Positions 1-42,875 of a stretch of 42,875 bases of DNA are shown here, piece after piece. The notes under the pieces are model-generated. The model made no database searches. It had not been told where the DNA came from and saw only the letters and a list, made by a program, of their open reading frames with translations. Within the stretch, counting starts at the first letter, position 1. The number at the start of each line of letters is the position of its first letter. The stretch lies in the IMG/VR virus record IMGVR_UViG_3300013119_000944, positions 1 through 42,875 of that record, one strand, 5' to 3'. This DNA is from a virus. Made by a program: the position numbers and the translations under genes.

Positions 1-1334
1 ACAGATCCAGTATTGTGATCGAATATAAAGTGAACCTTGTGCGGGTTTGTACGATTATCCTCTAGCGATATTTTTGTCTTGTGCTCTGGCCTTTTCCAAA
101 AATAGATCTTAGATTCTGCAAATGGTGATTGAAAATAAATTGATCTAGTATCATCATACCAAGACTTCTTATTACCCTTGAAGTCAACATCGCCTAGCAG
201 TCTTTTCGCTGCTGGATAGTGGTATGTATCTGTCCCGTATTTATTATCATATTCATGCAATCTAACTCTTGGCGGGTTTGTTAGATATCCAGATCTTGCT
301 TTTCGCATTCCGTTAAGTGATGCATGATAAACTGCTCTAATTCCCTCGTCTGTTAAGTTTGTCTTCCAGATAGCTACATCAGAAATTGATCCCGTAATGA
401 AAACTTCTCTGTCATCTTCATCTCTTGCAGCACCGATATAAAACCCACTCCCAGTATGAACCATTCCTGAAGCACCTGAGAATGTTGGCCCTGTGTATCT
501 ACTAGATGTTCCTGCTAGTGTGGGAATTCCATTTACATATAGCTTCATTCCCGACGCGCTTTGGCTCCCATCGTATGTTGCTGCTACGTGCCACCATGGA
601 CCTCTTTGTGCTGACATGTCTGGGCCGGACCTTAGTGATCCTGTATGAGATGTAGCTGGCTGGTCATCACCAATTACCTGCCCTGTAAATGCAGATATTC
701 TATCTATGCCTGCAGGGTTTGTTTGATCATCTGTTATATGATATATCGAGCAGGCAAGTGTACCTGTCTTAATCCACATACTATACTGATAATCTTTCCA
801 CACTAATCCCATCGTACCGGATTGTCTAACAGCATCTCTATGAATTGCTGAATTCTTCACCATGGACGTATTAGCTGGTGGCTTTACCCAGCATGTAAAT
901 GTAAATGCAGGATCTTTGTTGTCGCCACCGTCGCCGGCATCAAAAGAAAGATTTTTTAAAGCTTCTGAGTCTGTTATCTTAAAATAGCTACCTGTTTTAG
1001 CGCGTCTGGGCCTAAGGATCTCCATTGCAGGAAGATCTAAGTTTGATTTTCCTCTTCCAGATGTAACAGCACCGGACAAGTATTTTACCTCTGTTGAAGA
1101 GAATCCTGGTGGGACATTCATAGACCCAGAAAACGAACCAGAAGATGCAGCAATCTCAGAAAAGTGAGCATTCATTTCGTACCCAGAAGTACCATCTCCT
1201 GATGAATTTTCGTGCACTCTAAACCATGCGACCAAATCGTTTGATGAGTGATATAGATCGCCCTTCTCAGAAACGAACATTGTTTTTAGATCATATGGTA
1301 GCTTATTACCATCTTTTGGGCCGAATGTGGGCAT
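1..1334 (-). CDS. LamG-domain virion structural protein (partial, C-terminus outside window)
   Basis: An open frame starts at ATG 1334 and runs without a stop to position 1, so at least 444 residues are present and the C-terminus is missing. Translation shows a concanavalin-like (LamG/jelly-roll) domain at roughly residues 110-325. Its typical elements are a TFTCWVKP strand, a WWHVAATYDGS strand, an LYVNGIP strand and a GSISDVAIW strand followed by an LTDEGI turn. The sequence is rich in Ser, Gly and Thr, with many TGS/SGS steps, like the next two genes. The stop of the upstream gene (1337) is two bases away, so the genes are co-transcribed. LamG domains in phage tails are usually carbohydrate-binding or decoration modules; the exact position in the virion is unknown. 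Confidence 0.75.
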   Translation of the reverse strand, partial: MPTFGPKDGNKLPYDLKTMFVSEKGDLYHSSNDLVAWFRVHENSSGDGTSGYEMNAHFSEIAASSGSFSGSMNVPPGFSSTEVKYLSGAVTSGRGKSNLDLPAMEILRPRRAKTGSYFKITDSEALKNLSFDAGDGGDNKDPAFTFTCWVKPPANTSMVKNSAIHRDAVRQSGTMGLVWKDYQYSMWIKTGTLACSIYHITDDQTNPAGIDRISAFTGQVIGDDQPATSHTGSLRSGPDMSAQRGPWWHVAATYDGSQSASGMKLYVNGIPTLAGTSSRYTGPTFSGASGMVHTGSGFYIGAARDEDDREVFITGSISDVAIWKTNLTDEGIRAVYHASLNGMRKARSGYLTNPPRVRLHEYDNKYGTDTYHYPAAKRLLGDVDFKGNKKSWYDDTRSIYFQSPFAESKIYFWKRPEHKTKISLEDNRTNPHKVHFIFDHNTGS

Positions 1335-1336
1335 TA

Positions 1337-2581
1337 TTACTTCTTGAGACCCCCGAATGCGATTGAGTCTGTCCCTATAGGTGTGTTGATATAGTCGAAA
1401 CCATGAGTTGCATATCTATGGTTTACGCCAAGGTCACTATCGTTAAGGCTGAGATTTGATGACACATATGTAAGTGCATCTACAATTGACATTTCTCGGC
1501 CATTCGAATCTTCATATGATGCTTCGGCTAGCTTTGTCAAAGCTTCAAGCTTGTCTGTGCTGTCGATGTACGGTCGTATTTCTGTAACCTGATCTGTTAC
1601 AAATCCCTGCATTGAAAGAGGGCCAGCTGTTGCAAATTGATCTGATGTGCTGTTTGTTTGCAGGGTACCGGTATTAAATGGATAAGAATAGTGCAAAGAC
1701 CAAGATCCCGAGACATCAAAACTCCGAGATGCTATTAGATCTGCGCCAAACAACTCTATTCCGTCTAAAAAATAAGTCTCTTTTCTGTGACCATTGTAGG
1801 GCTCATACTGATCTGTTATTATCTGACTATTCCCAAATGTAGATTCATCAGTGCAGAATACTGATCCCCTAACACCTCTTGCAAAGAATGGAAATTCGGT
1901 ACCCGTTCTAGAAGCTTCATCTCTGATTGGGAATATTTCAATTGCTCCCTCATTATGACGAGAAGTTGATGCATCAACCATTTCAGATGAGATAAGAATA
2001 GTATTGGGGTTGCTAGATATGAATTCAATAGCACCTCCGCGAAAAATATTATCTGAACGCTTCTTCCAAGAGTCTACTTCATCTGAGGTGTTGATCGTCC
2101 CTTTAGAGTGGCGATCTACAGAAAGTGTTTGATCAGAAAACGGCGTTCCATCTTGAAAGTCTCGCGGCTGCCCATAATCGTCAAATTTCATGAAGTGACT
2201 TGGTATCGATGCAATAGATCCAGAAGCAGACTGGTGTGAATCCATCCTTACAGATGACCTTTCTTTTTCAATGCGTGTAAATTTCTCTGTTATAATTCCA
2301 GTAGAAGAAGTCACATACGATTGAGATACATAACCCATTGATCCAAAAGTAGACGGTGACTCCATATCATTGAACGGATAAAATGATCCTGTTTGAACTC
2401 TGCCGTTGATGACTTTAATTCTTCCACCTGAGCCGACCCTTACTTTTACAGCCGTTGCTCTGATTAGATGATCCCAAGATCTTATATGAACACCCTCTCT
2501 AAGGAAATCAATAGACCCACTCTCAGAAGAAACACTTCCTCTTGTAATTGACCCTGAATTAACTCTAGATGTAGTGGGCAT
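1337..2581 (-). CDS. Ser/Gly-rich virion structural protein, function unknown
   Basis: A 414-residue protein starting at ATG 2581, which overlaps the stop of the upstream gene by one base (TAATG). I do not recognise a named family. It is rich in Ser, Gly and Thr and has no signal peptide or membrane segment. An N-terminal stretch with alternating hydrophobic residues (VKVRVGSGGRIKVINGRVQTG, about residues 45-65) suggests beta structure. Its position between two LamG-containing proteins, its matching composition and its tight coupling argue for a baseplate or tail-fibre-associated structural protein. Function is inferred from context only. Confidence 0.6.
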   Translation of the reverse strand: MPTTSRVNSGSITRGSVSSESGSIDFLREGVHIRSWDHLIRATAVKVRVGSGGRIKVINGRVQTGSFYPFNDMESPSTFGSMGYVSQSYVTSSTGIITEKFTRIEKERSSVRMDSHQSASGSIASIPSHFMKFDDYGQPRDFQDGTPFSDQTLSVDRHSKGTINTSDEVDSWKKRSDNIFRGGAIEFISSNPNTILISSEMVDASTSRHNEGAIEIFPIRDEASRTGTEFPFFARGVRGSVFCTDESTFGNSQIITDQYEPYNGHRKETYFLDGIELFGADLIASRSFDVSGSWSLHYSYPFNTGTLQTNSTSDQFATAGPLSMQGFVTDQVTEIRPYIDSTDKLEALTKLAEASYEDSNGREMSIVDALTYVSSNLSLNDSDLGVNHRYATHGFDYINTPIGTDSIAFGGLKK

Positions 2582-5500
2582 TAATATTTCCTAATTGTTG
2601 CTACTAGTTGACGAAGTAAAAGTGTTCCTTTCAAGCTATGTCTATCGTTTTCACCCAAGTATATATCGCTATAGTTATAAGTGAATTTTGGCCTTTCAAG
2701 CATATGTGACTCAATAACAAAATTGACTCCCAAAAATCTTGTTTTTCTTGGAACTAGTTTTTCAATCATGTCAGATATAGTTGAATCAAACCACTTGAAA
2801 AACTCAAAAAATGCCCTATTGTTGATCTTTGTTGTCAGCCTCTGAAAATATATGTCTCGCAGTATTTCTAAGTCCGGATAGTCAAGAGAAAATACAAGGT
2901 TGGGTGACCCAATTATTTCGTCTAGTGAATCTAATGTTGAGAATATATTGATAATGTCTTCATTTAGTGCCTGCACAGAAGATACTTCGATACTAAAACG
3001 TTTATCATCTCGAGAAATTTCTCCGGGTGGTATTTTATGCAAAGGTGCTTGTTCTACTTTGTTTCTACGTGCCGTTTCGCTATTCTTGAAACTCCTTGGA
3101 CGTATTTTTTGATTGTTAATTGCTTGATCAAAGTATGGTGATATCATTGAGTGCTGGAATGTTACAGGCACACATGCTGGTTTATTTGCTTCAAATCCAG
3201 TACCTGAGAGGTGTAAATTATTTTGAGAGAAATCAAAGAAAGAAATAAATCCTGAGGAATTCGAGCCTGTCCTTATTTGATCTGCAGATATGTCAACACG
3301 AAGTCTTTCAAATGAGCCAGACTCAACTGTTACGAAGTTAAAATTCTTCTTTGGATTAGAGACACCCAATGATTTGAAATTTCGTACATGCTCCATGTCT
3401 TCTGTGTCGTTCAAATCTTTTGACCAGAATCTTATTTGACCTACATTTCCTTCAAATAGCGTCCATCTTGGGCGAATATTTTTGTTAGTGTCATTTAAAA
3501 AGCCACCGGCTGTAGCATTTGGATTATATGCGTCAATACTTTGTGATCCGATAACAAAAAAGCTACCACTGGCATTGTAACTGCTGTGTAAAGACTCAAA
3601 ATAGTTAGTACCATCATGATCATCAAAGAGAATACTCTTGCTGTGATACTCTTCTATTCCATCACTAGATGCGCGGCCAGCTCTAAGAAAGTATGAAGAA
3701 GAGTTAATAGTCCCTGTTAGGTCTGATCTTATTCTTCCAAATGAAATGTGCCAATTGTTTCCATCAAATATGTTCACCCCTGTAACAGGCAGTGCTAGCA
3801 TACTTCCTGATATCACAGGCCTTACGTACAACGTAAGTGAGCCTGTTGATAAATTATCAGAACTCCCTGAGAATGCTATAAGGTTTGCCAATATTGCACC
3901 AGAACCGGTTATCGATCCCGCCGATCCTGTTGTACAAACTCTAGACAAACTTTGTGTAACATTGTATGAAAGTGAACCTGTTCTTGCTGGGAAAGCATAG
4001 TATGCCTCATATGTCCAAGATCCTGAAGTGAACAATCCGTCTGACTCTCTTGCAGATACTCCGTGTATACCATACGGCTGTACAGACTTTGGTGCTTTTG
4101 GACTAGCTTGAGGATCTCTATGATTTCCAAATTTATCTTTATTCGGGTGTGGCTTTATGAATCCGGAACCGCCAGAGAAATCTTGGAATGATATAGCAGC
4201 TGTATCCGGGCTGTGTGTACCAGAAATAAATGCATTATTACCCAGGTTTAGCCGTTCTCTACTAGATTGTATTACAGTTACTAAATCAGAATCATAAGTT
4301 CCGCCAACAGATCCGCTGAAGCTTGACGTTATAACTTCATAAATCTCTTGTGCTTGATTGTTATTTGTGCCCGCTATCTTTATAGTACAAGTCTCTATAG
4401 AGCCACTAGTACCTGCAGGTGCATTAGCAGCAAATATAAATGTAAGGCGTTGCCCGTCTGAAGACGTGATGAAGAATTTATCACCCTCAGTTATCTTTGA
4501 GTAGTCACTGGATGTTATATAGCCTATAGACTGCAAATATGGTGCTGGATCTGGTTTACCTACCTCTACCCTAGCACCCGAAAGAAAACATGACTGCGCA
4601 AACGGTTTGTTAGTGCTAATACCGTGAGAGTTGAGATCTTCTGTAACAACTGCTTGCGATCCTGAGAATGATATCATTCTTGTTGTTGTTATTCTAGCTT
4701 CTCGTACATCTGTAATTTTTCTAGACTTAGAGCCGCCGAATTCTCTAAATCTAAAGTTTTGATCCGGATTGATTCCCATCCTACGTATTAGCGATTTTAT
4801 GCTATGAATTGTACCCTTTGACTTTATGATTTCTGAAAGATCGGTCAAGATTCTTCGCCAAATTTGATTCTGGACATATTTCAGTGAGTTGTCATGCAAT
4901 TCAGAAGCCGGTCTTAGATTTTCACCATTATTGTACTGCCCTAATGATGCATGAGCTGTCATGTTTGGTAATGAAAATCCATAGTATTCAGCTAGAAAAG
5001 GTAAGAATGTATCAGCAACAGTGCCATTGTCGTCATAATCAACATGCAACATTCTGCCAAAATGATCTAGATATATTTTCAACTCATCAAATTGTTTAGC
5101 CCATATAAACAAAAGTGTTGCCATTAGATGTGGTGGGCTTAGTTGACCGCCTCCAGGAAAGTTTTTAGACTCTCCGTAGACATTTCCAACTGAGCCTATT
5201 TCCGGGTCTGGGAAGTCGAAACCTTCATTTTGTAATGCCTCGTGAAGGTAATGTTTTGGAACAAGCTTTGTGATTAAATTTGGGTTATTATAGTCATATC
5301 TAGAAGCAGAAGTTAGCAAATCTTGATTTAGTGATATAAGTTCTGGATGTGCTGGAAATAAAACAGGATTTTCGCTTAGCGACTCTAATACTAAGGGTGT
5401 TCGTCCGGCATTCTCTATTCCTGAAGTGTCTAACTCTCTTAGCGCTGAACTATAATTTGTAATGTTTGAGTGTAGTGAATTTCCTGAACTGTCAATTAGA

Positions 5501-6585
5501 ATACTGTTGTTCGAGTAAGATCCTGTAGGTTCATTAAACTTGAAATATAACTTAAGCTTCTTGCTAGGGTAAACATTTCGATGTGCTTCTCTTTCTTGTA
5601 TTTTCGGGGTTCGAGCAGAATGAAAGATACGAAAGTCATCGATCGATCCGGAGAACGATGTTGTTGGTACCCATGTTGTTCCCTCTGAAGCTCCATATGG
5701 CCCGTGTGCAGTTCCTGATCCTATGAACATCGGTTGATCAGCATAGCCGAAAGCTCCCATTTCTGTGCTCATTGATGATGTAGACTTAAGCTTGAAATTT
5801 CTGTATAATTCAATCTTTTGAATGCCGGGAGTATTGTTTATTGTTGCGCATATATGCTGGAATCTTCCCCGGGCCAAGTCCATTGATGCACTCATAAAAT
5901 GACTGCCTGACGATACTATTACTTCAATTGCGCCAGAGACAGCTGCAGCGTTTGTTTCACTTACTACAAGGGTAAACCCATATTTCTTATCCTTGACCCT
6001 CTGTACCAAAACAGAGTGCCCTAGATCAATATTCTTTGGTATACTTAAGTGAAAGTCAAATGATAGTGAATTTACTCCGGCGTCTAGAATCGATTTACCT
6101 GTTCTATCTCTGGATAGAGTCGGCATTGTAGTCCCAGCATAATCATTGATACGTATAAATGTTCCAGCATTAGATGACTCACCTGATACTGTGCCAGAAA
6201 AATTCAAATAGCCTAAGTTTTTTGGAAATCTATCCAGTATATATTTTTCAAAACCTGTAAGGTCATTACGAAATTTATCTAGCTCTCTCTTAGTGCCATC
6301 AAAAGGATAGTAATTGATAATTGTATCAAATGCAACATTGACATTTGCTTCTGCTGAATTAAAAAATGTGTGATTTTCAAATTTAGACCAGTCTAAAGAC
6401 ACTTGCTGGGTTGACTTGAGAGGAGACCCGGGTGGGTCATGCATGAACGATGCTGTTGGTGAAAGAAGTGACTGGCTCATGTTGTCGATAGTCATATCTT
6501 TGAATGCAACATTCTCAGATGCCAGCCTTCTCACAATTGACGGAGAGAAAAGTGGTCCTGTGCCGAATGGATTATTACTCGCCAT
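2581..6585 (-). CDS. Large LamG-containing baseplate/tail protein
   Basis: A 1334-residue protein, the largest in the window. A LamG-like domain lies at about residues 165-330, with an FQHICATINN strand, an IELYRN strand and a GSIDDFRIFHSART motif. Residues about 430-615 resemble tail-protein-I-type baseplate segments, with IWRRILTDLSEIIKSKGT at about 575-592 followed by a short helix ending RRMGI. A second LamG-like region is at about 880-1075 (NWHISFGRI, FLRAGRAS). The C-terminal 120 residues contain an aromatic FFEFFKWFDSTISDMIEKLVP helix. The ATG overlaps the stop of the 6585-8129 gene by one base. The likely role is an outer baseplate or fibre-anchoring protein with carbohydrate-binding modules. 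Family resemblance is by motif reading, so the detailed assignment is tentative. Confidence 0.75.
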   Translation of the reverse strand: MASNNPFGTGPLFSPSIVRRLASENVAFKDMTIDNMSQSLLSPTASFMHDPPGSPLKSTQQVSLDWSKFENHTFFNSAEANVNVAFDTIINYYPFDGTKRELDKFRNDLTGFEKYILDRFPKNLGYLNFSGTVSGESSNAGTFIRINDYAGTTMPTLSRDRTGKSILDAGVNSLSFDFHLSIPKNIDLGHSVLVQRVKDKKYGFTLVVSETNAAAVSGAIEVIVSSGSHFMSASMDLARGRFQHICATINNTPGIQKIELYRNFKLKSTSSMSTEMGAFGYADQPMFIGSGTAHGPYGASEGTTWVPTTSFSGSIDDFRIFHSARTPKIQEREAHRNVYPSKKLKLYFKFNEPTGSYSNNSILIDSSGNSLHSNITNYSSALRELDTSGIENAGRTPLVLESLSENPVLFPAHPELISLNQDLLTSASRYDYNNPNLITKLVPKHYLHEALQNEGFDFPDPEIGSVGNVYGESKNFPGGGQLSPPHLMATLLFIWAKQFDELKIYLDHFGRMLHVDYDDNGTVADTFLPFLAEYYGFSLPNMTAHASLGQYNNGENLRPASELHDNSLKYVQNQIWRRILTDLSEIIKSKGTIHSIKSLIRRMGINPDQNFRFREFGGSKSRKITDVREARITTTRMISFSGSQAVVTEDLNSHGISTNKPFAQSCFLSGARVEVGKPDPAPYLQSIGYITSSDYSKITEGDKFFITSSDGQRLTFIFAANAPAGTSGSIETCTIKIAGTNNNQAQEIYEVITSSFSGSVGGTYDSDLVTVIQSSRERLNLGNNAFISGTHSPDTAAISFQDFSGGSGFIKPHPNKDKFGNHRDPQASPKAPKSVQPYGIHGVSARESDGLFTSGSWTYEAYYAFPARTGSLSYNVTQSLSRVCTTGSAGSITGSGAILANLIAFSGSSDNLSTGSLTLYVRPVISGSMLALPVTGVNIFDGNNWHISFGRIRSDLTGTINSSSYFLRAGRASSDGIEEYHSKSILFDDHDGTNYFESLHSSYNASGSFFVIGSQSIDAYNPNATAGGFLNDTNKNIRPRWTLFEGNVGQIRFWSKDLNDTEDMEHVRNFKSLGVSNPKKNFNFVTVESGSFERLRVDISADQIRTGSNSSGFISFFDFSQNNLHLSGTGFEANKPACVPVTFQHSMISPYFDQAINNQKIRPRSFKNSETARRNKVEQAPLHKIPPGEISRDDKRFSIEVSSVQALNEDIINIFSTLDSLDEIIGSPNLVFSLDYPDLEILRDIYFQRLTTKINNRAFFEFFKWFDSTISDMIEKLVPRKTRFLGVNFVIESHMLERPKFTYNYSDIYLGENDRHSLKGTLLLRQLVATIRKY

Positions 6586-8129
6586 TATTCATCCAATCTA
6601 AATCTAGTGCTAATATTGTCTGCTACAAACTCAACACCACGATCTACTACTAAAAAATCAAACGTATATACTCTACCGGGAAAAAGATTATACATGTAAA
6701 AATCAAAAAACATTCCCTCAGAATCAGATGAAAGCCTAGTGCCATTTTTATTTTTTTCGTATGGTATCAGTATATCGCCTGTATCTGCATCTCGCACTCG
6801 ATAGTATACTTCTTGAAGTACTTCACTTTTTATCTTGAGCGGTCTCTTAACAGGAGTATTTAGTTCATCATTGTAGTCTCTAACAAACAATCTAAATCTT
6901 ACTTTGTCTCTAGAGGTATAAGCACTTCTAGCATTTATTATTTTCAGTATGGGCCTTCTAGATGTAAAGTTCATAGCTGTTCTATTGGGAGAATTAATTT
7001 CCAAACTACCAGTATAATATCCTACTTTGCCATCTGTGCTTTCCCAAAATTCATCAAATTTCAATGAGCCTGAAATTCTGGCGAAATCTGTTACACGACT
7101 TTTTCCAATTACAATATCTGTAGTGCTAGACGGAAGTGCAAATGTTGCTGAATAAACACCCGTAGCACCCTTGTTAGTAGAGCTTCCTGTATGCTGTGAT
7201 GCTGTGATGTATTTTGTGTAGGATCCTGTCATTAGCCGCACAATCACACAATCAGATCCCACAACTGGTGTCAACCCGCTGCCAGAAACTATATTAGACG
7301 GCTGTCCTCTATGAAAGTTATTTAGAAACAATGTTCCTGTTACGTCAAAAAAGAATGATTCATGATGATCGTGTAGTGTATCATCAAATGATACATGTAA
7401 CTGTGGTTGATTATAGCGATTTCTAGAGTGCCTTGAAGCAAATCTCTTTACAAATCTAGTTTTTGAGTCTGTCTCCTCTGACCCTGAAAACGATAGACGA
7501 AAGCCCAAATCAGGAATTACATCTTTGAGTGTTGCTGATATTATTTTTGTAACATCGATGCTCAAATCTTCATCGCCTACTACGAAATGCTGTGTTGCAC
7601 CCAAGTCTTCAATTCCGGCTGAGTGTAGATTTCCTGATGATATGTAGTCAATATCACTGCTTCCTAATAGTCCTGGCTTGTTCGCACCGGTCAATTCCCA
7701 CGATGATATGGTATCATTTGAGTATGATGCTGTAATAAAATTGCACCCATCAATATCATTGAATGATATTACATCACGACCGATACCCTCATCAAAGCTT
7801 TTAGACAAAGGGTAGACAGCAATTCGATAGTTACTTGGTGTTGCATGGCCCCCAAGTATATTTTTTAACTTCAGAGTACATTTGAAAGTTGAATTACTAA
7901 TGTCAAGTATCGATCCGGTAAGTGACTTAAGGCGATCTATGTCAAATTTTATCAGGATCCTGGATAGCTCTGTTGGCGAATCTTCGCCTGTCAGTGTTGA
8001 CTCATCGTACAATTTGAAAAGATCAAGTGTTCCAGCGCGGCCGACATTTGCATCAGTTGCTCTAAACTTGCCGTTGATAATTTTATTTGTAATGTATGTG
8101 TCTTTGCTAGATGTTAGTATGAGATACAT
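6585..8129 (-). CDS. Virion structural protein with N-terminal DNRLRE-like beta domain
   Basis: A 514-residue protein starting at ATG 8129, preceded by a good ribosome binding site (AGGGAGATGAAAA). Residues about 1-230 read as a DNRLRE-type beta-sandwich: an SSKDTYI start, an NVG turn, a SRILIKFDI strand and later a CTLKLKN strand. This fold is usually found in surface or fibre-like extracellular proteins. The C-terminal half has further beta-rich segments (RPILKIINARSAY, VRFRLFVRDYND) and no membrane helix. It sits between the gp6-like wedge gene and the 1334-residue LamG protein with short gaps, which supports a baseplate or fibre role. The family match is by eye. Confidence 0.6.
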   Translation of the reverse strand: MYLILTSSKDTYITNKIINGKFRATDANVGRAGTLDLFKLYDESTLTGEDSPTELSRILIKFDIDRLKSLTGSILDISNSTFKCTLKLKNILGGHATPSNYRIAVYPLSKSFDEGIGRDVISFNDIDGCNFITASYSNDTISSWELTGANKPGLLGSSDIDYISSGNLHSAGIEDLGATQHFVVGDEDLSIDVTKIISATLKDVIPDLGFRLSFSGSEETDSKTRFVKRFASRHSRNRYNQPQLHVSFDDTLHDHHESFFFDVTGTLFLNNFHRGQPSNIVSGSGLTPVVGSDCVIVRLMTGSYTKYITASQHTGSSTNKGATGVYSATFALPSSTTDIVIGKSRVTDFARISGSLKFDEFWESTDGKVGYYTGSLEINSPNRTAMNFTSRRPILKIINARSAYTSRDKVRFRLFVRDYNDELNTPVKRPLKIKSEVLQEVYYRVRDADTGDILIPYEKNKNGTRLSSDSEGMFFDFYMYNLFPGRVYTFDFLVVDRGVEFVADNISTRFRLDE

Positions 8130-8140
8130 TTTTCATCTCC

Positions 8141-9988
8141 CTACAGTGCTGTACCAATAATGTCATTTGTTGGAAACCTCAATTCAAATATCGATCCTTG
8201 TGGGCCAGTAATCATATTCCTCACTGTTGATGTCTTGAAGTCAAACGATGTATCACTGTAAATTCTGTTCTCTATTGTTCCGGCCAGTGGGCCAATATCT
8301 AGTTCAATAAGTGAGATAACACCTGGTGTGTTGATAATAACATTTCTAATGTCATCTATCAGGATCGGTTGATCTATTTGAAAGTGTCTAAGTTCTAAGA
8401 TTTCTTTCACTCTAGCAATAGCAGTCTGCACTGTTGCTTGTTTGTTGACGTTGGGATTACAAAGTATGCCAAATTTGACGTAGTAATTAACAACGCTAGC
8501 GTCTAATATATCTATCGCGTCTGATATGAGCCTGAATTCATTTAGATATTTGGCTATGTTTTTCTTGAGAGAATCCGGAGTGATATCTAATTGACCCATT
8601 CTATTTCTAGAAATAACATACAATAAAGAAGATAGCGGATTCTCAGGATTGTCAGATATTCCCGCTCGATAAACTCTTCCAAACTGGGCCGGCAAAGTGT
8701 ATATCCTTGCTAGTAAGTCTTGTTTGCTAACAATTCTAGACTGTTGCTGGCGTGCCACCGGTATTTTTTCTCGCAATTCAGATAAAGTAGGTGCAGAATC
8801 TCCTCCTCGCGCAGGATCATGATTCTTCACATCAAGTGATGATCTAACATATGTAGCATCTGCCATAGACGGATTTCTTCTAAAAGATATTTTAATATTT
8901 GATATTTTTCTAATCGCACTTGCAGGAACGTTGTGAGATAGTCCTCCGCCTGATCTATATCTTATCCTTATTGTTGTGTTCTTTGGTGATATTCCTAATG
9001 TTCTGCTCTTTATAAGGTCATTAGGGTCGATAGAAAATCTAGAAAATGTTGTCTTACCATACAGCGGTAAAGATAGCTTGCTGGGATCGGGAATAATATC
9101 GTCATCTAGCGAGTCAGCATCTCCAGAACCAAACTTCACTCGAGTAACTCGAGTATTGGGATCAACAATACGTACGAATCTATACGGTGCTGGGGCAACT
9201 TCAAGATTGCTCTGAACAAGATCGCTATCTTCATTTAAATTCATGACTGCCTTGAATACAGTGTCTTGTGACAGTGATTCTACTTCGTAGTACTGATTTC
9301 CATCCGAATCTGTAACAGACATAATGTCAGACACATCAGATCGCTTAAGCGAAACCTCTCTAAACGGCACATGAGTTGTGCCTATGCTGAATGAATCTTC
9401 AGACTCATCTCCAGAGACCATCAATCCTTCCAATGTCATGATATATGATGCTGGGGAGCCGTCTGAGTTAACATCTTCAACAACATATGATGCATCGTAA
9501 TTTCCTCCGTCGTCTTGCTTGGCAAAGTCTAGATCTTCTGTCAAGTTAAATTTTACACCATTGAAAGATTCACATTGCGTTCCTGCTAATATCACCGGTA
9601 AAGCACTTCTCTTTGGAGCATACGATCCGTCAGAAAGTTGTTCAGAATATACTTTTATAAAAAATGTTGAGTAAACTGATGCTGGTGATGCACCAGATAT
9701 TTGAATTCCCGCAGACCTTAAATGCCTAATGAGATTCTTGCTCTCAACTGCTGTGTATGCGTTGAGCTCATTGAATTGATGATCTAGATAGAATGTCATT
9801 GTATCGCCGACCATTGCTGCCATATCTAATAACAAACCCCCTAAAGATGCTTCTGAGAAGTCTTGTATCTGGTTTGGAAAATATGTCTTGGCATATCGAA
9901 GAAGTTCTGACCTAAAGCTATTGAAATCTTTAGCCAGGTACGTTCTATTGTTCTTTCTTTTTAGCTTTTTCTTTACATCTATAGACAT
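8141..9988 (-). CDS. Baseplate wedge subunit, T4 gp6 / baseplate-J-like
   Basis: A 615-residue protein, close in length to T4 gp6 (about 660). The N-terminus has the typical baseplate-J opening: LAKDFNSFRSELLRYAKTYF, then a short helix with GGLLLDMAAMVGDTMTFYLD, where the protein is expected to join the wedge. The middle carries the beta-rich region (VKFGSGDADS at about 280-290). The C-terminal third has the J-like domain with ARIYTLPAQFGRVYRAG and LLYVISRNRMGQLD, ending in IDDIRNVIINTPGVISLIEL, a hallmark of the family. Start ATG 9988 follows an AGGATAAT ribosome binding site and lies one base from the gp25-like stop. In T4, gp6 with gp25 and gp53 forms the inner baseplate wedge, so the neighbour supports the call. 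Confidence 0.9.
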   Translation of the reverse strand: MSIDVKKKLKRKNNRTYLAKDFNSFRSELLRYAKTYFPNQIQDFSEASLGGLLLDMAAMVGDTMTFYLDHQFNELNAYTAVESKNLIRHLRSAGIQISGASPASVYSTFFIKVYSEQLSDGSYAPKRSALPVILAGTQCESFNGVKFNLTEDLDFAKQDDGGNYDASYVVEDVNSDGSPASYIMTLEGLMVSGDESEDSFSIGTTHVPFREVSLKRSDVSDIMSVTDSDGNQYYEVESLSQDTVFKAVMNLNEDSDLVQSNLEVAPAPYRFVRIVDPNTRVTRVKFGSGDADSLDDDIIPDPSKLSLPLYGKTTFSRFSIDPNDLIKSRTLGISPKNTTIRIRYRSGGGLSHNVPASAIRKISNIKISFRRNPSMADATYVRSSLDVKNHDPARGGDSAPTLSELREKIPVARQQQSRIVSKQDLLARIYTLPAQFGRVYRAGISDNPENPLSSLLYVISRNRMGQLDITPDSLKKNIAKYLNEFRLISDAIDILDASVVNYYVKFGILCNPNVNKQATVQTAIARVKEILELRHFQIDQPILIDDIRNVIINTPGVISLIELDIGPLAGTIENRIYSDTSFDFKTSTVRNMITGPQGSIFELRFPTNDIIGTAL

Positions 9989-9989
9989 A

Positions 9990-10493
9990 TTATCCTGCTA
10001 CGTATAGAATTACTTCTATTTCACGTTTTTTTTGTGTTAGCTTCGGTATGCCATAAGTAACTTTTACACCGACTTTAGCTGTATGCTCATTATCATGACG
10101 ATCTACAATTGGCTCAAACGTCTCTAAGTTGACATATGGCATGTATTTGTCAACTGCTTTTTTAATTCTTTGTACTGCAACTTTATCAGCACTTTCTGCG
10201 CCTAACTCAAAACATAACTCCATCAAGTTTGCGCCAAAGTCATAAAAACCTAAACGCTCACCATGGTTTGTCATGATAAGATTGCGTAGATTGTCTGATA
10301 TTTGATCTAATAATACAGTATTCATTCTAAACAAAGAGTTGGAATTGTCTGACAATTGCAACGGTGTTCTTATACCAATTGGAAGACGTACAGACTCAAG
10401 CTTTGCTTTTCTAGATCTTTCTTTCTCGTCTAAATCTAGATCGCCGACACTATTGAAGTCGTACGTCCTTCTATTTTGTGCTATTTCTGCCAT
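9990..10493 (-). CDS. Baseplate wedge subunit, gp25/GPW lysozyme-like fold family
   Basis: A 167-residue protein of the gp25/gpW family, somewhat longer than T4 gp25 (132) because of a charged N-terminal extension of about 40 residues. The conserved core is visible: LRNLIMTNHGERLGFYDFGANL at about 85-110, equivalent to the family's GER-x-P-FG segment. It is followed by a basic helix (VAVQRIKKAVDKYMPYV) and beta strands ending VKVTYGIP and EIEVILYVAG. In contractile tails gp25 connects the sheath-facing wedge to gp6. Its adjacency to the gp6-like gene, one base away, is the classic pairing. Confidence 0.88.
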   Translation of the reverse strand: MAEIAQNRRTYDFNSVGDLDLDEKERSRKAKLESVRLPIGIRTPLQLSDNSNSLFRMNTVLLDQISDNLRNLIMTNHGERLGFYDFGANLMELCFELGAESADKVAVQRIKKAVDKYMPYVNLETFEPIVDRHDNEHTAKVGVKVTYGIPKLTQKKREIEVILYVAG

Positions 10494-10556
10494 TGGATTA
10501 TCCGGTCCTTGTTAGACGTAAATATAATCTGTATCAAGTTGCAGTGAATAGAATTT
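10494..10556 (-). promoter_or_regulatory. 63-bp intergenic gap with a weak promoter-like sequence
   Basis: This is one of the few gaps in the structural block. On the minus strand a TTCACT box (10543-10548) is followed, 16 bases on, by TATATT (10521-10526), matching the sigma70 -35/-10 consensus at 4/6 and 5/6 positions. A short ATAGAA-A-TTCTAT inverted repeat is near the right end. The downstream gene is the gp25-like wedge protein, whose AAGGA is about 13 bases from the ATG. No U-tract terminator was seen. It could be a promoter or just a spacer. Confidence 0.25.
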
Positions 10557-10847
10557 CTATAATAGCTTTCCAAATCCGGTATGTAGAGCAGGCGAGGTGG
10601 GTGCTACTGTAGCACCTGTTCCGGTTCCTGGGCCTGTTGGAGTTACTACAACAGTTGACAACGTTGTTCCTGGTGGTGTCACAGATGACACTAGAGTAAT
10701 ATCGACATCAGCGCTTGTTATGTAGTCATGAATTGCATTAGCCATATCTAATGCCATTTTTGCATTATCTTCACCCTCTAATTTTCTTTCCTCAAATATT
10801 GAAAATAATGTTGCTTGTAGTGTAATTTTAGCATTTGATAGTGACAT
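10557..10847 (-). CDS. Small protein with Pro/Thr/Gly-rich tail, function unknown
   Basis: A 96-residue protein starting at ATG 10847. Residues 1-55 form a compact helical region (TLFSIFEERKLEGEDNAKM). Residues about 60-90 are a low-complexity segment of Pro, Thr, Gly and Val (TPTGPGTGTGATVAPTSP), and the protein ends HTGFGKLL. It lies between the OB-fold hub/spike gene and the gp25-like gene, which suggests a baseplate component or assembly factor. The flexible PTG segment could be a linker, spike-tip attachment or glycosylated region; none of these is shown. I do not recognise a family. Confidence 0.5.
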   Translation of the reverse strand: MSLSNAKITLQATLFSIFEERKLEGEDNAKMALDMANAIHDYITSADVDITLVSSVTPPGTTLSTVVVTPTGPGTGTGATVAPTSPALHTGFGKLL

Positions 10848-10854
10848 AATGTTT

Positions 10855-12558
10855 CTATTCTCCGAATATTCGATCTGATTTTATACTTTTTATTTGATTT
10901 ATTCTGGCATCCATGTCAGTCTGTAACGTCATGCATTCTGCAGTTGACGATACAAGTATTGACGGGTTTGGCGCACCAAAACCCGGGGTTGTATTTCCTG
11001 CAAATGTTGATTGCAAGCTAGTGCCAAATGATTTAATGTTGGTCAACACTTCTGTTAGCAGATCTTCAAGCTCTTGATACTTTACATATGGCTGGGAGCC
11101 TCCCGGGCCAGGGCCTTTGCCGGCGCCGCCGTCTTTTGTAGTACGCCCTAAAAATATCTTTGATCCTGAAATTTGAACTGTGCCATCAGGTAGAATAATA
11201 ATTGAAGCAGCATCATCATCAGGCGTGCCCTCTTTTATTATACGTATAGACCCATTAATTGCAGCAGCATCATCATATGGCACATCAATATCTTTTTTTC
11301 TTGCTACAATTCTTATCTCGTCAGACTTAACAACTATGCATGCTGCATCTTCTATTTCTTCTATTTTTGCTTCAAATGGGTTTGGATATGATGCTGACAA
11401 GCCGTAATCATGATCGACATCTGATCGCATAGATACATATATCCTGCTAGCATCGTATATAAAGTCGGGATCCCCCTCGGCTGTATCACACAAACGATTT
11501 ATTGTTCCCGCGCCCAAACCTCGCAATGTTGGATTTTTGTCAGTTTCATAAAATCCTCGAGAGTTGAGAATAACCCTTGGTTCTGTTCTAGATGGTTCAC
11601 CACTAGACTTAGTTTCAAATATTGGATCGCCGGAGGTGTTCAAATATATTCGGCCGCGGCCGGCGACAATGTCGATTGCGCCGGCTAACTCTTTTAGTAT
11701 GTTCTCGTAAGAATTTTCAGATATTTTTGGATCTTCGCCTACAATAACATCGTTCGTACTAGTATCTAAAGACGCATTGCTAAGCTGATGAGGGTCAGAA
11801 GGTACTGGTGAAAACTCTGAATTCCAGCCACGATCTTGCCCTAGACATATCAGGGTGTTATTAGAACCCTGTAATACTAAATCCCCGGGGCGTTTAGTGA
11901 ATCTTGGCACTGGCTCTGCAACTACAGAACCGGCTGCTAATGATCCTGTATATACCCTTTCGAAAGGCAGATCACCGTTCGCGGTTGGGCCCAATGTAGG
12001 AATAATTTCTTGACCTGGCACATTGCCCTCAGGGCCGTTTGGAAAGTCAGGTATTTTTTCTGAATCTTCATCTGATGTTTGACGATAGTCACCAATTGAG
12101 TAATCCCATCGTCTATCGTCATGTGTGTAATTTACATCATCTACATGTTGAGGTGCTTGCATTCTGCAAAACCAGTATCCGACATTTGACCCTGGCTCTC
12201 GTAAGACCCAAACTCTTTCCCCCTGCTTGATTGGCATAGATAAATGAGGCGGAAAAAATGGATAGCATAGAAATTCACCCTCTGATTCAGAAGAAAATTG
12301 TACTATTATAGAATTTCTGGGTGCTTGTGACAATTCTAGTGAATTCGATAATCTAGATAGCAGCTCGTCTACATATGGATCTGAGTTGTCATCGCCCTCA
12401 CCCACGGTTGGATATCCCAAGACTGAAATGTCATACAAGATATCTTTTACTATGGCTTTCTGAAATACTGATGATGATGGTGCATCTCGTATCGAGAGTA
12501 CATCTTCTGAAAGGTCTGACTGTGCGCCCAGTAAATTTCGCTGAACGTCTGTTGTCAT
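10855..12558 (-). CDS. Baseplate hub / tail spike protein with gp5-like OB-fold
   Basis: A 567-residue protein. At about residues 93-165 it has an OB-fold-like segment typical of gp5/gpV/VgrG spikes: SIIVQFSSESEGEF, FPPHLSMPIKQGERVWVL and VGYWFCRM. The region after residue 400 is beta-rich with short repeated strands (SIRIIKEGTPDDDAASIIIL, then DGTVQISGSKIFLGR), consistent with a spike beta-helix neck. No lysozyme domain like that of T4 gp5 was recognised. ATG 12558 overlaps the stop of the upstream 128-residue gene by one base, with a GGGAG ribosome binding site. The likely role is the central tail spike at the baseplate hub that initiates membrane penetration. It could also be a non-spike OB-fold baseplate protein. 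Confidence 0.75.
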   Translation of the reverse strand: MTTDVQRNLLGAQSDLSEDVLSIRDAPSSSVFQKAIVKDILYDISVLGYPTVGEGDDNSDPYVDELLSRLSNSLELSQAPRNSIIVQFSSESEGEFLCYPFFPPHLSMPIKQGERVWVLREPGSNVGYWFCRMQAPQHVDDVNYTHDDRRWDYSIGDYRQTSDEDSEKIPDFPNGPEGNVPGQEIIPTLGPTANGDLPFERVYTGSLAAGSVVAEPVPRFTKRPGDLVLQGSNNTLICLGQDRGWNSEFSPVPSDPHQLSNASLDTSTNDVIVGEDPKISENSYENILKELAGAIDIVAGRGRIYLNTSGDPIFETKSSGEPSRTEPRVILNSRGFYETDKNPTLRGLGAGTINRLCDTAEGDPDFIYDASRIYVSMRSDVDHDYGLSASYPNPFEAKIEEIEDAACIVVKSDEIRIVARKKDIDVPYDDAAAINGSIRIIKEGTPDDDAASIIILPDGTVQISGSKIFLGRTTKDGGAGKGPGPGGSQPYVKYQELEDLLTEVLTNIKSFGTSLQSTFAGNTTPGFGAPNPSILVSSTAECMTLQTDMDARINQIKSIKSDRIFGE

Positions 12559-12944
12559 TATGTAGCTCCCTTTTTTCCATCACCTATCTGGGAGAATATA
12601 TCGTCGGGATCGATTTTGGCTTCTTGTTCTTCTGCTTTTGTTATAAGCTCTGCAAGTCTTAAAATTTGCTCATTTGACTTATTCATTCGCTCTAAATACT
12701 TTGACATCGTGGGGCCAACTGTAGCATGCTCAATTGTGCCACCCTTCATTTGGCTCCATGCATCAGTAAATAGCATGGATGCACTCTCCCTGTCATTTAG
12801 AGCATTTTCGTATATTTCTTTCCACAGTAATTTTCTTTTTTCTTCTGTAGAATGAAGATGATCTAGAATGTCAGAAAATTTATCTAATTTTGCTTTTGTT
12901 TTGTCAGCACGTGTAAGGGCATCTCCCAAGATATCATTACTCAT
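12558..12944 (-). CDS. Small helical protein, possible T4 gp16-like small terminase
   Basis: A 128-residue acidic, almost entirely helical protein with a perfect AGGAGG ribosome binding site 6 bases before ATG 12944. Heptad-like patterning is visible at residues 1-45 (ADKTKAKLDKFSDILDHLHS) and 85-110 (YLERMNKSNEQILRLAELITKAEE). The second segment resembles the coiled region of T4-type small terminases (QMTTTNREILKLH in T4 gp16), and the length fits. No DNA-binding helix-turn-helix was recognised. It lies between the hub/spike gene and the late sigma gene. An alternative is a late-transcription co-activator partner of the sigma factor (gp33-like role). The small terminase reading is a hypothesis only. 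Confidence 0.5.
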   Translation of the reverse strand: MSNDILGDALTRADKTKAKLDKFSDILDHLHSTEEKRKLLWKEIYENALNDRESASMLFTDAWSQMKGGTIEHATVGPTMSKYLERMNKSNEQILRLAELITKAEEQEAKIDPDDIFSQIGDGKKGAT

Positions 12945-12953
12945 GATTTCCTC

Positions 12954-13727
12954 CTAAAAAAGATTAAAGTCACCAGATGCACCTGTCAATCGCCTATAGT
13001 GCTTTCTTATTGACGACATTGCAACAGACAATTGCTTCGGCGAAAGCCCGGAGATCTCTCTGACGTATACTAGTATTGCACGCTTATTCAGAAAGTCTAA
13101 ATCGTCTATATTTTCAAATACTGTAATGACTGCATTGATACAAGATTTTTCAGACTCACTAGTCACTATTCCCTGAATTTCTGTCAAAAGATTTTGAATC
13201 TCATTTCTTAGATTCCTATTGATGAGTAAGATATCTGGCGGTGGGATTACATCATGACTTTCATACATTTCTCGTTGCAGAGTTGTCATACTGTCAGGAT
13301 TGTCAGAGCTCACATGTCGCTTTACTCTTTTCTTTTGTTTTCTAGACCGTATAATGAGCCAGTTCTTAGCCACAACATTGAAGTATGAAAATGCTTTGGT
13401 ACCTCGTTCTGGCTTCCATTTATGCATAGACTCATATAAAAATGATACACAGTCTGACTTCATATCATGAAACGTATCTAGAGGAGACTTGAAACCATAA
13501 ACAAAAATAAGATTTTCAACCAATTTTTCAAATGCAGGTTGAATTTCTTTTATATAGACATTATGTTTATCATCTGTCAGATCTTTTGATTCTTGCTCAG
13601 ACTCAATCTTTTCAAAACCCTGATACGTTTGAATTGCGGCTTGGGTATCCATAGTGAAATACATGTTTCTAGGGCCTGTGCCCCTCTTACGACGTATTTT
13701 TCGCTTTTTACTCACTAGTTTTTTCAA
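12954..13727 (-). CDS. Late sigma factor, T4 gp55-like
   Basis: A 257-residue protein when begun at TTG 13727, which has an AGGAGAG ribosome binding site 4-6 bases upstream. The frame stays open to an ATG at 13787, but that start would overlap the previous gene by 59 bases. Residues about 103-125 (KPERGTKAFSYFNVVAKNWLI) match sigma region 2 as in T4 gp55. They are followed by a very basic stretch (RSRKQKKRVKRH), and the N-terminus is also basic (KKRKIRRKRG). A C-terminal helical part ends in YVREISGLSPKQLS and a basic helix. gp55-type factors bind host RNA polymerase to direct late transcription, so this protein probably controls the structural genes on either side. T4-like late promoters (TATAAATA) were not found by eye, so promoter specificity is unknown. 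Confidence 0.8.
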   Translation of the reverse strand: MKKLVSKKRKIRRKRGTGPRNMYFTMDTQAAIQTYQGFEKIESEQESKDLTDDKHNVYIKEIQPAFEKLVENLIFVYGFKSPLDTFHDMKSDCVSFLYESMHKWKPERGTKAFSYFNVVAKNWLIIRSRKQKKRVKRHVSSDNPDSMTTLQREMYESHDVIPPPDILLINRNLRNEIQNLLTEIQGIVTSESEKSCINAVITVFENIDDLDFLNKRAILVYVREISGLSPKQLSVAMSSIRKHYRRLTGASGDFNLF

Positions 13728-13728
13728 T

Positions 13729-14031
13729 TTACTCTCCTGGTAGATCATCATGAATGGGTTCACCGGACAGCGAGAATGCATTAGCAATATATAATATTGA
13801 TGCTCTAGTATCTCTTATATCTTGCACTACCTGGCGCACTTCAGGACTATCATAATAGAGCGGTCGTTCTAGTATACTTGACATTGATTTGTACTTCTCA
13901 TCCATTACATCTAGTGACTCTTCGATTGCATCTTGTATCTGAAGAATTATGAGCCCAAATCTTACTAAATAGAACAAAGACAGTGCTAACATTGAGATTA
14001 GGCATGTAATTATGATGGCTGTTGAAGACAT
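13729..14031 (-). CDS. Small membrane protein, function unknown
   Basis: A 100-residue protein starting at ATG 14031. Residues about 5-27 are a continuous hydrophobic stretch (IIITCLISMLALSLFYLVRF) that would form one transmembrane helix, followed by an amphipathic acidic/basic soluble domain (EESLDVMDEKYKSM) to residue 100. It has a single helix and a 70-residue cytoplasmic or periplasmic part. The sigma gene's AGGAGAG overlaps its final codons. It could be a holin-like or spanin-like protein, or an inner-membrane anchor; no family was recognised. It is the only clear membrane protein in the whole window. Confidence 0.55.
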   Translation of the reverse strand: MSSTAIIITCLISMLALSLFYLVRFGLIILQIQDAIEESLDVMDEKYKSMSSILERPLYYDSPEVRQVVQDIRDTRASILYIANAFSLSGEPIHDDLPGE

Positions 14032-14036
14032 AATGT

Positions 14037-15206
14037 TTAGGTGAGATTCCTCATAAGCTTGTTATAGTGTTGATTAATAGACTTCTCAGAAAAGTTTTTT
14101 CTAATCTTTTCTTTCAAATCGTTAGCCCACTGTTTGGGAAGACTGGGCTTTTTCCGGAATCTCTGCAAACACTTCTTAGCATCATCTTCTATCGGTTCAG
14201 CCCATCTAGAATTTTCAACCCAAACTCTGCCGTCGGCTCGTGCTTTTGGAATTTCTGTTAATCTATGCTTGACAGCGATAAACTTTCCGTATTTTAGAAA
14301 ATCTAGGTGACCGCTCCATCCAGTTGCAATTACCGGTAGTCCACTAGCAGCAGCCTCTAAAAGAGGTAGCCCAAACCCTTCACCTCTTGTGAGTGATACT
14401 AGGGCTTTTACTGACGGTACTTTATAAAGCGAAGATACTTCTTCTTCAGACATTGCTCCATGCAAAAAATAAAATCGAGGATATGGTCCTTTTCTAACTT
14501 CTGATATTAGATTTCTCAATAATTTTTCTGTTATTGATCGATCAATTTTAGTATTGCAACCTGAGTTTGTCTTAAGAATAATTCCAACTTCAGAATCTCC
14601 GGTGAATGTCTCACACATCCACTTGACTGTATTGAATAAATTCTTTCTATCTGTATCCGGTGTCTGGCCTGTGAATTGAGCAAATAAAAGAAAATTAAAG
14701 CTTGTCGACAAGTCAATGTCAAGCGGGGAAAGATCGTCATTCGTTACTGACTTGTGATATGTTTCCGGAATTACATGAATAGGCACAGTAACACTACCTG
14801 TATCTTCAAGTACTTTTTTTGTATGTCTTGAGGGTACAACAACTGCAGTCATTTTATTACATCTGTCAATCCAATTTGGATTACACCTATCTGACTCAAC
14901 TGCAGCTGTAACACCTATATTGATGGTTCCCAAATTGGGATCCCACTCATCCGGTAATTGAACTTGTACAGTAACGTCCCACTTATTACCCTCTACAGGC
15001 TTGCATGTTCTACTTATGATATCGCCTATCAAACCGTCTTCAGACTCTTCGTTAAGCATCCAGGGTGTCATTCCCCATGACAATATTTGAGCTTCGACAT
15101 CGAAATCAGATCTAGATCTTGCCCATCTATAGATCTGTCTAGAGTGTACGCCGTATCCTGACATTGTCAGTAGTGGTGCTCTAACAAGTACTCTTTTTTT
15201 CATCAT
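14037..15206 (-). CDS. GT4-like glycosyltransferase (GT-B)
   Basis: A 389-residue protein. The N-terminal Rossmann half opens with KRVLVRAPLLTMSGYGVHSR, a usual GT-B opening glycine loop. The C-terminal half contains the retaining GT4 donor-binding signature EGFGLPLLE at residues 276-284 (E-x7-E), followed by AAASGLPVIATGWSG. A preceding FYFLHGAMS strand agrees with the fold. Two ATGs (15206 and 15203) are possible; the first gives a 4-base ATGA overlap with the upstream gene's stop. It is the glycosyltransferase gene nearest to the structural genes. The sugar donor and acceptor cannot be read from the sequence. Confidence 0.88.
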   Translation of the reverse strand: MMKKRVLVRAPLLTMSGYGVHSRQIYRWARSRSDFDVEAQILSWGMTPWMLNEESEDGLIGDIISRTCKPVEGNKWDVTVQVQLPDEWDPNLGTINIGVTAAVESDRCNPNWIDRCNKMTAVVVPSRHTKKVLEDTGSVTVPIHVIPETYHKSVTNDDLSPLDIDLSTSFNFLLFAQFTGQTPDTDRKNLFNTVKWMCETFTGDSEVGIILKTNSGCNTKIDRSITEKLLRNLISEVRKGPYPRFYFLHGAMSEEEVSSLYKVPSVKALVSLTRGEGFGLPLLEAAASGLPVIATGWSGHLDFLKYGKFIAVKHRLTEIPKARADGRVWVENSRWAEPIEDDAKKCLQRFRKKPSLPKQWANDLKEKIRKNFSEKSINQHYNKLMRNLT

Positions 15207-16450
15207 ATTTCTTGAATCTCCCAGAGCTTATTGTTACTCTGTTTATTTTCAACTAAGTCTAGCAAAGTGTCATGCCACAAGTCGATTGTTGTTTGATGAT
15301 TGAATTCAGAGTCTACGTACTCCTTTGCTTTCTTTCCCAATTCTACTCTCTTCTCATGTCCCATTTCGTACATGTCTAAGAAAGCTTTAGCAGTAGTCTC
15401 AGCTGAACAATAATCTTCATATATGTACGGTACCTGTTGAGAGCCTACCAATGACTTGAATTCTACTGGGAGTGCAATTCCGTTCTCTGATTCATCTCTA
15501 TGATCTACAACTTGACGCGTAAGTCCCCCTGTCTTGAGTGCGATAATTGGCTTAGCACATGACATTGCTTCTAGTGTTGACAAACCAAATCCTTCTGCAT
15601 AGCTTACATTGACACATACATCACTTATGTTGTGCAATATATTCATTTTTTCAAATTCAAGCCTGTCAGGTGAGAAAACAACGTTATCTTTTATGCCTAA
15701 TAAGTCACATGTGGCATATAAATTAGGTCCCTCAGGATCATCTGGTTGAGTATGCATCAGTAGTGATGCCTTCTTGTGACCATGCTTCTCTTCTAGCATG
15801 TCTATGAATGTCTTCCATGCTAATAGTAGATCATTGGGTCGCTTTCTTTTAGCGTTTCTATTTACCCAAAATGCTACAAAATGATCTGCTCTTTCACGCC
15901 CAATAACTTCATTTCTCCACTTGATTTGCTCATCTCGCTTGATGGGATAAAACAATCCGTCAGGTAATGAATGAGGAACAAAATTTGCTCTCCCCGGGGC
16001 TAGATCTTTTAAAAATTCATATGTAAGATAAGAGTGACAGTTAATTAAGTCTGTAGAATCATACAAAACTTTATTGAAGGTGGGAACAGGAAGATTATCC
16101 CATACATGCCAATAAGCAATAGGACAAACTTGATGTATTTCATCTTCCATTTCCCAGAGCCAAATAAAGAATCTGGGGTCTGTAAAGATTAGGACAACAT
16201 CTGGTTTTTCTGCGACTAAAGTTGATCTGATTAGCTCTCTATTGCCGAATCCATCAATTGGCTTAATAATAAAGTCATCATTGACAGTAATCATTCTATA
16301 ATCATCATGCTTAATTGCCGCGCCAAATTGTCGAAATGACCAGCAGCCCTTCTTTATTAAGCCGTCAATCAAAAATCTACTTTGACAGCCCACTCCAGAT
16401 GTGCTTAAAGCGTGATCTGAAAGCATTAATACTTTGTATTTTTTTGTCAT
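15203..16450 (-). CDS. GT4-like glycosyltransferase (GT-B)
   Basis: A 415-residue protein. It opens with YKVLMLSDHALSTSGVG, a GT-B N-terminal strand-loop. The central linker includes FWVNRNAKRKRPNDLLLAW, and the C-terminal donor domain carries EGFGLSTLE at residues 286-294 (E-x7-E) followed by AMSCAKPIIALKTGG. ATG 16450 has a GGTGAAAT ribosome binding site. It is paired with the 389-residue GT4 gene downstream by a 4-base overlap, so the two are likely translated together and may add consecutive sugars. Donor and acceptor are unknown. Confidence 0.9.
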   Translation of the reverse strand: MTKKYKVLMLSDHALSTSGVGCQSRFLIDGLIKKGCWSFRQFGAAIKHDDYRMITVNDDFIIKPIDGFGNRELIRSTLVAEKPDVVLIFTDPRFFIWLWEMEDEIHQVCPIAYWHVWDNLPVPTFNKVLYDSTDLINCHSYLTYEFLKDLAPGRANFVPHSLPDGLFYPIKRDEQIKWRNEVIGRERADHFVAFWVNRNAKRKRPNDLLLAWKTFIDMLEEKHGHKKASLLMHTQPDDPEGPNLYATCDLLGIKDNVVFSPDRLEFEKMNILHNISDVCVNVSYAEGFGLSTLEAMSCAKPIIALKTGGLTRQVVDHRDESENGIALPVEFKSLVGSQQVPYIYEDYCSAETTAKAFLDMYEMGHEKRVELGKKAKEYVDSEFNHQTTIDLWHDTLLDLVENKQSNNKLWEIQEI

Positions 16451-16504
16451 ATTTCACCCACTATAGTATCATATTCATAACATGGTACCAGTAAAAGATA
16501 GTTA
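16451..16504 (-). promoter_or_regulatory. 54-bp gap with weak promoter-like boxes
   Basis: Minus strand: TTTACT at 16490-16495, a 16-base spacer, then TATGAT at 16468-16473, ahead of the GGTGAAAT ribosome binding site of the GT4 gene. A TGGTACCA palindrome lies inside the spacer. The match is moderate and could be chance in AT-rich DNA. Confidence 0.28.
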
Positions 16505-17329
16505 TTATTTGCAGTGTTCTGTATTAGCAAATTCACAAAACCTGCATGATTCTCTATTTTTTATAAAAAAGCTTCTTCTGATGGTGCTTATCATGCTAGT
16601 CACCATCTTTTGAGCCTTCTCTATAGACTTTGGCCCTGACGATACTTGTACAAGATCACACATATTCCCAGGTTTTCCGCCTCTTTTCAAAAGTATGAAA
16701 CCACACCCCACGTCTCGGAGCGGAATATCATTTTTAGTTGCCCAGTAGTCTTTATAGAGAATTATTTGTGCTTGAGTTAGAAAATCTTGCTTTTTTCTCC
16801 TATCCCAACCGTATGCTTTTGATGTCTTCCAATCAAGTATCCAGTATTTCCATGTGCCATTTTTTCTGGGTACTTTTATAATTACATCGATGTAGCCCTT
16901 GAATAGAGCATCTTTGCCAGGGATTTCCTCATAGAGCATTTCTTCTGCACTAACACGCTCCCACCCTGGAAACGTTTCATCTAAGTATCGTGGAATGTCA
17001 TCCCACATATTGGATGCCCATGTACACCACTCTTCAACAGGAGAGTATTTGTACCACCCGGGTTGCTTCTTAACCCAGTCGGGGTCATCAAATCCATTTT
17101 TTTCCCATGCATTTCTAATATTGTTCAGAAGTGCCTCTTTGGGAATGTTGCCGGTATTCAAGAAGCTTTCGCAACCTTCATGAACGTTGGTGCCAAAGTC
17201 TAAATAGGGTGATGGCTCAAAAATAGATATTTTATCAATATGTACTAACTTGTGACGCCATGGACATTCTTTCCAGCATCTCACTTCACTATAAGAAACG
17301 TGGGTCTTTCCGGTGGGTAGTTCTTTCAT
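16505..17329 (-). CDS. Cas4/RecB-like PD-(D/E)XK exonuclease with probable [4Fe-4S] site
   Basis: A 274-residue protein from ATG 17329. Earlier in-frame ATGs (17371, 17353) lie upstream of or at the likely transcription start of the promoter at 17358-17386, so 17329, with AAGG before it, is preferred. PD-(D/E)XK motifs in order are a GTNVHEGCE helix (H50), GYIDVI (D148), ILDWKTS (D166, K168) and QAQIILYK (motif IV helix). Cys22 in ECPWRHK, together with C262, C265 and C273 at the C-terminus (CRFC then C), forms the AddB/Cas4-type four-cysteine pattern for an iron-sulfur cluster. Such phage nucleases process DNA ends in recombination or replication. It is a functional outlier among sugar genes and has its own promoter. 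No Cas genes are nearby. Confidence 0.85.
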   Translation of the reverse strand: MKELPTGKTHVSYSEVRCWKECPWRHKLVHIDKISIFEPSPYLDFGTNVHEGCESFLNTGNIPKEALLNNIRNAWEKNGFDDPDWVKKQPGWYKYSPVEEWCTWASNMWDDIPRYLDETFPGWERVSAEEMLYEEIPGKDALFKGYIDVIIKVPRKNGTWKYWILDWKTSKAYGWDRRKKQDFLTQAQIILYKDYWATKNDIPLRDVGCGFILLKRGGKPGNMCDLVQVSSGPKSIEKAQKMVTSMISTIRRSFFIKNRESCRFCEFANTEHCK

Positions 17330-17357
17330 ATGCTGCCTTTTTTTATTGTTCATATGA

Positions 17358-17386
17358 ATTATAACATGCATTACAACTTAGTTCAA
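17358..17386 (-). promoter_or_regulatory. Strong sigma70-type promoter for the Cas4-like nuclease
   Basis: On the minus strand, TTGAAC (rc of 17381-17386) is followed by exactly 17 bases and then a perfect TATAAT (rc of 17358-17363). Predicted transcription begins near 17350, about 20 bases before ATG 17329. The -35 matches the host consensus TTGACA at 4 of 6 positions, the -10 at 6 of 6, and the spacing is ideal. The lone host-type promoter inside a late-looking block suggests early, host-polymerase expression of the nuclease and possibly of the genes beyond it. Confidence 0.65.
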
Positions 17387-17395
17387 GCAGCAGAT

Positions 17396-18262
17396 CTATA
17401 AAATATTTGCAGACAGCCATGTTGATACATACTTCTCTAGTCGTAACAATGGCATCCAACCTGTCTTCGCTGTGATGTTGGAAATATCTGCCAGGGTGTT
17501 CTTTGCTTCCCCGGGGCGGGCCGGTATATATTCTATTTTGCCGCCGAACATTTCTGCCAACTCATTTATAGAGTAATTTGTTCCCGTGCCTAGATTGAAT
17601 ACATCTCCTGAATATTCTTTTTCTGATAACAAAGTAAACCCACGAACTATATCTTTGACATGTGTAAAATCTCGTCGTTGAGTTCCGTCGCCAGTAACTG
17701 TCAATTTTTGACCCGCTCTCGTCAAATTTTCAAATATTCCTACAATTGTAGCGTATGGGCCGCTAGTTGGCTGTCTAACACCGTATACATTAAAAAATCT
17801 TGCTGTGACAGTACTCAGCCCATAGACTTCTGAGTACATTTTGCACAATTCCTCTCCTGTATATTTTGCAAATGAATACGGGTTTAGTTTGGGTCCACCG
17901 TAAGCAGAACTAGATCCTGCATATATTACTTTTGCATTTGAGCTTCTGGCAAATTCTAGAACTTCTGCAGTTCCCATTGCATCTATAGAGAAGTATCTAA
18001 GAGGATCTTCAAAACTTGGTTGAATTCTAGCTAGTGCAGCTAAATGATATATTACATCAAAGTTAGATTCAAATCGATATGTATTGAGATTGCGTATATC
18101 ATCAATCCAATATGTAACACCCTCTCGCTTGTTGTTTATGTTGCTTGATTCTGAGCACAGATTATCTATTACAGTAATTTCATTTTCAGGATCATACAAC
18201 AGCTGCTCAACCAAATGTGACCCTACAAAGCCCAAGCCTCCTGTCACTAATACTCTAGTCAT
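17396..18262 (-). CDS. Extended SDR, NAD-dependent sugar epimerase/dehydratase (UDP-glucose 4-epimerase-like)
   Basis: A 288-residue protein with the GGLGFVGSH nucleotide-binding loop (residues 8-16), an acidic residue after the second strand (VIDNLC), catalytic Ser in AGSSSAYGG (about 117-119), and Tyr129-x3-Lys133 (NPYSFAK). The C-terminal part shows the usual DGTQRRDFTHVKDIV and NLGTGTNYSINEL motifs. This is the NAD-binding GalE/WbpP-type architecture, but the exact reaction (4-epimerase, dehydratase or reductase) cannot be read. ATG 18262 overlaps the stop of the UDP-sugar dehydrogenase gene by 8 bases. It may supply epimerised sugars for the glycosyltransferases here. Confidence 0.85.
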   Translation of the reverse strand: MTRVLVTGGLGFVGSHLVEQLLYDPENEITVIDNLCSESSNINNKREGVTYWIDDIRNLNTYRFESNFDVIYHLAALARIQPSFEDPLRYFSIDAMGTAEVLEFARSSNAKVIYAGSSSAYGGPKLNPYSFAKYTGEELCKMYSEVYGLSTVTARFFNVYGVRQPTSGPYATIVGIFENLTRAGQKLTVTGDGTQRRDFTHVKDIVRGFTLLSEKEYSGDVFNLGTGTNYSINELAEMFGGKIEYIPARPGEAKNTLADISNITAKTGWMPLLRLEKYVSTWLSANIL

Positions 18263-19103
18263 TGCTAACCGCCCTCCCAGACATAGATTCCCAGTCTCTA
18301 TTTGATCTCAACTCATTGTTTTTTGTCTGTACAGAGGATAGCAAACTTGTGTCTACATTGTTTTTAGATCCAAAGTGTATCATTGCTGCTAAGTCTTTTG
18401 GTAAACAATGTCCCCCAAAAGCAAAGTCACCATCTGGACCGGGTACTGTAACATGACTCTGGCCAATTCTTGTGTCATAAAGTGCGTACTCACAGACTTT
18501 ATCATAGTCTAAGCTAGATGCAGAACATAATTGATACATTTCATTTGCAAATGTCACTTTAGTTGCTAAGAAGCAATTGATGAAATACTTTACCATTTCG
18601 GCAGTCTCTGACTTAGTTATGATAATTGGTATTTCTGGAAACGGTTTTCGAAACATTGATTTGACACGCTTGGCACCGCGGCAATTCACGTCAGGATTAC
18701 CACCAAGTATTATTCTTGTTTGATTAATAAAGTCATTGAATGAATTTGCCTCTGTCAAGAACTCAGGACTAAAGCATACATCTAGTTTGCTAGTGCTATT
18801 TATTCGCTTAGTAGTACCAGGTGGGACTGTCGACTTTATAACTAACGTGGGACTTTGATCTAGGGTGGTACATTCAGCTTCAATGCCTGCTATCACACTT
18901 TCTAAAAGTCTAGTGTCACACTCCCCTGACTTTCTCATCGGGGTAGGTATGCACACAAATATAATCTCAGATTTTCTGCACACTTCTTTGTGTGTACTAT
19001 TGCACTTAGACTCATCGATATCATAAGTCAATATATTGTAAAAGTCCTTGAGGCCCTCTCTAATAGCCGACCCCACAAATCCCTGCCCTACTATTCCTAT
19101 CAT
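18255..19103 (-). CDS. Short UDP-glucose/GDP-mannose dehydrogenase family protein
   Basis: A 282-residue protein from ATG 19103, which overlaps the upstream TGA as ATGA and has a GGAGAG ribosome binding site; an ATG at 19115 is in frame but lacks that support. The N-terminal Rossmann loop GQGFVGSA, the STVPPGTT and SPEFLTEA motifs, and the catalytic-cysteine motif FGGHCLPKD (Cys233) are intact, as is the central helix that follows (SSVQTKNNEL). The family is normally about 390-450 residues; the C-terminal UDP-binding domain is absent here. Either a partner supplies it or the enzyme works differently. UDP-glucuronate or a related uronic acid is the expected product class. Confidence 0.8.
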   Translation of the reverse strand: MIGIVGQGFVGSAIREGLKDFYNILTYDIDESKCNSTHKEVCRKSEIIFVCIPTPMRKSGECDTRLLESVIAGIEAECTTLDQSPTLVIKSTVPPGTTKRINSTSKLDVCFSPEFLTEANSFNDFINQTRIILGGNPDVNCRGAKRVKSMFRKPFPEIPIIITKSETAEMVKYFINCFLATKVTFANEMYQLCSASSLDYDKVCEYALYDTRIGQSHVTVPGPDGDFAFGGHCLPKDLAAMIHFGSKNNVDTSLLSSVQTKNNELRSNRDWESMSGRAVSND

Positions 19104-20038
19104 GCGTCTCTCCATAATTTCTTAACTGTTTTAGCTAGCACATCTTCAAACACGCTATTTGAAGTGTACCCCAAGTCTTTTAGTTTTTGATTAGTAATTG
19201 AGTATCTAAAATCATGGCCAAGTCTATCATCAACAAACTCAACGCTACTATCAAAGTCTTTTTCTAAAATATCACATATAAGGCGACATATCTGAATATT
19301 TGTAATTTCTTTTTTTCTAGTTATGTTGTACGTCTGATTTAGATCAGAGTTTTCCATTATATAGCGAATAGCAGCTACATTGTCTTCTACGTATAACCAG
19401 TCTCTGACGTTAGTACCGTCACCATATAATGGAATCTTTTTGCCAGATTTGAGCGATCTTACAATTGTGGGTAGAAGCTTTTCTGAATGCTGCCTTGGCC
19501 CAAAATTATTAGACGGTCTGACTATGATATATTCAATACCGTGTGTATTTGAATATGATTTTATGAGGTGTTCTGCAGCTGCTTTTGTTGCAGAGTATGG
19601 ATTCTTTGGATTGAATCTAGACACTTCATGGTGCGACCCATATTGTATCGATCCATAAACTTCGTCTGTCGACACATGAAGCAATTTAGTGTTTGTTTTT
19701 CTACATGCTTCTAGAATAGATTTAACACCCATTATGTTTGATTTGATGAATGCTTCTGATGAATCTATTGAGTTATCAACATGTGTCTCTGCTGCAAAAT
19801 TGATTATCCACGGGGTAGTAGTCAATATCGATTCTAGAGTACTTTGATTACAAATATCTGTTCTGCTTAGCACAAAATTAGAGTTATTCAAAGCAGCAGC
19901 TAAATTCTTTTCATTCGCTGCATATGTGAATTTATCAATTCCGTGTACCATGTAACCAGACTGTAAATACAGATCTGTTGCATGACTGCCGATGAAACCG
20001 GCACACCCTGTAATTGCTACTACTTGATTCAAACTCAC
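19100..20038 (-). CDS. rmlB: dTDP-glucose 4,6-dehydratase-like SDR
   Basis: A 312-residue extended SDR beginning at GTG 20038, which overlaps the previous stop (GTGA). Classical motifs are CAGFIGSHA (nucleotide loop), FAAETHVDNSI, the active-site HVSTDEVYGS (Thr124-Asp125-Glu126), Tyr148-x3-Lys152 (NPYSATK), RPSNNFGPRQ, and YGDGTNVRDWLYVEDN. These are diagnostic of the RmlB/RfbB group that converts dTDP-glucose to dTDP-4-keto-6-deoxyglucose. CDP-glucose 4,6-dehydratase is related and not strictly excluded. It sits next to the RfbH-type 3-dehydratase, which takes a 4-keto-6-deoxy sugar nucleotide. Confidence 0.88.
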   Translation of the reverse strand: MSLNQVVAITGCAGFIGSHATDLYLQSGYMVHGIDKFTYAANEKNLAAALNNSNFVLSRTDICNQSTLESILTTTPWIINFAAETHVDNSIDSSEAFIKSNIMGVKSILEACRKTNTKLLHVSTDEVYGSIQYGSHHEVSRFNPKNPYSATKAAAEHLIKSYSNTHGIEYIIVRPSNNFGPRQHSEKLLPTIVRSLKSGKKIPLYGDGTNVRDWLYVEDNVAAIRYIMENSDLNQTYNITRKKEITNIQICRLICDILEKDFDSSVEFVDDRLGHDFRYSITNQKLKDLGYTSNSVFEDVLAKTVKKLWRDA

Positions 20039-21354
20039 ACCTCTTTAGAAAAGCTACTAAGAACTTCTTTAATATACTCCAAAGTATCCCTCGTGTAATT
20101 CGGCGAACAGCCTACAAAAAATACTTGATCTAATACTTTATTTGCATTGGGATAGTCTTTGAAGTTTCCCAATCCTCTGTATGCTGGATGTACTAATATG
20201 TTTCCCGCAAAATAATTTCTTGTTTGAATGCCATTAGTTTCCAAGTGCTGAACTAGCTGTCGCTTCAAGTCCCCTGATTCACAAATGACAGGTACACCAA
20301 ACCAACTAGTCTCTGCACTGTCTAATTCTTGGGGAATTCTAACACCCATAATGTCATGAAAGTAACTTTCAATTTTAGTCTTGTTACTTCTTCTAGCTTT
20401 GTGAATTCGATCAAGCTTTTCTATCTGGACTAGTCCTATTGACCCCTGCAAATCTAAGGGCTTGAGATTGTAACCCATATTGACGAAATAGTACTTGTGA
20501 TCTATCACTCCGTTATAGTATCCTTTGAGCCATTTGTCAAATCTTTTTCCACATGTACCCTCAGAAAGTAAGTTTGCTGATCCAACGCAATAACAATCGC
20601 GGCCCCAGTAGGCGAAGCTTCTAGCTGACCTTATAATATCTGCTCTATCAGAAGATACCATTCCACCCTCACCAGTAGTCATATGATGTGCCGGATAAAA
20701 AGAACACGAACTAGCAATAAAATATTTTGCAAAGTCTTTACCCTTCCACGTAGTGCCCAAGCTATCGCAATTGTCACCTATCATTTCAATATTGTGTTTT
20801 TTGCAAAGATCAGACAGGGCGTCTAAATCATAGGGATTACCTAATACGGGTGATGAAAATACTGCTACTGTCTTGTCAGTAATTTTCTTTTTAATTTCAT
20901 CTAGATTCCAGTTTAGATCGTTCATGTCGATATCAACAAAAACAGGCTTGAGGCCACACTGGATAATCGGATTTAGTGATGTAGGAAATCCTACTACTGA
21001 TAATATTATTTCGTCGCCATCGTTCCACCCCATGCACTCTTTGAGGGCAGATATCATCACTAAATTAGCTGAGCTTCCGGAATTTACCATCAATGAATGC
21101 TTGACATCTATTTTTTCCGAAAACTTTCTTTCAAATAGACGAACTTTTTCTCCTGCGGAAACCCATTTTCCCGACATTAACGATTCAATAGACGCAGCTA
21201 TTTCTTTTTCGTCCCACACAGGTCCAGAATATAACACACGTGGGTATTTCCCCTGCGATTTCTTCTCCGGGCCAGTGATATAGTCAGGCATGCCGTCATA
21301 CTCTTCTGCGCACTTTTTTATAAATTCTACTATCATTTCGTTCAAGGTTGACAT
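20035..21354 (-). CDS. rfbH: RfbH-like PLP/Fe-S 3-dehydratase (DegT fold)
   Basis: A 439-residue member of the DegT/DnrJ/EryC1 fold in which the PLP lysine is replaced: the motif SFYPAHHMTTGEGG places His223 where the Lys would be, as in CDP-6-deoxy-hexulose 3-dehydratases (E1/RfbH/AscC). Cysteines at residues 196 (GDNCDSLG), 254 and 256 (RDCYC) and 268 (TCGKRF) match the conserved iron-sulfur cysteine set of that group. Length (about 437 usual) is full. The enzyme removes the C3 hydroxyl from a 4-keto-6-deoxy sugar nucleotide via PMP and an electron donor, on the route to 3,6-dideoxyhexoses. No dedicated E3 reductase was seen nearby. Nucleotide preference (CDP or dTDP) is unproven. Confidence 0.88.
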   Translation of the reverse strand: MSTLNEMIVEFIKKCAEEYDGMPDYITGPEKKSQGKYPRVLYSGPVWDEKEIAASIESLMSGKWVSAGEKVRLFERKFSEKIDVKHSLMVNSGSSANLVMISALKECMGWNDGDEIILSVVGFPTSLNPIIQCGLKPVFVDIDMNDLNWNLDEIKKKITDKTVAVFSSPVLGNPYDLDALSDLCKKHNIEMIGDNCDSLGTTWKGKDFAKYFIASSCSFYPAHHMTTGEGGMVSSDRADIIRSARSFAYWGRDCYCVGSANLLSEGTCGKRFDKWLKGYYNGVIDHKYYFVNMGYNLKPLDLQGSIGLVQIEKLDRIHKARRSNKTKIESYFHDIMGVRIPQELDSAETSWFGVPVICESGDLKRQLVQHLETNGIQTRNYFAGNILVHPAYRGLGNFKDYPNANKVLDQVFFVGCSPNYTRDTLEYIKEVLSSFSKEV

Positions 21355-22169
21355 AACAAACTTATTCCTTCATTAATTGATATCTTTGGTTCAAATCCCA
21401 AATTGATTAATTTCTGTGTATCTAAAAACATGTCTTTTACCTGAACTATATTGTGAAAATCTGGTGGGGAGACATCAGTAATGACTGTTTTTGAATTTAC
21501 AGTATTAATTGCTTCATCAATCATATCACGAAACCTGTGCGGAATTCCGCTGCCAACATTATAAATCTGATCCAAGTCGCCTTCTTTTAGAATTAAATCA
21601 ATTGCTTGACAAACATCTGTTACATGAAGATAATCTCTTATAAAGTCTCCCCCGTGATATAAGTCGATGGGTTTGTCACACTTTATCTGATCTATTAGAT
21701 ACTGCAAAGCATTTTTCTTTTTAGAAGCAAGAATATCTCCTGTGCCGTAAACATTGCACAAACGTAGAATTCTATAATGTATATTGTACGTTTTACAAAA
21801 AGATTCTATTAGCTGCTCAGCACATAATTTTGTGATAGAGTAGAATCCCTTGGGTTTACAGCAGCTAGTTTCTAATGCCGGCAAAGTCGTATCACCGTAA
21901 ACAAACCATGAGCTGATGAAATTAAATACAACGTCTCTGTCTTTGCACTGTTCTAGAACTTCTAATAAGACACTCAAATTGGTAGAGACATCTTTATGAA
22001 CATCATCAAGCACATGGTAGTTATGTGTTGTACTTATGAAGTAGAGAATTGAATCAGACATTGGCTTTCTGGATTCTCTTGGGATCACAATACACTCGTC
22101 TGGTTTTAGATTTACATAGTTTGATCCTATAAAACCTGTCCCACCAAATACTGATGTTTTAGTCTTCAT
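21342..22169 (-). CDS. Extended SDR sugar reductase/epimerase
   Basis: A 275-residue NAD(P)-binding SDR with GGTGFIGSN (residues 9-17), a serine patch in NFISSWFVYG, Tyr110-x3-Lys114 (GFYSITK), RLCNVYGTGD, and GGDFIRDYLHVTDV. The N-terminal half is unusually short between strands 1 and 4. It overlaps the start of the RfbH-like gene by 13 bases. In 3,6-dideoxyhexose pathways, the reductase after the 3-dehydratase (RfbJ/RfbS-type) is such an SDR, so this is a candidate for that step. Sequence alone does not distinguish reductase from epimerase. Confidence 0.78.
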   Translation of the reverse strand: MKTKTSVFGGTGFIGSNYVNLKPDECIVIPRESRKPMSDSILYFISTTHNYHVLDDVHKDVSTNLSVLLEVLEQCKDRDVVFNFISSWFVYGDTTLPALETSCCKPKGFYSITKLCAEQLIESFCKTYNIHYRILRLCNVYGTGDILASKKKNALQYLIDQIKCDKPIDLYHGGDFIRDYLHVTDVCQAIDLILKEGDLDQIYNVGSGIPHRFRDMIDEAINTVNSKTVITDVSPPDFHNIVQVKDMFLDTQKLINLGFEPKISINEGISLLCQP

Positions 22170-22974
22170 ATTTGTCTAGACACCAATTCAATGCTTCAAT
22201 TGCTGATCTTCCTTTGTAACCCGTGGCTAGCAACTTATCAATGTTCAGGAGAGTATTTACTCTACGATTTGGTAATATCTCAAGGAGCTCTTCATAGTCA
22301 GTTTTTATTACTTCAAGATCTGGTTTGATTTTTTGCTTTATCATTATTGCAATATCATATGGTGTTATATGACCAGAATTTGCTGTATTGTATATTCCTG
22401 TACAGTCATTGACTATCAAGTGATTCATCATGTCAATAAAATCTTCTATGCATGTGATTGAGTTTATCTCATCAATTGCAGGTATGTAATCCATGGAAAT
22501 AAACTTTGTAATCAGATTTGATGGATATGATACAGCAGATATTAATTGTCTAGGGCGAAGTATTAGATAATTTTCATACCCAAACTCTGTTATTTGTTCA
22601 TCAGCCCATTTCTTAGTCCATGTATACCACACCTTGGGTGTTGGGATACTGTCTTCATATGACTCTGTATCATTGCCATCAAATAAGCAACCGCTGCTAA
22701 TATGAACGTATTTGATTCCTAATTTTGCGCATATACTGAGAATATTTAGTGGTCCTACAGTATTAACATTGTATGCTTCAAATCTATTTTCCTGACAGTA
22801 TTCTAAATTGGTTTTTGCAGCACAGTTTATAACAATATCTGGCATGATATCAACAATATATTTTTCAACTGAAGATCTATCTGTGATATCACACTCTTTG
22901 TGTGATATTAGAGTTGTGTCAGATCTTCTTAATTGACTTGCTACTTTTCCTGTTCCGAATACTAGTCGATTCAT
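22159..22974 (-). CDS. RmlD-like dTDP-4-dehydrorhamnose reductase family SDR
   Basis: A 271-residue protein. The N-terminal NRLVFGTGKVASQLRR and the following CDITDRSSVEKYIVDIMPDI are the RmlD pattern; then IVINCAAKTNLEYCQ, NVNTVGPLNIL, the SSGCLFDG strand and Tyr117-x3-Lys121 (VWYTWTK). The glycine loop is degenerate (GTGKVAS), as in many RmlD-family reductases. ATGA overlaps the stop of the RmlA-like gene. It probably reduces a 4-keto-6-deoxy sugar nucleotide, giving a deoxyhexose such as rhamnose or a relative. No separate RmlC-type 3,5-epimerase was recognised in the window. Confidence 0.8.
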   Translation of the reverse strand: MNRLVFGTGKVASQLRRSDTTLISHKECDITDRSSVEKYIVDIMPDIVINCAAKTNLEYCQENRFEAYNVNTVGPLNILSICAKLGIKYVHISSGCLFDGNDTESYEDSIPTPKVWYTWTKKWADEQITEFGYENYLILRPRQLISAVSYPSNLITKFISMDYIPAIDEINSITCIEDFIDMMNHLIVNDCTGIYNTANSGHITPYDIAIMIKQKIKPDLEVIKTDYEELLEILPNRRVNTLLNIDKLLATGYKGRSAIEALNWCLDKYED

Positions 22975-23693
22975 TGTAGTTCACTCATTAGTTTGTTAGC
23001 GCAATAATATGATTCATGAGTTCCTGCATCAGTCCACTGGCCAGTGAGAGAATAAGATAGTGCTTCACCAGATGAAATATACACATTATTGACGTCAGTT
23101 ATTTCGTACTCACCCCTTTCTGATTTTTGCAAATCTCTAATATAATCAAAGACATTATTATCATAAATGTATATTCCAGTTACACAATAATTGCTTGGGG
23201 GTTTTACGGGTTTTTCTACGATTCGAATTACTTTATTCTCAAAGATTTCAGGTACACCAAATCTAGTCGGATCATCAACTTCTTTGAGACAAAGAAGACA
23301 TGTACTTACACTGTTGTCACGTGAGTCAAATTGAGTTATAATGTCAAGCAAATTATCTTCAAATATGTTGTCACCCAATATTACAACAATATTGTCGTTG
23401 TTTGAGAAATTTTCGCAAAGCAGTAAAGCTCCCGCTATTCCGTCAGGCTTATCTTGTACTCTAAATGTGAAGCTACATTTATAATCTCTACCACTTCCCA
23501 AAAGTGTTATCATGTCACCCATATGCTCTGTGCCTGTGATAACCATAATGTCAGTGACTCCCGCAGATACTAGCTTATCTACGCTGTGAATTATCATTGG
23601 TTTTTGACCAACAGGTAATAAGTGTTTATTTGTCACTTTTGTCAAAGGTGAAAGCCTTGATCCGGTTCCACCTGCAAGGATTATTCCTTTCAT
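22971..23693 (-). CDS. rmlA: Sugar-1-phosphate nucleotidylyltransferase, RmlA-like
   Basis: A 240-residue NTP_transferase enzyme, a little shorter than typical RmlA (about 290). Motifs: GGTGSRLSPLT at residues 8-18, KHLLPVGQKPMI, ILGDNIFEDN (metal-binding Asp), RIVEKPVKPPSNYCVTGIYIYD and the C-terminal QWTDAGTHESY. The pattern is RmlA/RffH-type, so the expected product is dTDP-glucose from glucose 1-phosphate. RfbF-type cytidylyltransferases have a different N-terminus. It is linked by ATGA overlaps to genes on both sides and supplies the substrate for the RmlB-like enzyme downstream. Confidence 0.85.
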   Translation of the reverse strand: MKGIILAGGTGSRLSPLTKVTNKHLLPVGQKPMIIHSVDKLVSAGVTDIMVITGTEHMGDMITLLGSGRDYKCSFTFRVQDKPDGIAGALLLCENFSNNDNIVVILGDNIFEDNLLDIITQFDSRDNSVSTCLLCLKEVDDPTRFGVPEIFENKVIRIVEKPVKPPSNYCVTGIYIYDNNVFDYIRDLQKSERGEYEITDVNNVYISSGEALSYSLTGQWTDAGTHESYYCANKLMSELQ

Positions 23694-24538
23694 TCTGTGT
23701 TCCCTTGTATGTCTCTGATCTTTTGTTCATATTCGTGCTGAATTTCTATTTTATTTACTCTTATTTTGAGATCGATTCTATCTTTTTCCACGAGGCGTAT
23801 TCTTTCACTTTGCATTACAGTGTGCATGACACCCTTATCTAGAACACCAGTTACTAGCGGCAATCTAGTCAGTGTATGTGTTGCATGTCTCTCAAACATG
23901 TTGAGAATAGGAATTTCATTGACACCATTGAACAAGGTCATGAGCGTATCAGTTCTCCATATAGTTGGACGAGATGTATAATGCCAATTGTTATAATAGA
24001 ATGTCTTTGATCCTACATGTATGGGATCTGACCATTTCAATTTTTCGTTAGTCACAGTATTATAGTGTCTTACAGAATCCGGGTTTACACTTTTGGGTGT
24101 GTAGGTCGGATCAAATTTTTCAGAGGCACAATAGTCATATGATGGTACTCTGAGACAGTGTATGTTAGTATTCATATCCATAAAATCTAAACAATCTTTT
24201 ACAAAATCATTATCGTATACATGAAAATCATCATACATGTACATGACATACGGATAACCCTTGTCTTGTGCTAGCTTTGCAGAACAATATATGACTGCAG
24301 TGTCATAGTAATTCTTGTCAAAGTGAAGATAATATCGAAAAAGCCCTGATTCTTTTATTTTGTTTGTTACTTCATTCAAAGAATTATTATCAACACTTAG
24401 AATGTCACAAGGTTGAGATCTTAGATTTTCTAATGTCGGAAATGTACTGTCAAAAACAGACTGCCTTCTTTTGCTGTTATCTTCATTGATAAAAGATAGA
24501 TAACCGACTAAAAGTCTATTGTTTTGTTTGGACTTCAT
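23690..24538 (-). CDS. GT-A-fold glycosyltransferase-like protein
   Basis: A 282-residue protein with the features of a GT2-like fold: an N-terminal LLVGYLSFINED strand, CDILSVDNNS, then YMYDDFHVYD at residues 100-109, an acidic Asp-Asp cluster in the usual metal position. The C-terminus is helical (EIQHEYEQKIRDI). No close family was recognised. It overlaps the RmlA-like start by four bases, so nucleotide-sugar supply and transfer are translated together. Donor and acceptor are unknown. Confidence 0.65.
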   Translation of the reverse strand: MKSKQNNRLLVGYLSFINEDNSKRRQSVFDSTFPTLENLRSQPCDILSVDNNSLNEVTNKIKESGLFRYYLHFDKNYYDTAVIYCSAKLAQDKGYPYVMYMYDDFHVYDNDFVKDCLDFMDMNTNIHCLRVPSYDYCASEKFDPTYTPKSVNPDSVRHYNTVTNEKLKWSDPIHVGSKTFYYNNWHYTSRPTIWRTDTLMTLFNGVNEIPILNMFERHATHTLTRLPLVTGVLDKGVMHTVMQSERIRLVEKDRIDLKIRVNKIEIQHEYEQKIRDIQGNTE

Positions 24539-25436
24539 TTATCATATCCTTGTATTTAGAAGAGACAGCAGATATAAGAAGATTCTCTCCAGCTTTGTAC
24601 CCTTTTTTACGTAAGTCAACTCTCATATCTGTAGATGAGCATAGTTGAGTCAGAGAACTCATAACATCGTCTATAGATTCTACAGATATAAACGCGTTAT
24701 CACCAAATTCATGAAAGCTATTATAATTGCACGCTATTGTGGGAATACCAAAGCATTGAAAATTCGAAAGCTTTTGGTTTGGTTTATAATCTAAAACGTA
24801 TGTTGTTCTTTTGTTCCTCTCTAGAAATATTATACCTATATCAATTCCTTCTAACATTTCGCAGCATTCTTCTCTAGATGATGGATGGCCTGTAAATAGA
24901 GATAATCCCAAGCTTTCAACATGAATTCTAATTTTGTCTAAGCAATCTATCTGATCTGGTAGACCTACATAACCAACTGTCGCCGGTACTCTGTCATCTC
25001 GTGTGACTAAATTATATGTTGCAGCATGGTGTGGAATAACGTATACTTTCTGCGACGATGTGATGTGATCTGCTAGTCTATCCTTAGATTTTGTGTTATT
25101 GACTATGTAAAAATCAATAAGACCATGCGACAGAGTTGACCAATCGATTTCGTCTGCTTCGGGATTCTTCTTTTGTAGTTTGTGTAATATTGCGACCGGC
25201 TGATCAATTATATCAAACCCAATGATATGTCCTCGCTGTCTAAGCTGGTGAGCTAGTCCTGGTTCAAAGCTTCTTACAAACACAATTGTCTTATGAAATC
25301 CGGATTGACCTACAAATGATCTTGTATCAGTGTCATAAAAATTGCCTCCTACCGGTGCACACATTTGAATTCCTCTGACTTGACCAGAGGATCTAGCTTT
25401 CATACCAATAAATGTTATCAAAGTTTTTCCATCCAT
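24516..25436 (-). CDS. GT-B-like glycosyltransferase
   Basis: A 306-residue protein. It opens TLITFIGMKARSSGQVRG, a Rossmann-like strand with a glycine/serine loop. Later it has VYVIPHHAATYN, a TVGYVG strand starting the second half, and KLSNFQCFGIPTIACNYNSF, a donor-binding-like segment where GT4 enzymes carry their Glu-rich loop; the usual E-x7-E is not visible. ATG 25436 overlaps the GMD stop by 19 bases. The fold assignment is inferred, and enzyme activity is probable rather than shown. Confidence 0.65.
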   Translation of the reverse strand: MDGKTLITFIGMKARSSGQVRGIQMCAPVGGNFYDTDTRSFVGQSGFHKTIVFVRSFEPGLAHQLRQRGHIIGFDIIDQPVAILHKLQKKNPEADEIDWSTLSHGLIDFYIVNNTKSKDRLADHITSSQKVYVIPHHAATYNLVTRDDRVPATVGYVGLPDQIDCLDKIRIHVESLGLSLFTGHPSSREECCEMLEGIDIGIIFLERNKRTTYVLDYKPNQKLSNFQCFGIPTIACNYNSFHEFGDNAFISVESIDDVMSSLTQLCSSTDMRVDLRKKGYKAGENLLISAVSSKYKDMINEVQTKQ

Positions 25437-26395
25437 GATGATATCATCTCATCAAGCATTGACTCAAATGTGTAGTCTGGTACCCAACCCAGAGTATCTC
25501 TAGTAAGCTGAGAATCACCTCTGAGGTACTTCAACTCTTCCGGCCTCATATACTTAGGGTTCTGAGTTACGTACTCTCTATAGTCCATATCCAGCTTAGT
25601 AAATACATATTCACACAAGTCTCTAACCGTGTGAGTCTTTCCGGTTGCTACAATAAAGTCAGATGCCTTATCATGATTTGTTATCATGTGCATAGCTCTT
25701 ACATAGTCTTTTGAATGCCCCCAATCTCTACTTGAATCCATATTTCCCAGTTCTAAATTGTCACGTAAGCCTTTATGAATTTGTACTGCAGTCTTGACAA
25801 CCTTATTTGTGACAAAATTTGATCCTCTTCGTGGCGACTCATGATTAAAAAGAATCCCATTACAAGCATGAAGTCCGTATGCATGTCTATAGTGTCTAAC
25901 TAAATTGTAGCCCATAACCTTAGCACAACCGTAAGGACTTACTGGATTCATAGGGGTTGTAAGTCTTTGACACCCGTCATCATCAACTGAGTTTCCAAAC
26001 ATTTCAGACGAGCTAGCTTGATAAAATTTAGCTTCTGGGGCAAACAACCTATATGCTTCTAGCAAATTCAAAACGCCAATTCCGTTAGTCTTGATCGTAA
26101 AAGATGGTACATCAAAGCTAATTCTAACGTGACTCATAGCAGCTAAATTATATATTTCATCTGGTTTGACCTCTGACACTATCCTTATAAGTGATGGCGC
26201 ATCGAGCATATCGCCGTAATATGTTGTAATGTCACTACTTTGCTGTAGATTGTAGATTCTAGTATTCTGATTTTCTGCAACAGACTGGCGTCTCACCATT
26301 CCAAAAACATCATAGCCTTGTGATATTAAATATTCTGAAAGGTAACTTCCGTCTTGTCCTGTAATTCCGGTGATTAGTGCTCTCTTTTTTTTCAT
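25418..26395 (-). CDS. gmd: GDP-mannose 4,6-dehydratase
   Basis: A 325-residue protein of typical GMD length (about 345-370). Diagnostic motifs are GITGQDGSYLSEYL at residues 10-23, VRRQS, YNLAAMSHV, the active site ASSSEMFG (Ser-Ser-Glu), Tyr155-x3-Lys159 (SPYGCAK), and LFNHESPRRGSNFVTNK, all unique to GMD. The reaction makes GDP-4-keto-6-deoxy-mannose, precursor to GDP-fucose, GDP-rhamnose, perosamine and colitose. A GDP-fucose synthase (Fcl) was not recognised, so completion would fall to an SDR in the window or to the host. An A8 homopolymer follows the ATG, a place to check for sequencing slippage. Confidence 0.94.
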   Translation of the reverse strand: MKKKRALITGITGQDGSYLSEYLISQGYDVFGMVRRQSVAENQNTRIYNLQQSSDITTYYGDMLDAPSLIRIVSEVKPDEIYNLAAMSHVRISFDVPSFTIKTNGIGVLNLLEAYRLFAPEAKFYQASSSEMFGNSVDDDGCQRLTTPMNPVSPYGCAKVMGYNLVRHYRHAYGLHACNGILFNHESPRRGSNFVTNKVVKTAVQIHKGLRDNLELGNMDSSRDWGHSKDYVRAMHMITNHDKASDFIVATGKTHTVRDLCEYVFTKLDMDYREYVTQNPKYMRPEELKYLRGDSQLTRDTLGWVPDYTFESMLDEMISSWMEKL

Positions 26396-26411
26396 ATTTT
26401 TATTACCTTTG

Positions 26412-27176
26412 TCAATTCGATTTTATGTGATTAGAATTTTTTTCATGCGATTGACAAAATACATAATATTCATTAATTGGAAGATTTTGAAGTTTATTTT
26501 TGTACTCTCTATCATCAATAATACATGCGGATCTGGCATAATACACACACGTCGGTATGTCAACGTATCTTATAACAGCTCCTGATTTTTCAAATCGTTT
26601 CATCAATTCTGTATCTTCCCCATCTCTGCTGCCTGGTGAATCTCTTTTCCACGACCCATACTTTGTCAAAGCATCGAGTGTATGTGCCATGTTAAGATTA
26701 TCTGTATTTCCAATATGGTCATATCCAGAATAATCATCTATATCTCGATCGACAATCTTCTCAATCATTCCATCACCCTTACCTATCGTAACATGATAGT
26801 ACTGTGTGTACATTACATCACATATATGTTTGCTCATTGTTTCCCATATTACCTGTGTATGATTAGGTAGTAGAACATTATCATCATCACAATATGCGAT
26901 AATGTCAGACTTCGCATTATTTACACCGATATTTTTTCCAACAGAACCTACATTTGGTACATGTGGTTGCTCATTGTTTATAAAACGTATTCTTTTGTCA
27001 GATGCAAATTCTTTATAAACACTGAATGCATACGGACAATGATCTGCAACGATTATGTGCTCATATTCATTAAAAGTCTGCAATTGCACTGATTGTATAC
27101 ATCTCCTCAACAAATCCGGGCGGTAGTGAGTAGGTGTGATTATTGTTATTTTTGGAATACTAGATTGTTCTTTCAT
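26412..27176 (-). CDS. GT2-family glycosyltransferase (GT-A)
   Basis: A 254-residue inverting GT2-like enzyme. N-terminal TIITPTHYRPDLLRRCIQS and QTFNEYEHIIVADHC are standard, as is VNNAKSDIIAYCDDDNVLLP with the metal-binding Asp triplet (97-99). Later DGEDTELMKRF resembles the catalytic ED motif region. Start ATG 27176 overlaps the 2-oxoglutarate oxygenase stop by 17 bases. Donor and acceptor are unknown. Confidence 0.88.
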   Translation of the reverse strand: MKEQSSIPKITIITPTHYRPDLLRRCIQSVQLQTFNEYEHIIVADHCPYAFSVYKEFASDKRIRFINNEQPHVPNVGSVGKNIGVNNAKSDIIAYCDDDNVLLPNHTQVIWETMSKHICDVMYTQYYHVTIGKGDGMIEKIVDRDIDDYSGYDHIGNTDNLNMAHTLDALTKYGSWKRDSPGSRDGEDTELMKRFEKSGAVIRYVDIPTCVYYARSACIIDDREYKNKLQNLPINEYYVFCQSHEKNSNHIKSN

Positions 27177-27888
27177 AATATTCCCCTACAGTAAATTTCT
27201 TTGTACTTAGCTTAGAATTTTTTACATAATTTTCGTCGTAATCGTCTGGTAAGATCACTCTAAAGTCAAAACTTACACGACACTTTCCAGATTCATTTTT
27301 TTTGTTTCCGTGTCGGCATGTTGAACCCCTGAAATTAAAAATCTCGCCTGGATTCATAATAGCTGGATAATATTCTCTTGTTCCCGGGTCTGTCTCAATA
27401 TATACAGATGCTGTATCACGAGATCTAGTAAGGGGTATTATAAAGTTTTTTTCAACTATTGGGTGATTATACCCAGGGTCAGAATCTTTATGCCAACCGT
27501 ACTCTTCTTTAGTGTCTCCTGGATTTCCTCCAACTGCAATATTATCTGGAAATTGAATTCTGAATGATGGGAATGATTGATAAATTAAATCATTTGTTCC
27601 CATAATATCAGTCATGACATCTTTTATGAAGCGGTGATAAGCATCAACTAGCTCTGGCCAACCCTCATTTAACTTCTTGTAAAAGAGACTATGTAAAAGA
27701 GTATGAGCATCGTTTTCATTTGTGAATAATTCGTTTTTTATCTGATTTATAGAATCTTTGGGAATTATATTGTGTAAATCCTCTAGATTTTCAATATTGA
27801 AAAAATCTGTAACTATCTTCACAAACGGGTATTTGACATCATCATACTTGTAATACTTTATTCCGTTTTGATCTTTGACTAAGCGCAT
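27160..27888 (-). CDS. StrG-like Fe(II)/2-oxoglutarate-type oxygenase
   Basis: A 242-residue protein with a double-stranded beta-helix iron triad: His133-x-Asp135 (GWHKDSDPGYNHP) and His193 (TCRHGN), plus Arg204 in a CRVSFDFRV strand that would bind 2-oxoglutarate. The arrangement, including FIIPLT, and YIETDPG as an acidic turn, resembles the StrG proteins of streptomycin clusters. It likely hydroxylates or desaturates a sugar or small precursor. The RBS GTGAGGACAA precedes ATG 27888. A 57-bp gap separates it from the upstream GT11 gene. Confidence 0.75.
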   Translation of the reverse strand: MRLVKDQNGIKYYKYDDVKYPFVKIVTDFFNIENLEDLHNIIPKDSINQIKNELFTNENDAHTLLHSLFYKKLNEGWPELVDAYHRFIKDVMTDIMGTNDLIYQSFPSFRIQFPDNIAVGGNPGDTKEEYGWHKDSDPGYNHPIVEKNFIIPLTRSRDTASVYIETDPGTREYYPAIMNPGEIFNFRGSTCRHGNKKNESGKCRVSFDFRVILPDDYDENYVKNSKLSTKKFTVGEYYERTI

Positions 27889-27945
27889 TTGTCCTCACTT
27901 TCCTTTAAAGACTATAATATATGCAGTACTGTCAAAGATTACGCC
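27889..27945 (-). promoter_or_regulatory. Gap with perfect -35-like TTGACA but poor -10 spacing
   Basis: The minus strand contains a perfect TTGACA (rc of 27930-27935) with the best -10-like TATAGT only 13 bases downstream (27911-27916), shorter than the usual 16-18. AT-rich TATATTATAG lies between. It is plausible as a weak or activator-dependent promoter for the oxygenase gene, or just spacer. No terminator hairpin was seen. Confidence 0.25.
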
Positions 27946-28746
27946 TTAATTGTCTATCATCGTCCACTGGGGTGGAATTAGATCATCTATGTGCCAGTCT
28001 GACATTTTTTGACCGTACCATGTTTTGGGTGCTATTACGGTTTTGGTTTTATTATTATTGAGATACGCAGCCCACCACGAAAACGTGCTATTTGAAATAA
28101 TATTGTGGTGCATCATAGACATAAGGTACATATCCATCACATCTGTCTCACCTTCAATAAACACATCTCTATCTGACATTGTCATATTTTCTCTACACCA
28201 TTCTATGTCATCACTAAAATACACAAATGTGTACATATCACTAAATCTTTCCCGAGATTTTTTCACGTAATCTATAGTTGTAGGTACATATGAATCTTGA
28301 TTGTTGACATAGTCACCTCGACGAACATGTATGCTAACAGTTGGAAGCTTGGTTAGTATAGAATATTTTTCTCTAAGGTAAGTTACAGTACTGTATGATG
28401 GTTTCAAGACTTTCAAGACTTGATCTTGATTATGCTCAAAGTACTTGTATGATTGAAAATCGCCGGCTAGTTCTAGATTCTGCACAATTGGGATCTTACA
28501 GAAGCCGGGCTTAAACCAGTTGTGACGATGCTCAACGAATGATTTATCTTCACCGAGATCTAAGTTTCTAAATATAGTTTCTGCATGAACATCATCTTTC
28601 AAATCTGGGAAAACTGCTCTATCATTACAGTCAATTGCATGTGATAAAGTTGCGCAAACTTTGAACAATCTGTTCCCTAAGCCTCTATTTTGTGTAGTCG
28701 TATTTGGAGAGTCGACTATGACATGTTTAATTTCGCACGTTATCAT
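27946..28746 (-). CDS. GT11 alpha-1,2-fucosyltransferase-like
   Basis: A 266-residue protein. The N-terminus has the GT11 RGLGNRLFKVCATLSHA equivalent of GGLGNQMFQ, residues 140-146 are HVRRGDY, and residues about 215-235 contain NIISNSTFSWWAAYLNNN. Together these define family 11 (GDP-fucose beta-galactoside alpha-1,2-fucosyltransferases) and related deoxysugar transferases. It is consistent with the GMD gene (25418-26395) and the PMI cupin supplying GDP-deoxysugars. GT11 members can use donors other than GDP-fucose, so the donor is probable only. ATG 28746 lies within the end of the DegT gene. Confidence 0.9.
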   Translation of the reverse strand: MITCEIKHVIVDSPNTTTQNRGLGNRLFKVCATLSHAIDCNDRAVFPDLKDDVHAETIFRNLDLGEDKSFVEHRHNWFKPGFCKIPIVQNLELAGDFQSYKYFEHNQDQVLKVLKPSYSTVTYLREKYSILTKLPTVSIHVRRGDYVNNQDSYVPTTIDYVKKSRERFSDMYTFVYFSDDIEWCRENMTMSDRDVFIEGETDVMDMYLMSMMHHNIISNSTFSWWAAYLNNNKTKTVIAPKTWYGQKMSDWHIDDLIPPQWTMIDN

Positions 28747-29446
28747 GGTTCATAAATACTTTTTTAGTTGATAAGTTAGAGTAATTTTTCGAACACCCAG
28801 TATCTTCATTCTCAAGAGGCAGTTGATCCATTATCAATATCCCTCTCGCAGCATCTTCGGGTGTCATATACATATGATACCCTATCATTTCAAATTCATC
28901 GTCCATATAAGCTTTTGTAAGATCTCTACCGTCATATGACGCTTTCTTGAGCCATCTGTACTCTTCTTCATTATCTGTCAATATTACGCCGCCGCGGCCT
29001 ATAGGCAGTCGTTTTTTAATTTGAAATGATACTACGTGCAATGTACCGGGAACGTACATGTCTTTTGTAAATCTAACTGCACCATCGACTATAGGATATG
29101 GTGATAGATGGTATACACCTGACCATTCGTAATCTTCGAATTGAACTTGACAACCAGCATGCAAAATTTGCATCGGTGTTGAAACATATGTTCGTGAGGG
29201 TATTGTGATCACACCCTTGGCATTATAATACTTCAATGCTAAGAACAATCCATTTGAACAACAGTCAACTGTTACTGCATACTTGCTACCAGCAAATTCT
29301 GCCAGCTTTTTTTCAAATATATCAACAGCATCTCGTGGATCGTCTAAGTGATATCCAGCTGCACTAAGATCATCTAATTCTGTTCGCTGCCACTCTTTGG
29401 GTAGCTTTCCTACAGGCCAAACATTGTATTGCGTTTTTTCTTTCAT
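28727..29446 (-). CDS. Short DegT/DnrJ/EryC1-family sugar aminotransferase
   Basis: A 239-residue DegT-family protein, about two-thirds of the usual 360-400. The PLP Lys is kept at residue 145 (SFQIKKRLPIGRGG), and the VTVDCCSNGLFLAL helix and TIPSRTYVSTPMQ segment are visible. The C-terminal small domain is missing. No continuation is present in another frame because the gene runs directly into the GT11 gene. Full-length enzymes are dimers; the truncation could mean a reduced or altered enzyme. Expected role: amination of a 4-keto (or 3-keto) sugar nucleotide, giving an amino sugar for the formyltransferase. Start ATG 29446. Confidence 0.78.
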   Translation of the reverse strand: MKEKTQYNVWPVGKLPKEWQRTELDDLSAAGYHLDDPRDAVDIFEKKLAEFAGSKYAVTVDCCSNGLFLALKYYNAKGVITIPSRTYVSTPMQILHAGCQVQFEDYEWSGVYHLSPYPIVDGAVRFTKDMYVPGTLHVVSFQIKKRLPIGRGGVILTDNEEEYRWLKKASYDGRDLTKAYMDDEFEMIGYHMYMTPEDAARGILIMDQLPLENEDTGCSKNYSNLSTKKVFMNHDNVRN

Positions 29447-29455
29447 AACATACCC

Positions 29456-30571
29456 TCAAATAAAGTTTCCAAATATTTTGTCTTTTTCAATTACGTTCTC
29501 AATTACTTCATTATATCGCGTAAATGCACATCGCATACACTTATCAGGCTGAATATCATTTATCAGCTTCATATGATCTTCTGATCCCCACACTCTCATT
29601 ATTTCCCATGGGTCGGGATAATGACGTGCTAATCTAAAGCCTTTTCTTCCGCGCATGCTAAAGCATATGTGGAACCAACCGTCTGCACCAAAGACACCCG
29701 AGAGCGGTGTGGCCTTGCATGAGTCAAATTTGACTACTCTTTTGAAGTTTTTGCCAAACTTGTGTCTTACAGCATACACTTTGAAATTTTCATCTTCTAG
29801 TTCATATGCTTTTTCAATGTGTTCCAGTGTTATTTTCATGTATTCATCGATGTCAAAGCCCGGGTTGTTTTCTGGTTTGAGATAGTCTACCACTCCCGGG
29901 ATATTTTCTAAGCCTGCAGGACGGATGTGCACGCCGTCGCAACCCGTATCTTTTGCTAACTTGGCTATCTTATAAGTTTCTTCATAATTGAATGGATGAA
30001 TTAGAAATTTTAAGTTAGTATCTAGCTTACTGCCTTTTCTATATTTAGTCTCATTCAAGTGAGTGACATTTTTCACAACTTGCTTGTAGTGGTTTTGCCC
30101 TCGCATTCTCTTGTATGTCTCTTCGTTGGTGCCGTCAATACTAATGCCACAAAATCTAGCACCGTTAGTAAGCTCTTCAGCATATCTTTCATCTAATAGA
30201 GCTCCATTTGTAATCATTCCGACCTCTATATTATGCTTATGAAGTCTTGGAATCATTTGCAGAGTATCTTTATTAACTAACGGCTCGCCGCCGCCGGCGA
30301 TACATGTACTTTTTACACCCCAATCTGCATAAAAATCTGCTAACTTAAGTAGGTGACCTGGCGGCATGTTTTCAAATCCCGACTTGTCTCTATAGTCATA
30401 TGCGTTACAATATATACACCTCTGTTGACATATATTGCTTGGATCAGTATCAACAGCAATTGGTGCTAAAAGATCGCCAGTAGCACAACCTTCTAGTTTG
30501 TCCTTGTGAAGTAGTATTTTCCAGTCATTAAATCCGTTATAGTCATTAGACCACTCTTTTGGATTTGCCAT
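29456..30571 (-). CDS. Radical SAM enzyme
   Basis: A 371-residue protein. The radical SAM [4Fe-4S] motif is Cys48-x3-Cys52-x2-Cys55 (CQQRCIYC), with the GGGEP motif at residues 93-97 and a SISIDG-like GISIDGTNEET strand. A C-terminal SPASM/twitch-like region has CKATPLSGVFG, HICFSMRG and KCMRCAF (additional Cys residues), so an auxiliary cluster is likely. Such enzymes act in sugar deoxygenation, epimerisation, methylation or peptide maturation. Its substrate here is unknown; neighbours (short DegT enzyme, formyltransferase) favour a sugar step. ATG 30571 lies two bases after the formyltransferase stop. Confidence 0.85.
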   Translation of the reverse strand: MANPKEWSNDYNGFNDWKILLHKDKLEGCATGDLLAPIAVDTDPSNICQQRCIYCNAYDYRDKSGFENMPPGHLLKLADFYADWGVKSTCIAGGGEPLVNKDTLQMIPRLHKHNIEVGMITNGALLDERYAEELTNGARFCGISIDGTNEETYKRMRGQNHYKQVVKNVTHLNETKYRKGSKLDTNLKFLIHPFNYEETYKIAKLAKDTGCDGVHIRPAGLENIPGVVDYLKPENNPGFDIDEYMKITLEHIEKAYELEDENFKVYAVRHKFGKNFKRVVKFDSCKATPLSGVFGADGWFHICFSMRGRKGFRLARHYPDPWEIMRVWGSEDHMKLINDIQPDKCMRCAFTRYNEVIENVIEKDKIFGNFI

Positions 30572-30573
30572 TA

Positions 30574-31185
30574 TTACTCCTTATCATCATAGCTAATGCT
30601 TATCTTGTTGCCTGTCTTGTTATAAAAGTATACGCTTTCTTTCCCAGGGAAATAAAAAGCCCTCATTAATGTTGTTATGTCTTTTGCTTTGTCTAATTTG
30701 CGCCGTCTATAAATTGTAGGCTTTTTAGATTGTGGCTGCGAAGTATAATCGTTTGTTACAATTTTGACAAAGTACTTCTTGAACATTTGATATAAAATAT
30801 TTTCGCACTTTTCGTAAAGAAAAAGTGCAGTATCATTGTCACCTACATCAAACTTCTCTAGAAAGATAATTGGGCCTTGATCAAGCCCGGGTGTTATTTC
30901 ATGCAGTGTGACACCGTGTTCTTTTTCACCGTTTATAATAACCCATGTAGCTGACCCTACTCCACCGTAATCTGGTAATATTCCATAGTGAAAATTATAA
31001 CATCTTCTGTTGACTAGAAATGACTCGGTAAATATCTTGTCATATACTACAGAAAAGACAATGTCTGACTCTTCTATAGAATCTGTCATTGCATAACCCT
31101 TGGGGCATGACTCGCGAGCAAACTCTAGACACTTCTTCCCTATGCTTCTATTTGAAGCAATATATATTTTAGTCTCTTGTGTCAT
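30574..31185 (-). CDS. N10-formyltetrahydrofolate-dependent formyltransferase (sugar N-formyltransferase-like)
   Basis: A 203-residue protein with the formyltransferase catalytic triad Asn64, His66 and Asp102 in NFHYGILPDYGGVGSAT and TPGLDQGPII. The LHEI-like LHEITP and the glycine patch are as in ArnA/Fmt. It is shorter than Fmt (about 315) and corresponds to the N-terminal catalytic domain only, similar to sugar N-formyltransferases. The C-terminal basic SKKPTIYRRRKLD segment is typical of this type. Its neighbour is the short DegT aminotransferase (two genes upstream in the reading order), consistent with an N-formylamino sugar. The start overlaps the next gene by 17 bases. Confidence 0.85.
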   Translation of the reverse strand: MTQETKIYIASNRSIGKKCLEFARESCPKGYAMTDSIEESDIVFSVVYDKIFTESFLVNRRCYNFHYGILPDYGGVGSATWVIINGEKEHGVTLHEITPGLDQGPIIFLEKFDVGDNDTALFLYEKCENILYQMFKKYFVKIVTNDYTSQPQSKKPTIYRRRKLDKAKDITTLMRAFYFPGKESVYFYNKTGNKISISYDDKE

Positions 31186-31600
31186 CGATGAAAACCTTAT
31201 CTAGCTCTTGTCCTTGATACGGTCCAGTTTTATACTCATACACGTATGTATTATCCTCCAATATTTCGTATGTATGACCGCCCTCTAGAGTAATACTAGC
31301 ATCGCCATGGGATAAGTCTGCCTTGTAGAGAAGAGAGTCGTCTGTATCATAAAGATACACCCTAACTTTTCCAGAGATTATTACCCATGACTCTTGTGCA
31401 ATGCATGTCTCAGGGCCTTGTTTCCATATGTGCCTGTGTGGACGAAATGTCTTCCCTTTGTTCATACTCAATGTGGAAAGCTGTATATACTGATCTCCGT
31501 CGACAATGTCGTTTCTAGACACTTCGCCTTCAAATTCATATCTTTTATGTATTATATGAAGTACTTTGCTTGGATTCAGCTTAGAATGAATTTGAATCAT
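31169..31600 (-). CDS. Cupin-fold protein
   Basis: A 143-residue cupin. Metal-binding-like histidines occur in FRPHRHIWKQG, with further beta strands SWVIISGKVRVYLYD, GDASITLEGGHTYEI and a C-terminal VYEYKTGPYQGQELDKVFI. The pattern resembles cupins of O-antigen/capsule loci (WbuC-type) and not RmlC or FdtA-type enzymes. Function is not readable; it may isomerise or bind a sugar nucleotide or be structural. It overlaps the formyltransferase start by 17 bases. Confidence 0.65.
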   Translation of the reverse strand: MIQIHSKLNPSKVLHIIHKRYEFEGEVSRNDIVDGDQYIQLSTLSMNKGKTFRPHRHIWKQGPETCIAQESWVIISGKVRVYLYDTDDSLLYKADLSHGDASITLEGGHTYEILEDNTYVYEYKTGPYQGQELDKVFIDDTRD

Positions 31601-31604
31601 TTTG

Positions 31605-32318
31605 TTATACCTTACTTTTCCATACTAGTGAACAGCCTACAAATCTATCCCAATTATCAAAATCATAAGTTTCATATTCACTAGAAGGCTTTATTTCTTC
31701 TTGATATATGTGACAGCATGGGTGATATTCTTCTTTAGTGTCATCAATTAAAACATAGTGAGGATCAGATGTTATAGACATACACATTTCTATGTCACGA
31801 AGGAATGATTCTCTTTCGTGATCGCCATCTATAAATGCTAAGTCAAAACCAGATATATTGTGCTTATCCATTGCTAATCGTACGATGTCAGTGTTTGTTT
31901 GAACAGATGAAGCAGATGCGGTCTTAAAATCATCTGGTAAGTCAGTTTCTGAAAACCATGATCCGTTTGCGCCGCATGTCTCATATATTCTGTTATGATG
32001 TGGGTATACAATAACTTGCTCAACATTCTTAAGATCTAGATCATTGCATGGGTTAATGTCTAGAGTTATGAGTAATCCGTCAGGGCGGTGATTATCAAAA
32101 TACTTTTGAAATATAGCTGTTGACATATCACCCTTATGTGTGCCTATCTCTAAACAATACTTGGGATTCATCTGAATGAGTGTTTCGTATAACGCGTCTA
32201 GATAAAAGCATGTCTTGTTATAATACTCAGGGTATTTTGGGGGCCATGGTAACCTCCACTTTGGGCCTGAGTTGACGGTTCTTGTTTTAAAACCGTGAGA
32301 TTTTTCATTAATATTCAT
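31605..32318 (-). CDS. Class I SAM-dependent methyltransferase
   Basis: A 237-residue protein. SAM-binding motif I is CLEIGTHKGDMSTAI, the acidic motif II is LLITLDINP, and FDLAFIDGDHERESF fits the post-II strand of class I (Methyltransf_24-type) enzymes. RBS AAGGAGAATAAT lies before ATG 32318, the start of the methyltransferase reading frame (reading direction right to left). The same FIDGDH signature occurs in the N-terminal half of the methyltransferase-sulfotransferase fusion at 34884. The likely substrate is a sugar O- or N-position; unproven. Confidence 0.82.
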   Translation of the reverse strand: MNINEKSHGFKTRTVNSGPKWRLPWPPKYPEYYNKTCFYLDALYETLIQMNPKYCLEIGTHKGDMSTAIFQKYFDNHRPDGLLITLDINPCNDLDLKNVEQVIVYPHHNRIYETCGANGSWFSETDLPDDFKTASASSVQTNTDIVRLAMDKHNISGFDLAFIDGDHERESFLRDIEMCMSITSDPHYVLIDDTKEEYHPCCHIYQEEIKPSSEYETYDFDNWDRFVGCSLVWKSKV

Positions 32319-32328
32319 ATTATTCTCC

Positions 32329-33123
32329 TTACTTTCTTAGCCAAGCTGCTTCTGATATACAATTATCTTTTGCTTCAAATCCGTAGCAGTGATGCTTGAA
32401 AAAATCATTCATTTCACGGATTGGAACTTTTTCCGCATCTAACACGTAACTGTAAGCTGTTTGTTCAGAGCATGACCACATCTTAGATTTAAACTCAGGA
32501 TCTTCTTTGAAGTAAACAATATTGCTGATGTCAACATCTAGCATTTTATATGCAATGTCTATCATTTTATCAACTAGTGGAAGGTAATTTGGGCTTAAGC
32601 CAAAGACACCAATATTATACGAGTTGAAGTCTTCTGTGCCAACAACTGCTCTAGCTACGTGTCTTTCTCCCCAATATTCTCGACCATTTGCAATAGGAAA
32701 CTCAGTCTCCCAAATCAATGCACCTTCAAAGTCAGCAACTTCATCAATCGGCTTAAGACATGTTAGGTCATTGTCTAGTTTTATAATCTTCTCCCCGGGG
32801 ACTAAATGCTCTTTAAAGTGCATCATTGCAGGATTGAAACAGTACTTATGCTTCTTCCACTCTTCTAATCGATCACTAGAATCGACCAATTCAAGATTTG
32901 ATGTGGGAACATTATATTGTGATATCTTGTTATTCAATAAATCTACATCATCTGTATTGACAACATAATGTCTACTTGGATTGTGATGCAAAAATGTAGA
33001 AATAGATGCTGCAGAGTACTCAAAAATATAATCTTTGTTTCTATATCCTTGCTTCCCCCACAAGCGACCGCTATCTCTCTGTTTGTCTAAATCATAATTG
33101 AAAACTAAGCTTACAATTTTCAT
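32329..33123 (-). CDS. GT-A-like glycosyltransferase
   Basis: A 264-residue protein with the metal-binding DxD-like KLDNDLTCLKP at 115-125, a YNIGVFGLSPNY strand and SCSEQTAYSYVL, which resemble GT8/GT32-type catalytic layouts. The N-terminus KIVSLVFNYDL fits the first beta strand. The exact family is not assigned. RBS AAGGA lies before ATG 33123. Donor and acceptor are unknown. Confidence 0.72.
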   Translation of the reverse strand: MKIVSLVFNYDLDKQRDSGRLWGKQGYRNKDYIFEYSAASISTFLHHNPSRHYVVNTDDVDLLNNKISQYNVPTSNLELVDSSDRLEEWKKHKYCFNPAMMHFKEHLVPGEKIIKLDNDLTCLKPIDEVADFEGALIWETEFPIANGREYWGERHVARAVVGTEDFNSYNIGVFGLSPNYLPLVDKMIDIAYKMLDVDISNIVYFKEDPEFKSKMWSCSEQTAYSYVLDAEKVPIREMNDFFKHHCYGFEAKDNCISEAAWLRK

Positions 33124-33134
33124 AGTATATCCTT

Positions 33135-33896
33135 TTAGTACTGAGTTCTAGTACCACGTATGTTTGGATCAACATTGTATTCTGACAAGATGTCTAAAAT
33201 TATCCCATTGTGCTGGAAAGTATTCCACTTTCCACGTTGTACAGCTGAAACGATATGTGGGTATGTTGAAGTGCCCCAGTGATATTTTCCTTGCTTGGGC
33301 TCATTATTGTAACAATATGCGCCTTTTATCCCTAGTGATCTCATACACCCAGGCCAATCTGCAGCTGGTTCTAAGTGAAGAGGAGATTTAGCTGTTCTGT
33401 ACAATGACATCATATCACTCTTCTTCCATATTGTTGCCTGCATTTGGAAAGGGAAAGATTTTGGGTTTAGAGTATTTGCATCATATAGGTCATCTTCGAT
33501 TTTGTGAAGACCAAAGTCAATATCAGTAAAACCGGAGCGTATAAGTCTTATGAAGGAAAAATCTGAGTTTTCTAGAAAATTAATATATCGCTTTAAGCGA
33601 TCAACGTTTGGTGAATCATACAATATAAAATCTTCTTGTGCATACAGTATATATTTTTGGTCTATTTTCTTTAGCCCAGATGTATACTGAATATAGTACG
33701 GATCAGATTCATCATATATCAAGAATGTATTATCTTTAGTGTAGTCCGGACCTGTATCATTTGACAATACGTAACTGGATATATCACCCGGTAGATATTT
33801 TTTTACTTGCCCAAAATAGATTGGCCATATATCTTTGCATGCTGTATGTGTATAAGTTAGAAGGGCTAAATCACTTAAGTCTGTGTGTATCTTCAT
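33135..33896 (-). CDS. GT-A-like glycosyltransferase, family not assigned
   Basis: A 253-residue protein with an N-terminal LALLTYTHTAC strand and a KYILYAQEDFILYD strand (residues 81-94), where Glu88/Asp89 fall at the position of the metal-binding acidic pair. FRFIRLIRSG-type and QATIWKKSDM segments follow. Overlap of 26 bases with the CgeB-like gene and a close fit between neighbouring GT genes support glycosyltransferase function. Motif strength is moderate only. Confidence 0.6.
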   Translation of the reverse strand: MKIHTDLSDLALLTYTHTACKDIWPIYFGQVKKYLPGDISSYVLSNDTGPDYTKDNTFLIYDESDPYYIQYTSGLKKIDQKYILYAQEDFILYDSPNVDRLKRYINFLENSDFSFIRLIRSGFTDIDFGLHKIEDDLYDANTLNPKSFPFQMQATIWKKSDMMSLYRTAKSPLHLEPAADWPGCMRSLGIKGAYCYNNEPKQGKYHWGTSTYPHIVSAVQRGKWNTFQHNGIILDILSEYNVDPNIRGTRTQY

Positions 33897-34887
33897 CTAT
33901 ATCCTTCCTCATGATGTCTAGCATATATCTTACACGTGGCTTTCCTGTGTGATACTTGACTGTGTAATCATAACCGGCAATACCGATATCTTTACATTTT
34001 TGTTTATTATTAAGCATATCATATATTTTTAACTCAAATTCTTTCATATTTGAGTACTCTATCCAATGCACGTTGTCTGTTGGCTTGTTAGGAAATAGTA
34101 TCTCTGCGCTTTGTGTAAAGCAGCATGTTTTGTTTCCCATAATTTCCCACGTTCTCATTGAGCTATTTCCAGCACCCCAAGCGTCGACTCCAATATATGC
34201 TCTTGATAGACGTTTTCTGTATTCGCTATACGAAACGTTACTTACAAAGTCGACAGTGTAACCTTCTTTCTCCAGTCTTTTGCAAAAATGATATACTTCC
34301 CAGCGAAGTCCTGTGTGGAGATGCCCAAATGAGCATACTACGTCAACTGACTTATCACAAAAGTCATCAGACAAATAAGACATCTTGCAGCCTATGTTGA
34401 AAGGTATTATTCCTATATCAGCATCTGATTGATAACATTCTCTCTTGAAGTACCAACGACAATAATCATACATAACATCATTAATCCATGGAGTGCCCTT
34501 ACACCTGCTGGGATTAAATTTTGATTCATAGACTTGCTTAGCAATAGTTCCATTTTTTGCCCATGGTGCTGATACTCTTTCTTTGTCATCAGGGTACCCT
34601 GTTGCTGTCCATTCACTTCCGTCAATGTAAGCAGTGATCTCCGGCCTGTTTATTTTGTTTAAAAGATAGTATTTGGGAGGATTGTTGTCTCTTATCTTAC
34701 CCCACAACACAAAAATAAAGTCTGCTGTTTTAGAATGCTCAATCACATCTTCGTCTGCATACACTCTTCTTACACTGTTACCATAGTCTGTTGCAATTAC
34801 TTCTACACCCAAATCATACAGACCTTCGATAACAATTGGGACAACTGCATCCATCTTATTGTCTGGTGTTATAGCAATTATCTTCAT
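33871..34887 (-). CDS. CgeB-like GT-B glycosyltransferase
   Basis: A 338-residue protein. The C-terminal GNSSMRTWEIMGNKTCC, VHWIEYSNMKEFELKI and AGYDYTVKYHTGKPRV elements are typical of the CgeB/glyco_trans_1_2 type (DWEALAAGG equivalent). The N-terminal half is a Rossmann-type domain with FIFVLWGKI. The GT4 E-x7-E signature is not present, as expected for CgeB-type members. Four-base overlap with the methyltransferase-sulfotransferase gene suggests coupled translation. Confidence 0.78.
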   Translation of the reverse strand: MKIIAITPDNKMDAVVPIVIEGLYDLGVEVIATDYGNSVRRVYADEDVIEHSKTADFIFVLWGKIRDNNPPKYYLLNKINRPEITAYIDGSEWTATGYPDDKERVSAPWAKNGTIAKQVYESKFNPSRCKGTPWINDVMYDYCRWYFKRECYQSDADIGIIPFNIGCKMSYLSDDFCDKSVDVVCSFGHLHTGLRWEVYHFCKRLEKEGYTVDFVSNVSYSEYRKRLSRAYIGVDAWGAGNSSMRTWEIMGNKTCCFTQSAEILFPNKPTDNVHWIEYSNMKEFELKIYDMLNNKQKCKDIGIAGYDYTVKYHTGKPRVRYMLDIMRKDIDEDTHRLK

Positions 34888-36812
34888 GCAGAATCTAAAG
34901 TGTAGCCTAGCTTCTTAGCATTCTCACCACAGATTCTGATGACTTCAGATATTTCACTGTCTGTGAGTGTGCTATTTATTCTATTCTGCCTTTCTTCTTT
35001 TTCTTCAACACATATTTCGCCAGTAACTCTTCTAGAATCGAACATTGAATTTGACTTATTTGACAATTTGAGTGAAGTTGGTTTTAAAAGTGATTTTGTA
35101 TAACTTATTCCAACGTGCTTAGAAACTTCACGCATAACATCTTCTGTGTTTTCAACTAAATCTTCATATTTCACCAGCTTATACTGTTCTGAAGATGCAG
35201 AATTGTCTATAGCTAATTCTAAGCCAGTGTTGATAGAATGTGCAACATGCCTCAAGTTGAATGATTCGTCTCGAGATTCACACAATTTTTTCATACTAGC
35301 AACATTGTCAATAGGGTTTCTAAGCACGTGTACATAAGATGCATTAGTAAAGTTTTTACTTATCTGCGAAAAGAATCTTTCATTTTCTGGTGTTTTTTCT
35401 ACAACACGAAAATCTTTATTGAGCTTATGTGGATATGATAATGCGAACGCTGACGCGGCTACCTTGAATAATGAGAATGGAGCTTCGTCTAGCAGGTTCA
35501 TAGAAGCCCATTCGTAAGCATCAGTGAACTTCTGATATGCACCTCTATCTTTCCCCAATAGTAGGTATGGGCTGTAACCCGTAGGGCTTATAAGTTTCCC
35601 CAGCCAGCGTGATCTTGCCTCGTTGATCATTGTCCTGGATGGCACTGTTGCCTCAGGTGAGTGATGCTTCATCAGATGAGAATCAACTGGGAGTGCTAGT
35701 AAGCTATTGTGACCATCTAAGAGACACAACAATAATGAAGTACCGGCCTTCATGTTTCCAAATATAAACACAGGATCGTCCATGTTGCTAGACAAACTAG
35801 TTATTTTGTCGACATCAATATTGCTAGAATCAGACTTGCTAACTAAATCTGCAGAAAAATCAGATAGTGAATTCATTAGCTTGATGTATGATTCACCTCT
35901 TTTTGGCCATGATTTTTCTCTATTCACTAGAGATGATTCTAATGCACCCATAGTAATGCTACTTGGAAATATTGCGTCGACATCTTCGTCTTCATCCATC
36001 CACTCATTTCTATAGGACATCAATTCACTATCTGCTTCTGGAACATTATCTTCCGGGCTCCAGACTTCAGAAAAGGGTGACTGGTTTTTTGGCATGCTGT
36101 GTAATGCATCACCCTCTCGTTCAATAAGAACTTGTCCGTAGTCAACCTCTTTATCTTCGCGGCACAAATCATCATGAAATATTCTTCTATCCATGATGAT
36201 TAGATCTTTAGGTGCATCTATTTCATCAATTGCCTTAGCACATTGTATACCCGGGTCGTTCTTGGTTGGCAAATGATAATCATCAAATAGTAAAAATTTA
36301 TTGAACTTGTCTTTACAGTTATTCCAGTCAGATTTTACACCCTCGTATGTATGATCTCCGTCAATGTATATCATGTCGAAATTTTCTTTTACTTGAGGCA
36401 GAACATTGTTTGATGTTCCTTTTGCGAACTGAATCATTGAAAACCATGATTTGGGAAACACTTGTGTAAGATTTCTAACAAAATCTTCGTCCAAATTTGG
36501 ATCTATAGTTACAATTTTTCCCTCAATTCCCATATCATGAAATGCCTTAGCAGCACACATAGTTCCATACCCACGACCGAAGCCGATCTCAAGCATAGAT
36601 GTCAAGTTATATTTTCTTATTAGAGAATATATCAAGATACCTCTTTCATAGTTTGGCCTGAAGAAACACCCATGGGTTTTGAAGTAAGGATGACTAGCTT
36701 CTCTTTGCTTTTTTGCTGTAAATTCTCCTATGTAGTCGAAGTCACCCAAAGCTAAGTCTTCAAGGTTTATGTTCAATTCAGATAATTTATCTCTAATGTG
36801 TATATGTCTCAT
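34884..36812 (-). CDS. Methyltransferase-sulfotransferase fusion
   Basis: A 642-residue protein from ATG 36812 (a GAGAG ribosome binding site is upstream; an earlier ATG at 36851 overlaps the cupin gene). Residues about 60-235 are a class I methyltransferase: MLEIGFGRGYGT at 73-84, IVTIDPN, MIYIDGDHTYEG. A linker of about 110 residues, acidic and serine-rich, follows. Residues about 345-640 are a sulfotransferase: the 5'-phosphosulfate loop FIFGNMKAGTSLLLCLLDGH at about 348-367 and the 3'-phosphate motif HVLRNPIDNVASM at about 495-507. PAPS would donate sulfate. The pairing of methylation and sulfation on one chain suggests sequential modification of one acceptor, such as a glycan. No signal peptide or membrane anchor is seen. 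Confidence 0.87.
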   Translation of the reverse strand: MRHIHIRDKLSELNINLEDLALGDFDYIGEFTAKKQREASHPYFKTHGCFFRPNYERGILIYSLIRKYNLTSMLEIGFGRGYGTMCAAKAFHDMGIEGKIVTIDPNLDEDFVRNLTQVFPKSWFSMIQFAKGTSNNVLPQVKENFDMIYIDGDHTYEGVKSDWNNCKDKFNKFLLFDDYHLPTKNDPGIQCAKAIDEIDAPKDLIIMDRRIFHDDLCREDKEVDYGQVLIEREGDALHSMPKNQSPFSEVWSPEDNVPEADSELMSYRNEWMDEDEDVDAIFPSSITMGALESSLVNREKSWPKRGESYIKLMNSLSDFSADLVSKSDSSNIDVDKITSLSSNMDDPVFIFGNMKAGTSLLLCLLDGHNSLLALPVDSHLMKHHSPEATVPSRTMINEARSRWLGKLISPTGYSPYLLLGKDRGAYQKFTDAYEWASMNLLDEAPFSLFKVAASAFALSYPHKLNKDFRVVEKTPENERFFSQISKNFTNASYVHVLRNPIDNVASMKKLCESRDESFNLRHVAHSINTGLELAIDNSASSEQYKLVKYEDLVENTEDVMREVSKHVGISYTKSLLKPTSLKLSNKSNSMFDSRRVTGEICVEEKEERQNRINSTLTDSEISEVIRICGENAKKLGYTLDSA

Positions 36813-36825
36813 TATAATACTCTCA

Positions 36826-37170
36826 CTATGTTTGTACTCTGTCGTAATCATCTTCTAGCCTGACGATGTCATCTTCACCGAAATAGGCACCTAATTGTAC
36901 TTCAATTAGGTCTAGATTCTTGTTTCCTGTATTTCTAATTCTATGTTTAGACAGGGCGGGTATTTGGACAATCTTTCCAGGTGATACGTCTATTTCATGC
37001 CCGTCTAGAATTACTTTTCCTATGCCTGATAAAAATACCCACACTTCAGATCTATGATGGTGATATTGGTAGCTTAACTGTTGTCCCGGTAGCACTGATA
37101 TTCTTTTAACTTTGCAGTCATCTGGGTCGTGCAAAACAGTATACGTTCCCCATGGACGCTGATTAGTCAT
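36826..37170 (-). CDS. Phosphomannose isomerase-type cupin (stand-alone ManC/AlgA C-domain)
   Basis: A 114-residue cupin with the class II phosphomannose isomerase signature: RPWGTYTVL, KRISVLPGQQLSYQYHHHRSEVWVFLSG, and the C-terminal LIEVQLGAYFGEDDIVRLEDDYDR. In bacteria this domain is usually fused to a GDP-mannose pyrophosphorylase (ManC/AlgA, about 470 residues); here the isomerase domain stands alone. It converts fructose 6-phosphate to mannose 6-phosphate, feeding the GMD branch. ManB and ManC activities would come from the host. Confidence 0.88.
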   Translation of the reverse strand: MTNQRPWGTYTVLHDPDDCKVKRISVLPGQQLSYQYHHHRSEVWVFLSGIGKVILDGHEIDVSPGKIVQIPALSKHRIRNTGNKNLDLIEVQLGAYFGEDDIVRLEDDYDRVQT

Positions 37171-38113
37171 TGCTAGTGCTCATGAGCTTTTCAAACATTG
37201 TAACAAACGGCATAAATCCGGTAGGCATAGAGTATTGGGACACACTTTCATATGCATATTCTACATCAGGCTTAGCCATTTTTACATTTCCGGGTTGAAA
37301 TATTGAACCTGGGCTTAGAATTATATCAGATATTCCTACATCTGTTGACACAATTGGTGTTTTTGTAAGTGCACATTCAACAATTGATTGTGGTCCACCT
37401 TCAAACCTTGCTGCAACAATGTATAGATCTAAAATATTATAAAATGTATTGATGTCAGACATCGGCGGAAGCTCAGAATAGTAATACGGAATATTAGCAT
37501 CTTTCAATCTTCGAATGACATACTGACGTCGCCACCCTGCTAGAAGCACACGAACCTCTACATTCTTTGTCTTGTAGAAGTCTCTAAGCTCTTCAACAGC
37601 ATCACAAAAAAGATCTGGACCTTTTTCTAATTTGGGACTCTTAAGATCATGGCCCTCTGTGTCTCTCTGGAACGATCCTATAAGGAAACAATTGTCAGAA
37701 ATACCATATTGAGTTCGTATATCTTGACGTAACTTTTTAGATAACCCCTTCCATATGTTTTGATTTACCCAAAAAGGCTGGACCCATATGGGCTTTTTGG
37801 TATACGGTAATATTTGCTCTTTTGTTTTCTCACATGGGACATGATATAAATCGACGTACTTGTCTCTTTCTAGAAAATCTTCTTTCTGCTGTTTATCAAA
37901 TTTGTTAGGTACAATATGGTGAACAGATGCAACAACTTTTTTTTGTATGAGTAGATTGGGACTTACTTTATTCCAGCACCAGTCAGCCAACAACCAAATG
38001 ACACTCGAGTCTTCTATAGATGTTGATGTAGGGTAGGGTTGTGCCTGATTCCACTCAGTTACAAATCTATCACATATCCAGTCTTCTTTAGGTGCTAGTA
38101 CAAATACGCTCAT
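37163..38113 (-). CDS. GT4-like glycosyltransferase
   Basis: A 316-residue protein from ATG 38113; the frame extends to a TTG at 38125. Donor-binding signature ARFEGGPQSIVECALTKTP, then IVSTDVG, marks the GT4 C-terminal domain (E-x7-E in EGGPQSIVE). It also has a SFQRDTEG loop and VEVRVLLAGW. Overlap with the next GT gene is 26 bases. Donor and acceptor are unknown. Confidence 0.85.
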   Translation of the reverse strand: MSVFVLAPKEDWICDRFVTEWNQAQPYPTSTSIEDSSVIWLLADWCWNKVSPNLLIQKKVVASVHHIVPNKFDKQQKEDFLERDKYVDLYHVPCEKTKEQILPYTKKPIWVQPFWVNQNIWKGLSKKLRQDIRTQYGISDNCFLIGSFQRDTEGHDLKSPKLEKGPDLFCDAVEELRDFYKTKNVEVRVLLAGWRRQYVIRRLKDANIPYYYSELPPMSDINTFYNILDLYIVAARFEGGPQSIVECALTKTPIVSTDVGISDIILSPGSIFQPGNVKMAKPDVEYAYESVSQYSMPTGFMPFVTMFEKLMSTSND

Positions 38114-39008
38114 ATTCTTTCGCAATAGTGTTTATGTTGAGATAATCGCAAGATACATCGATGGTTGGCAAGTCTGTAATTTTAGATATATCTAATTTAT
38201 AGGGAGAATCATAGTCTAGAAGCTCATACTTGTACTCTTTATCTTCTTGGATAATCAATCCGTTATTTTTTACTATTTCTTTTGTGCCCCCTGAAGAAGA
38301 GCATATAACAGGACACTGCTGTGATAAAGACTCAACAACAACATTTGGACAGTGATCTAACCAAGCTAAGTGTATCATCCAGTCTGCTGCTGAATATATT
38401 TCTAGACATAAGCTGTGTGGAACTGAGCCTGCGTAGTATATACTAGAATTATCTACTATATGATCAGGGTTATTGCCTAACACAATGAGTCCTGAATTTT
38501 CATACTTTGAGTTCTTTTTGAGATTCAGAAATAGATCTATATTTTCTCTTAGGCGCTTTTGTCGATGCCAATTGGCAGAACAAACAAATAGGTAGTCATA
38601 TTTCTTTCTAAGTTTTAGTAAATTTTCATTAGAGGGTATCGATCGCTCAATAGCAATTCCATTTCTTATCACTGAGCCGACCCGGGCGCCCCAGTGATAC
38701 TCTGTCATTTTTTTATCAAACTCAGACTGCCATATGATGTGATCAAAATTATCGTATGCCCACTTGATATGTTGATTCTTGATATAAAACTCATCTGGCT
38801 TGAACCAAATTCCGTCTAGACGCTGAATTGTTTTGGCATTTGGGCGTGGAATAGTAACCGGCTCAATAAATGCTAGCAAAGAATCATACTGATCACTAGC
38901 TGGTACTAGCTCGTGGCCAAATGACATCAACTCGCTAGCTAGTCTTGCAGCAAATGTATTGGGTCCCGTGGACGAAGAAAAATTGACATTAGAAAAATGA
39001 ATATTCAC
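38088..39008 (-). CDS. GT4-like glycosyltransferase, GTG start
   Basis: A 306-residue protein beginning at GTG 39008, which overlaps the previous stop as TAGTG, with GGTGA upstream. N-terminal IHFSNVNFSSSTGPNTFAARL is the usual glycine/serine GT-B opening. The C-terminal half includes FVCSANWHRQKRLRENI, a LIVLGNN strand and HCPNVVVESLSQQCPVICSSSGGTKE, the GT4 donor segment, in which the first Glu of E-x7-E is replaced (DHCPNVVVE), so the motif is non-canonical. Donor is unknown. Confidence 0.82.
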   Translation of the reverse strand: MNIHFSNVNFSSSTGPNTFAARLASELMSFGHELVPASDQYDSLLAFIEPVTIPRPNAKTIQRLDGIWFKPDEFYIKNQHIKWAYDNFDHIIWQSEFDKKMTEYHWGARVGSVIRNGIAIERSIPSNENLLKLRKKYDYLFVCSANWHRQKRLRENIDLFLNLKKNSKYENSGLIVLGNNPDHIVDNSSIYYAGSVPHSLCLEIYSAADWMIHLAWLDHCPNVVVESLSQQCPVICSSSGGTKEIVKNNGLIIQEDKEYKYELLDYDSPYKLDISKITDLPTIDVSCDYLNINTIAKEYERICTST

Positions 39009-39934
39009 TAATTCACCATTGATTCAATTATATTGTAGTATTGTGATACACATCTATCAATATTCATAAATTCGGTGTCAATTTTTGATACATAGGATTT
39101 ATAATCTTTGACAATAATATCGATAGCATTAAGAAACTGATGAAATGTCTCGTACTCTTCGCCATGCTGTTTGCATAGCTCTTTTATTCCCCCTGTATCA
39201 GTGTGATATATAACAGGCATTCCTGACGCAGCGCCTTCAATATGATGCATTCCGCACGGCTCAAATTTGCTAGCTGTAACATATATGTCATGCTTTCTTA
39301 GTTCATTACCGAGTGATGCTCCGGAAAGCGGGCCAACAATTGATGTAGCGCTTGGAGAGTAGGTTTTATTATACCTACCTACATACGTAAATTCAAAGTC
39401 GTCATTGTCTTGAAGATAACGATCTATCTCTGTATACAAATCAAACCCCTTCATCCAGTTGTCAGACCAGTGATGTGTTACTAATTTCGGTTTATGTGTA
39501 ACTATTTTTCTGTTACCTGGATAGAAATGATCTGCATTGCAGCCATTATAAATTACATGATAATCTTTGTCGTAACCGGCGTTCACAAAATAGTCTGCCA
39601 ACCACTGGCTTATAAAAACTACTTCGTCAGAAATATTTGCTGAGTCTAGTAAAATCTTATCGATAAAGCTAGTATCTTTTCTTTTGTCGCATTCATTTAC
39701 TCTGTGTAGTATTTTAGTTTCTGGATGCGCTGATTTATATCTAGAAACATGCTCAATTGAGTATCCTATGTCACCAGGCCGAGGATCCATCAAAAATATT
39801 ATGTCAATATTTTCCTCAAGATTGAAAGTAACTTCATGATCATGATTGACAAGATGTTTGACCATAGCAGATAAAAATTGATTGCCGCCGCCGTACGGTT
39901 CATCTCGAGGGACTCTATTGAAGAATACTTTCAT
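39008..39934 (-). CDS. GT4-like glycosyltransferase
   Basis: A 308-residue protein. The N-terminus KVFFNRVPRDEPYGGGNQFL is a GT-B start with a PYGGGNQF glycine loop. Later YNGCNADHFYPG, FTYVGRYNK, and the donor-binding FEPCGMHHIEGAASGMPVIYHTDTGG (Glu at both ends of the E-x7-E region) confirm GT4. ATG 39934 shares four bases with the GT2 stop. Donor and acceptor are unknown. Confidence 0.9.
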   Translation of the reverse strand: MKVFFNRVPRDEPYGGGNQFLSAMVKHLVNHDHEVTFNLEENIDIIFLMDPRPGDIGYSIEHVSRYKSAHPETKILHRVNECDKRKDTSFIDKILLDSANISDEVVFISQWLADYFVNAGYDKDYHVIYNGCNADHFYPGNRKIVTHKPKLVTHHWSDNWMKGFDLYTEIDRYLQDNDDFEFTYVGRYNKTYSPSATSIVGPLSGASLGNELRKHDIYVTASKFEPCGMHHIEGAASGMPVIYHTDTGGIKELCKQHGEEYETFHQFLNAIDIIVKDYKSYVSKIDTEFMNIDRCVSQYYNIIESMVN

Positions 39935-40656
39935 GAAATAAAACCTCGTGTCCGGAGAAATTCACCCTCGGACTTCTGAAATTTGGCATCATCTGACTGG
40001 AATGTATTTGGGCTCATGTCTATAGAGTAGTGATATGCAACTATTGGCTCATAATGCCAATTGCCGGCGGCTTGATGTAATACTGGCAAGTATATTGTTT
40101 GATCACCTATCCTCTTGAAGTAATCTCCATCTGGACCTCTAAAGTTTTCATCTTTTACGTCTTCAATGATTCTTTTTCTAAACGTTTTAAGATGTGAAGA
40201 GACCCATTGATGTTTGTATGGATCTGCGGTTGTCGGCAATGACCGGGATATATTATTGTGTGTATAATCCCATCGATGTGCTGTCCAAATTGCGTCATAA
40301 TTTTTCTGCTGGTATCGATTGTTAATGATACTGAGCGCATCACAGTCACAAAGCCAGTCATCGCCGTCTAGCCTACAAATAATGTCATTCGAATCACATT
40401 CTTTCAAAGACTCAACAATATTCTTCACTTCCCAGTGCTTTTCACTATTAACTGTTAGCGATATTTTATCATCAGGGATAGCTAGCTGCTGCTTGATAAG
40501 GTTGACCATATCAGGAGTTCTATCTGTTGAACAGTCATCACGAATTATAATCTTCCAGTTTTCATGAGTTTGAAACCAAACTGACATTATACTTCTGGCA
40601 ATTGTAGCTTCGGCATTGAATGCCGGCATTATGAAAACAAATCGATTATCCTTCAT
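39931..40656 (-). CDS. GT2-family glycosyltransferase (GT-A)
   Basis: A 241-residue inverting enzyme. Motifs: FIMPAFNAEATIARSIMSV, WKIIIRDDCSTDRT and the metal-binding CRLDGDDWL at residues 94-102, the classical GT2 signature. ATG 40656 overlaps the upstream 651-residue gene by 11 bases. It probably acts alongside the adjacent GT4 enzymes. Substrates are not readable. Confidence 0.92.
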   Translation of the reverse strand: MKDNRFVFIMPAFNAEATIARSIMSVWFQTHENWKIIIRDDCSTDRTPDMVNLIKQQLAIPDDKISLTVNSEKHWEVKNIVESLKECDSNDIICRLDGDDWLCDCDALSIINNRYQQKNYDAIWTAHRWDYTHNNISRSLPTTADPYKHQWVSSHLKTFRKRIIEDVKDENFRGPDGDYFKRIGDQTIYLPVLHQAAGNWHYEPIVAYHYSIDMSPNTFQSDDAKFQKSEGEFLRTRGFIS

Positions 40657-42601
40657 TAGTGCTCTCTTGAGTGCGACCCAGCCATGACCATATATACTTT
40701 GGGTGATCTGATTTGAGTGTTACATGGGGGTTGGGTTTCGAAAAATCGATTGGAGTGTGAAATACCCAGCCGCCTGTTTTATCACGAAGTGCTTCTGATA
40801 GACTTTGAATGTCATCATCTGATACTTCTGACCATGGTTTTTGAAAAAACATGTTATTCTCTGCTGTATCTTCTTGTTCAATATTGTACAGACTTTGCCA
40901 ATGTTGTGACCAGTAGTCTCTGTATGTCTTAATCTTTCTAGTTAAATCAAACCATGAGTAATGATGCACTGTCGGAAGTAAATCAACACATCTTTCAAAC
41001 CACTTAGAATAATTTGTATGTGATACCGTGTCTCCCTCTAATGCCTTGATCTTGCAATTGTGAGCTTCAGTATTGTAGAAAGTAGCATGAGGAATTGGGT
41101 CATATGTATTAGAATCTATGTAGTCACATCCGTCTGTGCCTGGTTGAGCATATAGTGAACCATCTTCATCTTTAAGTCTCAGTGCACCTGGGATTCCGTG
41201 TGTAATGTGAGGCATATTTCTGCTTATCCTCCACTTCCATGGATTGATATCCATCCTGACTTTTTCTTCTCCTCCCCAGTATTCTACAACTGGAAGACAA
41301 ACAATGTCAATATTGCCCGGAAATGATATCATCAGATTCTTGATCTTTTGAAAATCATTCTCATGAACTATTTCGTCTGCATCTTGCTGCCAGCAAAAAT
41401 CCATACTGCATTTATCTCGTGCTAGTGCTTTGTTCGCGCCATCGTAAACTGCGAATCTTGGGTGCGACCAGTCTCTCTTGACTTGATGCGCATGTAAATT
41501 GTCTTCTTTGCTTGACCAATCTAGAAGTTTTTCCCATGTGCCATCTTTAGAGCCGCCATCCATAACTACGACTTCATCACAAAAGCCCAACATCGACTCA
41601 ATAGAAGCTTGCCATGGATAATTATTTTTATCACAGTCTAGAGTAGTTATATAGCCGCTAAGTGTTGGGCACCATTCCATATCTGATTTTATGCCGCCCC
41701 AGAATCTGTCTCTAGCTGCGTAAAGATAAGCCTCAGTGTCAAATTCATCAGATGTGTCAAACCATATCTCATCTTTATGCTCAACAAAATCATTGATGTG
41801 TAATTTACAACCCAATAATTTAGCTTCTATTACCATTCTGGGGCAGGTGTCACCGCCCTTAGGTAGATAGACAAAACCTTCAGATTTTGCCAAAGTTTCT
41901 AGAACATACTCGTAGGGTGTGTCCCAAAGTATCTGATAATCTTTATTATTATCTTCGCACCACTGTTTAGCATCATCTGCTCCCTTAATCCAGCTAGCTG
42001 ATCCTAAAACGACCCACCCCTTTCTCTCAATGTCTTTGTTTTTCTTCTTGAGGAGTTTGAGTGCTAAGAAAAATTTATCATCAAAGACAGAACTTAGAAC
42101 TACATTGTTGACTTCAGATAGGAACGGAAAGTATTCGTGATATCTCTCCATTTGTTTTTCTGACATCCACCAAAGTGATTTAGCACCGTAAAAGAAAGCT
42201 GATATCATCTTTCCATTTATCTGATCAACACAGTCACAATCAGAATTCTCTAACGCATAATGTTTTTCCGGAGATCTGTACTTGCAGAATTTATAATCAT
42301 ACTCTAAAATAGAGTATCTGATATTTGCGCAGATAGTTGGAATTAATTCCATATTCAAAGAAGCAAAATTTCCGAATATCCAATGACAATTCTGAGCTTC
42401 TTCTAGAAGCCTGAGATCTACATCACGAGCATGTAACTTAAAAACTTCAAACGGAGAGGCTTCTATTAGTGCCTCAGATGTCAATTCTGCTCCCCCTACG
42501 TAGTCTTCAACAAACATGTCTGAGACGAATATTATTTTTGCAGATTCAGGCACAGTTATTAGTTTACGCTGCTCTGAATCAAATGGGCTGTTACCAAACA
42601 T
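40646..42601 (-). CDS. Two-module glycosyltransferase (GT4-like + GT2-like)
   Basis: A 651-residue protein and the first gene of the transcribed block, with a GAGGAAA ribosome binding site before ATG 42601. Residues 1 to about 305 are a GT-B-like module (IIFVSDMFVEDYVGGAELTSEA at 23-44, GWVVLGSASWIKG, LPKGGDTCPRMVIEAKLLG at 246-264). Residues about 315-560 are a GT2-like module (EVVVMDGGSKDGTWEKL, WQQDADEIV with metal-binding Asp407/Asp409). Two different transferase folds on one chain suggest sequential addition of two sugars. It could set the first or branching residue. Substrates are unknown. Confidence 0.85.
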   Translation of the reverse strand: MFGNSPFDSEQRKLITVPESAKIIFVSDMFVEDYVGGAELTSEALIEASPFEVFKLHARDVDLRLLEEAQNCHWIFGNFASLNMELIPTICANIRYSILEYDYKFCKYRSPEKHYALENSDCDCVDQINGKMISAFFYGAKSLWWMSEKQMERYHEYFPFLSEVNNVVLSSVFDDKFFLALKLLKKKNKDIERKGWVVLGSASWIKGADDAKQWCEDNNKDYQILWDTPYEYVLETLAKSEGFVYLPKGGDTCPRMVIEAKLLGCKLHINDFVEHKDEIWFDTSDEFDTEAYLYAARDRFWGGIKSDMEWCPTLSGYITTLDCDKNNYPWQASIESMLGFCDEVVVMDGGSKDGTWEKLLDWSSKEDNLHAHQVKRDWSHPRFAVYDGANKALARDKCSMDFCWQQDADEIVHENDFQKIKNLMISFPGNIDIVCLPVVEYWGGEEKVRMDINPWKWRISRNMPHITHGIPGALRLKDEDGSLYAQPGTDGCDYIDSNTYDPIPHATFYNTEAHNCKIKALEGDTVSHTNYSKWFERCVDLLPTVHHYSWFDLTRKIKTYRDYWSQHWQSLYNIEQEDTAENNMFFQKPWSEVSDDDIQSLSEALRDKTGGWVFHTPIDFSKPNPHVTLKSDHPKYIWSWLGRTQESTNEG

Positions 42602-42749
42602 ATAATTTCCTCACAATTCTATCTTAAGAGAATTCTATTAAAGAAATTACGTACGATTTGAGTAGTGTTCAATTATAATTTGTATTATAATTCTGAAATT
42701 ATAATTTATACAATTGCTGAAATTGATCTTATCTTTAAAACATCTTAAG
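42602..42749. other. AT-rich intergenic region
   Basis: No open reading frame of usable length. It contains three palindromic AATTATAATT-like elements (42671-42680, 42683-42692, 42697-42706) and an ATCTTAAG...AATTCT...ATTAAA...AATTAC block (42621-42650) that reappears at 42742-42771 with two small gaps and two mismatches. Together with the tandem repeats this is the only sizeable non-coding stretch, so it is the most likely control or origin region in view. Confidence 0.6.
42684..42713 (-). promoter_or_regulatory. Candidate promoter for the minus-strand block
   Basis: On the minus strand, TTGTAT (rc of 42708-42713) is followed after 18 bases by TATAAT (rc of 42684-42689), about 80 bases upstream of ATG 42601. 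Two further TATAAT palindromes (42672-42677 and 42698-42703) lie 12-14 bases away, so the exact -10 is ambiguous. Position at the head of a long co-directional array supports a promoter; AT-richness makes chance matches likely. Confidence 0.35.
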
Positions 42750-42875
42750 AATTCTCAATTAAAACAATTACTCAATTAAAACAATTACTTAAATTAAACA
42801 ATTACTTAAATTCTCTAATTACTTAAATTCTCTAATTACTTAAATTCTCTAATTACTTAAATTCTCTAATTACTT
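42750..42875. repeat. 17-bp tandem repeat array, truncated by window end
   Basis: The unit ATTACTTAAATTCTCTA occurs four times exactly from 42801 to 42868, and 7 bases of a fifth copy reach the window edge. Three degenerate copies of the same 17-bp period precede it (42750-42800). It contains TTAA and no spacer sequences, so it is not a CRISPR array. It is 149 bases or more from the first minus-strand gene. It may be a regulatory, replication-origin or protein-binding array; no function is shown. Confidence 0.85.

Follow-up and report, generated by a model that had tools for sequence, protein, structure and literature searches.

A hypervariable glycosyltransferase island with fixed bookends beside the baseplate genes of a T4-superfamily phage

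Phages are generally credited with a few glycosyltransferases (GTs) at most. Giant viruses (mimivirus, moumouvirus, CroV, chlorovirus) are reported to glycosylate autonomously through glycogene clusters (PMC9614988, PMC4691112); those of mimivirus are clade-specific, and the chlorovirus GTs, eight of whose genes are expressed early, are mostly predicted to be soluble and cytosolic (PMC9614988). Mycobacteriophage GTs are reported to glycosylate capsid and tail-tube proteins (Freeman 2023, as cited in PMC12363180). The pelagimyophage study counted 162 LPS-related proteins, 63 of them within the cluster and others in twos or threes, and inferred a change in the host O-chain (PMC7029224), while the available account of the moraphages flags variable islands as future work and a Rhodothermus phage as also related (PMC12619734). 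Searches of open-licence literature found nothing on RM378 glycosyltransferases or glycosylated tails, nothing relevant on virion glycosylation and, by title, no paper about phage immuto.

The stretch of DNA analysed here (the window, 42,875 nt) belongs to a T4-superfamily phage. Its markers are a Gp23 capsid protein (PF07068, E 4.1e-76), portal, prohead protease and sheath (phrog_213, phrog_207, phrog_23) and gp25 (PF04965), and the same virus was also found as a 137-kb contig with 99.9% identity. A block of 31 densely packed genes, all on the minus strand, occupies window positions 14037-42601, precisely the span given by the first-pass annotation; its first gene lies at 14037-15206, its last at 40646-42601, and 26 of its 30 gene junctions overlap or leave a gap of at most 12 nt. 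Baseplate genes adjoin its end on the same strand, as had been noted (wedge proteins gp25, at 9990, and gp6-type, at 8141). On the other side lie PhoH, fibre-like genes, the Gp23 capsid, portal and sheath, and a bacterial chromosome context beyond the window, which that annotation had named as contrary evidence, was rejected, with phage genes on both sides. The genes of the block and its baseplate-side flank are as follows.

g036, 40646..42601, minus strand: 5' bookend, 651-aa two-domain GT (GT-B at about 19-311, GT-A/GT2-like at about 311-640; Pfam GT2)
g037, 39931..40656, minus strand: GT2-family GT (PF00535, E 1e-16)
g038, 39008..39934, minus strand: GT4-type GT (PF13692, E 5.1e-7)
g039, 38088..39008, minus strand: GT4-type GT (PF00534, E 3.7e-9)
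g040, 37163..38125, minus strand: GT4-type GT (PF13692, E 3.4e-10)
g041, 36826..37170, minus strand: cupin, mannose-6-phosphate isomerase C-terminal type (PF01050, E 3.8e-33; matches the C-terminal part of the GMP_PMI model, under the model cut-off)
g042, 34884..36851, minus strand: methyltransferase-sulfotransferase fusion (PF13578 at 87-192, PF13469 at 360-585)
g043, 33871..34887, minus strand: GT-B type GT (PF13524, E 3.7e-8; one hydrophobic segment)
g044, 33135..33896, minus strand: GT-like by eye only (no match in Pfam, PHROGs or NCBIfam)
g045, 32329..33123, minus strand: GT-like by eye only (no match in Pfam, PHROGs or NCBIfam; no GT in PDB)
g046, 31605..32318, minus strand: methyltransferase (PF13578, E 5.7e-9)
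g047, 31169..31600, minus strand: WbuC-family cupin (TIGR04366, 43.7 bits, above the cut-off of 42)
g048, 30574..31185, minus strand: short sugar N-formyltransferase (PF00551, E 1.1e-14; NCBIfam matches, all under cut-off, include ArnA-type and dTDP-4-amino-4,6-dideoxyglucose formyltransferase)
g049, 29456..30571, minus strand: radical SAM enzyme (PF04055, E 1.6e-25)
g050, 28727..29446, minus strand: short DegT/DnrJ aminotransferase-like protein (PF01041, E 2e-17)
g051, 27946..28746, minus strand: GT11, fucosyltransferase family (PF01531, E 8e-32)
g052, 27160..27888, minus strand: 2OG-Fe(II) oxygenase of sporadic carbohydrate clusters (TIGR04324, E 2e-8, under cut-off)
g053, 26412..27176, minus strand: GT2-family GT (PF00535, E 7.6e-15)
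g054, 25418..26395, minus strand: GDP-mannose 4,6-dehydratase (PF16363, E 4.1e-112; TIGR01472, 369 bits, cut-off 415)
g055, 24516..25436, minus strand: GT-B-like by eye only (no match in Pfam, PHROGs or NCBIfam; no GT in PDB at E<=1)
g056, 23690..24538, minus strand: GT-A-like by eye only (no family match; orthologues in relatives G014 and G022)
g057, 22971..23693, minus strand: RmlA-type glucose-1-phosphate nucleotidylyltransferase (PF00483, E 2.8e-58; TIGR01207, 214.6 bits, under the cut-off of 360.65)
g058, 22159..22974, minus strand: RmlD-type reductase (PF04321, E 4.7e-27)
g059, 21342..22169, minus strand: short NDP-sugar epimerase/dehydratase (PF01370, E 2.1e-31)
g060, 20035..21354, minus strand: RfbH/ColD-type PLP sugar 3-dehydratase (nearest solved structure 3bcx, E 5.4e-76; FYPAHH motif at residue 219; 365 bits against the RfbH model, cut-off 423)
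g061, 19100..20038, minus strand: RmlB-type dTDP-glucose 4,6-dehydratase (TIGR01181, 338 bits, cut-off 365)
g062, 18255..19115, minus strand: short NDP-sugar dehydrogenase that stops after the central domain (PF03721, PF00984; GGHCLPKD at residue 234)
g063, 17396..18262, minus strand: NDP-sugar epimerase (PF01370, E 9.8e-48)
g064, 16505..17371, minus strand: PD-(D/E)XK nuclease that opens the conserved 3' bookend (PF12705, E 4.3e-20; phrog_1218, phrog_69 exonuclease)
g065, 15203..16450, minus strand: conserved GT4, 3' bookend (PF00534, E 4e-14)
g066, 14037..15206, minus strand: conserved GT4, 3' bookend (PF00534, E 1.1e-8; homologues in immuto, Mel-JY01 and RM378)
g068, 12954..13787, minus strand: flank gene, conserved (only suggestively like gp55, the T4 late sigma factor)
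g072 (gp25) and g073 (gp6-type), 8141..10493, minus strand: baseplate wedge, fixed downstream neighbour (PF04965; phrog_261, phrog_219)

Ten GT genes have Pfam support (those at 14037, 15203, 26412, 27946, 33871, 37163, 38088, 39008, 39931 and 40646). Another four, at 23690, 24516, 32329 and 33135, resemble GTs by eye; they matched nothing in Pfam, PHROGs or NCBIfam at E<=0.01, and the two compared with PDB sequences, 24516 and 32329, found no GT at E<=1. The 14 GT genes of the first-pass annotation are thus an upper count by gene, ten of them backed by families. Its nucleotide-sugar and tailoring genes were confirmed by family matches, and its description of the products as all soluble agrees with a Kyte-Doolittle screen, in which one gene of the block (33871) has a single hydrophobic segment and none has two or more. 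The PD-(D/E)XK exonuclease-type protein at 16505-17371 lies within the block and is not a glycan gene.

The new finding is the architecture of the block, a hypervariable island bounded by fixed bookends. Twelve phages share it: the two-domain GT g036 stands at the start, and the nuclease and two GT4s stand at the end, followed by the baseplate genes. At least one of the two baseplate-side GT4s was present in all 12 close relatives with at least 5.2 kb of sequence there, and both in 11; PhoH lay on the far side in 10 of the 10 close-clade records with sequence there (12 records in total). The variable O-antigen-like tailoring amounts to 13.6-36 kb, and the interior between the bookends holds 10 to 36 genes. 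Across 66 phage pairs the median share of genes in common was 0.20 for the interior against 0.88 for the flanks, and 109 of 156 interior protein clusters were restricted to one phage; the interior of some relatives has genes of the NeuB and cytidylyltransferase families, such as are used to make sialic-acid-like sugars. Whole blocks also occur in G008 (257 kb) and G015 (236 kb), and as the same arrangement was found again in other phage contigs, chance is ruled out as an explanation. The lineage's baseplate protein matched only immuto, Mel-JY01 and LR756508 in the phage collection (6 records). In two cultured relatives, immuto and Mel-JY01, replication or lysis genes surround the GT core, which is not next to the baseplate, and in the more distant branch the GT pair was within 10 kb of the baseplate, the stretch covered, in 0 of 17 records. 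Homologues of the bookend GTs occur in phages cultured on Flavobacterium, Microcystis and Rhodothermus.

The first-pass annotation had also named a Wzx, Wzy, WecA or WbaP gene elsewhere in the genome as contrary evidence, and profile searches found none. The 36 related records (4.96 Mb; the virus's own 137-kb contig is one of them, and records may be fragments) had no Wzx flippase (PF01943, E<=0.001; found in 13 of 14 control genomes), WbaP-family initiating transferase (PF02397; controls 9/14), Wzy polymerase (PF04932; controls 9/14) or ABC exporter membrane part (PF01061; controls 14/14), and the WecA family (PF00953; controls 12/14) was absent from all 23 records searched for it. Of the 337 ORFs in the 12 complete blocks, 324 are free of hydrophobic segments; 12 contain one, a single ORF (120 aa, on the opposite strand, in G031) contains three and none reaches four. 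An exporter hidden elsewhere in the phage was rejected within reach of the records searched (16 records, some in part). Of the ORFs there with at least four segments, six encode long g119-family proteins (883-1658 aa; one from G001 itself and five from relatives), probably the tape measure; the other five were small or odd and none of them lay in a block (G015 had two; G021, G022 and G031 had one each). By eye, the G021 ORF resembles a phosphate permease and one G015 ORF a site-2 protease, each near a contig end.

The phage GTs are acidic. Their median pI was 6.07 for GT4 against 9.02 in three MAGs (Mann-Whitney p 6e-8) and 5.33 for GT2 against 8.81 (p 8e-8), while dehydratase-type sugar-nucleotide enzymes showed no shift between phage and MAG (p 0.34). 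This favours a soluble acceptor, although the argument is not absolute, because the E. coli LPS GTs have a median of only 7.4, and pI cannot tell a protein from a DNA acceptor, as T4 a-gt (6.1) and b-gt (9.05) show.

The AlphaFold2 model of g036 (pLDDT 91.4) has two GT domains, and its GT-B half matches GT4 folds (top Z 20.1 over 275 residues); T4 AGT matches this half at Z 16.5, through the shared GT-B fold only. The gene was found in 41 phage loci and, in a pattern-limited scan of a genome-contig collection, at 3 loci only, all phage-flanked. A kinship of g036 to the peptide S-glycosyltransferases SunS and ThuS, ranked high by Foldseek, was rejected and given no weight because the TM-scores were about 0.2-0.4. 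g065 belongs to the GT4 family with a GT-B fold (PF00534; Z 36.0 to 3c4q over 358 residues). Its model (pLDDT 89.3) reached Z 36.0 in the PDB to MshA and to chlorovirus B736L alike and was also near BshA; the fold is equally near small-molecule and sugar-phosphate GTs. The g065 profile matched B736L at E 5.6e-15, three other GTs matched better when g065 was used as a single sequence, and g065 had no profile similarity to T4 AGT. We rejected the B736L match as a pointer to a protein acceptor, as the acceptor of B736L is itself not settled and T4 AGT also matches B736L in HHpred (PMC6024577 Table 3, from the part available).

The T4 late promoter TATAAATA was observed 0 times in the window against 4.7 expected. 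A ATATTTAT-like late-type motif was present upstream of 28 of 103 virion genes but of just one block gene in 167; it thus gives no support for late expression of the block or for its co-expression with the virion genes. That g068 is a T4 gp55-like late sigma factor stays a guess (hhalign E 0.034 but probability 1.5%; no PDB match at E<=1, no PHROG).

The explanation we favour, with belief and doubt evenly balanced, is that a strain-specific glycan is assembled in the cytosol on a virion protein, as in mimiviruses and mycobacteriophages. The block would be a phage 'serotype' island, supplying nucleotide sugars and soluble GTs with which a branched, decorated bacterial-type glycan may be built in the host cytosol, single sugars being added stepwise. 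The predicted sugars are 6-deoxy- and 3,6-dideoxyhexoses and a GDP-6-deoxyhexose, for example fucose, probably N-formylated, O-methylated and sulfated. Most likely the putative acceptor is a virion protein that the same cell produces, for instance one of the fibre, baseplate, tail or capsid. If it were glycosylated inside the cell, particles would leave sugar-coated and a flippase, polymerase and lipid carrier would not be needed. The fixed bookend enzymes g036, g065 and g066 may make a shared inner or linking part, and the exchangeable interior would then set the outer sugars. It counts against this explanation that neither an acceptor nor a sequon was identified, and the open-licence literature yielded no mass spectrum of the virions of these phages. 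Also against it are the near absence of the late-type motif from the block, the place of the GT core in immuto and Mel-JY01, the lack of the GT pair near the baseplate in the more distant branch, the closeness of the g065 fold to small-molecule and sugar-phosphate GTs, and the pI of the E. coli LPS GTs.

The first-pass annotation had argued from the lack of an exporter to a glycan built in the cytosol on a virion protein, DNA or a small precursor. The searches for contrary evidence and the acidic GTs are on its side, but 'no exporter in the phage' does not give 'not exported', because the phage could feed the WecA, Wzx and Wzy of its host. In this remodelling of the host surface, which we think rather unlikely, soluble enzymes would feed a lipid-linked pathway (WecA, Wzx, Wzy or an ABC exporter, WaaL) and a phage exporter would be unneeded because the host supplies one; the altered O-antigen or capsule would block superinfection or keep progeny off debris. 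The contents of the block do resemble an O-antigen locus, the variability of the interior fits surface-antigen competition, and the pelagimyophage and cyanophage GT clusters have been read this way in the available text of two papers (PMC7029224, PMC7824862). However, the basic pI of MAG GTs is absent from the phage GTs (not an absolute distinction, with E. coli LPS GTs at 7.4), the initiating transferase is in no record searched and g036 is in no bacterial surface locus of the pattern-limited scan. Known seroconversion modules (Gtr, Oac) bring membrane proteins, and the blocks have none of that kind.

Among the three acceptors a virion protein is favoured, DNA keeps a smaller chance and no finding supports a small precursor. 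That the GTs put an oligosaccharide on a hydroxylated base of the phage genome against restriction, in the manner of T-even phages, seems to us improbable. The PD-(D/E)XK nuclease does adjoin the GT pair, replication genes are near that pair in immuto and Mel-JY01, T4 AGT is likewise GT-B and acidic (pI 6.1; Z 16.5 to the g036 GT-B half), and a 2024 paper, by its title, has virus GTs attaching diverse glycans to DNA. A thymidylate synthase/hydroxymethylase-family gene (PF00303) was present in 8 of 23 records but absent from the other 15, including the 137-kb contig; G001, G008, G015, Mel-JY01 and RM378 were among those in which it was not found, and virus contigs may be fragments. g065 lacks profile similarity to T4 AGT, and in our judgement 13.6-36 kb of variable tailoring far exceeds what base protection needs. 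Least probable is that infection yields a free small molecule or a free oligosaccharide, or that host proteins become glycosylated. The block's genes for a radical SAM enzyme, a 2OG-oxygenase, a formyltransferase and a sulfotransferase are of types that also occur in natural-product clusters, and the g065 fold is as close to MshA, and near BshA, both of which act on small molecules; yet the block showed no family of carrier proteins, synthetases or efflux proteins, and the fixed position on the baseplate side would be left unexplained.

With a virion protein as the acceptor, we tentatively picture a widespread T4-superfamily lineage with its own antigen system, in which an O-antigen-like locus has been domesticated export-free, with invariant bookends, a freely exchanged interior and strain-specific virion glycans of bacterial style, produced entirely in the cytosol. 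If this is true, the sugar coat that free viruses show to lectins, grazers, rival binding proteins and the debris of hosts would vary as it does in bacteria, and the islands would yield soluble rare-sugar enzymes. The bookend GTs offer an experimental entry point, since homologues exist in cultured phages.

The block shares with O-antigen and capsule loci its Rml, Gmd, RfbH/ColD, GT2, GT4, GT11, formyl- and methyltransferase genes, and differs from them in being without Wzx, Wzy, an ABC exporter or WbaP (0/36 each) and WecA (0/23). Pelagimyophages and cyanophages are also T4-like aquatic phages with a hypervariable region of GT and sugar genes near the tail fibres, in the available text of PMC7029224, but the present lineage is separate by its baseplate protein. 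The moraphages are likewise large aquatic T4-related phages, whose core has four putative GT orthogroups, PhoH, gp25 and gp6; the part of their description available, with which alone we compare, does not describe a glycan island, bookends or an exporter test (PMC12619734). Mycobacteriophages are likewise bacterial viruses with GTs of their own, which reportedly modify capsid and tail-tube proteins, but the citing paper names for each phage a single essential capsid GT (Che8 gp110, Corndog gp38), against the 31-gene island here. Unlike the giant viruses, the present virus is a tailed phage and has its bookends fixed beside the baseplate, and its virion-protein acceptor is putative. It has two marks of a cluster of their type, clustered nucleotide-sugar and soluble GT genes and clade-specific contents. 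In the available accounts the giant viruses likewise have virus-encoded nucleotide-sugar genes, mostly soluble GTs, tailoring that includes sulfate genes, and clade-specific contents, in clusters of 6 genes up to the 34 ORFs of CroV (31 genes here), and no solved GT is structurally nearer to g065 than chlorovirus B736L (Z 36.0).

The window, at 42,875 bases the entire IMG/VR record and one without a completeness mark, aligned over positions 1-42860 to positions 72491-29629 of G001 (IMGVR_UViG_3300008952_002784, 136,953 bases), a longer contig of the same virus, at 99.87% identity. G001 reaches 29.6 kb past the glycan-gene block and a further 64 kb in the tail direction. Its 121 called ORFs include genes for a Gp23 capsid protein, PhoH, portal, prohead protease, head-tail adaptor, tail sheath, and gp25 and gp6-type wedge proteins. 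The set of Gp23, portal, prohead protease, sheath and gp25/gp6-type genes identifies the virus, as judged by gene content, as a T4-superfamily myovirus. A tblastn search of 50,697 phage records with the baseplate protein g073 (g numbers are those of G001 genes) matched only six: four of Flavobacterium immuto, Microcystis phage Mel-JY01 and the 484-kb uncultured LR756508. The capsid protein matched 2,491 phage records, the top rows being immuto, Mel-JY01 and LR756508, followed by Rhodothermus phage RM378 and another uncultured huge phage.

G001 also carries DUF444, SpoVR and PrkA, bacterial stress and sporulation genes, together in a phage (g019-g021, L056:10796-15301). The portal gene g093 (L061:1179-6833) reads as a single 1884-aa ORF whose portal matches are interspersed with segments of HNH endonuclease and helicase type, suggesting inteins or homing insertions. 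The 1658-aa product of g119 (L062:10031-15007), with 10 hydrophobic segments, is likely the tape measure; for the moraphage lineage, PMC12619734 reports that none was found. One related record, G031 (L181/L170), has a 311-aa ORF with 11 hydrophobic segments between g070 and g072, absent from the other 15 records screened.

The block (14037-42601) comprises 31 genes on one strand, and 26 of its 30 junctions overlap or are at most 12 nt apart. Ten genes match glycosyltransferase (GT) families in Pfam and four more are GT-like without a family match. The nucleotide-sugar genes are of RmlA, RmlB and RmlD types, with a GDP-mannose 4,6-dehydratase, two more epimerases, an RfbH/ColD-type 3-dehydratase (closest solved relative CDP-4-keto-6-deoxyglucose-3-dehydrase, E 5.4e-76) and the following short enzyme:

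18255-19115, block strand: short NDP-sugar dehydrogenase, 286 aa; catalytic Cys motif kept, ends after the central domain.

This short form recurs in relatives, at 277-320 aa among the strong matches. Tailoring genes encode a formyltransferase, an aminotransferase-like protein, two methyltransferase domains, a sulfotransferase, a radical SAM protein, a 2OG-oxygenase and two cupins. As NCBIfam scores of block genes fell mostly below the curated cut-offs, family assignment is surer than exact substrate, and the sugars made are deduced from enzyme families. An RfaE-like heptose-1-phosphate adenylyltransferase family gene outside the block (g017, L056:9692-10219) may contribute to the glycan as well; 7 more of the 16 records have it at a strong score.

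The block is bounded by recurrent genes. On the 5' side, the AlphaFold2 model of g036 (pLDDT 91.4, 30 sequences in the alignment) has a half matching GT-B enzymes (Z up to 20.1 over 275 residues, 3.5 A) and a second half for which Foldseek matched GT-A enzymes; g036 is thus modelled as a GT-B half fused to a GT-A half. On the 3' side, the g065 model (pLDDT 89.3) is that of a canonical GT4, with tied matches to MshA (Z 36.0), chlorovirus B736L (36.0) and sucrose-phosphate synthase (35.9). The shared folds of g065 and g036 say nothing about the acceptor.

Profiles of G001 genes found the whole block, g036 to g066, in 12 of 16 records, with 14 to 40 genes over 13.6 to 36.1 kb and, one G031 ORF excepted, on a single strand throughout; the other four (G004, G005, G007 and G010) are cut or otherwise arranged. 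The order is PhoH, in many a fibre-like gene (g034), g036, variable genes, in most g062/g063, then the PD-(D/E)XK nuclease g064, the GT4 genes g065 and g066, g067, g068 and the baseplate genes. PhoH flanks the other end in 10 of the 12, the records of G006 and G025 starting at g036, and g064 immediately precedes g065 in 10, a g062-type gene intervening in G025 and G026. Between these bookends the content varies. Compared two by two (66 pairs), the 12 phages had in common on average 0.25 of the smaller interior gene set (median 0.20), against 0.84 (median 0.88) for the eight genes beyond g066. The 289 interior proteins formed 156 clusters, 109 of them confined to one phage. In a Pfam scan, 141 interior representatives (3 clusters without a usable reference and 12 G001-only clusters were left out) matched 106 families, and the 25 listed first include epimerases, GT2, GT4, FkbM methyltransferases, aminotransferases, cytidylyltransferases, radical SAM proteins, formyltransferases and NeuB.

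The block also descends vertically, since the closest pair, G014 and G022, have 26 interior genes in common at 68% identity, and it is stable within a strain, as only 6 of the 54 differences between window and G001 fall inside it. Thirty-eight of the 54 lie at 861-1301 of the window, within a fibre gene of laminin-G type, which points to quick local change or recombination at what is probably a receptor-binding gene. AT-rich 17-bp tandem repeats, with a unit like AATTAAACAATTACTTA, lie in the gap upstream of g036 (window 42671-42875, G001 29500-29887), where they may serve regulation or recombination at the island edge.

Homologues of g065 were confirmed in at least 587 stretches of IMG/VR, of which 80 were kept, and g036 was found at 41 phage loci. 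A scan with two peptide patterns of one genome per species, for 84,980 bacterial and archaeal species, found g036 at three loci; all three contigs carry other genes of these phages and are therefore taken as phage contigs in MAGs. Among the 27 closer baseplate relatives (L001-L027), the 12 with at least 5.2 kb upstream, three of them the same virus as the window, all have at least one of the GT4 pair, and 11 have both. In the other baseplate group, the pair was not found upstream in 17 of 18 loci with at least 7 kb there; the exception, L040, is a 46%-identity relative misplaced there by numbering. In the distant G004 and G007, both the nuclease-GT-GT core and the sugar genes are farther away yet still between PhoH and the baseplate. 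Immuto and Mel-JY01 have the nuclease and GT4 pair, which in immuto is gp181 and gp180, with more GTs behind, in a replication or lysis region, an IMP dehydrogenase gene separating nuclease from GTs in Mel-JY01, and RM378 has the GT pair. The Mel-JY01 annotation splits the homologue of g065 into two neighbouring genes that differ in reading frame (L092:13442-14933).

In six records, 28 of 103 virion-family genes have a ATATTTAT-like motif in the 70 nt upstream, compared with 82 of 1483 other genes and 1 of 167 block genes; the motif may be the late promoter of the lineage. Block genes without it would then be transcribed from a start farther upstream or expressed at a different time. The T4 late box TATAAATA occurs nowhere in the window, against 4.7 occurrences expected.

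The first-pass annotation had described a 28-kb run of glycan genes next to the baseplate genes, with no exporter. This stands, and more strongly than it was put. None of 36 records (4.96 Mb, possibly fragments) gave a match to PF01943 (Wzx flippase), PF02397 (WbaP), PF04932 (Wzy polymerase) or PF01061 (ABC exporter membrane part), and none of 23 to PF00953 (WecA), immuto, Mel-JY01 and RM378 included, the virus records again being possibly fragments. The same searches recovered these families in 13, 9, 9, 14 and 12 of 14 control genomes, respectively. In a family-independent Kyte-Doolittle screen of 337 ORFs from the 12 complete blocks, 324 had no hydrophobic segment, 12 had one and one had three (a 120-aa opposite-strand ORF in G031).

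GTs whose acceptor is lipid-linked are often peripheral membrane proteins of basic pI. The phage enzymes are acidic, with a median pI of 6.07 for GT4 types (n=44, 6 above 8) and 5.33 for GT2 types (n=23, none above 8), against 9.02 (n=27, 20 above 8) and 8.81 (n=21, 15 above 8) among the best 30 loci per family of three MAGs titled Halobacteriovorax, Methylococcaceae and Pelagibacter. Dehydratase types did not differ (6.08, n=56, versus 6.28, n=25). Mann-Whitney p values, from homologous and so non-independent proteins, were 6.4e-8 for GT4, 8.4e-8 for GT2 and 0.34 for dehydratases. Dehydratase medians by MAG were 5.46, 6.50 and 9.06, which shows the third MAG to be basic as a whole. Eleven MAG GTs (3 basic, 8 acidic) and five dehydratases were dropped as lying on contigs judged phage-like, a call made by BLAST for two contigs and manually for the others; once the GTs are restored, 22 of 30 GT4 and 16 of 29 GT2 types exceed pI 8. 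The median is 7.44 for E. coli LPS GTs (n=10), and the T4 DNA GTs have pI 6.1 and 9.05. The pattern thus speaks against lipid acceptors and does not distinguish protein from DNA. The earlier proposal, that the glycan is made in the cytosol with a virion protein, DNA or a small precursor as its acceptor, is thereby partly supported. PF00303 was found in 8 of 23 records and not in G001, G008 (257 kb) or G015 (236 kb), the last two of which contain whole blocks; a hydroxymethylated base would thus not generally accompany the block, provided that these records are complete.

The mechanism we favour, at about even confidence, is that a strain-specific glycan would be built in the cytosol on a virion protein. 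The main rival is that the phage remodels the host surface by way of the host's own exporters. PMC7029224 and PMC7824862 interpret other aquatic phages in this way, and we consider it rather unlikely for this block. For the favoured glycan on a virion protein, analogues are the mimivirus and chlorovirus glycogene clusters (PMC9614988, PMC4691112) and mycobacteriophages, as described in a citing paper (PMC12363180). Nearer at hand, moraphages may be the same lineage as the block-bearing phages or a sister to it; PMC12619734 already records four GT orthogroups in their core genome, as well as variable islands yet to be explored.
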